Under the pieces are notes generated by a model, which saw nothing but the letters and a program-made list of their open reading frames with translations, was not told where the DNA came from and did not search any database. From NCBI GenBank assembly GCA_017506865.1, contig JAFCMP010000091.1:233043-297042 (forward strand): a DNA stretch of 64,000 nucleotides. The letters run 5' to 3'. Source of the DNA: Tribonema minus (taxonomy: Eukaryota > Sar > Xanthophyceae > Tribonematales > Tribonemataceae). Below, one piece after another: positions 1 to 64,000 of the stretch. How positions within the stretch are numbered: position 1 is the first letter of the stretch; each line of letters starts with the position of its first letter. The translations under genes were made by a program, and so were the position numbers.

Positions 1-3000
1 CTGCTGCGCGAGCCACTCCGGCATGGGCATGCGCCGACGCGGCGCGCTGCCGCCGCTGCCGCCGCCGCCGCCGTCCTGCGCGGGGGGGGCGTGCGACGCA
101 GCGCGGTCAGTGTCACGCGAAGATGGGGGCTGATTGCATCGTTGAGCTGTGGCATGAGTGCCGTGTTGTGGGCAAGATCGTTGGACATCATGTGGCACAA
201 AAAACAACAGCGGCCGAAGCGGAGAGCGTACGCAAAATTCACATGACTTGCTGTGAGCAGGGGTACTTCGGTACATCCCAAACTAATAGTGTTCTGAGCC
301 GATGCCATCGGCCGGCTTTTCGGCTTTCCGGATATGGATCGGCCGGCTTTTTCGGCTTTTTTTGCTTAATCGGCTGTCATCGGCTTTTCGGCTATCTGGC
401 CGGCTTTTCGCCACAACCGGCTTCTGACAGGGTCTATTTTGCTGATACGAATGATCACTCGTCGTCGGCAGCACATTTCTCAATACTGGTTGGAACAGTA
501 CTGTAACTGTAACTGGCAAACCAAGCAGACTGCCCAGCATCCTCAAGCACATTCCTGTGTTTGGCGAAAGCTGTTCAAATTGTTGATGCCTAACCGTGCT
601 GCTCAACCACGCACCAACAATAACAGAGTGACAGCTGCCCACCATCGCAGAGAAGAGAATGTATACTCTCTGCTGCGCCATATCCGAAACCATTCACTCG
701 TCCTGCTTTGCTTCTCAAGCTCAAGCGTGCTGGCACGGCAACCCAACGTCAAGTCAAGCCATGGATCCGTTGGTGCCGCAACAGCTAGCTTCGAAGTAGC
801 TACCATCTGCAGCATTGCTTGCAGGCACACTGAGGTAGGTCAGGCTGAGAAAAGGCCTCACAAACTACTTGATTAGGCCTAATAGGCACATTCAAGAAAA
901 AGCCGAAAGCCGACGTGAGCGATCGGCCGGCTTTTCGGCTTTCTGTTTTAGCCGAAGCCGATCGGCGTAGCCGAACTTCGGCTCAGAACACTACAAACTA
1001 TACACGCATGTTTCATTCGCGAGGAAGCGTACTGCCGCCCGACGCACCAGCAGCGTACCACCAATACATGCATCTTGAAGCCGGGGCATCGGGCAACGGG
1101 ATCGCTGCCCCCTCGACGCGGAGGGGAGGGGTTCGCAAGCCAACATCACCAGCCAGTATAACACTTCGAAGACTACAGTAGTAGTGTGAGCACGCACCGC
1201 CGCGGCGCCCCCATCCGGCGACAGCAGCAGCGCGTCCTCTGCGCAGTCCGCAGGCCGCAGCACACGGCTCAGCAGCAGCAGCAGCTCCTGTATGCCGAAG
1301 GCGACGCGGTCGATGCCGTCCGCCGCCGCGCGGAACGCCGGCACCAGGTGCGCCGTCAGCAGCTCCAGCGTCAGCTGCTCGAGGCGCCAGTCCCAGCCCG
1401 CGCGCGCCGCGGCGGCGGCGGCGTCCGCCTCCGCTGCCGGCGTCGCCGCCGGCGATGACGCGCGCGCGGCTGATCCTGCGATGTTCGCGCGGGACGGGGC
1501 GCGGCGGTCCGCGTGAGAGCACGCCGCGCATAGTGTCGGCTCTGGAGTGTGACTGATTTTCAGAAGGGATACATTTGGTTGCGCCGTCCGCTTACGTCGG
1601 CATTTTCCGGGCATTGTGACTGACCGTTGCGGGTGGTGTAGAAGGAATGCCTCCAGGGGGACAGATCGCGTCAGGCACAGTGATTCGTGCTTTCAGCCTT
1701 CAAAACGGATGGCTGACAGCCTCCCGCAGCGAAGCGTTTCCACATTCCTCCAAGCAAGCTTTACTTAGCGCAATAGCGCTCCGCACATGCCGCTCGTCCC
1801 CATCATACCCCCCCCCCCCCCCCGTCACGCGTAGCCCCCTCCCAGCACCCCCGCCTTGCACAGCGCGGCCCCTCTCCGCCTGTGCGGTTGCGCATGCGAT
1901 GGCCGCCTGCTCGACATGTGTGGACTGCGCCCCTGAATACAAGCTGCTGCAATCGCAGCATAACGACTTCTCGTCCTTGCAGAGTACCCTAGCGCACTGC
2001 TGCGACCTTGCAGAGTACGCAGGCGCGCTGCTGACGGCGCACTCACCGTCCTGGCTAGGCCCGCACAGGCCCCTCGTCCCCAATGCCCCCCTCCCCCTTC
2101 CCCCCTTTGCCACGTGCCGCCCCCCTCAACCCCCTCCCTGCACAGCGCGGCCCCTCCCCGCCCGTGACGATGCACACGGCCGCTTCCTCAACACGAACGG
2201 CGCACTCACCGTCCTGACTAGGCCCCGCGCGGAAGGCGCGCGCGTCGCCGCCGCCGCCGCCGCCGAGCGTGATGAGCAGCTGTGTGGGGTCGATGGCGCC
2301 GAGCTCGCCGAGGCACGCCGCGCATGCCTGGCGCGCCGCCGCGCCGGCGTCCGTCGCGCTGATGCGCAGCAGGCCCTCCACAAGCGCGGCGGCGACGCTC
2401 GCGCCGCCCTGCGCGCGGACGATGGCGAGCGGGGGCGGCGTGCGCACGCGCCGTGCAGCGGTGCGATTTCAGCTGCTTCGACTTGGGTTTTTGGATTTTT
2501 GTATTAATGTGGTAGGGGCAAATGCAAATAGCGAATGACGAGCGATGATGTGCGCGCGCTGCGCAGCAGTGCGGTTCCAGCTGCATTGAGCTCTATGAAT
2601 TATGTTAGACGAGGTGAGAAGCACAGGATGCATGCGCATGTGCGACGCCGCCAGGGGTCGCTCGCGCGGCGGTGGCGCGCGCCGAGCCTTGCGCCGCCCT
2701 GGACGCGCACGACGATGGTGACTGCGCGCGTCGCGCAGCAGTGAGCACGTGCGTCTGTGGAGCTTGTGCAGCGTCAGCGAGCACGGAATGGTGCAGCGTG
2801 CGCACGCATGGCGCTGCCGCATGTCGCAGCGGCGCGGCAGCAAAAGCGGCCATGCTGCGCCTGCAGGCCCACACGCAGCAAAAAAAGTGCCCGGCACATT
2901 CGCAGCGCAGCTTCCAAGCGCGCAGCGCCCAGAAGCGCCGCCGCCGCAGCACCGCCGCCGCAGCACCGTCGCCGCAGCGCCGCCGTCGCAGCGGAGGCCG

Positions 3001-6000
3001 GCGCCGCTCCCACCGCCCCCGAGACGTGCGACGATAGCGGCAACACGGCAGCGCTCACCTCGACCGCAGCGAAGGCAGGCGCCGCTTCCATCGCCCGGAG
3101 ACGTGTAAAACAGCAGTGACCACATGGCAGCGCTCAACATAGCAGCGCTCACCTCGGCGGCCTCCGCGTCCGCAGCGCCGCCGCCGCAGCGCACGCCGGC
3201 GCCGCTCCCACTGCCCCCGAGACATGTAAAATATAGCAGTGACAACATGGCAGCGCTCAGCATGGCAGCGCTCACCTCGGCGGCCTCCGCGTCCGCGGCC
3301 GTGAGCGCGCCCATCTCGCCGCGGCTCGCCTCCAGGACCGCCAGCAGGTGGCGCAGCGCAACGAGGCGCACCGGCGCGCTCTCCTCCCACAGCAGCCGCG
3401 CGAGCTGGCGCAGTCTGTCGCTGAGCGTGGGCTGGCCGACCTGCCGCGCGCAATTAGGGTTACGGTACGTAGGGTTAACATTAGGGTTAGGGTTAGGGTT
3501 AGGGTGAAGGGGCTTAAGCGTAAGTTAGGGTTGGGTGCAGGTGCTGGCGCACCTGTCGCTGAGCGTGGGCTGGCCGACCTGCCGTGCAAAATTGGGGTTA
3601 AACTTAGGGTGAGTAGGGTTAGGGTTAGGGTCAAGGGGCTTGAGTTTAGGGTTCGGGTCAGGAGCGGACTCAGTGCGTTTGGGCACCATCACACGGGATC
3701 GCTGATGCACAATCCGACGCGCATGCCCACAGCAGCCGCGCGAGCTTGCGCAGCCTGTGTTGCTTGGCGTCGGAAGGCCGATCTGCCGCGCGCACACAGA
3801 AGAAGTTTCACCAGTTGCTACCAACTAATCACCTGGCCTCGGGCTGAGCCGGAAGTGCGGTGCAGGAGGAGCGCTGGCGCAGCCAGCAGGATTACAATTG
3901 GGGTTAGGGTGGGGGTGTAGGGTTAGGCAGCCGGCTTCGCTATGTACTTGTTTATCAAGTTTGATGTGATGACGTCGCCCTTCTATGTGGAGGCAGCCCT
4001 GCCTGGCAGCAGGCGCGGAGGTGTCCACTCGAGCGCCGCGCACCGCGCGTTCGGCGCGCGCTGCGGCGGCCGCGGCGGCGCAACTCACGGCAGCAGCAGC
4101 ACCAGCGCTCAGTGCCACATTGGCAAAACTTCCATTATCTACACCTTTGAACGGCATTGGTATGCTTGGAGATTGACGTATTTCTTCTAGTCTTAGAAGA
4201 TGTCTATTATGATAAAAATCTCCTTTTGTACCTACTGAAATTTCAGAATTTATAGATGGGTACAATTTATAGATGGGTACACATCTCACCTCCGCCAATG
4301 TTGCACTGCGTGTGTCAACTGCAGCTATGAAGCAAACACCATTGACACCGCGAGATGTGCGCAGCTTCGAGGGGCGACTGCACCACGCTGCGGCGGCCGC
4401 GGCAGCGCGATCACGCAGCAGCAGCCCCACCAGCGCTCAGCGCCGCATCTCACCTCCGCCTCTATCATGACAATCTCCTTTTGTACCTACTAGAATTTCA
4501 AATTTCACAGATGAATACGCATCTCACCTCCGCCTCCAGCACCGCGGTGACGTCGGCGAGCTCCGGCAGCGCGGGCATGAAGGGGACGGCGCACAGGAAC
4601 GCGCGCACACGCGCGCGCCGCCCCACGATGACGCCGCGCAGCAGGCGCGCCGCCGCCGCGCGCGTGCGCGCCGACTCGTCCGACAGCGCCGGCAGCACCG
4701 CGACGACAGCGGCGATGAGGTTGGGGCCGAGGACGTCCGAGGGGAGGCCGCGGATGAAGGAGAAGAGCACCTGGGGGGGGTGGGGGGGTTGGGGGGGGTT
4801 TGGGGGGGGGGGGGGGGGATGATCGGTCGTTGAGCGACGAGGCGTATGAAATGCAGTCACCGGCTGGGTATATTACATGACAGCGTATCGGCAGATTCGG
4901 TGGCTTCATGGCATCACTGCTGAGATATACTTCTGTATCAGCCAAAGCAGTGTACAAGATCCGTTGCGCAACTCTAACACCAAGCCTGCGCTCTCCTTTC
5001 CAGACATACCTGCGCTCACTGCGCTCTTACTGCTAGTCGTCATTGCGGTCACCATGTAACCCATGCAGCGCAGCGCGTTCGTGCACGTTGCCCTCAGTTC
5101 TAACACTCATTGCGCACACCATGTAGGCCATGCAGCGCAGCGAGCATAGTAAGCGAGGGCGCTCACTATGCCCTCATTTCTGGACCTTGCTGCGCTCACA
5201 CGTAGGCCATGCGACGCACCACGTTCGCTCCCTATGCTCTCATTTCAGTCATCGCTCGCCATGCCCTCATTTCTAGTCAGAATTGCGCTCACCATTGCTG
5301 GTCAACGTTACGCTCACCATGTAGGCCCTGCGGCGCAGCGCGGGCGCTCCCTCACATGCTCTCGCTGCTACAGGTCGCTGCACGCCCTATGCTCTCACTG
5401 CTAAACGTCGCTGCGCTCACCATGTAGGCCATGCGGCGCAGCACGTTTGCTCACTATGCCCTCCGCTCTGATCGTCATCGCGCTCGCCCCAAGCCTATGC
5501 CGTCATTTCTGCTCAACATAGCGCTCACCATGTAGGCCATGCGGCGCAGCGCGGGCGTGCCGTGCGGGTCCGCGAGCGCCGTGTTGACGGTCGCGAGCAC
5601 CTTGGGCTCACTATGCCCTCATTTCTAGTCGTCATTGCGCTCAGCATGTAGGCCATGCGGCGCAGCACGTTCGCTCACAGTGCCCTCATCTAGACCTCAT
5701 CGCGCTCCCCATGCTCTCACTTCTAGACCTCGTTGCGCTCACCATGTAGGCCATGCGACGCATTTGGCATACACAGTAAGCGCGAGTGCAGCTGCTGTAG
5801 CTGGTGAATCTTCAACTGCAACATGGACAGTAGTATGGACTGATTTATTAACTGCGCTCACTATGCCCTCATTTCTACTTAGTCAACATTGCGCTCACCA
5901 TGTAGGCCATGCAGCGCAGCGCGTGCGCTCACGTTGCCCTCATTTCTAACACTCGCTGCGCTCACCATGTAGGCCATGCGGCGCACCACGTTCGCCCCTA

Positions 6001-9000
6001 TGCTCTCATTTCAGTCATCGCTCACCATGCCCTCATTTCTAGTCATAATCGCGCCCACCATCGCTGCTCAACATAGCGCTCACCATGTAGGCCATGCGGC
6101 GCAGCGCGGGCGTGCGTGCGGGTCCGCGAGCGCCGTGTTGACGGTCGCGAGCACCTTGAGCTCCTTTCTAGTCGTCATTGCGCTCAGCATGTAGGCCATG
6201 CGGCGCAGCGCGTTCGCTCCCTATGCTCTCACTGCTATATGTCGCTGCACGCCCTATGCCCTCATAACTAGATGTCGTTGCACTCACCATGTACGCCATG
6301 CGGCGCAGCGCGGGCGTGCCGTGCGGGTCCGCGAGCGCCGTGTTGACGGTCGCGAGCACCTTGGGCACGAACGTCCCCACCGCGCTGCGCAGGAGGTACG
6401 GCGTGATGCGCCCCAGCACGCGCATGGCGCGCACCCAGTCGGCAGCGCTCCGCATCATGCCCGTCCTGTACACGACCTGGGGGGGAGGGGGGGGGGAGGG
6501 GGGGGTCTTAAGAAAGCCTCAAACTTTCTTCTCGGCCAATGTTTGGCATCGTATACACCCAGTCCGCGGCGCTCCGCGTCATACCCGTCCTGTATACGAC
6601 CTGCGGGGATGGGGGGGGGGGGAGAGAGTGTCAATACAAACTACTTGAGGTATCAACCATTCTTCGTGGCCAATTCTTTTGTATTTGTGCACACCCAGTC
6701 AGCAACGCTCCGCGTCATGCCCGTCCTGTACACGACCTGCGGGGGCAGGGGGGGCAGGGGGTGTAACAAGAAACCACTTGAAGTGTCAAACTTTCTTTCT
6801 TCTTGGCCAATTTTTTGTATTCGTGCTCATGTTTTTTGGGGGTGGGTGGGGGCAGTCGCATGAGCGCATCGATCTGACTGTTGAAGATCGGTCAGCGCTG
6901 GACGCTTATGAGTCAGCGCATGCAGAGGTGGTGCTGCGAGGTCGTGTAGAGATACGTGGCGTGAAAGCCAGTCTGAAGCGCTCTGCGTCTGTGCTGGCAC
7001 CGCAGATGTCATCTGCATGGCCATGGGGAACTGCGATACATACACACTCACAACGCCTCGTCAGATGCCTTCCTGTATCGTGGCCGCTTGACTCTCGGCT
7101 ATGTGCAAGGCAAGGCACGCTGCGCTGCCCCCCCCCTAATCACACACACTCACATTGGACATGAGCGACAGGAACGCGCCAGTGATCAGCAGCTCCTCGT
7201 CGTGGTCCAGGGCGTCATCAGCCTCGTCCCTCACGCTATCCGCGCCATCCGTCCCATCGCCGCCGCCTCCGTCCTCATCGCTGTCATCGCCCTCCAGCCA
7301 TTGCAGGTCATCAAGGCTGTCAACGCCGCCGCCGCCACTGCCGCCGCCGCCGCCACTGCCGCCGCCGCCGCTGCTGTCCTCCGCCAGCGCCGCGAAGGGG
7401 TCGTGGCGCTGGAAGCGGCGGCGGCGCGCGCGCTGGCGGCGCACGCCGCACGACTTGCCGTTCGCCAGCGCCATCTGCTCGAGGAGCGCGCAGCAGGCGT
7501 CAGCGCTGGGCGCTTCAGATGCAGCATGCGGGCTACGGAGTGTGATAGAGTGTGTCGGTGCAGCGGCCACCGTTTACGCTGAGGGCGGGTGCCGCCTGTG
7601 CCCGGCGCAGGTGTCGTGCTATGCGATGTGGGAATGATGGTACGCTGCCTCTCTGCTGACAGTAGTGTAGCTGCGCAGCAGTGGCTGCCTGCTGCGACTC
7701 TGCATGTTTATCAACATGACCGGCGAAAATGAACTGCTGCTGCTCCACTGCGACGCAGGCGCAGTCTCGGTTCCACGACACGGGCATGTGCCTACGGGAG
7801 GGAAGCGACCTGCGCACACACATTCCGGCGCAGCAACACAAGCAAATGCGCTGCGCTGTGCTGCGCTCGTAACATTCCCCCCGCCGTCTCCACCAGCGCG
7901 AGCCCATCCGCCCTCGCCAAGAACACAGAATCGAAACACGCCATGACTCCACGTCAAGTGAAAATCCTCAGCTTATGGCACGTTCGGCCCCCGGCGGTCG
8001 CGCAGCACACCCCCCGCGGCGCTCACCTGGCTCGCCTCCTCGAGCGCCGGACGCCGCGCCGACGCGACGCGGCAGTCCACCACAGACGCAACGCCGCGCA
8101 GCGCCGCCGCCGCCGCCGCGTGCGCGCTGCCGCCGAGCTCCCACACCAGCAGCCCCAGCAGACCGCCGAGGTGGATCTCAATGAGCGCGCGCGGCGCCGT
8201 GTCCGGGAAGAACGACAGCAGGAACTGCAGGTCGGGGGCGGGGGCGCCACCGCCGCCGCCGCCGCTGCCGCCGCTGCCGCCGCCACCCCCCGCCTCGGCG
8301 CCCGCCATGAGCAGGCGCGCGAGCACGTGCTGGCACGTGTCGCGGTACAGCAGCAGGTCCGCGGCAGGCGACGCGCCGCCGGCGCCGAGCAGCAGCGCCA
8401 GCGAGCGCAGCGCGGCTTCGGCCCGGTGCACGACGAAGTACGGGACCGTGTGGCGCAGCGTTGCGTGCAGGTACGCCTTGGCGTCGCCGAAGCCGAGGAC
8501 CTGGTGAGAGGGGGGGAGGGGGGGGGGGGGGGGGGTTGGGGGCAGCAGCGCATGGGGAGGGGGGCGTTAAGGGCAGCAGCGCACGGGGGCGCGGCGCCTT
8601 CGGCTATTACGGGGCTGCGTTGCCCAGCTGCTGCAGGTGACGTCGAGAGGCTGTGCTAAAGGGTAGGTATCTGTGTCGCAGCACACTTGGTGCATAGCTA
8701 CGTTCAATCAGAACGGCCCGCAACGAGTGCGAGAAACTGCATGCTACAGGGCCAACATCGGGCCTGCAAACACGCACAAGCATAAATCGTCCGACCGAGT
8801 GAGCGCACACTACCGGCCACGCGCACCGCGCGCGGCCTCACCGCTGCCAGCAACGCACGCACGCCGTCAGCGACGCATGCGACACACGGCGCCGGTCGGG
8901 GCGGCGGCGCGCACCTGCTCTATGAACTCCAGCGCCTTCCCGCGCTCAAGCAGCGCGTCCAGCAGCGGCGGCAGCACCACGTCGAGCGCTGTCGCCGCCG

Positions 9001-12000
9001 CCGCGCCGCCGCCCTCCCCGCGCAGGCTCGCGCGCCGCGCCCCCGCCACGGACACGTCGGGCGTAGGAGCGCTGCTGCGCGTCAGCGGCAGCGGCTGTCG
9101 CGCCCTGTTTGCGTCCTCGCGAGCGCGCTCCACAGCGAAGAGGCTGGCGAGCGGCGTGCGCGCGGGGCGTGCGATGCGCACGATTTTTCGGAATGCGTCG
9201 CGTGCGAAGGGGCAGCGCGCGTCCGCCCAGAGCTCCACGAGCGTGATGAGCGACCACGCGAGCGTGTAGAGGCCGAGGGGGTCCCAGGGGGACGCCTGGG
9301 GGGGGGATTGGGGGAGGGGAGGGGGAGAGGGGGGGGTTGAGACTGATAGAGCGGGGCTGATAAGGGGGGGGGGGGGTCTGAGACTGATAGAGCGTGGTTA
9401 ATGGGCATCTGCTATGGTGGTGTTGTGTTAGTGCACCACATTGGGGATGCCACATGCTTTCATGGCCGTTGCTTGCGGCAGTTCCTGGGGGACAGCGCAC
9501 CCGCCTGCACGTGATGCCATACACATGTCATATGCAGGGCTCCCGGCTAAACTATAAGGGGGTTGGCACAACATCTTTAGCCTCCCCCCTGAGGCTAAAC
9601 CTGGTTTAGCACTGAGGCGCAACGGCGCAACCCTTAGACGCTGTAGCTCAAGAAAATACGGGGCTTGAAAGCGCCAATTCACATTTGCATCATTGGGTGC
9701 TTGCTCATTGCTACTTAGGCAGTGAGGCCACCTACATGCTGCAAGGGGTCAGACATGTGATATAGGTGCTTATTTCCGATTTGAACTGAACGTTACCACA
9801 CTGGGACTGAATGAGGACTCCCTGGGATGACACCACTCTCTGAAATTTAGCGGCGGCAACTCCGCAGCGCCGGCCGCCGCGGTCGGCACGCTAGTCTATG
9901 GCGCACGCCTGCGCCGCACGCGCGCAGCGCCCGCAGCGGACGCGCGCGCCGCCAACTCCGCGGCGCACCGCCCCCCCGCGCGCTCACCTCGCAGCCGATC
10001 GCGGCGACGGCGCGCAGCAGCCCCTCAAACTCCTGCAGCCCCTCGCCCGCCATGAGCCGCTCCGGGTCGCGCAGCTCCGCGAGGCGCCGCTTGCAGTGCC
10101 GCACAAAGTCGTTGGTGGCGGCGTCTGCGCCGCCGCCGCCGCCGCCGCCGCCGCTGAGCGCGCAGAGCGCGCGCGCGCCGTTCTCCAGGAGCACGCCCTG
10201 ATGCGTGGCAGGCATGCCACAGGGGGGCGGGATGGGGGGGGGGGGGGCGGGGCGTCAGAATAGGGTCGTGCAAGGCGGGCGCAGCTTCAGCCTGAGAGTG
10301 CAATCAGAGTGCCCGGGGCTCAAAGGCGTGCACGTCCAGAGCGCTTCTGCGGGGGACCCTGGGGGGTCTGAGGTGCAGGACATCATGAAAAAGAGGCACG
10401 GCAGAGGCATGTCAGTCAGAACGCAGTGCACCGAGTCGTGCCAGGCACGGAGTTGGCCAGTCGCCATGCCACAACGGCAGGGACACTGGGGTTTGCCAAG
10501 GGCGCGGGTGCCAAACAAGTAGACGGCGCAGTGCAGCCGAGCACGCTGGCACTGGCGCAACGTCACCGAACCAGTGTGCTGTTGCAGCGGGTGCTTTGAT
10601 GACGCCGGCGCCATTCGCATGCGGCGCTGCACAGGTCGGGAGCGACTACACTCACGACGCGCATAGTGCAGTCTCTGCAGCAGTCGGACACTGACGCCCC
10701 CGCCTGTGCAGATGCAGCAGTGCTTGACACTACGGGCACGACAGTCGCGCCAGGTATCAAACATCACCCTCGAAGAAGAAGGATGGCTCACCGCCTGTGT
10801 CGACGCGGCGTGCATGACGGCGAGCTCCGGCGACGTGATGCTGTCCACGAGGTGCTGCAGCAGCGCGCGCGTGTGCGCGCCGCCGCCGCGCAGCTGCGCG
10901 AGCGACAGCGTGCGGCACGCGTGGACCGCCACGTGCACGGCCGCAGCCGCAACCTGCAGTGTCATGAGATAAGTGGCGGCATAAGCATTTGTGGAGTGTT
11001 GGCGACGTTTGCAGGCTTGACAGCGCGAAGCAACCATGGTGACTTCTGCAGATAATCGTGCTTGCACTGCGCGGTCGAATGCTGCACCGGCCGGGGCAGC
11101 AGCAGCGCAGCGTACGGGGGTGCGGCACTTCCCGAAGAGAGTTGCGTTACCCCGCTGCGCAATCCGGTGTGGCAGCGGACGCGTGCGTGCACCCCTTTTA
11201 CATGGGCACGTCGGTGCGCTGTTGTTGGGCGAGGTGAGCCCTAGCCCTAACCCTAACCCTAGGCCTAACCCTAACCTGCCCCTGACCCTGAGGCGCTCAC
11301 CGCTACACGCGACGCAGTTGTGCGACACCAGTACATACTGGGATCGCTCCCGGGAACTTGGAGTGTGCGCTCTGATCTACGTTGAAGTGTTGAGACTTCA
11401 GTGCGCACCTCCGGCGCCTGATCCCGCGCGAGCGCCGCCATCAGCGGCCCCAGCGCCGCCATAACACCGCCGCGCTCCTCGCCGCCAACGCCGCCGCTGC
11501 CGCTGCCGCCGCCGCCGCTGCCGCCGCCGCTGCCGCCGCCGTCCTCCGCGTGAGCGCACGACGCCGGCACAACGCGCAGAGCCGGCAGCGAGGCAGCGCT
11601 CAGCTCCGGCGCATGGCACCACACGCACGCGGTCTGCGTCAGCGCCAGCGCCAGCAGGCACCGCACGCGGACGCTGGGGTCCGCGGTCAGCGCGGCCAGC
11701 GCAGGCTGCCACTCACGCAGCAGCGCGGCGGCGTTGCTGCCGCGGCCGGCGACGGTGGTCTCCAGCAGCGCCGGCAGCGCGGCGAGCGCGCTGGCGCGCA
11801 CGTGCTCGCAGCGGTGCGCCAGCGCCGTGAGGAACCTCGCGCGCGCCGCGCCGCCGACGCCCTCGCCGCCGCCGTCTCCGCTGCCGCAGCACGCCAGCAG
11901 CGCGAAGCAGCGCTGCGTGAGCGGGAGAGCACGCGCTTCGCTCAGTACGCTGCTGCTGCCGGGGTCGCTGGAATGCAGTGCAGCGCTCTCCACCTGAGCG

Positions 12001-15000
12001 CTGCCAGCGGCGCCGTCGGCGCGCCACGCATCGTGCTGGCACCACGCCTCCGCTGCTTCGGCGGTGGCGGCCGCCGTCGCCGCCAGCGCCACCGCGCGTG
12101 GAAAGGGCGGCATCGAGCGCTGCTGCAGCTGCTCGCAGCGCTCCACCAGCGCGAGCGCGCAGTCGACCAGGGCGCCCCACAGCCACAGCAAAGGCGCCGC
12201 GCTGCCGTCCGCGCGCTGCGCCGCGCGCAGCGCCGCCTCGAGCCCGGGCAGCAGGCGCGGCAGCAGCAGCAGCGGCGGCAGCGACGCCGCCGCGTCCTCC
12301 TCCTCCCCCATCTCCTGCTGCGCAGGCGTGCCCATGTCTTGGCGACGCTGCGACACCGTTGTCATGTATGGCAGCAGCGCTTGAACTGCGGACGACAGCG
12401 TGCACGCCTGCGTGAGGCCGGCGGTCTCATCCTGCGGCACCGCAGTCGCTGCCGACGCGCTCAGGCTGCCGACAAAATACTCCGCTGCCGCCAGCGCCGC
12501 GCCCGCCACAGCCGACGCCAGGCAGCGCACGCTGTGATCCACAGTGTAGCCGCCGCTCACCGCCGCACTCAAGCCCCCGGACAGCACCAGAGTGCTAGGA
12601 GTCGCGCTGCTGCTGCCACCGCCGCCGCCGCCGCCGCCGAGCCTCGCCGCCGCCGCTGCCGCCGCGCCGCCCTCCATGCACGCTCTCAACTCCTGCACGT
12701 CCATCGAATCGGGCCCGCCGGCGTGGCTGCCGCTGTTGCTGCCGTCGTAGCTGAGCCTGCGCCGCTTGGCAGCGCCGCCCTGCGCGTCTGTGCCGTCGCC
12801 GCTGCCGACGCCGGCGTGCACATGCCGAAGCGCTGCGGCGACGGCATCTGGTGCCGCTGCGAACGCTGCGTGCAGGCAGCGCAGCGCTTGCGGCGCCGCA
12901 CAGGGCACGCTGAGCAGCGCCGTCGCGCCGCCGCAGCGGTGCAGCGCAGCGTCGCCGCCGGCCTGCGTGCGGTGCGGGCGCGGCGCAGCGCAAATAAGGG
13001 CGGGCAATCGGCGGCGACAGCCTCTGTCACAGTTCACCTCTCTCGCGCTCAGCAGATGACCCTTCGTGCACAGAACGGTGCCCTCAGGCGCCTGCAGTCG
13101 CTGGACGCGGGTCTCGCAGCGGCTCATTCGAGACTGGGGACAGCGGGTTATGCGATAGTGGCAGCTTGCAAGCACCTCCACGCACCTGAAACGAGCTCTT
13201 TGCGAACGCAAACACAGCCGCTCTCGCATGCTCCAGAGCACCAACGCTAACGACCACAGACACATACGAGCACGCGCAGCAATCCTACATTTACTCCCGC
13301 TCTACCTGATCATGAAGCGCACGCGCTCACCTCGAGCGCCGCCGCCGCGGCGCCAGCGAGCGCCGCCGCCAGCCGCAGCTGCTCCGCGCCGCACCCCCGC
13401 AGCGCCGCCGCGCCGCCGCTGCTCACGCGCGCCCACCACGCCGCCACGGCGCCCGCACCGGCGGCGCCGAGAGCGGGCCCGGCCCACGCGCTGCACACGC
13501 TGCCGTCGTCCGCACGGCAGAAGGCAGTGACCGCGCGCACAGCGGCGTCACGCGCTGCGCGGACGCGCCGCTGGCCCGCCGTGGTTTCGCCGCCGCTGCC
13601 GCCGCCGCCGGTGCCGCTGCCGCCGCGGGCCTGCGTTGGTTGCATGCATGCGCCTCGTGTCAGCTTTCTGTGCTGTTTGCGAGACATGTAGGCTCAGGCC
13701 ACTGGCCCTTCGGCAGGTTCTGGCAAGCCACGACAAGCGTTTTCACTGAAGCTGCTCGCTGGACCACCGTCTGTGCCATTGCATGATAATGAATCTAGCG
13801 AGGTGGCCAATATAGCAGTACACGATTGTTTTGCAACTATCATTGGAGCGTGCTTAGCTTGGAACACCTGGGTGCTAACTCTGCTCACGCGGGCGCACCC
13901 ACGGGTTTTGACCCTTACAGCGTCAAGTGGCAGGTTCGAACTGGTCGCCATTCTAACTCCAATGGCCACAGCATGTCAGGTGGTAGTTCCAGGCCAGCGA
14001 TCTACACTACCACTGGACCGCGTTTGGGACACCAGGGAAGGGCTTGACGTTGGCTGCCTAACACTGCGCCACGATTGAGCAGGATCACGCAGTACATGCA
14101 GACCCCTTGTCGACGCACCTTCCGCTCCCCCGCATCAGCCGCCGCAGCGTCCTCCTCCTCTGCCGCCAGCAGCATGCGCGCCGCGAGCGACAGCGCGGCC
14201 GGCGCGGCGTGCGGCGCCGCCGCGTGCGGCGGCGGCGCGAGCGTCGCGAGCGCGCACAGCGCGTTGAGCACTGCTGCGTGCAGGAGCGCTTCGTTGGCGC
14301 CGGCCGGCGCCGCAGCCGCGGAGGCGTTCGCGCACAGCAGCAGCAGCAGACGCGTGTGCGCGGGCGACGCGGCCGCGATGTGCGGCGCCACTGCTGCCAG
14401 GTCCGCAGAGAGCGTCGCCGCCGCTGCCGCGCAGCGCGCCGCCGCCGCCGTGGTGGCTATGGACAGCGTTAGCGACGCCACATCGGCGACGGCGGCAGCG
14501 GAGGTGAAGCCAGCGCTTGTGAATGGACCAGTGCCGCCCTGCATCAGCATCCTGTGGAGCACGGACGTGTCCTGTGGGTGCAGGGGTAGCGATGCAGCGG
14601 CGCATGAGTACATGAATATGATGGTTGCATCACGATGGTGGTGTGGTGTGTGCACCACCGGTTGTGTGCACTCAACAGTCAGCCAGCGGCGGCAGAACTG
14701 GTGAGCTCTGTGCTCTGCAACGTCTGGCTGCAACCGTCAGCGCGGCCCCAATTCTAAGTCAGCGCGTGATCTCAGGTGACATACAAACGAGCCTCTGCAC
14801 CAGCAGCAGATGCCAGCGCACCTGAAGAAGGGAGACCGTGTCTTCGAAAGCCGCTGTCAGAAAAGCGGCCTCTCCAGCGGTCCACGCGCCCGCCAGCATG
14901 CTCATGGTGGAGACGAGAGCCTCGTAGATGCTCGCAAAGCGCGGAAGGGGAACGAGCGCCATCAGCTTCAGAATGAATGTCAGCACCATGCCGGCGTCGC

Positions 15001-15616
15001 GCGCGCTGTCGAAGAACGCCGCCATGACGTCGCACTCCAGGTTGTTGGCGCTGCGCGGTGTGAGGGCGAAGCAACGAGCGATAGTCACAAAGCGGCACGA
15101 AATGGGCTGCACGCGTGCAAGGGCGGCAGTGCGCACGCGCGGGTGACAGATGCAACTAGTGAGGCTTGCAGGTGAAGCGCAGGACTTGAACGCTGGTTTG
15201 TGTATCGCCCATATTCACTGCCTTGCGTGCTGGGATTTGCGGGGTGAACCGCCAACAGATGGCTCCGACACCTTGAAAAAACGAGAGCCACGGCTTCAGC
15301 ATGCCCCAGAACTCCTCAACCCCGTACACCAGGTTCATGAGTCATGGCAACATTACAGCTGACGAAAGACAGCGATGAAACAAGGACTGCTGCTCTTGTT
15401 TGCTCACCCAAGAATCGACTGCAGCAGCACGCACAGGCGCGACACTGGGGTGGTGCGCCCCCCTCCTGCCAGCGCCTCGTCGAATGCTGCGGGCAGGCTT
15501 GCGCGCAGCCGGGCGGCCAACGCATCGCAGTTATGGTCCTCATTCCGTTCGTGAGCTATGCGGTGCGCCTGTACGTCCGCGAGCAGCTGATTGATGTCGC
15601 TGATGCTGGCATTCAT
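1..15616 (-). CDS. ATR: ATR/Mec1/Rad3-type checkpoint kinase, N-terminal part (runs off left edge)
   Basis: ATR is the PI3K-like nuclear kinase that senses RPA-coated single-stranded DNA with ATRIP and signals to CHK1. Exons in transcript order: 15616-15408, 15050-14822, 14571-14119, 13630-13331, 12962-11409, 10953-10792, 10197-9988, 9295-8915, 8500-8027, 7474-7154 (acceptor uncertain, 7532 possible), 6476-6288, 4770-4528, 3440-3276, 2408-2210, 1475-1198, 75-1. Phases agree, giving about 1,814 residues. Exon 14 encodes ACLGELGAIDPTQLL, nearly identical to the human ATR ECLGELGAIDPGRLD segment; exon 15 has FGIQELLLLL, matching its AIQELLSI. Exons 11-12 fit the UME domain in order, and exon 5 holds a KRRRLS basic patch as in animal ATR. 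The rest is HEAT-like helix with Ala/Gly runs. The start is the first ATG of exon 1. FAT, kinase and FATC regions are outside the window. Confidence 0.93.
2930..3275. repeat. tandem array at donor side of ATR exon 13
   Basis: About three units of roughly 100-120 bp each contain the exon's donor edge (CGCTCACCTCGGCGGCCTCC or close), then GGCGCCGCTCCCACYGCCCC, GAGACRTGTAAAA and GGCAGCGCTCA. They run into the intron downstream of exon 13. Confidence 0.85.
3454..3795 (+). repeat. TTAGGG tracts plus copies of ATR exon 13 acceptor edge
   Basis: Telomere-like tracts at 3,454-3,535 and 3,590-3,656 flank a near-exact copy (3,551-3,585) of the exon 13 acceptor edge, GTCGCTGAGCGTGGGCTGG then CCGACCTGCCG. 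A more diverged, longer copy lies at about 3,720-3,795. A further TTAGGG remnant sits at 3,898-3,925. Confidence 0.88.
5050..6287. repeat. array of about 12 copies of ATR exon 11 donor edge
   Basis: CTCACCATGTAGGCCATGCG, then GCGCAGCGCGGGCG, recurs about every 60-120 bp near 5,050, 5,117, 5,195, 5,311, 5,419, 5,526, 5,641, 5,738, 5,893, 5,960, 6,079 and 6,185. The copies at about 5,526-5,607 and 6,079-6,160 extend about 80 bp into the exon text (GGTCCGCGAGCGCCGTGTTG). The functional exon edge is at 6,288. Confidence 0.92.
6540..6750. repeat. two copies of ATR exon 11 acceptor edge
   Basis: CAGCGCTCCGCATCATGCCC then GTCCTGTACACGACCTG of exon 11 recurs at about 6,565-6,605 and 6,700-6,742. Each is again followed by a G-rich run, which is a C-rich tract on the transcribed sense. 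Confidence 0.9.
11239..11278 (-). repeat. interstitial CCCTAA tract in ATR intron
   Basis: About six CCCTAA/CCCTAG units between ATR exons 5 and 6. Confidence 0.9.
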
Positions 15617-15867
15617 GTTTCTGATCAATTGCTCCGGCAATAAAGCAGGCAAATTGCACCCTCTCCTCTGGTGCTGCAGTGCTGCACCTCAGAAAACCAT
15701 AGTCCCTTCAGCAAGCAGCAGATTTTGCATGTTTCAACCTGTCGGTGTACCCGGATACCACTGCAGAGCTTTTACAGGGCGCGAAAACTCGATAACTTCA
15801 GCTTGCAGTTGAAGTTTGTCTTGTGTTGAAGTTTGCCTAGTTTGAAAAAAATCCGTGTGTTAAAGCC
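15617..15867. promoter_or_regulatory. shared head-to-head promoter region between ATR and the membrane-protein gene
   Basis: Only 251 bp separate the two divergent start codons, so both promoters and 5' leaders must fit here or overlap. The interval contains repeats of the core TTGAAGTTTG near 15,810-15,845. I see no clear TATA box. Promoter activity is inferred from gene arrangement. Confidence 0.5.
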
Positions 15868-18800
15868 ATGGGTGATAGCGAGGACATGGCGGAGCGTGGA
15901 AGCCCACTGCGGGCACGCAATAGCGGGAAAGCTCAAGGGTTTTGGAGCAGGAAGCTGCTTAAGCGGCGGCGCAGCGCAGAAGGTAAGAGATTCTTCTCCG
16001 ACAGGCTGACAGAATCGGCGGCATCAGCAATCAGCTGCGCGCTGCCCTAGCCGGCAAGTTGTTGGCGTGCAAGCATGTTTCTACCCTGCGCCTTACATCC
16101 CGGCATGCTCGCCTACTTTCATTGCAGGTTGACGATACACAAACTTGAAGCCGGCAACATGCATTGCCATGCCTGCGTGTCGAAGTCTTTGTGTGGCAGT
16201 CGCACGCGGTATGGCTGCTTCGTTGTAGAGCAGTGCACACCTCATCGTTGCTCCATGGTTTCTGACCAACAGAAATCAACCTCACTTACGCCGAGGCACC
16301 CACCGCCATTACAGAATCAGCGGGTACGCACACAGCTCATCACCGTCATTTGCTATCCTGCACACCTGCTCCGCCGTTGTCAGCTCGGGTGGAACTCGTG
16401 TCCTCATTCTTCGCCTCCTGTGCAGCGTCACCCCTCTGGCGTGTCCATCAGTCATGCCATGCATGGCATGTGCTGTCACCACATGCCGCTCTTGCCTTGA
16501 CGTTCGCCTCTCGTTTCGCTGTATGCAAAATATGATGCCATTGGCCAAGTCAGTGCTTTGGAGTGCTGCAGTTCTACCTGCTCTCGGCAGACCAAGTCGG
16601 CACATAAACCTGCTGACCAACCTCTGGGACGTGACTGTCGCTGTATGCAAAATGTAATGCCGTTGGCCAAGTCAGTACTGTGGAGTGCTGCAATCGTACC
16701 TGCTCTCGGCAGGCCAAGCCAGCACACGAATCTGCTGATCTGCCTCTCAGACGTGACTGTCGCTGTATGCAAATTATGATGCCATTGGCCGAATCAGTGC
16801 TTTGGAGTGCTGCAATAGTACCTGCTCTCGGCAGGCCAAATCGGCACCTGAACCTGCTGACCACCCCCTCAGACGTGACTGTCGCTGTATGCAGAATATA
16901 ATGCCATTGGTCAAGTCAGTGCTTTAGGGTGCTGCAATTGTACCTGCTCTCGGCAAGTCATGTCAGCACATGCCTTTGCTCGGATGCGACTGTCGCTGTA
17001 TGCAAAAAATCATGCCATTGGCCAAGTCAGTGCTTCAGAGTGCTGCAATTGTACCTGCTCTCAGCAGGCCAAGTCATCACTTGACTCTGCTGATCGAGCT
17101 CTCTGATGTGACTGCTCTCGCACGCAGTTCGCAGCGTACTGAAAGAGGGCACGGAGCAGGGAGCATACACGACGCGCGCGCGCCTGGCGCTGGGCGCAGC
17201 GGCATCATTGTGGTGCCTGGCATTCGTGACGCGGTCATGGTGGCCGCTGCGCGTGGCGCTGGTGGCGCTGCTGCTCGAGGTGAGAGACTCTGCCCTCTGC
17301 CCTGTGGCAATGTGGGCCTGACGTATCCCTGCTAGATCATCAAACATCCTTTGTGTGCATGGATCGGCGTGATGCGCTGTCGCCGCATGTCTTCTGAGCG
17401 TTGCGGCCGGGACGTGGACGTAGCGCCTGCTGCCATCTGTGGATTGCGAGTGCGCGCCTGCTGACCTCTAGGCCGTGAAGGCGCCCGTTTCTGTCTGCCG
17501 GGTCCTCCACAGCAAGCGCTCACATCGCCTCCAGTTACACTCGACCGCTTGATCCCGGAGCTTGCAGCGTGCGCAGCAGCTGGCTGCTCCGATGGCCCTT
17601 GATGCCGCCCCCACAAAGAATTCCCTCACCCCATTTCCCCCCAATTTTCCATACCCCAGTTGCTGCTATAGATTCTCACTCCTCTATTAATGTCATCATC
17701 ATTTCTTGCCCACGCACTTTATCATCTGCTGCTATAGATCACCATTTCTCCACAGCCTGTCCTCACATCTTGCCGCCAACACCGGTGCTCTGTGCTCACC
17801 GCCGCCAGCTGATACCGCACTTGCTGCTATAGATCCTCACGCCTCCATTTTCATCCTCAACTCTCGCCCGCACACTATTCATCTGCTCGCTGCCACCAGC
17901 CGCTGCTGCTGGCCTCAGTGCTGCTGTGGAGGACGGGGCAGCTGGCGCGCAGCGTTTGAACTTCACCACTATTTACCAGAGCTCGTGTCGACCACAGTAA
18001 CTGGCTGCTGCGCTGGCTCTTGGCACTGCCTCCGTTGAGAGTCACCCCACCCCATCTTGCCCATTCTGCCTAGTCCCTGTTTGCTGCTATAGATCCTCAC
18101 TCACCCTCCTCCATCATCTTTTGCTCGCTGCCACCAGCCGCTGCTACATACTGGCCTCGGCGCTGCTGTGGTGGACGGGTCAGCCGGCGCGCAGCATTTG
18201 CACTTTACCACCAAGTACCATCTGCCCATTCTGCCTATTCCCTGTTTGCTGCTGTAGATCCTCACTCTCATCCTCTCTCGCCCGCACACTTTGTGCATCT
18301 ATTCGCTACCACCAGCCGCTGCTGATAGCCTCGGCGCTGCTGTGGTGGACGGGGCAGCCGGCGCGCAGCCTGGCGAGCGACGGCATGGCAGCGGCGTGCT
18401 CCTTCGCGGCGGGCTTCTGGTGGGCGGCGCCCGCTGCGGCTGTGGCAAGCGGCGCGATGCAGGTGAAGTTGCTAGCGAGTGTTGTCACGCCCACACGGTG
18501 TCCGCTGCGGCTGTAGCAAGAGGCGCGATGCAGGTGAAGTTGCTAGGGTGTCGTCACACCCTCACATGGTGTTATTGCTGGGTTGAGCGTCCACCGTTCC
18601 GACCGTTTTCGAAAGATGTTTGAACGTGACAACATTCGACTATCTGCACATGCTTGAGCCCCGGCGTCCAGCACGCCCCCGCGGTGGCTTCAAGCGACGT
18701 CGTTGCCAACCAATTAAGTGCAATGTTTTCAGTTGCTCCGCGCCTGAGGTCCGCACATGTACACACCTCTGAGCCACACGAGCGCCTGATGGGGGCGCAT

Positions 18801-21800
18801 TCAAGCCTGCCGGAAGGCATCGCCGCGGTGTTTGATCGAGCGTGTGCAGAGGGGGCCGGCCAGCGCCCCTGCTGGCACAGCAAGGCAGTGAAGTCAGAAG
18901 GTGCAGCTATCTTGCTGATGTTTCAAGATCAGCAAGCTTGCGATTCAGCATGGCCGCATGCTGCGTCTAGCCGTTCTGGCGTGCCCCCCTCCCCCCCCCC
19001 CCCCCCCCCCCTTGCTTGTGAGCGAGCCACATGCTTGCCCAGCCCCACTGCGGCGTCCCTGCTGCGGTCGTGAATGGTCGTCGATCTCGAGAGGCCCATG
19101 GCACGATTGTTTCAACTCAAGCGCGTGCGTGCGTCGTACTCACATGCGAGCATGCAGCATCATGGCTGCAGCTTCTCGCTGACGGAGGCCCTGACTCAGT
19201 GCCCCAGCCTGTCTTCGCCGCCCAAACCCCCTTCCCCTCCCTATGCGCGTGCGTGCAGCAGACTCATACGCACACAAGCAGCATCATGCCTGCAGCCTGC
19301 CGCTGACTCAGCCCCTGACTCAGTGCCCCTGCCCCCTCCCCCCCCCCCCCCCTTGCTCGTCCGCGCAGATCCTGCTGCTGCCGGCGCTGGCGGGGGTGAT
19401 TGCCGTGTGGCCGCTGAGCATGCCCGCTTTCGACTGCGCGACGGCGCAGGGCTGCCTGGTGCCGCTCGAGGGGTCCCTCATGGTGCGCATCCTAAACATA
19501 ATGCTAGGTCAACTACACGTGGTTAGGTTAGGGTTACGGTCAGGGTTAGGGTTAGGGCGCAGGCTGCCTGGTGCCGCTGGAGGGCTCCCTCATGGCGCGC
19601 ACACCGACGCTATCCCTACCTTTGACCGCTAGGGTTAGGGCTAGATTAGGGTGGTTTAGGTTTAGGGGTAGGGTTAAGCTTGAGGTTAGGGTCAGGGTGA
19701 TTCCTCGTGGTGCGCGCACGCTAGTGCCAACTATGCGTACCATCATTTGCAGTAACCTACTTGAAAGTTGCCGTCGCGCAGGGCTGCCTGGTGCCTCTCG
19801 AGGGGTCCCTCATGGTGCGCGCACTAATCCTAACCCTAAGTGCTGGTTAGCTCAGGGTAGGTCGGGTTAATATTAGGGTTAGGGTTAGGATTAGGGCGCA
19901 GGGCTGCCTGGTGGCGCTTGAGGGCTCCCTCATGGTGCGCACACTAACCCTAGCCCTAACCGCTAGGGTCAGCAATGCGTGCCATCATTGAAGTAACGTA
20001 CTTCAAGGTTGTGCAACCCTCATTGTCAGCAGCAGCCTTGCGCTTCCTGCCTGCTGTAACAGTGCTGTTGCCACTTCATCGTCTGCCAGCTTCTGCGCGT
20101 CTGCCGGCAGATCCCTCATGATGCGTGCTTGCTATCGTCATTGATGTGTACTGTCGCCGCCTGCCGGCTGCGGCGCCGCGCAACCGGCCCATGCGCGTCT
20201 GCCCCCCCACACCGACTGCGCCAAACGTGCGTATGCGTATCGTCTGCGCAAACACCCTCCACACAACCCCCCCCCCCCCACGCCCTCCCCCCCACGTGCT
20301 GCTGCCGCCAGGACACGGCCGCGGCGAACCCCGCCGTCTCCGGGCTGGCGCTGGCCGCGATCGCGTTCCTCGGCGTCGCCGCCGCGGAGCAGTGGGCGCT
20401 GTCGCGCTGCTGCGCGGCGGGCGCGCGGTGAGTGGCTGAACTCCTCATGTTCCTGATGATATTCTGACCACCAGATGCGTGGCTGAACTCCGCATATAAA
20501 CAACATTTTGACACCAGATTCACGCAGCTGTGCTCTGTGCTGCCTGTGGCGTAGGTATGACAATGGCGGGCCGCCTGGTAAGCCGTAAGCAACTACCCCT
20601 AACCCTAACCCCCTAAACCCCAAGCAGCTGAAGTCTTTTTCATGCGACCTGAGGTGGTGTAGATCTTGCTCGCTTGAGCACGCTGATAGCGTGAACCCGG
20701 CACAGCTGTTGCAGCAGATCGCTGCTGGCGCCGCCGTGTCTGTCACGGGGCGCGGCGACGCCCGCCATTTCAGCATGCGTAGACCTGAGCGACGTCCTCC
20801 ATCGCCGCACATGCTCTGCAGCACTGCCTGCGCTGGCGCTGCACGCCAGCACGCACCGCTGTCGCATGCGCCTGCCTCGAGAGTACTCGTTGTGTAATGA
20901 CAACGGGCGGTTCCGCTGCATCGCTCATCGCACTGCCGTGTCTGTCATGGGACGCGGCAACACCCCATGATGCAGCACGCCTCGACGACTGTCACGGCCA
21001 GCTTAGCGCGCCTTCCGCACGGTGCTGCCGGCGCTTGCGCTGCGCGTGCGCACTGGCGCCCCTCGCTCGTACACCTCACATGTACTCCCCGTGTACTGAC
21101 AGCGGTGCAGCGTGCGTAGACCTCAGCGGCGTCCATCGCCGCACACCCCTGACAGTGCTGCCTGCGCTGTGTGACGAGCGCAACCGCCGTTGCTTACTTC
21201 TCACAAATTCTTCTCCGTGTGTACTGACAACGGCCGGTTCTGCTGCATCGCTCGTTGCGCTGCCGTGTCTGTCGCGGGACGCGGCGACGCCCTCTGCAAT
21301 GCCGCACGCCTCCACCGTCACGGCCACCTTAGTGCGCCTTCCGCACATTGCGGCAGGCGCCTGCGCTGTACGCGCGCCCGACGCCCCTCGCTCTTGCACC
21401 TCACAACTACCTACATACAGTACTCCTGCTCGTGTACTGAAAACATGCGGTTTTGTTGCATCGCGCAGGCGCGATGGCGCGCAGCCCGCGGCGCCGCTGC
21501 GGCACGCCGTCGCCGCGGCAGCGGGCATGGCGACGGCCAAGGGCCTCGTGCGCGTCATGGCGCTGCACCCGCTGCTGCTGCTGGACGGCGCGCAGGACAG
21601 GTATGTATGTGTGTATGTATGCGTGGACTGCTAGGGTTAGGGGTAGGGTTAGGTCTTGCCCAACGTCCGGGCATGCATACGAGTGCGCGCGCGTACAGCT
21701 TTGACGCAGGAAAAATGCGGTGCGTGGTGTGGAGCGCCGCTGCATTAGTGTTGCCCGCTGTTCTGTCACCGGCAACTAGCAGTGAAGCGCGAGTCTGCAC

Positions 21801-23316
21801 CAGTGCATCCTTCGGATTGCCAGCGCAATTTCGAAGCTCTCTCGGCGCGGCGTGCCCTGCTGCTTGTACATGGCGCGAATGCGTCGCTCAGTCGTTGGTG
21901 ACATTGCGAGCGGCGCGTCAGCGCTCGCGCAGGAGCCGTGCACCGCACGTGCAACAAGGCCGTGCGGCAGCATTGCGCTGCGGGCGTGGCCTCAGCGGCG
22001 GCGCCCTTCTGCGCGGGAGAGCTGCCGATGGCGCTGTGTGAAGGCTGCTGAATGCAATGCCGCTGAAGCGGAGCCGCGCTTGTGCCTCGTGAGACCCTGC
22101 CGGTGCGCTCATCGCATGTTGCTGAGCGCTGTGACAACAGGCAGTTACGCATCAGAACCTCTGAATTGAGCGCGCGCGTTGGGACTGCCGCTTGACGCAG
22201 CACAGTAGTATTTGTTGAGGCCGCACGGAGCGAGATGGGCATCTGGACGGAGATTGCACAAACTGAAAGTGCAAGTTGAAGCGGCGTTAACAGCAAATGG
22301 CGCGCCTGCACAATCTGAAATTGAAGTTGCACGGAGTTGACACGCGACCTGTCGCCTTGTGCCCGCCCGCCGCAGGATGTCGCCACCCTTCGTGCCGACG
22401 CTCGCGCCGCTGCTGGTGACTTGCGCCGTGCTGCAGCTGGTGGACAGCGCGGCGGCAGCGGCAGCAGCGCCGCAGCAGCAGCGCAGCAAGTGAGCAACTA
22501 GAGCACTTGCTGCTTGTGCGGGCGTGTTGAGCCGTGTCCACCCATGCATGATGCACGTTTACACTATGCGGAAGCGCCCATGTTGCCGGCGTCGCCGTGC
22601 GCTGCTGCGCCAAGTCGGCGACATGGCTTTAACGGCCTGGCAGCATCTGCGAGGGCGCCGCGCCCGCCGCCGTGACACCTCCGCAGCTCCATGGCTACTG
22701 CTTGTTGTGACCATTATTTGCAGCGCGCAGCATCGACGGCCGCGCCTACTGCGTCATGCGCTATGTTCTTATGCGGTGCACTGGCGTCGCCTGTTCCCCC
22801 CTCCCCCCCCCCCGCCCCTCCCAAAGGCGCATGGCAGTTGCTCCGATGGCCAGCCACGCTGCCTCAGATGGCGCGCCCATGTATTTCTGCAAGCATGCAC
22901 AAAACGTGCATCTTCCCTATAGAATGCAACGCGTACCGCCTCGCACACACACGCGCCGCTCACCGCCGCGCCCGCCGCCGCCTGCGCACCGCAGCAGCGA
23001 CAGCAGCTGCGGCGGCGGCGGCGCGTGGCGCGCGCTGAGGTGGCCCGTCGCGCTGCACGGCGCGTATGCGCTGCTGGGCACCGTCGGCGCCACGTGCGCG
23101 TGGCCAGTGGCCGCCACGGCGATAGCGCGCGCCGCACTCGTCGGCGGCGCCGCTGCGGCGGCGTGGCGGCGGCTGCTATCGAGCCCGCTGTACGACGCGC
23201 TGCTGGACGGCGGCGGCGGCGGCAGCGGCGGCGGCAGCGGCAGCGGCAGTGCATCAGGCGACGGCTGCGAGGCCGGCGCGTGGGTTGAGCTTGCTGAAAT
23301 GGGAGGCGATCTGTAG
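15868..23316 (+). CDS. multi-pass membrane protein, unrecognised family, 8 exons
   Basis: Exons 15868-15982, 17128-17279, 18316-18462, 19369-19482, 20312-20427, 21469-21600, 22376-22489 and 22995-23316 join in consistent phase to about 403 residues, ending in a TAG stop. All donors are GT and all acceptors AG. The N-terminus (MGDSEDMAERG, then a KLLKRRRSAE basic patch) looks cytosolic. It is followed by about seven or eight hydrophobic segments, for example LALGAAASLWCLAF, ASALLWW, ILLLPALAGVIAVWPL, GLALAAIAFLGVAAAE and a long final one at HGAYALLGTVGATCAWPVAA. The tail has a Gly/Ser run before EMGGDL. The final acceptor has equivalent alternatives at 22998 and 23004. I cannot name the family: it could be a transporter or a lipid or glycan enzyme of the endomembranes. 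It diverges from ATR. Confidence 0.72.
16519..17100. repeat. tandem array, about 121-bp unit, five copies
   Basis: In intron 1 of the membrane-protein gene, units begin near 16,519, 16,640, 16,761, 16,883 and 16,995. Each contains GCTGTATGCAAAA, then GCCATTGGCCAAGTCAGTGC and CTGCTCTCGGCAG. Copies differ by about 5-15%. I found no matching exon edge, so this is an ordinary minisatellite. Confidence 0.85.
17893..18545. repeat. duplicated edges of membrane-protein exon 3
   Basis: The acceptor edge of exon 3 (CCACCAGCCGCTGCTG through GGACGGGGCAGC) is repeated upstream at about 17,893-17,960 and 18,131-18,200. The donor edge (GGCGCGATGCAGGTGAAGTT) is repeated downstream at about 18,500-18,545. 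Copies keep the splice dinucleotides, so they are potential cryptic sites. Confidence 0.8.
19483..19990. repeat. exon 4 donor-edge copies interleaved with TTAGGG tracts
   Basis: Three copies of the end of exon 4 plus its donor (GGCTGCCTGGTGCC ... CCCTCATGGTGCGC) lie at about 19,556-19,602, 19,774-19,822 and 19,895-19,942. They are separated by degenerate (TTAGGG)n tracts at about 19,510-19,555, 19,630-19,700 and 19,826-19,894. All lie in intron 4 of the membrane-protein gene. Confidence 0.85.
20690..21468. repeat. degenerate copies of the exon 6 acceptor region
   Basis: The block GTGTACTGA...GGTTYYGYTGCATCGC that precedes the exon 6 acceptor occurs also near 20,885-20,935 and 21,215-21,262, with a weaker copy near 20,695. 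Each is followed by GTGTCTGTC...GGACGCGGCGACGCC and related text. The units are about 220-330 bp and have diverged in intron 5. Confidence 0.65.
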
Positions 23317-25313
23317 GGCGCACGCGGTGCGGCGTGCACTGGACACACGTCGGGCAGCGACATGGCAGCCCATAGCAGCGCAGCGGGAGCGCGGAGTTGT
23401 CACACACGAACGCCCCCTTCCCCCCCCCCCCCCCCCCCCCCCCCCAAACCTGTGCATCCTCGTGCGTACATCGGCGAACGTTGGGGGTGAAGAGAGAGCT
23501 GCCTCGTTGTTTTCCCTGGACGAACTTCAAGAGCGGGGGTGCCTGTGGGGACATGAGGTATTCACGCGTCGAGCGAGGTATTCACGCGTCGAGCGAACCT
23601 CTCCATGCAGCTTGCTCAACGGCCGCTGTCACAACTGCTGACAGTGGACGACCGTGGCAGCAACGTGGCTGTACAGACGGTGCGATACATGCGCAGCCTG
23701 CAGCGGCACGGCTGCAGCCAAAACGCGACTCTTTGCGCCGATGACGTGAGCACGTGTCAGTGCTCAGCCGAGCTGCGCGCATCACCGCTCAGCACACAAG
23801 CACGCCTCAGCGCGCCGCCACATCATGCACGGCGGCGCTCGGCAGCGTCGCACGCAGCAGTGCTCAGGACATGAGAGCGCGACATGCCACGCGGTGGCAC
23901 CCGCGGCAGAGCAATGGCCATTGTGCGCAGGCGGCACACGGCAGCGGCAGGCGATTGCGGCCGCCGCGCGGAATGCGCCAGCGCACAGGCACCATGTATT
24001 GTGCCACGAAGCCCAATTTGAGTAGCGCATCAAGGGCTCTTCACAGAGGCCATTGCGACAACCGCGGGCCGGAGACGCGCGGCGGCGACATTATGGCGGG
24101 ATCGTACACAGTTGTCATACTGGCAATGACATTGCAGCACTCAGCGAGCAAGAATTTTGTAAGTTGCAACATTCAGGGTTCCAACCTTGTCATGTTCGGC
24201 ATTGTAAAGTGCACCGTAGCTGTCGCTGCGATTGCGCAGTTGTGGGAGAGTCACATGGAGAGGCGGGCCCCAAAGGGATGTCCGCGTTCATACTTCAAGT
24301 ACTTTTTTGTCACCTCAAGTGGCGTTTAAGAGCGACTTCAAGTGTAAGGTGTGGTGTCGTGGCGGCGCGAATACAACACAATGCGTTTGGCGTTTTCTGG
24401 CCGCGCAAGAGTGATGAGCCGTGTCACCAGTGTCTTGTTGATGATTGCTTCAGATCCCACCTGCGCGTTGCCTGCATGTGGGTGGATGTGTGAGCGCCGC
24501 GCAGCCCGAACTTGCTTGCGTGCGTGTGCACATGAGAGCAGACATTCGCATCCCTCAATCACGAGACATCCATTGCTGTCACGTAGTCATTGCCACTCCA
24601 CCATTGTCACTGCGAGTTATTTGGGTCTGGGGTCTGCCGCCGTTGTGCAGTACGGTTCTGCCCTGGCACAGCATTCTGCCACTTGGCGTGAACTGTTTTA
24701 TAGGCATGTAGCAAGCTTGGAAGCTGCAGTCATGCATGACTGTGGTGAAGCGCTGCATGAACACGCGCAAGGTGAGTCCGTGTCGGTAGGTAATGGCCTG
24801 CCTGTGATGTTTCTATGCACTGCTGGACTTGTCCTCTGGTGTCATTGGAGCACGCACGCGAGCAGCACAGTGTGGCGCATTGAAGCAGCAAAACGGCTAA
24901 CCCGTAGGGTAGTGCCTGGTGTAAAAACCTTGCGGTTGCGGTGACCCAGAGATTACTTCGCTAAGGTTGTATGCGCTGTGCGCACGCAAACACAGCAATT
25001 ACACACGTGCTAGCATGATGATGCTCAGCACATCGCTTGACAACATATTTGACGGGCAGCATTCCAGGAAGACACGCAGCGCATCGCCCAAGCGGAGATG
25101 ATGCTTCGCGCATCCAAGCGGGGCCGTCAGTATACATGTAGCAGTGTGTACATGGTCTGTGTAGTTTTTCAGCATGAGTGTTATTGCAAGAGGGGGGGGG
25201 GGGGACACAGACACACACGCTGGAAGCATCTGTGCATATGCATGTACATTGTACGTATAGGTATATACATCTATTGTTGAAGCTGCATGAGCTACGTCAT
25301 ACGCAGCCATGCT
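23317..25313. other. intergenic stretch, no gene seen
   Basis: It holds a long C-run near 23,419-23,445 and a perfect 20-bp direct duplication (GAGGTATTCACGCGTCGAGC) at about 23,554-23,595. The rest is unique sequence with short unsupported open frames. A G-run lies near 25,191-25,204. Confidence 0.5.
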
Positions 25314-25709
25314 TCAGTGCATGAGCGGCCGCGCCTCACCAGCGCTGTGGTGCGGCGCAGGTTGAACGACGTGCGCGATGCGCGTGGCGGCGCGTGCGAA
25401 CCAGTTGGGATGAGTGTCAGAGGCGGGTCGACGCAGGCAAAACTTGCCATCTGGGCTGCATTCACCAATGAACGTTATTCCATCTCTGGCGGCATACGCA
25501 TTCTGTACAGTGCGAAACGCGCGAGCCTGACCGTCTTCGACCTTCGAAAGACGGATGCAAAATACACAAAGCGGAGAGGTTATGTCTCGGGTCTGGCCTG
25601 GCTGTATGGGGTGTGTGCGTGCGAACACCTTCGCTTTGTCGTACATGAAAGCGACGACGATCGGCTGCTCTGTCCGATTTTCGAATGTTGTAGTCGCCAG
25701 CCTGCTCAT
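25314..25709 (-). CDS. hypothetical 131-residue protein
   Basis: An ATG-initiated frame (MSRLATTTFENRTEQPIVV...) with balanced, non-repetitive composition, unlike the low-complexity shadow frames around it. The alternating hydrophobic pattern (IVVAFMYDKAKVF, RLSKVEDGQARAF, GITFIGECSPDGKFCLRR) suggests a small beta-rich domain. An acceptor-like ATTTGCAG lies just upstream of the ATG, so this may be the last exon of a longer gene. I do not recognise the family. No neighbour shares an obvious role. Confidence 0.45.
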   Translation of the reverse strand: MSRLATTTFENRTEQPIVVAFMYDKAKVFARTHPIQPGQTRDITSPLCVFCIRLSKVEDGQARAFRTVQNAYAARDGITFIGECSPDGKFCLRRPASDTHPNWFARAATRIAHVVQPAPHHSAGEARPLMH

Positions 25710-26615
25710 CGCCTGCAAATGTCGGCAGCAGCAACAGCACCACCAAGTTACATTTTAGGGACAAAGCCTGCACGTGAACCACACTAGCACAGTGAGACGA
25801 GACTTAGACTTGGCGAGCAAGTATGCTACAGAACTTGCATGCCTTAAGCGGGCTCCATTCTACCAACAAGACCAACACGGGATGTTAAGCAGCACTTAAC
25901 AATCAGGTAAGCCCTTGCACCTCAGGATTTCAATTATAAGGTGTTCTTGACCTCGTCATGATCATCATGATGGCCCAGCAAGAGTTGCCCAACAAGAGTT
26001 GCCCAAAGAAAACATAAAGAAAGATGAAAAATGATGTATGCGGCCGTTCTCACCAGTCTGTGATCCTGCGAACTGTAGGTAGTGATATGGAGGCTGTCCA
26101 GTATGTACGTATAATCATAGCAGCAGCAGCACCAGTGACAGCACCTAAATGCCCGGCCAACTTGAACATATTGGATCTTCACTTCTTTCTGTGGAGCACA
26201 TTCTTCAACCCCAAAACTGGCACATGTGACTGGACATGATCAGACACGAGCAGCCGCGAGACACCCGACGTACCTGCTTTATGAACAGCAGCAGGGTATG
26301 AACAGCAGCAGCAGGTAGCGCGAGCCTGACGATTCAGCCTTGCCGCCGTCGTGTCTGTGCTGCGTGATGGCTGCCTTTTCAGATCAAGTGATTTGATCTC
26401 ATTGCGCAGTTCATGGCTTCAACACGGCTCGCGTGAAAGGAGAGAGTCGATGGCACCAGTCGAACGGAACGGCCAGGCACTCTTTGCCTGGTATTCGCAC
26501 CTCTCGCTGAGCCTCGAGGGGCAGCTTGATCCGGGTTCTCTGCTTCGCTTTCTCGTTCTGTTCCGCTCAAGGCAGCTGCCCCCCGCTTTTTTGTCGCCAC
26601 TCACACAGTGACACG

Positions 26616-26765
26616 CCTATCGATACTTGAAGTACGAGAAACCACCATGGATTGATGACTTGGGACACGCGATGATATCGATCATGACCCAGGATGTGGT
26701 ACCACTGCCGCTCGTGCTCGTCCTTGGCGGCTTCCAAGCGCTGCTAGTAGGCCTCTTCTGCTGGT
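26616..26765 (-). pseudogene. possible degraded coding fragment
   Basis: One minus frame reads RLEAAKDEHERQWYHILGHD followed by RYHRVSQVINPWWFL, which looks protein-like. It is broken upstream by an in-frame stop (EEAY*QRLEAA), and a second frame carries a plausible continuation toward 26,862. This could be a frameshifted relic or a mis-spliced pair of exons. The plus strand of the same stretch is less convincing. Confidence 0.25.
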
Positions 26766-26809
26766 AGGCTTTGAGGGAGTTCAGGACTATACTGTTCCTC
26801 AAGACATAT

Positions 26810-27322
26810 ATGAAGCTTGGCGACATGCCGCCGTACTCGGCAGCGGCGACCGACACCGACAAGAGGAAAGTTCTCTCAGTAGTAGCAAGCTGCGAAGTGC
26901 CGCTCGAGCAGCACTGGACCAGCAGGCGTGCGTTCGCCGTGGATTACGAGAGCCTCTTCCACGACATCGTCGATATGCATGCTGAGGACACGATGACGAT
27001 CGACTGGGTGCGTACGCATCCCCGGCTGATGCGCGTGCTCGCCCTGGTAGGCAAGGGACCAGAGCTCGCGGCGAAGTGGGAGGAGCTGTGGCGGAACGGT
27101 CGGCACAGTCTGACGGCGCAGAGTGCCCTGCAGTGGGAAACGGAGCTGCTCGCTGTGATGTACCCGCGACTGCTGCTGCCCGACAGCCCGAACACGTTGG
27201 ACGAGTGGCAGGTCCGCTTTTCTCTTCCCCCTGGCTGGATCCTGTTCATCTGCGAGCACTGTTACAACGAGGTGGCGAGGAGCATCGCGAACATAGCACG
27301 CCAGGCACAGGCTGTGCCTTGA
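26810..27322 (+). CDS. hypothetical 170-residue protein
   Basis: This single open frame starts at ATG (MKLGDMPPYSAAATD) and ends with a TGA stop. Its composition is that of an ordinary soluble helical protein: LFHDIVDMHAEDTMTIDWVR, MRVLALVGKGPELAAKWEEL, ETELLAVMYPRLLLPDSP, PPGWILFICEHCYNEVARSI. There are none of the Ala/Gly runs seen in other exons here. The frame is open a little upstream of the ATG, so a 5' exon is possible. I do not recognise the family. Its different composition could reflect a transferred or mobile-element-derived gene, but nothing seen proves this. Confidence 0.5.
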   Translation: MKLGDMPPYSAAATDTDKRKVLSVVASCEVPLEQHWTSRRAFAVDYESLFHDIVDMHAEDTMTIDWVRTHPRLMRVLALVGKGPELAAKWEELWRNGRHSLTAQSALQWETELLAVMYPRLLLPDSPNTLDEWQVRFSLPPGWILFICEHCYNEVARSIANIARQAQAVP

Positions 27323-28096
27323 CGTGTTTAGTAGGCATCCGCTGCCCCAAGTGTAAGTGGCATCGCAATCATGGCGCCCCGCCCCGCCAGAGTCAGTGCT
27401 TCTGTGTGTTCCCTCACCTTACAGTAGCAAGCACGCATGCAGCATGTAAACGCTAGTGTACACACCAGCGCCTCGGGGGCTGTCAGACTGTATACTTCAA
27501 GCAGTATGTGTGCTCATGTACCAGAGAGCTCGTGATTGCACATATGTAGTACGTCAGATTTACACGCGCTATGCACAAATGCGGGCGAGGGATTCCCAGC
27601 AAGGATGGAACGAAGCATCTGCTATGTATGCCAATGCTTTGAACGACAGCGGCTGCTGAATACACGCAAAACCTCGGGTTTACCTGCACCGAATTTGATG
27701 CTGTGTTTGACATGCTCTTGCTGCTGTTTGCAATGTGAATTGTCTTGAACGCTCATCACAGCAAGCGCAGCAGATGCCATGCGACCAATGGACGCCAGGG
27801 CATGCCATCAATAATGCTAGTGTTGTCGCTTTGTAGTGACCCTGCATTGCTGGTGTGTGATGCAACTATGGTACGCGCGCATGCGAGCGTGGAGAAGGGG
27901 GTGCATGCCCTCACAGCGTCTGCAGGCAGGCCATGGTACAATCCGGAAAGTCTTGCCTTGCCCGCAGTGGTCTGCTGGACGGTGAACTGTGCTGCCGCCG
28001 CCAGCAGATCTGCAGCTCGAACATTGCGCAACAAGCTGACCACTGGCGATCGTCTGCACTGTTGCTTTCTCCGACCAAAGCAGACGACGAGCATAG

Positions 28097-28375
28097 TCAC
28101 CACGCCTCTCCGCGTCGAGCGCTCGCCATCAAACAATATGCCAAAGAATCTGGCAAGATTAATTCTTGCTTCGTAGGATAAAACTCCTTCAATGAATGTG
28201 CCCAGCCAGTTGGAATGTGGTACCAGACCACATCACCCACAAAGTCGGCGCCGAAGTCGGCAGGGAGGTGAGGACGGCGCTCAAGGACCAGACGTGGCTG
28301 CGAGTTCTTATTTACCACCTCTGCAGCATTGACTCGTGTGGCAGCATGTGGACCTACACTTGCATGATGCCACAT
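28097..28375 (-). CDS. weak hypothetical frame, 92 residues
   Basis: Starts at ATG (MWHHASVGPH). The middle (RPHLPADFGADFVGDVVWYH then IPTGWAHSLKEFYPTKQEL) looks protein-like, while the two ends do not. It may be an exon of an unrecognised minus-strand gene or chance. Confidence 0.22.
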   Translation of the reverse strand: MWHHASVGPHAATRVNAAEVVNKNSQPRLVLERRPHLPADFGADFVGDVVWYHIPTGWAHSLKEFYPTKQELILPDSLAYCLMASARRGEAW

Positions 28376-28873
28376 GGACTCTGCGCATCGTCACACGAGC
28401 ACACAGCTGGTTGCAATCTCACAGTAACAATGCATGCTCTGCTGAGACGTGCTGCTTGCGGTTGCTGGACGCACCAACATGAAAACACTGTGTTGATGTT
28501 CTCAAAAGAGGCACTCATGGACGCAGAGAGTGATACCAGGCACCAAAGCACGGGGATGGGCGACTCTGGCTAGCAGGCAGAAAGGAAAACGGAACACAGA
28601 CGCAGAGACTCGTGCGCCCAAGTACACACGTCTACCATTTTTGAACACGTTCGATCGGGTGGAAGCGATGAGAGCCAGTCCCCCTTTGCCCCCCCCCCCC
28701 GCTGCACCGCAGCTCAAGTGTACAAAACGTACACAGCATCCAGGCACGCTGCACGCAGCACACACTAGTGGCACTTAAATTCACCCAGTGCTCAGCAGGC
28801 GATGAGCCACGCGCTCAAGCGCACGCGCCTGCGGCAGCGGCGGTTAGCATCGCCGAGCGCTGCTGCTGCTGCA

Positions 28874-31800
28874 TCATTGCGTCATGCCGCGAATTGCGTC
28901 GCGCGCGTTGCCCTGGCTGGGGTAGCGCCACTGCTCAAAGTGCGCGTACAGCTGCCGCTGCGTGTCGTGAGCCTGCGCGCGGGGGGGGGGGGGGGGGGGG
29001 GGAGTGCGCGTAGCGATGCGCGTGAGCGTGTGAGCAAGCTTGCACGCGCAGGCGCAACGGGGCAGTGCCGGGGGGTGGATGAGAGCTTGGAGGCAGTGCG
29101 TGCATAGCGTCACACACGCATCTGCAGCACGTGCGCCAGATGTAAGTGGCGTGCGGGCTGCTGCTGCTGCCCCTTGCAGGGCCTGCGCAGGCGACCTGCG
29201 CCTGAAGTCAACACTTGCACTAGCACAGCATGTCATGAACAAGCTCGAGCACATGAGTACGAAATGAGCGCTCGCGACCTTGAAGGCGTGCACGCAGGCT
29301 GCCCGCGCTGCAGAGTGCGAGTACACGACCGCAGAGCACGTCGCTCTCTGGACTGTTTACTTCAAAACTTCGGTTTTAGAGTGAAGAATGGAGCACTGAC
29401 CTCCTCGCAGGTGTCGCGTATCGATGCGAGGTTGCTGCAGATGTCGGCGGCCTCCTGTCCAATGTCCTCCAGCACCTGCCACAGGCGCGACAGAAGCGCA
29501 AATATGTCATGAAACATATTCGTAGAGCTGTAGGTGACAAGGTGTGGTTAGCCGCAAGTGCCTTCCGCCAATAACCGTGGTCGCCGCTGCAGCAGCAATT
29601 GGCCACCAGTCAAACAGTGCCATTCATGTTTTTTCCAACTCCAACTCTGATCTGAGCGAGCGCAGTGCGTGAGCGGCGGTGATGGCGATGTGGTGCGCGC
29701 TGCAGCGCAAGCAGCAGCGCTCAGACTCTCCCGCCTGTAGTCGCAGAAACTCCAGCAGTGCTATCACTCGTGCAGTGAGACGCAGGCGAAAATTCGCGCT
29801 CGCGTTGCGCGTGTAAGCGCACAAGCGCCGCAGCGATTGAAGCGAGCATACCTGGTGGTCGCCCCAATGCCTCATGGTGCCATCTACGTGCCTTCAACGG
29901 CTCACCACTGCTGCGGCTAAAACGTGGAAGTCGGAGCGCGCATCGCTTTCTAAACCTGGCGCTTTTGCAAAAATACCTGCATCCACCCCTCACCCCACCC
30001 ACATCGGTAGAGTGGCGGTGCGACGCGCTTCACCAAGCCTTTTTTGGTGTGTTTTACAGCGCTGTCGTCACCTTCTTCACAAATCTACCCAGGGGGCAAG
30101 CCGCAGGGCTGCGATTATATCCCATCAAACCGCTTGATGAAGCTGCAGCTCGACATCACAACCTCCCCGGGCGCTGCTGCGGCGTCGGCGCCTCCACACA
30201 TACCTGGTGCAGCTGCTGCTCCAGGTCCTCGCCGCTCAGCGACTGCAGCATGACCTGTAGGTTGCGGTCTTCGCCTTCGTCCTGACGGCAGCAGCGCGCA
30301 ATTGCACAAAACAGGGTTAACAAAGCTGTGCTGGCGGCGTCAGCACAGTTGCGGTCCTCGTCATCTGTCATGCGTCAGATGTAGCGGAATGAGTGTACTG
30401 TTGTTGACTCCGTTGAGGCGTGAAAAGCGCGCTCTTCATGGGTTGAATACGCACCCAATTCAACACTCCGCGATGACAGCGCCTGAAGCATTTTGCTGCG
30501 CCAGTGGCGTGACAGTTGGACCATCATGCCGCGCTGGTCCTGCATCACTAACCCTAACCCTAACCCTAAGCCACGAAGGCACCGTACCCCGCCAATGCGG
30601 CATGGCCCCCAACCCTAACCCCAACCTACCCCTAACCCTACCCCCCCCTAACCCTGTACATCGCCCCACAGATTGTTTCGTCCAGCTGAGAGGCACAACA
30701 CCGCTACCCTAACTCTAACCTAACCATACAAAGTTGTGCAAGAGCGCCGTGCACTGCGATCCCCCGCCCGCCGTCACCCCTGGCCGCGGCATACCTCTAG
30801 GTGCGCTCACATTTGTCATGTGCAGTGCAAAGCGAGAACTATCAGGCAGCGGCTGACGTCCGACGTACACCAACACTTGTCGCAATGTAATTCCACGCCC
30901 AGCCAGCCGCCGACTCAACGTCGACTCGCCCATGCCTACAGTATTTGGCTCATGCACTTAGGGTCAGGGTTAGGGCTGGCGAGGGGAGGGCACGCAGCGG
31001 CTAACGCCCGAGGTATAGCGGCGGCGCTTGCCGTAATGCGACAGAAGGCGACGACGACAGCGCGTCAAGACCGCGCGCCGCGCCTGAAGCCCGCGCGCAA
31101 ATGGGCAATGCGTGCGCACTGAAACTGACAGCGATGACGCCAGCGCGGCAGCGGCGTGGGCCTCGAGAGTGCCTTGTCGCGGGGGCTCTCGCGAGCTTGA
31201 GTTCCCCCCTGACTTAGTCTGGAGCACGGTGAGGTCTGCGCTTCTATGGATGCTTTGCCATCGGTGGCCCCGGTCCGTAACTGACGGGCGTGTGTGGTGA
31301 CTGCTTGACGTGTCAGGCGTGACGACTGCACGGGTCGTGCTCGCTGCCCCCATTGCCGTGGCAGAGAAGGACTCAAAATAATTGACGCAGTGGTTGTAAT
31401 GCTTGCGCTGCCAGCGCAATCGGAACGAGGAAACGTCGAGTCGCGCGTGCTCACCTGCGCGGAGGGCTGCGGGGGCGGGTGGGCCATGCGCCGCTCGAGC
31501 AGCGCCTCCTGAGGAGACGTGCGCGCGTGCGGTTACGACGCAGCAAGAACAGAGTGTGCAAGCGGTCAACAGCGCGTTAGCCGGCGATGCGTGCATGCGG
31601 TCACAGAGCAACCCAAGAGAGGGGCGCGGCGCCCGGGCCTGCTGCGGCAGCGCTCCGCAGGAGTGAGAACCCTAACCCTAGGTCCACATGGTCAGCGGTG
31701 TGCGTGAGGCTCGTGCGCGATGAAACCATGCACGAGCAACGTCACAACAGCGGCGTGGCTTGCGCTCACATGCAATGGAACTGCGACGAGTGCTGAGCGG

Positions 31801-34800
31801 TGCTGCGCAACGCCGCACGAGGGGGCCACGGGCACGAGGGCTGCGAGGGCGCCGGTACGTATATAGCATACACGGAAGTAGTTGGCGCGGGGTGGCGCTG
31901 GCGTGACCATTGCCATTTATTTGCGCCGCCACACATGCCATGACGCTCACAGCTTGGCCTCAACGCGACCAGAATACGGGCAGCAGCGGCGGCCGCTCAA
32001 GCGGCTTTCGGAATGGTGTGATGCCATGATCGCATAGGCACTCAGCATGCAGTGCCGTGCCAACCAGCAGCAAGTCGTGTTTCGCAGCGCAATGCCATGG
32101 CAGCAGCGCTCAGCATGAGGTGCCAACCACTCAAAATCATGTTTCAGACGGCAGCATTCGATCAGCAGCTGAGCGTTGCCCGCGAACACAGCAGCAGCAG
32201 TACTTTCTGCATGCAAGTGACAGCAGTGCTCTCTGCAAGTGACCCTGCCCCGTTGGGTACGGCCCCGGCGCGACAGGTCGCCTCACCTCCGCGTCCAGCT
32301 GCCTCTCTTCCTCCTGTGGCAGCACGCGGCAGACACGCGCAGGCGCAGCGGCGGCAGCGGGAGGCCACGTGAGCAAGAGGGGTTTGCAGCTGGTGCCTAT
32401 GGTGGCAAGCGGGGAATGCCATTCGCAGGCGCGCTGGAAGAGCATGCATATATAAGCATGTACAAATGATTGCCGACGCAGGCGGTTGTGCGCAATGCTG
32501 CAGAGAGCCTATGATGCTCTTGAATAACCCACGGGCCCAGTTTTCAGGGCCGCAGCAGTGCTTTGCACCGCAAGCTTGACCTGAACTTGCAATTCTGAGG
32601 TAAACCCGTGGCAATTTTCGGTTCATATTGGAGCATGGGGTTCGCGCTCGTGTGTCAGCGAGCGGCAGTCTACCGGGCGCAAGGCGTTGAGGACCCACTT
32701 GCCCAATAGAGGCTGAGTCGGTTGCGTAGCGGGGCGAGAAGCGGCCTAATAAGAGCTTCATGCTGACTCCGCACTCCGGTGGCGGCCCATCAACTGATCT
32801 GTCAGCATGAAACAGCTTAATAAGGATATTATGCTGAGCATCAACACTACGTACCTTGCAGAGGCGCTGCCTTGTGTCAGGTACATGATCGTTTTCACAG
32901 GACCTCAATGGGGCTCTATGACAAGTGCGTCAACCAGAAGCGGCGTATTACGCACCGCGAGTGCTGCGCATCATACATACATACGTTGCTTGCGGACCTC
33001 CTGCAGGCGCATGCGCTGCTCGCCGCGAGTGCGTTGACGAGAAGCGGCCTATTAAGTGCTGCCAGTGCTGTGTGTCATACATACATACCTGGTAGAGGCC
33101 GATGAGCTTGCGGACCTCCTGCAGGCGCATGCGCTGTTTGCCGTGAGTGTGTCGACTAGACGAGGCCTTTTGAGCTCTGCGCGACATACATACATACCTG
33201 GTAGAGGCCAATGAGCTTGCGGACCTCCTGCAGGCGCATGCGATGTTCGTCGACGTCCATGTCGACGGGGCTCTATGACAAGTGTGTCGGCGACAAGGGG
33301 CCTATTAAGCACCTACGCACTACCTACATACCTGGTAGAGGCCGATAAGCTTGCGGACTTCCTGCAAGCGCGTGCGCTGTTCGTCGACATCCATGTCGAC
33401 GGGCACCAGGCCCTGCACGGACTTGGCCACCTCCTGCGACAATGGGGGGGGGGCAACGCCGTCGCAGCGCTCAGAACTAGGGCTAGGGTCACAATTAGGA
33501 TTAGGGGGCCCCTGACAGCGATCCGATTTGAGGCACCGCCACCGCGGGGGGGGGGCGGGGCAGGGAGCGTCGCGGAACTTATACGGTACAACACGTGGAA
33601 TGTGACTCAAGACATCGGCATACTCCGAGTGGTAAATCTACTCCCTAAAAAAAAAAACTCAAGGAAATACTGATGATTGAAAATCTGCACCGATAGAACT
33701 GACTCAAGACGCCAGCTCAAGAACTGCTACTCCCTTCAACTAAACACTAATGATTGTGAATCTGCACCAGTAGAGGAGTTGTCACTCTGGACTTCAAAAA
33801 GGATACAATGTTTTCTTGCAACGGGCAGCCAATGTGTGCATGGTGACAACTTTCAGTCTTGCATACAACCTGAGCTGCATCAATTGCAAGACCACAAGAC
33901 CGTTTTTCTTGAGCGACAGCATCTTCCTCCACATGGCCAGTTCCAACCCGCTAGAGATGAAGTAGCTGGAATAGCTGCTGCTAAAATTGTTGTACTGTGG
34001 TTTGATGTTGCTGCATTTGCCCTAAGTTAACACCCATCTCTAATTCTTGGTTTTCACTGGGACAAGAAATAGTTTTGATTGCGCAACGTTTTCAAAGTGT
34101 CGTTGTTGAAATCACGATTGTGTATGGCTGCTGTAACTGGTATTGAACCCATGCGTTTCGGACTTGGGCTGGTCATGCAACGACGAATGCACCTTTCTGT
34201 AATGATCGTTTCACATTTATTCAAGATATTTATATAGGTGGCAATAAATAAGCAAGGTGCATTACTTCTAACACACCTTTCCTGTCTGCTTCGCAGCATG
34301 AGCTGTAGAGGTGCAAATGCGACGCGTGACACCGACGCGGCAACAGCCGTCTCCATATGCGGCGTCAGTGACTTGACCACGTATCACCTGCAGCGCTTGC
34401 TTACCATGGCACCCATTTCTAAGTGCCACGGCGCACACCAGCTCACAATGAGCGAATTGCGCGTGATGTCGCTGGAGCCCTGAGCGCTGCCTCATCTCTC
34501 GTCACGCATACGTACATACCTACTGTGCACCCCCAACACAAAAAAGGATTGACTCACAATCAGCCTGTCGCGTGTGATGTCGCTGGCGCCCTCGATGACC
34601 CTGAGCGCTGCCCTAATATCTCGCTTTGCATACATACCTACTCTGTGCCCACATACACACGATAAGATTAACTCACAATGAGCCTGTCGCGTGTGATGTC
34701 GCTGACGCCCTTGATGACCCTGAGCGCTGCCCTCAAATCTCGCCTTGCATACATACCTACTCTGTGCCCACATACACACGATAAGATCAACTCACAATGA

Positions 34801-37111
34801 GCCTGTCACGGGTGATGTCGCTGACGCCCTTGATGACCCTGAGCGCTGCCCTGATCTCTTTGCCTGCGCTGCCCTGCGGACACCTGGCAGGGGGTGGGGG
34901 GTGGGGGGGGGGGCGCAGCGCCACGTCAGCGGCTTACATAGTACAGTCTCAGGCCAGATCAGGCATATACTTGGCGATGATACCCATGTCCCAAAATCGA
35001 AACGGCGAAGAGGATGCCCAACGAACATTTGGAGGAGAAAAAGGAAAGAGAACGATCCATACCCATGACCAAAATCGAAACGGCGAAGAGGATGCCCAAC
35101 GAACATTTGGAGGAGAAAAAGGAAAGAGAACGATCCATATGTATACAGGCGGTTGGTTTAAGTTGGCCAGTACATAAGCCGGTATGCTTCAGGGAGGACC
35201 TGTCTATGCAAGGCAGCGTCGATTGACGACCGGCATGCTACAGACGGTCCGTTTTGCGTGAACGAAACGCGCACGCCCGATTCGCCTGCTGCTCTGCCAG
35301 GGTGCTGCGGTTGCAAGGCATGGAACCCCCGGTGGTGAACGGCGTGCATCCGAAACCTGTCGCCCCAGCACTAGTACACTGTACTCTGAGGGTGTACCGT
35401 CACAGTCCAAGCGGGGAGCGTCACACCACCACGAGTACACTGTACTCCAAGGGTGTACTGTCACGCATGCGTGAAGTACTGAAAGCAGCAGCCTGCCAGT
35501 AATCTGCCTCCAGAGGGCGAGATTTTTGGGTACGCGCCATCAAGTTCAAGGGGTGACGCTCACCGCTCCGCCAGCCCCCGCTCCTCGTTGGCCAGGATGT
35601 CCGCGGCCAGCTGCGCCAGCGAGTCGACCTGGCCCGCACGCGCAGCACGCACCGGAAACGAATACGAACAACATCAGTTCAGTCCCTGCTGGCGCATTCG
35701 CGCGAGCAGCGTAAACTCTAGAATGCGCCAACGGTCGCAACAGCGTCTGCAACACGACACGCATCAACGTCCGTTCCAGCCCATGGCCACCTGGACCGCA
35801 CGTGCAGCACGCAGCGAACCGACAATATCGATTCCGTCCCCGGCTGATGGCGCATTCGCGAGAGCAGCGTGAACTCTAGTTGTGGCGGTAATGCGCCAAT
35901 GGTCGCAACGGCGTCCGCAACATGACGCGGATCAACGGCCATTCCAGCTCAGGGCCACCTAGACCGCACGCGCAGCACGCACCGAAAACACATGCAAAGT
36001 ATATCAGCTCAGTCCCCGGCTGCTGGCGCATTCGCAAGAGCAGCATGAATCTTCATCGTGGCGGTACTGTGCCAACCGCTGAGGCCTGCTGTTGGGGAGA
36101 TGTGCGTGCTGCGATCTGCACGGATGCTGTACCTGCCGACAACTATCTTTGTGCGTTCACCTGCGCTCATATGCTTGCAACGTCTGGTTCACCTGACGTT
36201 TGAGCCTTGATGGTGGTCGCAGCAGCGTTTGCAATGCAAGGCGGCGCGACGGTCATTCCGACTCATGGCAGCTCATGGCATACGGTGCGCACCGCGGCGC
36301 GTTACCCGCAGCAGCAGCTGCGCCGTCGGCGACCCGAAGCAGCTGCTTCAGGCATGGCACGGTGGATGCAGGCGAGTCCTCTAACCGCAGCCCTAAGTGC
36401 GAGGACAACGCAAGACAGCAACCACAAAAAAACTGGCGGAGTGGCGCGCGAGGCACACGGGCACGGCAGCGTCGGCGCTCACTCGCGTTCTCCTTGCGGA
36501 CCTCAGACACTGGCGCCGATGATGACACCACATGGCTTCGATAAACACGCCTGCTGTCTGCGGAGGCGCCGCGCTGCGCGGAGCGGCGACTGCCGGCAGC
36601 GGGTAGGAGAAGCAAGGGGGGTATGTATGTACGTATGCTGCTGCTGCTGCTGCGCGAGAAACACCGCGCGCGTGTTCTGACCGTCGCGCAGAGGGCGGCC
36701 GCAGCTGCGGCGGCGCGCACACGAGTGCGGGGGCGCGTCGGTGGCAGGCGCGCCGCAGCGCGCGCTCAGGACGCGGAGGCGGGAGCGGCGCGCAGGTTCC
36801 CGCAAAACCTTTGTAAAATAAAATGTACATGTTGAGACGCGCTGAGGAACATTCGCCGCCAGACAGCACAGGTGCTCGCGGAGACTTCCGAGCAGAACCA
36901 TGAGTTGTCCGAGGCCGCAAGAAGAACAGGCAGAAGCGTAGGCGCACAGTACCTGCTTGCTCGGTGCATATCGCAGCAAGATACAAGCAAACCCAAGAGC
37001 TGTCGAAGCGAGAAGGGATCGACAGGAGTGTGGGCGCACTGTACCTGCTTGCTCGGTGCGTAGGGCACTTCCGGGTATGGCGGCGGCGGCGGCGCCGCCT
37101 TGTGGGTGTCG
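28874..37111 (-). CDS. helical/coiled-coil protein, nine short exons (5' end not located)
   Basis: Exons 37111-37045, 35628-35564, 34868-34796, 33433-33332, 32313-32287, 31508-31455, 30281-30204, 29475-29401 and 28972-28874 join in consistent phase to 212 residues and a TGA stop. The phase agreement across eight junctions is strong support. It begins with a Pro-rich stretch (AAPPPPPYPEVPYAPSKQ), followed by charged amphipathic helices: LAQLAADILANEERGLAER, EIRAALRVIKGVSDITRDRL, EQRTRLQEVRKLIGLYQ, QSLSGEDLEQQLHQ, EAADICSNLASIRDTCEE. One exon is only 27 nt. I do not recognise the family; a subunit of a cytoskeletal, trafficking or nuclear-pore assembly would fit such helices, but that is a guess. 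The gene may continue into the 38,310-39,182 exons. Several exon edges are repeated in the introns. Confidence 0.68.
29502..29622 (+). repeat. dispersed repeat family R1, copy 1
   Basis: Core CGTAGAGCT.TAGGTGACAA, then GTGCCTTCCRCCAAT.ACCGTGG, then GAGTCAAACAGTGCCA-like text. Two related copies lie near 41.3 and 49.9 kb in the same orientation. This copy sits in an intron of the coiled-coil gene. Confidence 0.8.
30547..30725 (-). repeat. interstitial telomere-like CCCTAA tracts
   Basis: Several runs of CCCTAA and variants (CCCCTAACC, ACTCTAACC) lie in an intron of the minus-strand coiled-coil gene. Shorter TTAGGG tracts lie nearby at about 30,958-30,975, and CCCTAA at about 31,668-31,680. 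Confidence 0.85.
32985..33331. repeat. tandem copies of a coiled-coil exon's donor edge
   Basis: About three copies of CATACCTGGTAGAGGCCGAT, then GAGCTTGCGGACCTCCTGCAG, lie beside exon 33433-33332, with spacing near 110 bp. The nearest copy, about 33,197-33,265, also carries the GTCGACGTCCATGTCGAC part of the exon. The encoded echo is RLQEVRKLIGLYQ plus a GTATG donor. Confidence 0.88.
34440..34795. repeat. tandem copies of the 34,868-34,796 exon with donor
   Basis: Three degenerate units begin near 34,442, 34,553 and 34,676, with periods of about 111-123 bp. Each carries most of the exon (CGTGTGATGTCGCTG...CTGAGCGCTGCC) plus the CTCACAATGAGC donor edge. They translate to variants of AALRVIKGVSDITRDRLI. 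The array lies just downstream of the real exon in the intron. Confidence 0.88.
34981..35138. repeat. near-perfect 79-bp tandem duplication
   Basis: The unit TACCCATG...AAAATCGAAACGGCGAAGAG...GAGAACGATCCA starts at 34,981 and 35,060. The copies are identical except at TCCC/ACC near the start. This is far better conserved than the neighbouring arrays, so it is recent. Confidence 0.9.
35629..36050. repeat. tandem array at acceptor side of exon 35,628-35,564
   Basis: Units of about 160-168 bp start near 35,629, 35,789 and 35,957. Each begins with the acceptor-side text (GGCCCGCACGCGCAGCACGC or close) and continues through GCTGGCGCATTCGCGMGAGCAGC. They lie upstream of the exon in the minus-strand gene. 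Confidence 0.82.
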
Positions 37112-38309
37112 CTGCGGCGCGTGAGAGGCGTGGAGAGCAGGCGACAGGTTTACTCGCGCTGGTAAGTCAATACATATAATCGTAAGTGGTGCTTCAGACG
37201 ATGCAGTTCTCATGACTGTGTGGCGCCGCTTGTGACGAGGAACACGTGGCAGCCAAGCGGCGCAGGGGCTGCCATGGCGCACTTTGCTGCATACATGAAA
37301 CGCACTTGACAGCATTGTTATGGTACTTCAAGTATACATTAGTGATACATCCAGAGTGCCACAGCCCACGTGCGGGCCGTCTTGACGTGTGACAAAGTTT
37401 GACGAGCACTGAGGTCTGAGCTGCTTACGCGCTGCTGCCGGACACAACGGAGGCGCGCAGTGGTATCACAGCGCCATGCGTGGGTAGGTATGAATATGTA
37501 TGGTATGCATCGCACAGTTGAAGTTTCTGTGATGCGCTGCCTGGAGCCGAACGCGCGCATGCAGCTGAGCTGCCACCCTGTAGTTACATTGCCGGAACGC
37601 ATCGAAGGCGCGCTGTGGTGTGCGCAAGTGTGGCTGGATCGACCGTCAGCAATGCGTAAACTTGAGGTTTGCCCCACGGAGTTCAAGGACCGTGGGCAAT
37701 CGCCATCGGCAATGTTGCAGCCTGAAGCAGCGCAGGCGTTAGCAGCGGCACGTGACCCTCATCGATAATGCTGCGTGTGGGCGACAGAGCGCCTGCTGCA
37801 GTATCCTCGCGAACCGACTCGTTGCCTTTTAAACGCACATCTGTCCGCCATCTGCAGTGGCGCACCCCATCGGCGCAAGGCGCCGTGAGCTGAGCGCGTG
37901 CGGCGCTTCATGCATACCTACCATGTAACCGCCAACTGCACTGACTGAACCCCTGAGCCCACAGCCCACCCCACCCCTGAACCTAGCTGTTGTTTCGTTC
38001 CCTACACGGACAAGCGTGGCCGGCGCTCACAATAGCAGCAGCTGCAGCGCATGTGCACAGAGATTCACTTGCTCATGCCGCCGAGCGGTGGTGGTGCGAG
38101 TCGCGCGGCGATTAGTGATGCCGGCGGCAGCGCGCCGTCAGCAGCACTGACGCATGCTATGGCGCAGAGCAATGGTCCAATCCTGGTGCGCCTAGAGCTG
38201 CGGTGAATTTTTAAAACCTGGACCACCATGCTGGAGTCACATTTGACGGCTGCGGTGGCTGCTGCTGCAGCGCCGCCTAAGGCTTGCTGCATCCCCAATG
38301 CTTTCTTAC
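37112..38309. other. putative intron or intergenic stretch
   Basis: I could not find a convincing exon linking the 37,111 exon to the 38,310 exon, although phase demands at least one if they belong to one gene. The stretch contains poly-pyrimidine and unique sequence only. Confidence 0.35.
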
Positions 38310-39182
38310 CCTCATCTGCAGCACCGCGCTGCTTACTGCAAACTGCGCGTCATTAATCTCAGCACCAGCCGGCTTCTTCGTGATGGGTTGACCAACTTTC
38401 CATGCTGTGCGCAAGCGGTAGGTTGCGTTGCGCGTCTGACGCAATTCGATCTCTAGGATTGTGCCACGGGATATTATATCGAGTCTCACACACCTTTCGC
38501 CTTGGTGCCCTGCCTTTGTCCGTACCGCGGCTTTCCCCTTCCCTTTCCCCTTCCCCTGCGCCTTCGCTGCTGCCGCCTCCGCCGCCGGAGCTGCCTCTGC
38601 CTCTGCAGCTGCTGGCGGCACAACGTGCTGCTGCTGCTGCCGCTGCTGCTTCTGCGGCGGCGGCGGCGATGGCGCCTCCTGCTGCTCCTGATGTTGCTGC
38701 TTTTCTGCTTGTCTCTGAGGATCTCTTTCTTTTGCTGCGGCGGCAGGTTTTGCGGCAGCAGCAGCCCCCCCTCCTGCCCCTCGTTTCCGCTTGACACCCG
38801 GTGTTGCCACGCTCACTTTTGCAGCCTCGTCATAGTCCAGCTCTGGTGCTGCAGCTGCCTCTGACTCCGCAGCAGCCGGCTCGCCATTGGATGTGTATCT
38901 AAAGGATTCAGTTGCCCTGCCTGGCAGCACACACGAGAGCGCGAAGTGGCATCGCGTGATGATGGCACTCAAGCACACAGAGCAGAGAGCATATCCACTT
39001 CATGGTCATGTCAGACAATAGGCCGAGACATGCAGGGCACATGATGCATGCAAGACTGAACATTGATCTACGCTCAGTGCGCAAGCTTTAGGTCGGTCTG
39101 TCGCTGTCTCACTCACACACACCGAAAAATGGCAGTTTGTACCTGGAGTATCTGCCACAGCCTTGCGCCTCGCCTTTGGCAT
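38310..39182 (-). CDS. Lys/Ala/Gln-rich, probably nuclear protein (5' exons)
   Basis: A short start exon at 39182-39143 reads MPKARRKAVADTP and ends at GTACAA. A large exon at 38898-38310 (acceptor CTTTAG, donor GTAAGA) encodes a low-complexity stretch: acidic YDEAAKVSVATPGVKRKRGA, Gln-rich runs and AQGKGKGKGKAAVRTKAG. It then has an ordered segment with RCVRLDIISRGTILEIELRQ and YRLRTAWKVGQPITKKPAG. The PGVKRKRG and KGKGKGK patches suggest a nuclear or nucleic-acid-binding protein. Joining the two exons directly leaves a one-base phase mismatch, so a small exon or another donor is missing. It may be the 5' part of the coiled-coil gene to its left. It diverges from MAD2. Confidence 0.5.
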
Positions 39183-39459
39183 GTTAGCTTACGGAAGTGG
39201 CGCCGACAGCAAGACAAGCAAGTCAAAAGGCTCCTGATGCCGCTCTCCAGGCACCGACTCGTCCTCTCTCGCTGCTGCACAGGTACCAGTGAAGATTGAT
39301 GTTTGCAGCCCCGAGCGGGACGCCCCCCCCTGAAGTTCGGGGACATAAAAAGTGGCAGTTTTGCGAATTTTTATCTGCTGCTCCTCCCACAAAAAGCTAC
39401 AGCTGCGCGACTACGACTTGCGCTGGACACTAGCTGCGACATCAGACACCGGGCGCGCC
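39183..39459. promoter_or_regulatory. head-to-head promoter region upstream of MAD2
   Basis: The MAD2 start and the proposed MPKARRK start are 277 bp apart on opposite strands. No TATA box is evident. A shared promoter is inferred from spacing and depends on the minus-strand start exon being real. Confidence 0.4.
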
Positions 39460-42400
39460 ATGTCTTGCACTACTCAGGAGACGGAGCAGGTGATCACACT
39501 CAAGGGGTCCACAGACATAGTCACCGAGTTCTTCTTCTTCAGCATCAACAGGTGAGTTGTACTCGCGCTAGTGCCGCCATGATTCTGGTGCCGTGCACGT
39601 GATCCATGAAGTGCAATGATGATTCTCTGGCATTTTGCGCTCGCAGTTCTCTCATCCGGGCGCGCTGATCCTGTTGTTCGTCGATACTCTTGTCTTCTTG
39701 TCCGCGTCACTGGATGAACCACGCGGTCTCTCGTGCTTGCTTCACTGTTGAAGCTCGGCCCTGTATGCCTTGACTCCACCTCTGTAGTTAGCCCTTAATA
39801 GCCTTGCACATTGCTGCCTCCTGCTCCGTGTGTTCGTAGCATCCTCTACCAACGAGGCATCTACCCTGCCGAGTCCTTCAGCAAGCAGCAGAAATATGGG
39901 CTCACCATGATGACGACAGAGGACATGGGCCTGAAGGCCTACCTGGACAACGTCATCAAGCAGATGCATGGCAAGTGGCCTAGCAAACTTTGCAGTCTGA
40001 CTGTCTCAATCCCATCGCATCGTTTGTTGCATGTGAGCTGCTCATGTGCTGCAGCCCATCCAGGGCGACATTTGAGTTTTACGAGGCGAGGAATTAACAA
40101 TAATCATGGCCACGCCACAATGGTGACTTTTATTCATGAACACCGAGCTGTGTAATCAACGGTCAATCCCACGCTGCCAATGCACTCGCAAGAATGCACG
40201 CAGGCAGCGCCGGTGCTGACCAGCCATTAGGCATCGTTTGTACGGCGGCAGCACAGCAGCAGGGCTGCTCCGTGCGGAGGTCCCCACCTTGCACCTGTGC
40301 TGACAGCTGGTGCAGCGCGAACGCGCGACTTTTTTATGTTACGCACCAGCCTAACGTCACGCAGGTCACCATTGCTGCCGCGCCGCCGCCAGTATCAGTG
40401 CGGCCGCAGCACGCGCGCAGCCGCTGCCAAACCATGCCCCAACGCTCAGCACGCGCGGCCGGCCGTGTCTGCTGCTGCGCGTGCGCCGCACATCCGCCGC
40501 GATTGACACACCGCCGGCAGCGTCGCGTCCATCGCCCGCCCCTCCGATAACCTATAACCTGTACGCCGCTGCCTGTCAGCATGCCTTGCGCGTTGCATCC
40601 ATCGCCCTTGTCAGCCCGTTGACCTTTAACCTGAGCGCTGCTGCCTGTCGCACTGCGGCGTCGGCTCACCGCTCTCGTCTCCCTGCTCGCGCGTCGCCGC
40701 CGCCGCCGCTGCGCAGGGTGGATGCTGCGCGACGAGGTGCAGCGCCTGGTACTGGTCATCTCGGGCGTGGAGAGCGGCGAGGCGCTGGAGCGGTGGGCGT
40801 TCCACGTGCAGGGCGAGCCGGCGCCGGCGCCGCTGAAGGAGGCCTCGGGGTGAGCAGCAGTGCTCATCTAAACACAGCCTCCGACTCACTCACCTGTGCG
40901 AGGCTAAGACACGGCGCTGAGCGCTGACCCGGCGCTGAGCACTGAAGGAGGCCTCGGAGTGAGTGGCGCGCTCCGCAGCAGTGCTGATCATTTGAGTTTT
41001 CTGGGGGGTTAACTCGAGTGTATTGCAGCATGCAGCAGCAAACTGTATTCATGGCTTCAACACTGTGGCTCATAGGTGCAGGGCGAGCCGGCGCCGGCGC
41101 CGCTGAAGGAGGCCTCGGGGTGCGCGGCGCGCTCCGCAGCAGTGCTCATCCACTGGTGTGCTGTCGTGATAGCGTCTGTGCGCGCAGCTGCAGTCGCAGG
41201 GTAATTTTGCGTGCGGCGCCGCTGGTCGCGGCTCGCGCGTGCTTGCCGCTGCAGGAGGCCTCTCGGGCTGAGCAGCGGTGCCCATCCGCTGGTATGCTGT
41301 CGGGACAATCTTAAATGGAAAGAAATCAAAAGATTGTAGAGCTCTAGGCGACAAAGTGTAGATAGCCGTCAAATTGAATGAATTCCACCAGTAACCGTGG
41401 TCGCCGCTGCTGCGGCAACTGGCCACGAGTCAAACAGTGCCACCACATCCACAGCAGTGCTCATCCACTGGTGTGCTGGCGGGACAGTCTTGATGATTGC
41501 AACTAAAAAAAAAAAACTACCAGAAAGAAGCGAAAGCGTAAAGCACTCCGGGGAGAGGTACGGCCGCAAGGTTGCTCTCTCAAAGGAGTTTAGGGTCTGC
41601 GCGTGCAGCTGCGGCCCGACGGCAGTTGCAGGCACAGACCGTGTACGATTGCGGCGCGGTGCTGGTGCCGTCGCGACAGGGTCTGCGCTGCATGCAGCTG
41701 CAGTCTGGCGGCGGCGGTCGCAGGTCATTCGCGCGCGGCGGCGCCGGTCGCGGCTCGCACGCGATTGCCTGCGGCGTAGACCGCCGCCATCGCGTAAGCA
41801 TGCCGCGGTAGAGGCGGTTCGGCCTGCGCGTTGCCCGCAGCGTCAGCGTTGCAAGAGGCATCACGCGCCACGCGGCAGCTGCATGTGCACATGCGCGATT
41901 GTCGTGTAGGTTTTCGAATGCCACCAGCAGCTGGCCAGTAACTCACACAGTGCTCAGTGCTTGAAGTACAATTTGCAGTTGTGCGTGGCACCGTCCGCTG
42001 GCTCTGGATGCATATAGCACAGGCGTAGAGAGCGCAGCTGAAGCGGCGAGGACTGCTTGCGCGCACAGGCAATGACGTGGCGCTGACTGTCGACAGTGTG
42101 CGCGCCGGCTCGCACGCGCTCGGCTGCTGCGCGTAGACCGCCGCCATCGCGTAAGCACGCCGCGGTAGAGGCGGCTAAGCCTGCGCGGCGCGCTGCTCGC
42201 AGCGTCAGCGCTGCGAGAGGCATCATGCGCCGCGCGGCAGCTCTGCGCGCGCGCGCCGCACCGCGCCAATCAAGCGGTGCGACACGCCACACACTACAGT
42301 TTGAAACGCCTCCGGTTACAGGCTTGGCGTTGCAGCTCACGAGCGCCGCCCTTAGGGTTAGGGTTAGGGTTAGGTTAGGGTTAGGGTGCTGCGCGGCGCC

Positions 42401-45400
42401 ACACGCCGCTATGACTCAAACCCTCACATGCCTTAAACGTAAGCCTCTACCTCACTCACCCGAGCACGGCAAAGACACCGCGCTGAGCGCAGACCGCCGA
42501 CTGTGCGCGCACAGTGAGGGTTAGGGTTAGGGTTAGGGTTAGGGTTACAGCTCGCACGTGCTTGACTGGGCTGCCGTTGCGTCAGGCCGCCGCGGCAGGG
42601 GCGGCGCGACGTGCGCGGCGCGCCGCGCCGCGCGCGCCAGCGCCGCAAGAGGCAATCGCGCGTCGCGCAGCAGCTGCGCGCACACATGCGTAAATGCCGT
42701 GTAGGCTTTCGGATGCAAGCAGCTACTGCGATGCAACACGGTGCTGAGCACTGACTGTATGTATGCACGCGCAGGAACGCGCCGGCACCGCGCAAGAGCC
42801 AGAAGGACATCTGCAACGAGATACAGGCGATCATCAGACAGGTGGGCGCAGAGATTGTCTGGTGGATGTTTATTAGTCATGGATCAAATGTGTTTGACGA
42901 TCAATTTTCTTCCCTTGAGTTCAAGTATTTTTGCAGAGCGCTGCTGCGTGTCGCTGAATCTACATACACAAGCACCTCGTGCCGACGCTGTCACGCGCAG
43001 CGCGGCCAACGTATGCTGTGCGTTTACGCAGGGTTATGCCATACGACCAGTGCTACCTCTCGCTGCTGACTCTGAACTGCCGCTGCTGGAAGAAAGAGAG
43101 AGACAGCGGGCTTGCACGAAGACGAATCTGTGTTGCTTGTGTGTAACGCGCGCCGCCTATATGCTGAGCACTGCTGCACACTGGACCCGCGGCGGGCCCC
43201 TTGCAGCAGAGTCCCACGCAGGAACCTGCAATATCACATGATAGGTTATGGGTGCTGTCGTTGTCGCTTGTACGGCACCGCATGCGCATGGCGATGACCT
43301 GCACCACCGGCAACGGCAGCACCAGTGCACGCGACAATTTCGAATATGTGTAGCCGCATGCAGCAGGGGATGGCGGAACACGATGCAGCAGAGCGCTACT
43401 CTGCCTTGCTCCCACTGATGCGCGACGCTTTCGGACATCTGCAGCCACATGCAGCAGGGGATGGCGGAAGCAATTCAGCAGCGCGTTGTTCTGCCTTGCT
43501 CCCACTGGTGCGCGGCGCTTTCGGACACGTGCAGCCGCATGCAGGGGATGGCGGAACATTATACAGCAGCGTGTTGCTCTGCCTGGCTGCGGGCTAACGT
43601 CATCACTGCAGCACTGCTCAGCATCGCTGCGTCCGGTCGTAATGCGATCAACACCAGACAACATCAGCGACATCCCATCGCATCGCTCACCGTGGTGCTT
43701 TTTGCGAGAGCTGGTGCGATCGCCTGACGCGCTGCCAAGGAACTGAAAGCTGCCGTGTCCTCCGCGTGTCTGCGGTGTGTTGAACTTCCCCTCTGCGCAC
43801 AGATAACCGCAAGTGTGACGTTCCTGCCGCTGCTGAGCGAGCCGTGCGCGTTCGACCTCCTCGTCTACACCAACAAGTCGGTGCGTGCAGGGAGGTCGCA
43901 ACCATGTACCTTCTTCACCTTTGCTTGAGGGGCAAAACCCCCATTCCGCACCACGTTGTATACGACACGTACAACAGTATGCTCCCATCGCGAGCTTGTG
44001 CATGCTTTCCCCGTTCTAATATCTCGAGTATACACAAACACTCACGTACCTACGACGGCGTCTGCACGCATTGCACGATGGGAGTTCTTGCGAGCGCCAG
44101 CGACATCGGCCATGCCGCAAATAGGCATGAAACGCTGTGCTCTTGAGTCGAGTGCTGTAATGTGGACCGACGCGGCAGACTGCCACGCGCATAGCATGCA
44201 TTGTGGAGACCTGCTTGACTGTGATATATAGGTGTATGGTGCTTTGGGGCAGAACAGGTCTGGCGCCAGCTTGGTGGCTCAGCACGTGCTGCGCGCTTTG
44301 AACGCAGTGGATGATGCTCTGCGCCCCCGTGCTGCCTTGATGGCATGTGGTGACGTATATGGGGCAGGGCGCAGGGGTAGGGTTGGGTTAGGGTTACGCG
44401 ACCAGCATCCCGCGTACGCGCGTGCTGGAGGCGCTGTCACGGCACCGATGAAATGGTGTGGCGCCACGTTCACATCAGCTTCTCCCAACAATTTCTACAA
44501 CCGCCAACTGCTTCAGAGACTTGGACCACCCCAATGGGCCGTCCCTCTGCTGTGTATCGCTTGCGCTTCGCTGCCTATAAACCTGTAAGCGCCCAATGGG
44601 CCGTCCCTTCCTGCTGCGTGTCGCTTGCGCTTCGCCGACAACGTTCTCGAGCGGCGGAGCAGCGCAGGCACCCACTAGCCTAAATTTTGCTGTTCCTCTT
44701 CTGAGCACTGCTGCAGGCCACCGTCCCCATCCAGTGGGAGGAGAGTGACCCCAGATACATTGCTGACAGCAGCCAGGTGAGCGAGAGCGGACGGCCTCGC
44801 ATGCGCGCGCGCGCACACCACCGCCTGCCCTGCTGCACAGTTCTGTGACGCATGTATGTGTGAATGTACATGCGTGGGGGAGCGCGTCGTGGCGTGGAAG
44901 TTGATGCCGTTGAAGAGTGTGCGGACTTTTTGGTGCAAAACTTGACTTTGCGAACCAAGCAAGGTCATGCACCTGATGACTTTGTATACATAACTGTGTG
45001 TGGTAGCAATCACTGAGCGCTGCTGCTGTGACTGCTGCCCGCAATGGCTGTGTGTTTGCTGCAGGTCAAGCTCCGTAGCTTCAGCACCAAGGTGCACAAG
45101 GTGGACACGCTGGTGAGTGACGCAAACTTTGGTGCCAAATTTGAACTTGTGGGCTAATATAATAATATGCCAAGTAGTTGAAGTACAGGGAAGTGCGCTC
45201 GGTCAATTGCCAGTTGCTCCACGGCCGGGTACGGCATGGCAAATGGTGGAATGTTCGGTGTTACCAAGAGTAACTGCAACACACGGTGAAGGTTCCCGTG
45301 CACCACTGGACGTATACGCCACAAACCGCACTTCAGCTGCCACCAGTGCCCATATATACATGTGCTCTGTATCTACGCTGAAGACAAGGTCACGTGAACG

Positions 45401-45694
45401 CGTGTAAAGTGTGACTCAGCATGGTGCTCGTCGCAGTGCTGAACTTGCAGGGCTGCTACGCCATGTGCAGCGCGGCTGGGCTGAAGCAGTCCCGCCTGCT
45501 GATTGTGGAAGCTGTGCCCTACGCCAGTGGTCCTGTGGTGGAGACAGGGTCTATTAGCCACAGCAGCAAAGCTATTGCTGTTGCGCATGTGCAGGGACAC
45601 GGCAATAAAAATGCAATTAAAATGCATCTGATTGTATGCTACGCTGCGATGTGTCTTGCAGGTCGCTTTCAGGAACCAGAGCGATGCTCTGTGA
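39460..45694 (+). CDS. MAD2: spindle-checkpoint HORMA protein MAD2, complete
   Basis: MAD2 binds MAD1 at unattached kinetochores and sequesters CDC20 to block the anaphase-promoting complex. Eight exons (39460-39551, 39840-39970, 40717-40849, 42775-42841, 43803-43880, 44717-44776, 45065-45112, 45662-45694) join in perfect phase to 213 residues; human MAD2 has 205. Conserved blocks in order: TLKGSTDIVTEFFFFSIN, SILYQRGIYPAESFSKQQKY, LVLVISGVESGEALERW, RKSQKDICNEIQAIIRQITA, TFLPLLSEPCAFDLLVYT, IQWEESDPRYI, VKLRSFSTKVHKV. The HORMA core and C-terminal safety belt are complete. Intron 2 has a GC donor (39,971 GCAAGT). Exon 3's loop carries a Pro/Ala insertion (GEPAPAPLKEASG). Introns hold exon-edge copies, TTAGGG tracts and the R1 repeat. 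Confidence 0.98.
40928..41300. repeat. copies of the MAD2 exon 3 donor edge
   Basis: About 45 bp ending exon 3 (GTGCAGGGCGAGCC ... AAGGAGGCCTCGGGGTG) recur almost exactly at about 41,079-41,122. Shorter copies lie at about 40,942-40,965 (GAAGGAGGCCTCGGAGTGAG) and 41,252-41,275. All keep or nearly keep the donor. Confidence 0.88.
41312..41442 (+). repeat. dispersed repeat family R1, copy 2
   Basis: Starts AATGGAAAGAAATCAAAAG, then TGTAGAGCTCTAGGCGACAA, and ends GAGTCAAACAGTGCCA. It lies in MAD2 intron 3. It shares more of its left end with copy 3 than with copy 1. Confidence 0.8.
42351..42547 (+). repeat. interstitial TTAGGG tracts in MAD2 intron 3
   Basis: Two tracts, 42,351-42,387 and 42,516-42,547, contain four or more TTAGGG units each with one GTTAGG slip. 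A third, degenerate tract lies in intron 5 at about 44,373-44,397. Confidence 0.9.
43340..43585. repeat. about 96-bp tandem repeat, 2.5 copies
   Basis: Units contain GCCGCATGCAGCAGGGGATG, then TCTGCCTTGCTCCCACTG and CGCTTTCGGACA. They lie in MAD2 intron 4. Confidence 0.85.
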
Positions 45695-47531
45695 GCGCCA
45701 CAACACCGGGGCATGTACCTAGTGGTCAGCGCCGACAGCGCCGCGCCACACGGTCTTGCTGCCCCCGAAACAAGTTTTAGATGCACGGTGGCGCGCGCAT
45801 GCGAACCGCAGAGTGCGTGTAGGTTCTTGCATCCCTGTATGTATGTTCGCCATATGGGCGGCGTTGCCTGTAATGGACACCTTCGTTGCAACGGTCGCAG
45901 TTTGTGTGTGCTGTGCTGCGCGCGCCATTGCTCTCTGGTGCCTGTCCCACATTTGTGAGGGCACATGGCTTGAGCACCAGGCAGTACAGCAACAAGTTCC
46001 TTCTGATGTCGTGTGTAGCAGCGTCACGTTGGTGGCGCCGAACCTGCATCACATCTAACCTCAAGTGCAACTCGGTGTTCCAGTGGGCTGCAGTCATATG
46101 TGCAGTGTTGTGTACATGCTAAGGCATTGAGATGTTTCAGCATCTCGCAACCCACACAGACTACTTGCAAGCTGTATCCAACCATGTTCAAAACAAGGCG
46201 GCTGGCGACGCGCCACCACTAGGGTTACAAATAAAAAGTATTTGGCCACACAAATACGGCGTATTTGGGGCGTATTTGGCAACCAGGAATACGTCGTGAG
46301 CAAATTTTAACATGATATTATGCTGCGTGAAGGGCGTATTTGTGGGGCATGCGGTGAGTCTGCTCAATTCCGAGCATACAGTCTGCCACAAAAGGGCACT
46401 TGAACTCCAAAATAAACTTCAAAATACGCCTTTTTGCAACCCTAGCCACCACAGTCTGGCCTACAGTTCTATAGTGTGGCAAACCCTAACCGTAATACTG
46501 TGGCTTTCAAGAGGCAGCGCTCATCTGGCCCAAGAGGACCCCTTTTTGCGTATCATCTCCGTGGTGGTGTGCAGCGCCGCCGCCCGCGCTACCGGCAGCA
46601 CTCGTGGCCACACATGCGGTCAACTTGTAGGCAGCAGCAGTGAGCGATGGAGCTGCAGAATGCCAAAATGCGCAGCTGCGGCGTGCCATCCGCAGTGCTC
46701 AGCACAGCTTGCATGACATAGATATCATATCATGGTGCTGCACGCTTGTTTGCTGGCGCCGCCTACGCGCGCTGCTGCGCTGTTTCGGCTGCAGGCATGG
46801 CGCTTGTGCGCGACGCTGCACACGCTGCAGCGCTCAATTCAGCGCGGTGCTGGCGCACGCGTTGCTGCGCGGTGGCAGCGCCTGCGCACAGATAGGAAAT
46901 CAGGCTGCATGCAGTGCAGGTCTTCACAATCATGGCCCAGAACCGCTTTTGATTCAAGCCCGCTTGGAGAATGACATCTTTCACAAGCAGGCGCGCGTCA
47001 GGTCCTCCTGAACTGTGCTACCTACGAAGGCCAGGGATGGGCCAAATACAGGCACAACCTCACGGATGCCACGTGTTTCCAGCGCAAACTCGGCTCACAT
47101 ACTGCACAGGGCAGCAGTGGGCTCCGACGCAGTGGCAGCAACATAATCTTCTCAGACACACACACTGAGGTGATATGAGCAGTTTATTAGCGCGTACGCC
47201 GTGAACGACGGAACAGCAGTGCTATCCCGATACCGACTGTAGAATGTGATGGGGGTAAGGGAAGGGGGCTGGGGGGGGGAGCAGGGGGAGCACGTACGTG
47301 CGCACAGCGCAAGACAACCACTGATAAAATGGAATTGCAGCGCCGCCCGCTCAGCGTCCATGCCGCTGCAACGTGGCAGCGCCTCAGCGCGTAGCATACG
47401 GCGACGTCGAAAAAACACCCGCCCCATTGTGGCCGTTCAATCCCCCTGCTGTCAGCACCACGTCTCCTTCGCAAGCGGGGATGGCGGGAAGGGGGGCAGG
47501 CTGGCAGCAGCGCGCGATGTCGCAGCAGCGG
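45695..47531. other. intergenic region between convergent MAD2 and VTC1
   Basis: Contains the hAT-type MITE described separately. A TGTAA lies about 175 bp after the MAD2 stop, but a poly(A) role is only a guess. I see no gene. Confidence 0.5.
46220..46444. mobile_element. hAT-type MITE, 225 bp, with 8-bp target duplication
   Basis: Both ends begin TAGGGTTRCAAA in inverted orientation (left TAGGGTTACAAATAAAAAG, right complement TAGGGTTGCAAAAAGGCG). The flanks 46,212-46,219 and 46,445-46,452 are the identical octamer GCCACCAC. An 8-bp duplication and TAGGGTT-type ends are diagnostic of hAT elements. The inside is AT-rich, repeats GCGTATTTG and has no transposase frame, so the element is non-autonomous. 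Confidence 0.88.
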
Positions 47532-47598
47532 GCGGCGTGGCGCTGCGCTGCGCCGGCGCGGCGCTGCGCTGCGCCGGCGCGGCGCTGCGCTGCGCACG
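47532..47598. repeat. 18-bp tandem repeat immediately after the VTC1 stop
   Basis: GGCGCTGCGCTGCGCCGC-type units repeat about three times directly against the VTC1 stop codon, within the expected 3' UTR. Confidence 0.8.
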
Positions 47599-50500
47599 CT
47601 ATTCGTACATCTCGTACAGCTTGATGGCGCAGTTTAGGACGATGGCGACCATGAGTATGGTCGCGAGCACGGTGGGGCCGACGCGGTCTTCGTACGGCCC
47701 CGGCGCCCTGCGCGCGCGAAAGTGCGAGATGTACAGTGTTTAGAGAAGTTGGCGGGCATGCTGCGCAGGCTTTGCGTGCTGCCTCCTGGAGCAATGAGAG
47801 GACTGTCATCCAGCGACCATTGCAATGGGCACATGCACCGCCCCATGTGGGACATGATTCGTACGGGCCCTGCGCCCTGCGCGCACACGTGCGGAATGTA
47901 CAGTGTTTAGCGTGCTGGAGCACAGTACAGACGCACGAGCGATGATCACAGTGTTCAGCATGCTTGCGCACACTACAGACGCACGTGCAAGGTACAATGC
48001 TTTCTCAACAGGTGCGTGTGTGCGACCGCGCGTGCGTGCGCGCACGTGTGCGAGAGTGTCAGGGGCACAGCGCACAGCGCAGCGCGTGCAGCAACAAGTG
48101 TACATGGGTCGGCGGGGCGCGCTGCGCAGGCTTCACGTGCTGCCTCCCAGGGCACAAGAGGGATGTCTTTAGCGACCGTTGATAGTGGCACTTGCACTGT
48201 CCCAAGTGGAACAGAATACGAGTTCAGCGGATGTGTGAGGTGCCTGAGCACAACCGTGTTGACTTGAGATGAGTATGCGGAAATGACTTTGTGCTCCTGC
48301 GCCTTCCGCCCCCCAATACCTGTGGTCACGTGCCGTGCTGTCAAGCTCAAGTATACATATGTGAAGTTGACGCACCTGTGGCGGATGAGCCGCGCGCGCC
48401 GCATGTACTGGTACAGCGAGTAGACCACAAAGGCGATCGCGACGGGAAGCAGGATGAGCCCGTACAGCTGCGGCAGCAGCAGCAGCAGCGCGAGACAGAA
48501 CGACGAACGCCAGGACTCAGGTCACGGGAGCTGCAAGCATCTGGTGCCCCTGCTGCCGTGATGCGCAGCAGCGTCGTTGTGAGGCGTATGGCGTGGCTCG
48601 CCGCTGCGCAGCAGCAGCACCCGAGCGCAACTGCGCCGCTGCTGCGGTGCTGCGGCCGCAGGCGGCGCGCGGAAGGGCGCCACGCGCAACTGGCGCGGGA
48701 GGTGCTGCAACGCCGGCAGCGCGGCGCAGCAGCCCGAAGCGGGTTCGTCAAGCGCGCTGCTGCTGGCTGTAAGGGCCATTGAGCAAAAGCGCAAGCAGCA
48801 GCACGAGCAGGAGACTGAAAGCGCACAGCATAGACTCCGTAGACTGCCCTGCAACATGCGCAGCGCGTGCTCTCGTCTGCGCGCTACGTGCGCTCCCATT
48901 GGTGTCTCACCTCGCTCCAGGGATTCCGGTCGCCGAACCTGTCGGGTCGGCGAGCGGCGCAGCAGCAGCAGCGGCAGCAGCAGCGGCAGCGGCAGCAGTA
49001 GCGGCGGGGAGCGACGGGGCGATGAGATGCGCAGCACCGCTGGGTTCATGGCATTGCTTGCATTCCGCCACGTGATGCCGTGCGCACACGCAGTATCGAG
49101 CAGCAAGCGCCGCGGGGCCCGGGACGCGCAGCCGTGTCAGTGCTCCGAGGCGCGCACGCGTGGTCACCACGGAAGTGGTCACGCCGAGCACTGATGCATC
49201 AAGGACACATTATTTTTCGTTCAAACAGACTCGTATTGCTTTCATGTGCCGCTTGATCTTCGTGCGAAGTGCAGTACGTCCACGCCTGTTCACATCTATG
49301 TAGATTGTGCTTGATGCAGCTTTTCCTGCGCATGCGCAGTGTTATGGGCACACAGAGCACGAAGCAGCAGGCATATCATAGTCCACGGCTGCGTCAGTGC
49401 TCCAAGGCGCGCGTGCATGGTCACCACGGAACGGTCGCGCCGAGCACTGATGAAACGATCATGTGATGCGTGCCCCAAGGCGAATGAATGGCTGAGCCTC
49501 GCCTACATGCCGATACGCACGGGATATCTGCACCATCAAGTAAGCCTCGACAAGACGCGACTGGGGCGGCGGGCGGTGAAGCAACGAATCTGCGGGCACA
49601 GGCACCTACAGGGCATGGACATATACTTCAATGATACGACATCTGTACTTGTGGACTTGTATTTATGAAGGCTCAGAGGGAGGCCGCGTGTACTATGCAA
49701 CCGGGAAGTTTACTCCCATGCAGCAGCCTAGTTTGCACTGCCCCCCTCAGCGTGTACCATGCAGCCGTGAAGTTTACTCCCATGCAGCAGCACAGTCGGC
49801 ACTGCGCCCGAAGCGCTCTCGTATGCCAGCGTTGCAACACAGCCCGGAATCCGCGCTCCGCATCTGTACTATACAGGGTCGAGTGCAGCGAGGACTTACG
49901 AGATGACAAATATACTAATGGAAATGAATCAAAAGTTCGTAGAGCTCTAGGTGACAAGGTGTCGTTAGCCACAAGTGCCTTCCACCAATCACCGTGGTCG
50001 TCGCTGCTGCAGCCATTGGCCATGAGTCAAACAGTGCCACCATATATATACTTGAATGGTAGGGCATCTGCACTATACAGGGCTGCAGTGCAGCGAGGAC
50101 TTACGAGATAATGGCGGTCGCAATGGTGGCCATCGTGACGGATACGTGCATCCTGCGACAGTGGGGCGGGGGGGGGGGGGGGGGGAGGGGGGGGAGGGGG
50201 GGGGGAGCCTGAGTCGTCAGCAGCCAACGCTGTGACAGCATATATGCATGTAGGTTTGTACGCATGTGCGCCCGTACCATGCCTCAATGCCTCCCGGCAC
50301 CAGGAACGTACAATTACTGAATGTGCGGCATGTAATTCGCATGGCGATCCCAGCACGGACTGGTCGCCCATATGATTCGAGAGATTGGCACGTTGTCGCT
50401 AATCTGTGCGGGGGGAGGGAGAGCGTGGCCTTGTAGCGAAGGCGAACTGAAGGACGAGCGGCACTAGTTGAAGTTGTTGAAGTTGAAATTCTGAACTTGC

Positions 50501-51399
50501 GCATCGCGTGAGACAGACGAATCTGATATCGCAAGGAGCAAAGATGCTGCTGCGATGATCGGCGAGGCTGGAGCTCAGGTAACGCTGCTCACCAGCTACA
50601 GACGAACCGTTTTGTGTTGAGTGACGCTCGTTCACGGCGCAGGCGATGCTCCTCACCAAACTTAACTTCTTCAAGGGTGACGCAGCCATGATTCAAAAGT
50701 GACGTTCCTCACGGCGCAGGCGACGCTCCTCACCACGCACTGAATTTCTTCAAGAGTGACGCTCGTCACATGGCCTCACATGACGCAGGCGACCCCTCAC
50801 CATATACTGAACTTTCTGTAGCGCGACGTTATGTACTCACCACGCGATGAACGTCCGCTCGTTGCTGAAGAACACCTTGGGCTCCACCTTCACAGACGCT
50901 GACTGCGGCACACGCAAGCAGCAGCAGCAGCAGCGGCAGCAGCAGCAGCAGCACGACAGGCGGGTGACATTGAGAGAGCAGCATCATGGTTTCGAACATC
51001 AGCGCGCGAATGAGAACTGCACAGACCTAACCCTAGCCCTAGCCCTAACCCTGGTGCGGCGCAGCGGCGCTCCGCAGGCGAGAAACTCCTCCGTACAGCA
51101 TCACTAGCAGTGGCGCTCGCGCCGTGCCGCCGCGCGCGCTGACACGCCAGCCCTGCAGCCTGTCCACAGCGCAGCTCACGCGCATGGCATACACATTCCT
51201 CTGCTGCGCCTGCAACCGCAACCGCAACCGCAACCGCTGCTGCACCTGCGACCGCAGCCGCAACTGCAACTGCAACTGCAACCAAGCGTGCGCCGGCGCG
51301 CTGCGCTGGGCAGCGAAGCGAGCTACGCATGCATCGTTCGCAGAGGCCGAGTGACTCGTTCGTTGAGGCCGAGTGACTCACGCTGCGTGGCTTGTCCAT
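47599..51399 (-). CDS. VTC1: vacuolar transporter chaperone subunit VTC1, complete
   Basis: VTC1 is the small membrane subunit of the complex that makes polyphosphate from ATP and feeds it into acidocalcisomes or vacuoles. Exons 51399-51382, 50902-50841, 50152-50105, 48938-48911, 48467-48376 and 47707-47599 join in perfect phase to 118 residues (yeast Vtc1 129). VKVEPKVFFSNERTFIAW at residues 10-27 is the family signature. Three helices follow at about 27-43, 53-73 and 92-112, and GPYEDRVGPTVLA at 86-98 is the second signature. There is no SPX or polymerase domain, so this is VTC1, not VTC4. The partner VTC4 is not in the window. The first coding exon is only 18 nt (MDKPRS) and exon 4 only 28 nt (FGDRNPWSE), so automated callers may miss this gene. 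Confidence 0.96.
47855..47905. repeat. copy of the VTC1 last-exon acceptor edge
   Basis: ATTCGTACGGGCCCTGCGCCCTGCGCGC repeats, with changes, the start of the last exon and its acceptor (TTCGTACGGCCCCGGCGCCC at about 47,690). It is followed by the shared text GAATGTACAGTGTTTAG. It lies upstream in the intron. Confidence 0.75.
49135..49452. repeat. pair of about 60-bp hairpin elements
   Basis: Copies at 49,135-49,196 and 49,392-49,452 share GTCAGTGCTCC.AGGCGCGC, TGGTCACCACGGAA and CGCCGAGCACTGATG. Each has inverted ends (CAGTGCTC / GAGCACTG). Both are in one VTC1 intron. Confidence 0.75.
49917..50040 (+). repeat. dispersed repeat family R1, copy 3
   Basis: Starts AATGGAAATGAATCAAAAG, then CGTAGAGCTCTAGGTGACAA, and ends GAGTCAAACAGTGCCAC. 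It lies in the VTC1 intron next to an echo of the exon 3 donor edge (GCAGCGAGGACTTACGAGAT at about 49,888). Confidence 0.82.
51026..51053 (-). repeat. interstitial CCCTAA tract
   Basis: Four CCCTAA/CCCTAG units in the first VTC1 intron. Confidence 0.85.
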
Positions 51400-53741
51400 C
51401 TGCTGCCGCCTGGCCTTCGGCCGGAAGGGCCACCACCCGCGCTTGCCACCCCCCGCATCGCCCCCTGCCGCCGCGTTCCAGTTTGACGGCCCTGCGGTGG
51501 CGCCGAGGGGGATTGTGGGGGGTGGGTGGGGGTGTGTTCACTGTTCTTTGAAGTACGCAATTCAACAATCAGTTCAGCATTCATTTTGACGGCCTCGAAG
51601 AGGCGACGCAATTGGGACCCGGGGGGGGGGGGGGGGGGGGGGGGGGGGAGTGAGTACATTGTGCTTCGAAGGACTCAGTTCAGCATTCAGTTTGACGGCC
51701 CTGCAGAGGCGTTGCAAGGGGGACCCTGGGGGGGTGGGGGTGGACTCACAGTACTTCAAGGGACTTGGTGCAGCGTACTCTTGTGTACCGCGAGGTGCAG
51801 CGCAGCGTACGCTCGAGTCACGCTTGCTCCGTGCCGCTTGTCTCGCGCCTGTCGCGCGCGCAGCGGGCTGGAGGCGCAGCTGGCACGCGCCTCTGGACCG
51901 GAGAGCGCGTCCGGGACACATAGACAACCGCGGTGAGGGCAGCGTTGCGGAGGTCTGGGCTGGCCGCAGTGAGGCGCGCGCGTGCCGCGCTCCAGGCTGC
52001 AGCTCTCAGTGTGAAACTCGAGAGTGTGAAACTAGAGAAGCAGGCGCCCCCCCCCCCCCCCCCCCAGAAGCGATACGCCTCCCAGGTGCATGCACACCCC
52101 GCCGGTGAGTATGTGCAGAGACTTGCTGGAGCTGCAGAGCGTGCGCGTCGGCCGCAGAGCTGATGCCGCTGCCGCCCCTCCAGCACAGCAGCAGCAAGCA
52201 TTTGGGAGGGGGGGGGGGGGGGGAGACAGGTTGCGCGGCTGATATGGAGTGACCGCCAGCATGACGAGTGACGAGGTTGCAGGCGCTGCGTTGCTGCGCG
52301 ACGCGCAGCGTGCGTCGCCACGCACTGCCGCGTCCAGCGATAGCGACGCAGCACGCGGCCGCGACGTTCAATACCCTGCATACCCAGCGCCGGCACCCAG
52401 CGCAGCAGCGGCGGCCTTGCATGCAGTGAGCACATGGCAAGCACCGCGGAGCATTTATGAATGCCCCCCCCCTGGCAACCTGGGGGCATCAGGGGCGCAG
52501 GTCTGGGGGTTGATGCGATGGCGCAGCAGCGGGCGCCGCGGAAAGATTCGCGGGGACCATCTCTCCGCCGGCACGGACAGTCAAGCGTCCTTGCCCTCGT
52601 GCAGGGATGGAGCATGCTCTTCACTTCAAGCACTCCACTGTCCTGATGGATAAGCCATGCCTGTGCCAGTGGCCTCTACAGAGTTGAGCTGTATGCACAC
52701 CGGGGCCCAGCAGGGAGCGTGAGCGCGCGCCTGCGGCTGCGGCGGAAGGCCGGTAGCTACGGCATCCTGCCGAGGGTAGATGCAGGTTCAAGTGCACCTC
52801 CAGAGCGTCATGATGAAGCTGGATGTGATCAAAGGGCTGGGGAGGCTGCAGCAAGTGCACTTGAATCATCGCAAGAATGGCTCCGTGAAATGCCCATGTA
52901 CACTGAGGTAGAAGCTACGTTCATACCTGCGGCGATGCCCGAATCCACCGGCTCCTGCTCTCGTATAACTAGCGGTTCAGTCTCTCCTTCTGCGCCTTCC
53001 ACGGTGTCCCTCGGCTGAGGCATGGAAAGATGCGTCGAAGAAGCAGCCTGTCTGTGAGTCGCCGGTAATGTGTGCTACGGCTGCACCGATGCGGAGTTCC
53101 CTGTGTGGCTAGCCAGAAGATCTGATGATGGAGGTATCTGTTAGGACTCAAGCCAGGAACTCTGTGGTGATGTTGTGTGCCCTCGCTTGTGTGAGCTAGG
53201 CATATACATGAACGGCCATTGACACAAGGACATGAATCCAGATGAGCTTTTCGCCCTCTCTCTCCTCCTCACCACTTGCTCCTCCTACCCTACAAATCTT
53301 CAATGGCAAGGCCTCCAACGGCAGCGTTCACAGCAGCGGCAGGCACCTGCGAGGCGCTCCTCTTGTAGAAGTAAAACCCTCCTTGCTCCCCTCCCACTAA
53401 AGGAGTCTTCTCCGACGCCATGGCCAGTTTTCACGATCCCTCCTGCTGCTCCGTCCACCTCCAATTGCTATCGGCTGCGATGACAACGTGTTTCTGCACC
53501 TGTTGCTGCCTTGGCTTTTCGAGGCTACAGCTGCAGCTCGAGCGCGCGTGAATCTGCTGCCTGCGCAGCTACACACGCAGGTACAGGAGCACACGGTCCT
53601 CCGTGCGACCGACCGACCCAGATGCTTTTTTGCCTTGGCTGAATCTTAGTGCCACATCCGAGGCCGGACGGTTGCGGTCGGATTGACTCGGTTGTGCCAT
53701 TCATTAGATGGAGACGTTCATTCATTTGAGCCATTCATTAG
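51400..53741. other. repeat-rich region without a supported gene
   Basis: Three units of about 105 bp near 51,480, 51,585 and 51,690 share TTTGACGGCC, GAGGCG and CAGTTCAGCATTCA. G-runs sit near 51,619-51,647 and 52,208-52,222, and a C-run near 52,049-52,064. Open frames on both strands near 52.7-53.0 kb lack supporting features. Confidence 0.4.
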
Positions 53742-54236
53742 ATGTCCATGAAGGGAGACATGCAAGCACTCATGTCTTGGGCCATCTTTGCTACCCCCGC
53801 AAGGTGGAATGTGACGAGCAACAGATGCCAGGCACCTGCGTTGCATAGCATATGGACAGAGCAGCAGCTAGAAACAAAGGCAAACAATTGGAGAGCACTG
53901 TATGGGCAGCGCCCGGCCGATGCACTACATATAAGGCGGCTCATGAATCTGCTTGACAGCTCGCCCGAACGCATCACTGAGCAACATATACGTACACACG
54001 CGTCCTTCAGTACACTGCGCGCCTGCCATTGCCACGCAGTGAACATGTGTGCCGCGCTCGCAGCGGCACCACGAGGCGATCCTATGCTTGATCCTGAGCA
54101 CTGCTCACAGTGCAACTTGAAGTTAGGTGGCTCCTACTGCGCCACCCGCCCATTTCCACAACGCTATGGCTGTGACTCACGGCGGGCAGTGCAGCAGCCG
54201 CTGCGCCTAGCGGCCGCGCTCAGAAGCAAAGTCTAG
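53742..54236 (+). CDS. weak hypothetical frame, 164 residues
   Basis: An intact ATG-to-stop frame with mixed composition (RALYGQRPADALHIRRLMNL, LLDSSPERITEQHIRTHAS) and a late Cys pair (EHCSQCNLKLGG). No family is recognised, and there is no repeat or splice support. It is long for chance here but not impossible. Confidence 0.3.
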   Translation: MSMKGDMQALMSWAIFATPARWNVTSNRCQAPALHSIWTEQQLETKANNWRALYGQRPADALHIRRLMNLLDSSPERITEQHIRTHASFSTLRACHCHAVNMCAALAAAPRGDPMLDPEHCSQCNLKLGGSYCATRPFPQRYGCDSRRAVQQPLRLAAALRSKV

Positions 54237-54639
54237 GGCGATCGCTGATCGAGCTGTAATGATGGCCGGGGGGGGGGGGGGGGAGGCACCGTTGCTGCAA
54301 ACTCAGGCGTGAGCTGCGTTTCCCCCGCAAAAGTGTATGCTGGGCCGCCGCCATGCGGTGTGCAACATGTGAAGTATTGCACAGAACAGGTGACTGCAGG
54401 CACCAACCCCCTACAAGGTGCTGCTGGTGCCGCTGCTGGTGGCGCTGCTAAAGTGAGGTGCCTATGGCAGCAGCGCAGCTCTTCTGGTGGTGCGACCGCC
54501 AAAGCCCATCACTGTGGCGTCACCATGTCATCGCCTTAGCATGGTATGCCTCATGGCACGCCATACGACTTCAGCGGCAGCAGCATCAACAGCGGAGGCG
54601 CGGCGCTGCTCCGACCGTTGTAGCCGCAGCAGTGTAATT

Positions 54640-55069
54640 GCTGCTGCCGCGCAGCAGAGGCCGCACCAACAGCAGCAGCCGCAGCAGCAGCGCAGGCCCA
54701 CGCGCAGCAGCCGTGGCGCACAGACCGAACGTTGCGCAGACTGGCGCCCACGCGTGAACGTCCCCGCGCTTGCCGATGCACTCGGCGGCGGCGCCAGTGC
54801 GGCTGCAGAGGCGGCACTGCTGCCGCTGCTGCTGCGCGTGAGAAGCGCGTGCGCAGCGGCAGCTACCGCCAGCCCACCGCCAGCGCCGGCGCGGCTGCCG
54901 AGGCAGCGCCGGCCTGCGGCGACCGCTGCCGCCGCTGCTGCGCACAAGAAGCGCGCGCGCAGCGGCAGCTACCGCCGGCCCACCGCCAGCGCCGGCGCGG
55001 CTGCAGAGGCAGCGCCGGCCTGCAGCGACCGCTGCTGCTGCTGCTGCTGCGCATGGAGTGCGCGCGCAG
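54640..55069. repeat. GC-rich tandem repeat downstream of choline kinase
   Basis: Units of about 115 bp contain GCGCAGCGGCAGCTACCGCC, CACCGCCAGCGCCGGCGCGG and CTGAGGCAGCGCCGGCCTGC-like text, copied about three times. The unit next to the stop codon overlaps the CK 3' end (CGCGCGCAGCTACCGC). It accounts for the long open frames on both strands here. Confidence 0.8.
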
Positions 55070-57510
55070 CTACCGCGCGCCGCCTGCGGCCGCAACGCGC
55101 ACGCCCTCCGGCGCCGGCCACACGCGCGAGAAGTGCAGGTACGCGTCGAGGCGCCCGTGCGCGTAGCCGACATAGTCGAACGCGATCTCGCTCACGCGCG
55201 CCTGCGCGAGCCCCCAGCACGCCCACAGCAGGTGCGACGCGAGCGCGTACTCGCGCGCCTCGTGCACGAGCGCGCGCACCGCCGCGTCGTCGCCGCCGCC
55301 GCCGCGCGCGCCCTCCGCCGCTCCCGCCGCCGCGCCGAGGTACGCAGCGCAGAACGCGCGCTGCTGCGCGTCGCTCGGGAAGCGCGCCCAGTCGAGGGCG
55401 TGCGGCGCCGCGCCGCGGTAGTCCGCGCACCACTCGCAGAAGTGGTTGCCGAGGTCGAAGCCGCGCGGCGCGTAGCACGAGTACTCGTAGTCGATGAGGT
55501 ACAGCGTGCCGCCGCCGCTGCCGCCGCTGGCATCCTCCTCGCCCCCCTCCGCGAACATCAAGTTCCCGTACTGCAGGTCGTTGTGCGCAAAGACGGTCGG
55601 GCTAGGCGTCGCAGCAAGGCGCCGCTCCAGCTCCTCCACGCACTCGCCGAGCCGCGCCATGCCATCGAAGGCGTCGGCAGCATGCGGCACGCCGCCGCCG
55701 CTGCCGCCGCGCGCGAGCGCGTGCCAGCGCCGCAGCGTGCGCCACAGCTGCGGCGCGGCGTCGAGGCCCGGCGGGCGCAGCGCGTGCAGCGCGGCGACCT
55801 TGCGCGCGATGGCAGCGCTCATGCGCGGCTCGCGCATCTGCACCGGCGTCAGCGTCTCCGCCTCCAAGAACTCCTGGTGTCGAGAAAAGCCGTGGTGCGC
55901 GCGCAGGGGGGTGTGTGGGGGGGGGGATTGGCATACTAGCAGCAGTAGTGCAGTGCGAGTGCAGTGCGCAATGAATGGAGGATTGACGTTGGGTGCAAAA
56001 GCATAGCCGGCGTCAGCGCCAGCGCCAGCGTCATGGACTCTGCAGCTCCGCATGTACTGATCTATGTGCAGGAACGGCGGCGATCATGAAGGTGTACGTA
56101 CAGCTCATGACTGTGCCGGTTCAGCAGTGGCATTCTGTGTCCTGGCCAGTTGCAGCGTTGCAATGGAGCCAGCGAGCTGTGTTCAGCGCGGCACACACGT
56201 GTCAATGACGTTCCACAGTCGTCATATGAGTGCGGAAGCGCTCAAACGCGAACTTGCTCTGCAGAGGCGGCCGCCAAAACTGCAGTACCGGCCGCTTCAC
56301 AACGGCCCGTGCTGTCCGCAGCGCGACAGTGGACGAATGGGGTGCGGCGAGGATGACTGCTTGCAGATACCGGTGCACTCGCTCGTCTGTGCAGGCGCCT
56401 GTCCTACAGAGTCGCCCTTGCCAGTGTGTTAGTGCGATATTGTCAAGCGCCTGACTGGTGTTAAGCGCCTGCTGGCGTCGCCACGAAAACGATGATAAAT
56501 CAGGCAAGTTACTCCCGATGCCGCATGTCAGCTTCACACAGTGTGACATTTGAATTGGTGTGGCTTCGCAGCTGATTGCTGCTTCGCTGGCTGTGATGCG
56601 TGGGTTGCTGCATGGGCTCCACATCATGTGACAGGCGCATTGGCCCTCTGTTCACAGTGTCATGGTGGAAACTTGCAGCTGCTGCCCTGACGTGGCTTGC
56701 TTTTGCGACTTGTGTAGTTGCACGACGCTGGCCAACACAGAGGCCCAAGCACCCTAAACACGAGCAGCTTATTGCGCGTGTCGCTGACTGTATCCACCAG
56801 AACAAGTAATGCGAACCGCAAGTATGGCTCTGATGCACAACAGTAGGGCACCCCAGCAAATCTCAGCAAGCCCTCAACGCAGGCAAGTATGGTCTTTTGA
56901 CAATACACAGTGCAGCATTCACAATGTCAAAGTCTATCCTGTAACGCCACCACGCTAGGCATAATGCATGATACTTGCAACCTTGCTGCAGCGTGATAAC
57001 AACTGCGGATGCCGCGCTTACCTCAACTCGTCCATTAGCGAATTCTCCCAGCAGCCGCGGACCCAGCCCCGCCTGCGCCAGATACCTAAATGCCGCCATC
57101 TCTGCCTTGCGGTCGAGAAAGGCGTCGCCGCCGCCTCCGCCTCCGTAGCACCGCAAGAGCACCTTTGAGTTGACGGCGCCACCCTTTTCGCACTTGAAGA
57201 CGACATTGGACATGCCCCCTGTGAGCGTGTGCATGTGGAACTTGCACAGGCTCACGGGGGACGCCGGGCATCCCGGGGAGGTGCCCTTGACACTGAATGT
57301 GGTGCTGTTGCCGCTGCTGCCTTTGCTTGATGGTGAGCAGGTGCTGCAGTCACGGAAGCATTGCCATCCATCCACGCAGGCAGCCAGTATCCGCAGAGCT
57401 GCTGTGCGCAGGGACTCCGGCAGCTCTCCATGCACATCCAGCTTGCCCAAGTCTAACCTAGTTCCACACACTGTTGCAGATGGGGCCACCGACTGGTCAC
57501 TCGGAGGCAT
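55070..57510 (-). CDS. choline/ethanolamine kinase, complete
   Basis: Phosphorylates choline or ethanolamine with ATP, the first step of the Kennedy pathway to phosphatidylcholine/ethanolamine, in the cytosol. Two exons, 57510-57022 and 55873-55070, join in phase 0 to 430 residues. The N-lobe has LTGGMSNVVFKC at about 96-107 and KVLLRCYG at 116-123. The catalytic loop is FAHNDLQYGNLMF (Asp262) and the second motif is LIDYEYSCYAPRGFDLGNHF (Asp291), both intact. The C-terminus has LLWACWGLAQ and AFDYVGYAHGRLDAYLHF. The start is the first ATG after an upstream open stretch. That stretch stays in frame to about 57,904, so an N-terminal extension is possible. Choline and ethanolamine substrates cannot be separated by these motifs. 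Confidence 0.93.
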
Positions 57511-57970
57511 CTTGCTCTTCAGGGTGTGTGCCTGATGACGCCAGAGGGCTGTCGCCGCCTGTACTCGTACACGGCGGGGTGGTCTAGTCACGACCCTTCT
57601 CATTGCTTGGCAGCATGTGTGTGTGTGTGTGTGTGTAGTCAATCTGGAACTTGAAGTAGTTCTTCCTTCTGAAAGCTGCTTAATTGGATTGGCATGCGAT
57701 TTCGGCAGTGTCAAGAGGCGCCACTCTGTGATTTTGTGGCATGCATGAATTGGCAGCTCTCGACTCTCCGCAACACACATATTCATCACCAGAGTGAATC
57801 GCACGCCAAACGAGTGCAAGTTCTTAAACGCTGCAACAGACACATTAACATAGCCATTGCAAGCTGAAGCCATTACAATGATGCCAGCCACCAACATCAG
57901 AATCACTGCAAATGACAAGGGCGACAGTAATTGCAATGAATGCAGAGATGGATATTGTGTGCATGCTCAC
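57511..57970 (-). other. region upstream of choline kinase, open in its frame
   Basis: The frame remains open to an acceptor-like TTTGCAG at about 57,905 and encodes VILMLVAGIIVMASACNGYV and a (CA)n-derived His/Thr run at about 57,617. It may be an N-terminal hydrophobic extension of the kinase, the end of the next gene, or 5' UTR. Confidence 0.3.
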
Positions 57971-58549
57971 CGCCTGTGCAAAGTTTCTCGGATCTGTGTA
58001 CTTGTTGTGCTCGCGCAGGGGCACCAAGCCCAGATGACGATCAGTATGGTACCAGGAATAGAGGACTTGATTGATTGTCACCGCAAGCAAGATGGCGCCG
58101 TACACGGTGCTCCACCGTGGTAAATGTCGCCCCAATACCTATGGTGCCTCCCCCCGAGAGCATAAATTACCACACGCTGGTCTGGCACGGCGACACGAAA
58201 CGATGAATGGAGAGGGTGCCCTGATGTGATGCTCAACCGCTCACCTATCAGGAGCTACTACAAGCTGCTACTGCCCGAGGTCGCACTGCGTCTGAGTCAC
58301 TACTGTACTAGCAAAACAAGTAAAATAATGCTGCTGCGGGCATGACGGGCAGCGAGCGTGCGCTGCTGCTCCACTTGCTGCGACTCTGCGACCCTGTAAA
58401 GCGACTGAATAATGTCTGCAAATGCTCCCCCACGTGGGCTTGTCTGACTACACCACACCACCAAGTGGTGCATCATCTGGCGCCTGGACATAGGCAGCAA
58501 CACCCCTGCTGACGTCGTAAGCTGCTCTACGGCCAATAACTGTCGCAGC
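57971..58549 (-). CDS. possible membrane-protein exons, unrecognised
   Basis: Exon 58138-57971 (acceptor CCATAG, donor GTGAGC, 56 codons, phase 0) encodes a hydrophobic helix and a polar tail: STVYGAILLAVTINQVLYSW, YHTDRHLGLVPLREHNKYTD. An upstream frame at about 58549-58300 reads LTTSAGVLLPMSRRQMMHHL and GGAFADIIQSLYRVAESQQ and could be the preceding exon. Splicing the first exon to the acceptor at about 57,905 gives an immediate TGA, so the protein might end there. Boundaries are uncertain and no family is recognised. Confidence 0.33.
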
Positions 58550-58996
58550 CGGCGGCCGCACACGGCACAGGTGAGCACTGCTGCTGCACCCTGCGCATCA
58601 GCGCCGGCGCCGACCGGGGCGCTGTCACCGCAGTTCCCACGCGACCTGCACAAGCTGCGGCCGTGAACATGGGACCAAGGGAGTCTAGACCGCCTTGATG
58701 GGGCGGCAGTAAAGACTGCATGTAAGTAGGGCAGGCAGGCCCTCCTAAGGCACAAACGCAGCCTCGTCCGCTGCGCCGCAAAGCGGGGAACGCCGTGCAG
58801 GCTGCATGCGAAATGCAGAGCCGCGCGCTCTCGAGGCGTGCTCTTCGCGCCAGCCATACCGTCTGACACAAGGCGACGCAAAGTGCCGCACTCTGTCGGT
58901 AGGCGCAGGGCTTGCGATCGCCTCTCCAGCTCACGCCGCGGCAGCGCCGGCGCCGCAGCGCAGCAGCAGCAGTAGCAGCAGCGGCGGCGCTGTGTG
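58550..58996. other. short gap between minus-strand genes
   Basis: No supported exon. It should hold the 3' UTR of the coiled-coil gene to the right and the promoter or first exon of the gene to the left. Confidence 0.35.
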
Positions 58997-61506
58997 CTAC
59001 AGCCTCCCGCCGCTGCTGGCGCCGCGGTTCGGCGCGCGCGCCGTCGGCGTCGCGCTGCGGGCGCGCCGCTGCACCGCCGACCGCGCCGCGCCCATGGGCC
59101 CGCCGGAAAAGCCCCCCTGCGCCGCGCCGCCGCCGCGCGCGGGCTCCCGCGTCAGCGCTCGCCCCACGCTCAGCCGCCACCGCCGGTGACGCTCCCCGCC
59201 CGGCGGCGCCGTCGCCGCCATCTGCAGGCTCGCCGCCGTCGGCGCCATGAATGGCGCGTCCGCCGCGGTCGCGGCCGCCGCAGCCGACGACGACGTCGAG
59301 TGCCGCCGCTGCCCCTTGCCGTTGCCGCCAACGGCACCAGGCGCTGCCGGCGGCGGCGGCGGCGGCGCTGGCATTGGCGCCGGGCGCGACGGCGGCGCCT
59401 GCGCTGCGCGTCGCGCGCCCGCTGAGAACGCCGTCTCCTCGGACGGCGCTGCGGCAGCGTCCGCGGCAGCGGCGACGTCTGCCGTCCGCGCGCGCCGCCG
59501 CCGCTGCTGCAGCCGCTGCTGCCCGACCTCCGCGGCCTGCGCGGCGAGCGCGTTCGCGAGGTGCGCGCGCTGCTCCGCCAGCAGCAGCGCCGCCACCGCG
59601 ACGCCGCCGCCGCCGTCGCCGGCGATGCCGCTGCCGCTGCCCCACCCCCCCAGGAACTGCTCGTCCATCTCGCGCCGCAGCGTGCGGCAGGACAGCGAGT
59701 CGCTCGCGTTGCCGCCGCGCAGCGCCGCATCGGGGCTGGATAGCGGTCCCTGGGACCGATCTCTCTGGCGCTGCCTCCCCGCGAGCAGTCCCTTGCCAGT
59801 GCTGCTGCCGCTGCCGCTGCCGCCGCCGCCGCCGCCGCTGCTGCTGCGCTCCACGTGCCTCTTGCGGTCCGCCTGCTGCCGCGGCGCCTGTGACGGGGGC
59901 GACGAGAGGGGGGCGCTCTGGCGCCGCGGCGTCACCGCCGCTGCCGCTACCGCTGCTGCTGTCGGCTGCTGCGGCGCTGCCGTCAGCGGCCGCATTGGTC
60001 GGCAGCCGTCGGCCCTGGCGCCCGCCACCACTGCCTCCAGCTGCAGCATGTGCTCGCGCTGCTGGTGCCGGATCATCTCGCTGCGCGCGTCGACGCGAAG
60101 GTGCGGGCCGCGCAAGGCGAGAGCGAGATTCAGTAAGCGCGTTTGGACTTGCGTGCTGCAGATGCTGTTCAGCGCGGCACTGTGCGCTGTGCGCTGCGCG
60201 TGGCACTGGCCCCAATGGCATTGGCACAAATTGCAACAGTGCTGTCTCCCGCCCCAGACTGCGACGCGATGCGCTGCAGAATGCTTCTAGATACCGCTGA
60301 CGAAGTCGGCATGGTGTGGCATTCGAGGTTGTGCTGGTGTGTTGCGCGCTGTGTACGCGTGAGCACGTCGCCTGGCATGACACCTGGTGATGCTTAACCA
60401 GCTTCTGAGCTGCCTGGCGCAGAAGCTCGCATTAGTGACCACGACCAAGGAGTCAGCGTGCCGCTGTTGTGCGTGCCTACTGCCAGTGGGCCCATGCTCA
60501 TGGATCGCCATTGCGAAAAATCGGTCAGGCACAATCACGCGCTGCGTGCTGCAACCAGGCGGCGCGCCCGCAGCAGAGCTGCTGCGGACACCTGCGCGTG
60601 GACGCAGCGCGCTCGGCAGCAGTGCTCACCCGCCACAACCACATTCTGCGTGCATGGGGTCGGCACAGCTGCGCTGCTCCAGGCGCAGCGAGTCCACGCT
60701 GTTTAACTGGACGCGTCCCTCTGGTCGTCTCTTGAAGTTCGTAACATCATCTCTTGAAGTTCTGCAAAGCTGCCGTCCGCCGCGCGGCACGCACCTGGAC
60801 ACCAGCGTCGCCTGCAGCTGCGCGTGCTCCTCGGACAGGCGGTCGTGCGTGCGCCGCAGCCGCCGCGCGTCCGCCGCCTCCGCGCGCAGCCGCGCCGCCT
60901 CCGCCGCCAGCGCGTCGCGCTCCGCCGCGATGGCGTCGCAGCGCGCGGTCATCACCTCCAGCGCTACCACGATGCGCGCAAAGCGCTCCGCGTCGATGGC
61001 TGCGCGCGCGGCGCAGCGAGAGCGGTGACGTGCAGGGCGTGGTTTGAAGCAGGTGGTGTAATCTCGGCGGGCTGGAGGATAGTTATGGCGTGTGTGCCCG
61101 AATGTGAGAGTGTCAGCGTGCGGTGAGCTTCCACAACTGCGCAGCCCACACGCTGCGAAGGGATGGTGAGCAGCATTCACAGCTTTGTCACTGCATGGCA
61201 CTTACAGCCTACAGTACAGTACAGATGTTCATTCAATATTGGCTGCAGCACGCGGCAGGGGGACAGTGACTCTGGCAATTGCCGCAGTGATGAATGATCG
61301 CCTCAGTACAACACCTTAGAGTTTGGGCTTTGTGTGGTTCACAATACTTGTTGCGCCTGTATATAAGCATAGGACAGGGCGTGCGCGTCAAGACGCAAGA
61401 GCACGCATTGCCGGAGTCTATACTCCTGACGTACCTCCATCGCCAGGCCCAGCATCGCAACGTAATGCTCCCCCGCTACGCCAACCTCGCTCTCGGGAAT
61501 CTGCAT
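58997..61506 (-). CDS. coiled-coil protein with long disordered C-terminus
   Basis: The large last exon (60080-58997) joins in phase to exon 60999-60795. Together they encode a helical coiled coil (FARIVVALEVMTARCDAIAA, RDALAAEAARLRAEAADARR, RLSEEHAQLQATLV, then EMIRHQQREHMLQLEAVV). About 330 residues of Ser/Gly/Pro/Arg-rich disordered sequence follow, ending ASSGGRL. A probable first exon, 61506-61435, reads MQIPESEVGVAGEHYVAM and ends at GTACGT, but its phase does not fit the next exon, so one exon or a different donor is missing. No family is recognised. A scaffold or cytoskeletal role is a guess. Confidence 0.6.
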
Positions 61507-62900
61507 GGCGTCGTGCAAGCAGAGTCAGTCAATTTTTGCGCCATGACTAAGGCAGTACAGCAAGAGGTCTTTTCTAAGAAGACCCCTGGAGGCTTACCGA
61601 TCAGATCCGCCCCGATATAGTTGGAGCTCCTAGAGGTGCGCATCCTGCTTCCAGCGCGCTCACCATCCGCAGACTGCAGGTCCTGTCTGGACCCCCGGTT
61701 CATGAAGCCCCAGCCAGCATGCATGTAAATCCCGGCGCGCTCTGGGCCGGCAGCCCGTTGCTCACGTTGCTCAGAGTCTGGTGCGCAGTACTAACAGCAA
61801 TGATACATTCTAGGACCTACGGACGAGGGCGGGAGGTTAGCTCCGCGCGGGAGCCTGGTAGAGTTAGAGTCGGTGACCTGCTTTTTTTCACCTCTCTAGC
61901 CGCCCCTTTTGGCCTCAGCGCCAGGAAGTGCGACTGACTGCTGTGCACGGGGTCTGCTGATGAGGCGCGCCAGCCTCCGCCTAGTGCCAACGCCACATGG
62001 CCTCGTCAAAGCGCTCTCTTAGGCCACTGTGATGAGATGGGGGGGGGATCATGTGGGATCCAGCATCCAGTGAGTGTCGTACACATGCCACTGCAGCTGG
62101 GACACACAGCGCCGGAGGCACTGCAGAGAGCCGGAGGAGGCAACCACAACTGTGTGGGTCAACGGCATGTAAGCAATGAAATAGATCTGCTTCCCTGTAA
62201 GTGAAGCCTGCTACTGCGGGCAATGGCTGCAATGGCTGCTCGAGCGCGTGGATATGGATCATTTTTCGCTGAAATCGCTGAAAACACTGTGAAGAGACCT
62301 GGAAATTCAACTGCGCTTTTTGATTTTTGACCGGGCACACCTTGGCGGCGAAGGCCAAGGCCAGGCTGGCGCATTGACAACTCGTCAGTTCTCAGCACAC
62401 CACAACGTGAACTTCAGCAAAAAGCGATGCTGACGGTGCAGCGGCAGGCAGGCGCTGTGATGAGTTCACGCGTCGCACAGGCCTGCACATATAAACTCTT
62501 CTTCAAGTTGATTTGACCGCCTGGTGATGAGTCAACTTGCAAGCGATGGCGATCCTGTCAGCTCGAGGGGCAGGCCAGGGTTTTAACTTGAAAGCCATTG
62601 CAGAGCTGAAGAGCTTAGAGTTTTGGGGCAGTGTACAATATTTTAGTTCATGTTTTAACGCGTACAATAGCTGCTGTAACGCAGAGGCCTGAGGCCAAGG
62701 GCCTCGAGGCAGGCAAGGCGGCGGCGGCGTTGTACACATACGTTACTTCGTCAGTTGAGAATTTTCAGCAAGACAGAAGAGTGGAAAAGCGCAAAGCGCA
62801 AAAGCAAAGCAAAACAAGAGACCAGACCTCTCAGAGGTCGAGCTTCAAGTTGAATTCCAAAAGTTTGACCCCCTCGCGTCCGGAGACTGATGATATGAGA
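61507..62900. other. upstream/intergenic region
   Basis: A further possible minus-strand start exon at about 61724-61662 reads MHAGWGFMNRGSRQDLQSAD and ends at GTGAGC. It could be the true first exon of the coiled-coil gene. Beyond that I see no supported gene; the plus frame at 62,631-62,915 is of uncertain meaning. Confidence 0.3.
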
Positions 62901-64000
62901 TTAGATTTTTGTTAAAAAAATAAAAAATGGATTTCTGCCTGACATCACTCGGTGTGGGCTTTGCTTCAACAGAGTCTCGGACATGCTTTTCCAACTGCAA
63001 GTCGGAGAGTCCCTGTAGCTTGCAAGATTAGCCTACTGAGTGCCGCATTGTCACACGGTGCTGGCAAGTTCAACGCAAGTTCAGATGGACCGAGTGCCAC
63101 AGAATTTCTATAGAAAGTTTCAGATGCATTCAAAGTTTCTCAGTACCAACTTCAGCAAGTGCACTCATGAGTAGACAAGTGCCACTGAGTCAACTGGTGC
63201 CCTGAAATAGCGTGTACGACGTGTCACTGACATCACCCATTGGCAGATTGGACTTCTTCATGATTGCATATATAGAAGTATATCGCACTGCATGATGCAA
63301 TGACCAAATTGAATGACATGATATATATCTAACTTACTTAACGTTCAACTGCATGCCATCCGATGAGGCATATGATATATATATGATACGGCAGCATCTA
63401 TTACTAAGCTAGTAATTCAATGATTACAGCGGCTTTTTTTATTATATTATATTATACTTAGTCTAGTAGTATTACTATAATAATTATATTATGGACTGCA
63501 GCCTGAGGCATCAGCCTGAGCACACTGTGGCACAATCAGTCAGGCTGGCAGCACCATGATGTCACTGTTGGCCTCCACCACTGCTGCAGTGCATGCCCGG
63601 CCATGAGTCACGGTCACCGTCACAGTGGCACTGACCCAAAAACTTTAAGGCTCTTGGCCCAGGGACTAAGTCTTTAGGTATCCGACGGACTCTCGGGCCC
63701 GGGGTCAACAATTGCCCAGCGACTCGGAGCTACTAGTATACACTGTCAGTAACTACACTATAGTATTACTGTACTTTAATTATTGTACTACTAGTAGCTG
63801 CAGGCACAAAACATAAACATAGAATCGGATGGCGACATCATGTACACTCAGAGACTCAAAGGCTCAGGCTGGCACTGGCAGCCTGAGTGGCAGCCTGCAG
63901 TGCAGATGTACGCCGTAAAACACGAATATTAAAGTGCACTACAGTTACTGTACTACTAGTAGTACATAGGGCATCGCCCTGGCGCGCTTACGCTCGGCAC
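62901..64000. other. AT-rich non-coding end of the window
   Basis: Base composition shifts sharply to AT. The stretch contains ATATAT and TTATATTATATTATA runs and TACTACTAGTAGTA palindromes, with a perfect 16-bp palindrome GTACTACTAGTAGTAC at 63,950-63,965. GGCAGCCTGAG-type direct repeats lie at about 63,500-63,900. No open frame is convincing. Confidence 0.6.

Follow-up and report, generated by a model that had tools for sequence, protein, structure and literature searches.

The 64,000-nucleotide stretch of the Tribonema minus genome analysed here (the window) raised the question of whether exon edges, together with their splice sites, are repeated outward into the adjoining introns as decaying copies (echoes), and, if so, how common these echoes are and how they arise. 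In the window, 10/57 ab initio exon edges had an outward copy with a score of 30 or more, and three of these edges were weak or not splice-like: 13331-13630 (CG), 18315-18504 (CA) and 55074-55873 (score 30, CT). About eight echoed edges were confirmed (Table 1). The sequence-only reading had counted at least a dozen echoed exons; about eight edges proved real, and the dozen was not reproduced with the ab initio models, which were rough and included many tiny spurious exons, only the strong exons being used.

Table 1. Echoed exon edges, their copies and tandem arrays in the window.
Feature	Position	Strand	Remarks
Exon, ATR-like HEAT-repeat gene, both edges echoed	3276..3440	-	ab initio, codon score 43
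Donor-side echoes of exon 3276-3440 (exon tail plus GTGAGC)	3059..3176	-	junction equivalents 3152 (before GT) and ~3059 (shorter, by eye)
Acceptor-side echoes of exon 3276-3440	3543..3794	-	junction equivalents 3578 and 3782; AG kept in both
Exon of the same ATR-like gene, both edges echoed	6288..6476	-	
Donor-side array, decaying copies of the end of exon 6288-6476	5007..6217	-	run reaches down to about 5050
Acceptor-side echoes of exon 6288-6476	6519..6826	-	junction equivalents 6600 and 6736, AG kept; TRF period 136
Exon of the gene termed coiled-coil in the sequence-only reading, donor CAG/GTATGT	33332..33433	-	
Three donor echoes of exon 33332-33433	32950..33269	-	spacing about 109-135 bp, furthest most decayed
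Acceptor-side echoes of exon edge 19491	19443..19972	-	copies 19943 and 19823 after AG; 19603 after GG
MAD2 exon 3 end, donor GTGAGC	40806..40850	+	exon assigned by eye
MAD2 exon 3 donor echoes	40929..41262	+	found by hand
Tandem array, period 122, 5 copies	16516..17114	.	no exon edge tied to it here
Tandem array, period about 119, 3.2 copies	34442..34859	.	no exon edge in the models
Edge 47730 and one copy at 47897 with GT	47689..47910	+	85% over 55 bp; weak exon model

In the ATR-like gene, 3064-3176 was 86% identical to 3184-3299. Two copies in the donor-side array of the second exon resembled coding exons (5529-5609 and 6122-6220); the former, considered as a real exon, was rejected as a false ab initio call and is itself a copy of the end of exon 6288-6476. 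Donor copies of exon 33332-33433 were located before GT at 33197 and 33088, with a decayed one near 32970. The last 45 bases of MAD2 exon 3 recurred mismatch-free at 41076-41120 and partially at 40929-40957 and 41245-41262. Among the gene names proposed earlier, MAD2 was sound (E 4.7e-15 on two earlier exons), the match to ATR was weak (E 0.033), and for VTC1 only a DUF202 match below the cut-off was obtained, a PDB search being without a match. A HORMA search was empty, as was its control, and so carries no weight for or against MAD2. A search of the window gave no gene family for exon 33332-33433, and no Rfam family reached the gathering score within the 64 kb. Elsewhere, a 53-residue stretch of a nuclear psaA fragment had its best PDB matches, almost equal, in 9YGV (giant kelp) and 9M4F, with 9JJ8 (Emiliania) far lower (organisms of 9YGV and 9JJ8 from PMC13219633); this weakly suggested an ochrophyte alga.

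The main set for analysis beyond the window consisted of 88 homology-defined introns from 15 housekeeping genes elsewhere in the genome, with gene models based on homology, not RNA. An earlier first set of 110 introns, for which family profiles were made from the genome's own exons, had given echoes in 41/110 introns and five cases resembling intron birth. The set was rebuilt using the outside queries E. coli GroEL and DnaK, and 67 rows were dropped: for HSP70, 20 introns not recovered by both methods and 5 under 100 bp; for CCT, 3 under 100 bp, 28 with weak flanks and 8 with redundant exon ends; and 3 duplicates.

A copy of an adjacent exon edge was present in 32/88 introns (donor 22, acceptor 16, both 6), as compared to 2/8,800 shuffled introns, so that the echoes read from the window were confirmed beyond it and, in the comparison with shuffled introns that had been proposed as a check, lay far above the shuffles. 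Because the redundancy filter discards echo-like cases, 32/88 may be an underestimate. No copies of reverse-complemented edges were found (0/176), and probes from exon middles had copies in 3/73 cases. Two kinesin genes with rougher models carried echoes in 8/10 introns. Introns with echoes were longer (median 706 vs 428 bp, p = 8e-5). Genes differed strongly, with echoes in 0/7, 0/6 and 0/6 introns of three genes and in 5/6, 5/6 and 6/8 of others (permutation p = 1e-4); therefore, the duplication process is not uniform. No significant correlation of echo rate with GC3 or intron GC was obtained over the 15 genes.

Repeats at junctions could also come from inserted mobile elements, introner-like or of another kind, and introners are reported from two algae and from Amoebophrya (PMC7789003). 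The copies, however, matched their own exon (38/176 edges) and rarely the introns of other genes (14/8,800 comparisons). This comparison, which covered exon-edge copies only, thus spoke against a sequence common to the introns of different genes, and mobile elements are an extremely improbable source.

The copies were all on the same strand, and they lay mostly beside the edge they resemble. The claim that they are always on that side was nearly right: the nearest copy was in its own half of the intron for 35/38 edges, as were 54/69 of all copies. In introns echoed at both ends, the donor copies all preceded the acceptor copies (6/6). The nearer copy was the more exon-like in 40/51 untied pairs. 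Spacing ranged from 54 to 323 bp over 61 values, with a median of 153, and showed no frame bias (17, 23 and 21 values with remainders 0, 1 and 2 modulo 3). The repeat units spanned the junction; their exon part reached about 100 bp, and the aligned intron side was 74% identical, against 59% when shuffled. Head-to-tail contiguity was clear by eye in one HSP60 intron array (L049, 6130-6995). A full-period match was found in just 4/36 pairs at ≥93% identity, and simple head-to-tail duplication is therefore not established for most.

On the donor side, the repeat rate of 30-bp probes fell with depth into the exon (20/85, 15/76, 7/70, 3/55, 0/39, 0/26, 0/22 and 0/14), and intron-internal probes gave rates of 0.15-0.31. 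Repeat coverage was roughly flat through the intron, continuous over the junction and had dropped almost to nothing some 100 bp inside the exon. The acceptor profile was less clean, 5/134 probes matching beyond 120 bp (0/48, 3/37, 1/31 and 1/18). Junctions do not look targeted; the profile is as expected from random local duplications with a spacing of about 150 bp. If a boundary feature such as chromatin, R-loops or splicing-coupled breaks promoted duplication, an excess at the junction itself would be a point in its favor, and at score 50 the exon edges (16/88 and 14/88) did exceed the intron interior (145/1574). The intron bases just inside the junction, in contrast, barely exceeded the interior or fell short of it at score 50 (9/86 and 6/86) or at score 30, where the rates were 19% and 17% (16/86 and 15/86) against 22% (341/1574), with exon edges at 25% and 18%. 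The profile is also continuous across the junction, and exon constraint by itself slows the divergence of exon-echo pairs; the surplus seen for exon edges under strict scoring is consistent with exon copying in which just one of the two partners decays. Junction-targeted duplication is unlikely.

Whether the duplications lengthen introns or create them was addressed with two HSP60 paralogues, L049 and L043, of 78% protein identity. Seven intron positions and phases were in common, with introns totaling 6,719 bp in one and 2,953 bp in the other and local repeats of 3,103 and 116 bp; repeats account for 2,987 of the 3,766 bp difference in intron length. In L049, the one gene tested in this way, 7/8 introns matched the position and phase of the nearly repeat-free L043. 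Because the paralogues share intron positions and phases, yet differ in length and repeats, duplication is read here as intron growth, not birth. The alternative, that an intron is born when an exon segment with AG/GT is duplicated in tandem (the Rogers/Hellsten type), could be proposed for the remaining L049 intron (645 bp, GroEL column 436), which is missing from both other aligned HSP60 genes and consists mostly of repeats (484 bp). Its first half, however, holds copies of the upstream exon and its second half copies of the downstream exon, the reverse of birth geometry, and all six double-echo introns are likewise ordered in the growth layout. Edge copies at the far intron end with a period equal to the intron length were not the pattern found, the nearest copies being in their own half as described above. 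Of the five birth-like cases in the first set, three were overturned by GroEL realignment and two were judged by eye to be decayed copies mistaken for exons, and none of the five is in the final 88-intron set. Intron birth is thus highly improbable as the origin of the echoes. Of the two outcomes proposed in the sequence-only reading, the lengthening of introns by duplication across exon boundaries was borne out, in about a third of the sample, and the route to new introns was not supported.

The fate of the copied splice sites was analyzed next to that of the copied exon. GT or AG was kept in 48/61 anchored copies (donor GT 26/34, acceptor AG 22/27), and 8/69 copies could not be anchored. Identity was 59/68 for GT vs 517/570 in the copied exon at bases 4-20 counted from the junction (p = 0.28), and 48/54 for AG vs 411/455 (p = 0.81). 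Splice sites and exon sequence within the copies decay at about the same rate. The three exon bases adjoining the donor junction were kept in 83/84 cases, more than GT (p = 0.005); this could mean some purging, though local alignments, which tend to end on matches, favor those bases. With splice-site scores trained on the first 110-intron set, 21/34 copied donors and 14/27 copied acceptors were strong. Most strong decoys were not echoes, which made up 21/116 donors and 14/222 acceptors. Decoys had a partner site in 3/14 and 8/21 cases, the random expectations of 0.31 and 0.68 being confounded by position, and the idea that decoys avoid partner sites was set aside for that reason. The cell probably must splice past many look-alike sites.

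Mismatches between exon and echo were 6.5, 5.5 and 18.4% at codon positions 1, 2 and 3. The third-position preference of 3.1, as compared to 1.6-2.1 in a neutral simulation, is unexplained. Faster synonymous evolution than in introns was rejected as a cause on the basis of two contigs, C179 and C90 (allelic or duplicate; 97.6% identical over 2.8 kb), with 9/566 differences at third positions and 6/403 and 4/210 in introns, the exon model overrunning the likely donor. Echo-to-exon conversion speeding synonymous change was also rejected, as differences from the paralogue were fewer at the echoed L049 edges (65/203) than in the remainder (90/204), contrary to what conversion would predict.

The third-position excess would suit echoes that are functional, retained as alternative exon edges for regulated splicing or translation, as would the strength of many copied sites; moreover, 27/74 echoes picked for little change at positions 1-2 were still 14% different at position 3. 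The distance to the real site, on the other hand, was unbiased by frame (20, 20 and 21 for remainders 0, 1 and 2), 25/27 gaps in the echo alignments were frame-shifting, and GT/AG was no better kept than the copied exon, which makes functional echoes quite unlikely. At third positions, the exon-echo differences also look partly allelic, as might follow if allelic or misassembled pieces had been placed in tandem by the assembler. Such an artefact is very unlikely, since indels are among the differences between copies, their likeness falls off farther out, the deep exon interior is spared, unlike what an assembler would do, and C179 and C90 carry the same single local repeat copy.

We consider it quite likely that near-random local duplications straddling junctions, kept while the outermost sites are used, lengthen the introns. 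Local duplications would be frequent in the genome, with breakpoints that look near-random along genes. Within an exon, such an event would break the protein and presumably be lost by selection; one that is intronic or straddles a junction could survive provided that the spliceosome stays with the outermost copy, that is, with the first of the donors and the last of the acceptors, those that adjoin the complete exon. From then on, the surplus end of the exon would count as intron, along with its splice site and the intron sequence next to it, and would drift; repeated events at one edge would leave a row of echoes that are more decayed farther out, and a longer intron. The molecular cause may be slippage, unequal exchange or synthesis-dependent repair. 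Directly observed were how often the echoes occur, on which side and strand they lie, their gradient in age, the position profile, the growth of introns at shared positions and the roughly equal decay of splice sites and exon. More tentatively, and as a reading that is less likely than not, we suggest that the genome amounts to a natural experiment on how splice sites are chosen, and that splicing must rest on recognition of the complete exon through paired sites, not on the strength or order of sites, given near-perfect decoys close to the real sites that include acceptors transcribed before the true one and no visible purging; that echoes may serve as dated copies of exon edges; and that the third-position excess hints at renewal of the arrays by exchange with the functional exon, perhaps of other alleles.

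Related events have been described elsewhere. In recent human duplicates, 27 intron modifications by internal tandem repeats were reported, and in 66% of them the repeat is retained in an alternative transcript (De Grassi and Ciccarelli 2009, PMC2812944). There, too, tandem units across exon-intron boundaries alter introns, whereas the alga has echoes in about a third of the sampled housekeeping-gene introns, often as several decayed copies, known from DNA alone. The minisatellite of IFI6 (6-16) supplies several splice donors that are used (Turri et al. 1995, cited in PMC4526556); it shares with the echoes the copies of splice donors, but concerns one human gene with used sites, and the algal echoes, spaced at about 150 bp, involve donors and acceptors of many genes and are read from the genomic letters. 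Intron gain by tandem genomic duplication, in which an exonic AGGT segment becomes a new intron (as reviewed in PMC3443670), similarly involves local tandem duplication near splice motifs, whereas in the alga introns already present become longer and the copies keep to the side of the edge they resemble. Repair-mediated duplications are closely linked, extend up to 619 bp and may include splice sites, with over 1,000 probable human events (Pace et al. 2009, PMC2671141). The algal copies are also closely linked, at tens to hundreds of bases (median 153), but the arrays are built by repeated events at one edge, and the likeness is one of spacing. Introners are families of repeated introns, those of Amoebophrya having direct border repeats of 3-5 nt (PMC7789003); in both cases a protist has repeated sequence along the borders of its introns, and the echoes differ in being gene-specific and longer. 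No description of intron growth by edge copying at such a frequency was found in searches of listings and abstracts of open-licence PMC papers.

For annotation, the echoes are a warning, as they show up as surplus exon matches in profile searches; repeated intron flanks are known to give false spliced alignments (EASTR, PMC10632439). For the alga, they make intron lengthening visible through one process. If the sampled rate holds, its genome would contain a large number of natural controls for exon definition, namely near-identical splice sites of which some are attached to a whole exon and others are not.

Outward copies of exon edges together with their splice sites, referred to here as echoes, were found in 32 of 88 introns from 15 genes when each 45-base exon edge was scored against its own intron at a threshold of at least 30. 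Donor-side edges were echoed in 22/88 introns and acceptor-side edges in 16/88, with both ends echoed in six. The comparison with shuffled introns proposed in the sequence-only reading bore out the excess, as the shuffles gave 1/4,400 for donors and 1/4,400 for acceptors. Edges scored against introns of different genes gave 2/4,400 (donor) and 12/4,400 (acceptor), exon-middle probes gave 3/73, and reverse-complemented edges gave no matches in their own introns (0/88 on either side). In kinesin introns, a set outside the test construction, 8/10 had echoes; this set had no flank filter, redundancy filter or shuffles, and the value may be too high because of the missing filters, doubtful GC donors (3/10 introns) and long introns.

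Genes were chosen by family search because independence from the window gene models was wanted. The chaperonin sample comprised the ten regions containing all 56 matches listed for PF00118, the HSP70 sample five of 20 PF00012 regions picked by exon number and size, and the kinesin sample two of six PF00225 regions. Exons were placed with a purpose-written spliced protein-to-DNA aligner, and three HSP60 genes aligned with E. coli GroEL over nearly their full length (48-60% identity). After filtering, the 88 introns had a median length of 515 bp, with 82 GT and 6 GC donors. An HSP70 region on contigs C179 and C90 was 97.6% identical over 2.8 kb, representing either unmerged alleles or a recent duplication.

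Echo rate varied sharply by gene, from 0/7 to 5/6 introns (permutation p = 1e-4), with loci L043, L044 and L048 contrasting with L041, L045 and L049. Across the 15 genes, echo rate did not correlate significantly with either GC3 or the GC content of introns. Local repeat coverage ranged from 0 to 0.47 across the regions examined.

The window, part of contig C91 in a genome of 158 Mb and 554 contigs, was dense in local same-strand repeats (168 pairs at most 3 kb apart, low-complexity filter applied). Outward copies occurred at 10/57 edges of strong ab initio exons, about seven of them convincing, and a MAD2 exon 3 echo identified by hand brought the total to about eight edges. The echoes first noticed there are real; the dozen or more exons claimed were not reproduced with these rough ab initio models.

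Examples of echoed exon edges in the window (slash, junction)
Exon	Strand	Repeated edge	Copies	Shorter or decayed copy
3276-3440	-	GCCGAG/GTGAGCGCTGC (exon end)	3152	~3059 (shorter)
33332-33433	-	CTCTACCAG/GTATGT	33197, 33088	near 32970 (decayed)

The window also held a choline/ethanolamine kinase exon (55076-55876, - strand, E = 1.3e-54) and TTAGGG/CCCTAA telomere-type arrays (3470-3505, 11239-11276, 30606-30655, 42352-42387 and 42517-42547); genome-wide, an 18-base telomere-type pattern occurred 6,236 times on one strand and 5,238 on the other. Plastid psaA fragments lay on several contigs (L059, L060 and nine more loci), one at position 181506 of the window's contig.

Copies had been described as always on the side of the edge they mimic. 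This held for the order of copies in double-echo introns (6/6) and largely for the nearest copy (within its own half of the intron at 35/38 edges), and 54/69 of all copies lay in their own half. Within an array, the nearer copy was closer to the exon sequence in 40/51 untied pairs. Successive copies were spaced 54-323 bp apart (median 153), without frame bias.

Repeat rate by distance from the junction was profiled with 30-bp probes in the 88-intron set. Going exonward it fell through 0.24, 0.20, 0.10 and 0.05 on the donor side, reaching zero past 120 bp, and similarly through 0.18, 0.16, 0.04 and 0.02 on the acceptor side, with 5 stray matches among 134 probes past 120 bp; intron probes gave 0.15-0.31 and 0.13-0.21, respectively. 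Intron-side edges were repeated about as much as the intron interior, and neither this comparison nor the profile gave any sign that duplication targets junctions. Such a profile would be expected if breakpoints were random and exon-internal events were lost.

The HSP60 paralogues L043 and L049 have seven intron positions and phases in common. In L043 these introns add up to 2,953 bp, of which 116 bp are local repeats; in L049 they add up to 6,719 bp, of which 3,103 bp are local repeats. The single extra intron of L049 contains upstream-exon copies followed by downstream-exon copies, the layout of growth. As a route to introns, duplication is therefore upheld for growth and not for new introns; judged from this one gene pair, local repeats appear to reflect lengthening of existing introns rather than birth.

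Exon and echo differed at 18.4% of third codon positions, compared with 6.5% of first and 5.5% of second positions (74 echoes, 38 edge families), a third-position ratio of 3.08 (95% interval 2.4-3.9 over families, 2.3-3.5 over genes); single-echo families alone gave 2.5. Simulation of neutral echoes with synonymous exon drift gave 1.6-2.1 (single runs 1.44-2.27), and the excess counts against that simple model. Two explanations, faster synonymous change in exons than change in introns and echo-to-exon conversion, failed their tests. Coding use of the echoes is disfavoured because gaps were mostly frame-shifting (25/27) and spacing was random. The third-position excess was noted in the echo arrays of L046, L049, L041, L045 and L039. 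In the L049 array at 6130-6995, inspection by eye showed that the exon has third-position states in common with copies 3 and 4, from which copies 1 and 2 differ, a pattern expected from exchange between two functional versions.

Among 61 anchored copies, the splice dinucleotides (GT 59/68, AG 48/54) were retained at about the same rate as copied exon bases lying 4-20 positions from the junction (517/570 donor, 411/455 acceptor). The three junction-adjacent exon bases were kept better (83/84 donor, p = 0.005; 71/75 acceptor, not significant), although alignment ends favour matches at these bases. Copied splice sites may be mildly purged. At least the 25th percentile of real sites was reached by 21/34 donor and 14/27 acceptor echo sites; 17/88 introns contained such strong sites, and echoes were a minority among all strong intronic sites. 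Tolerance of intact upstream acceptors would suggest splicing by exon definition.

The T. minus echoes belong with boundary-spanning tandem repeats, a kind already known, with human examples; searches of open-licence PMC papers gave no account of such repeats at this frequency. Their main interest is as a system for studying splice-site choice and intron growth.
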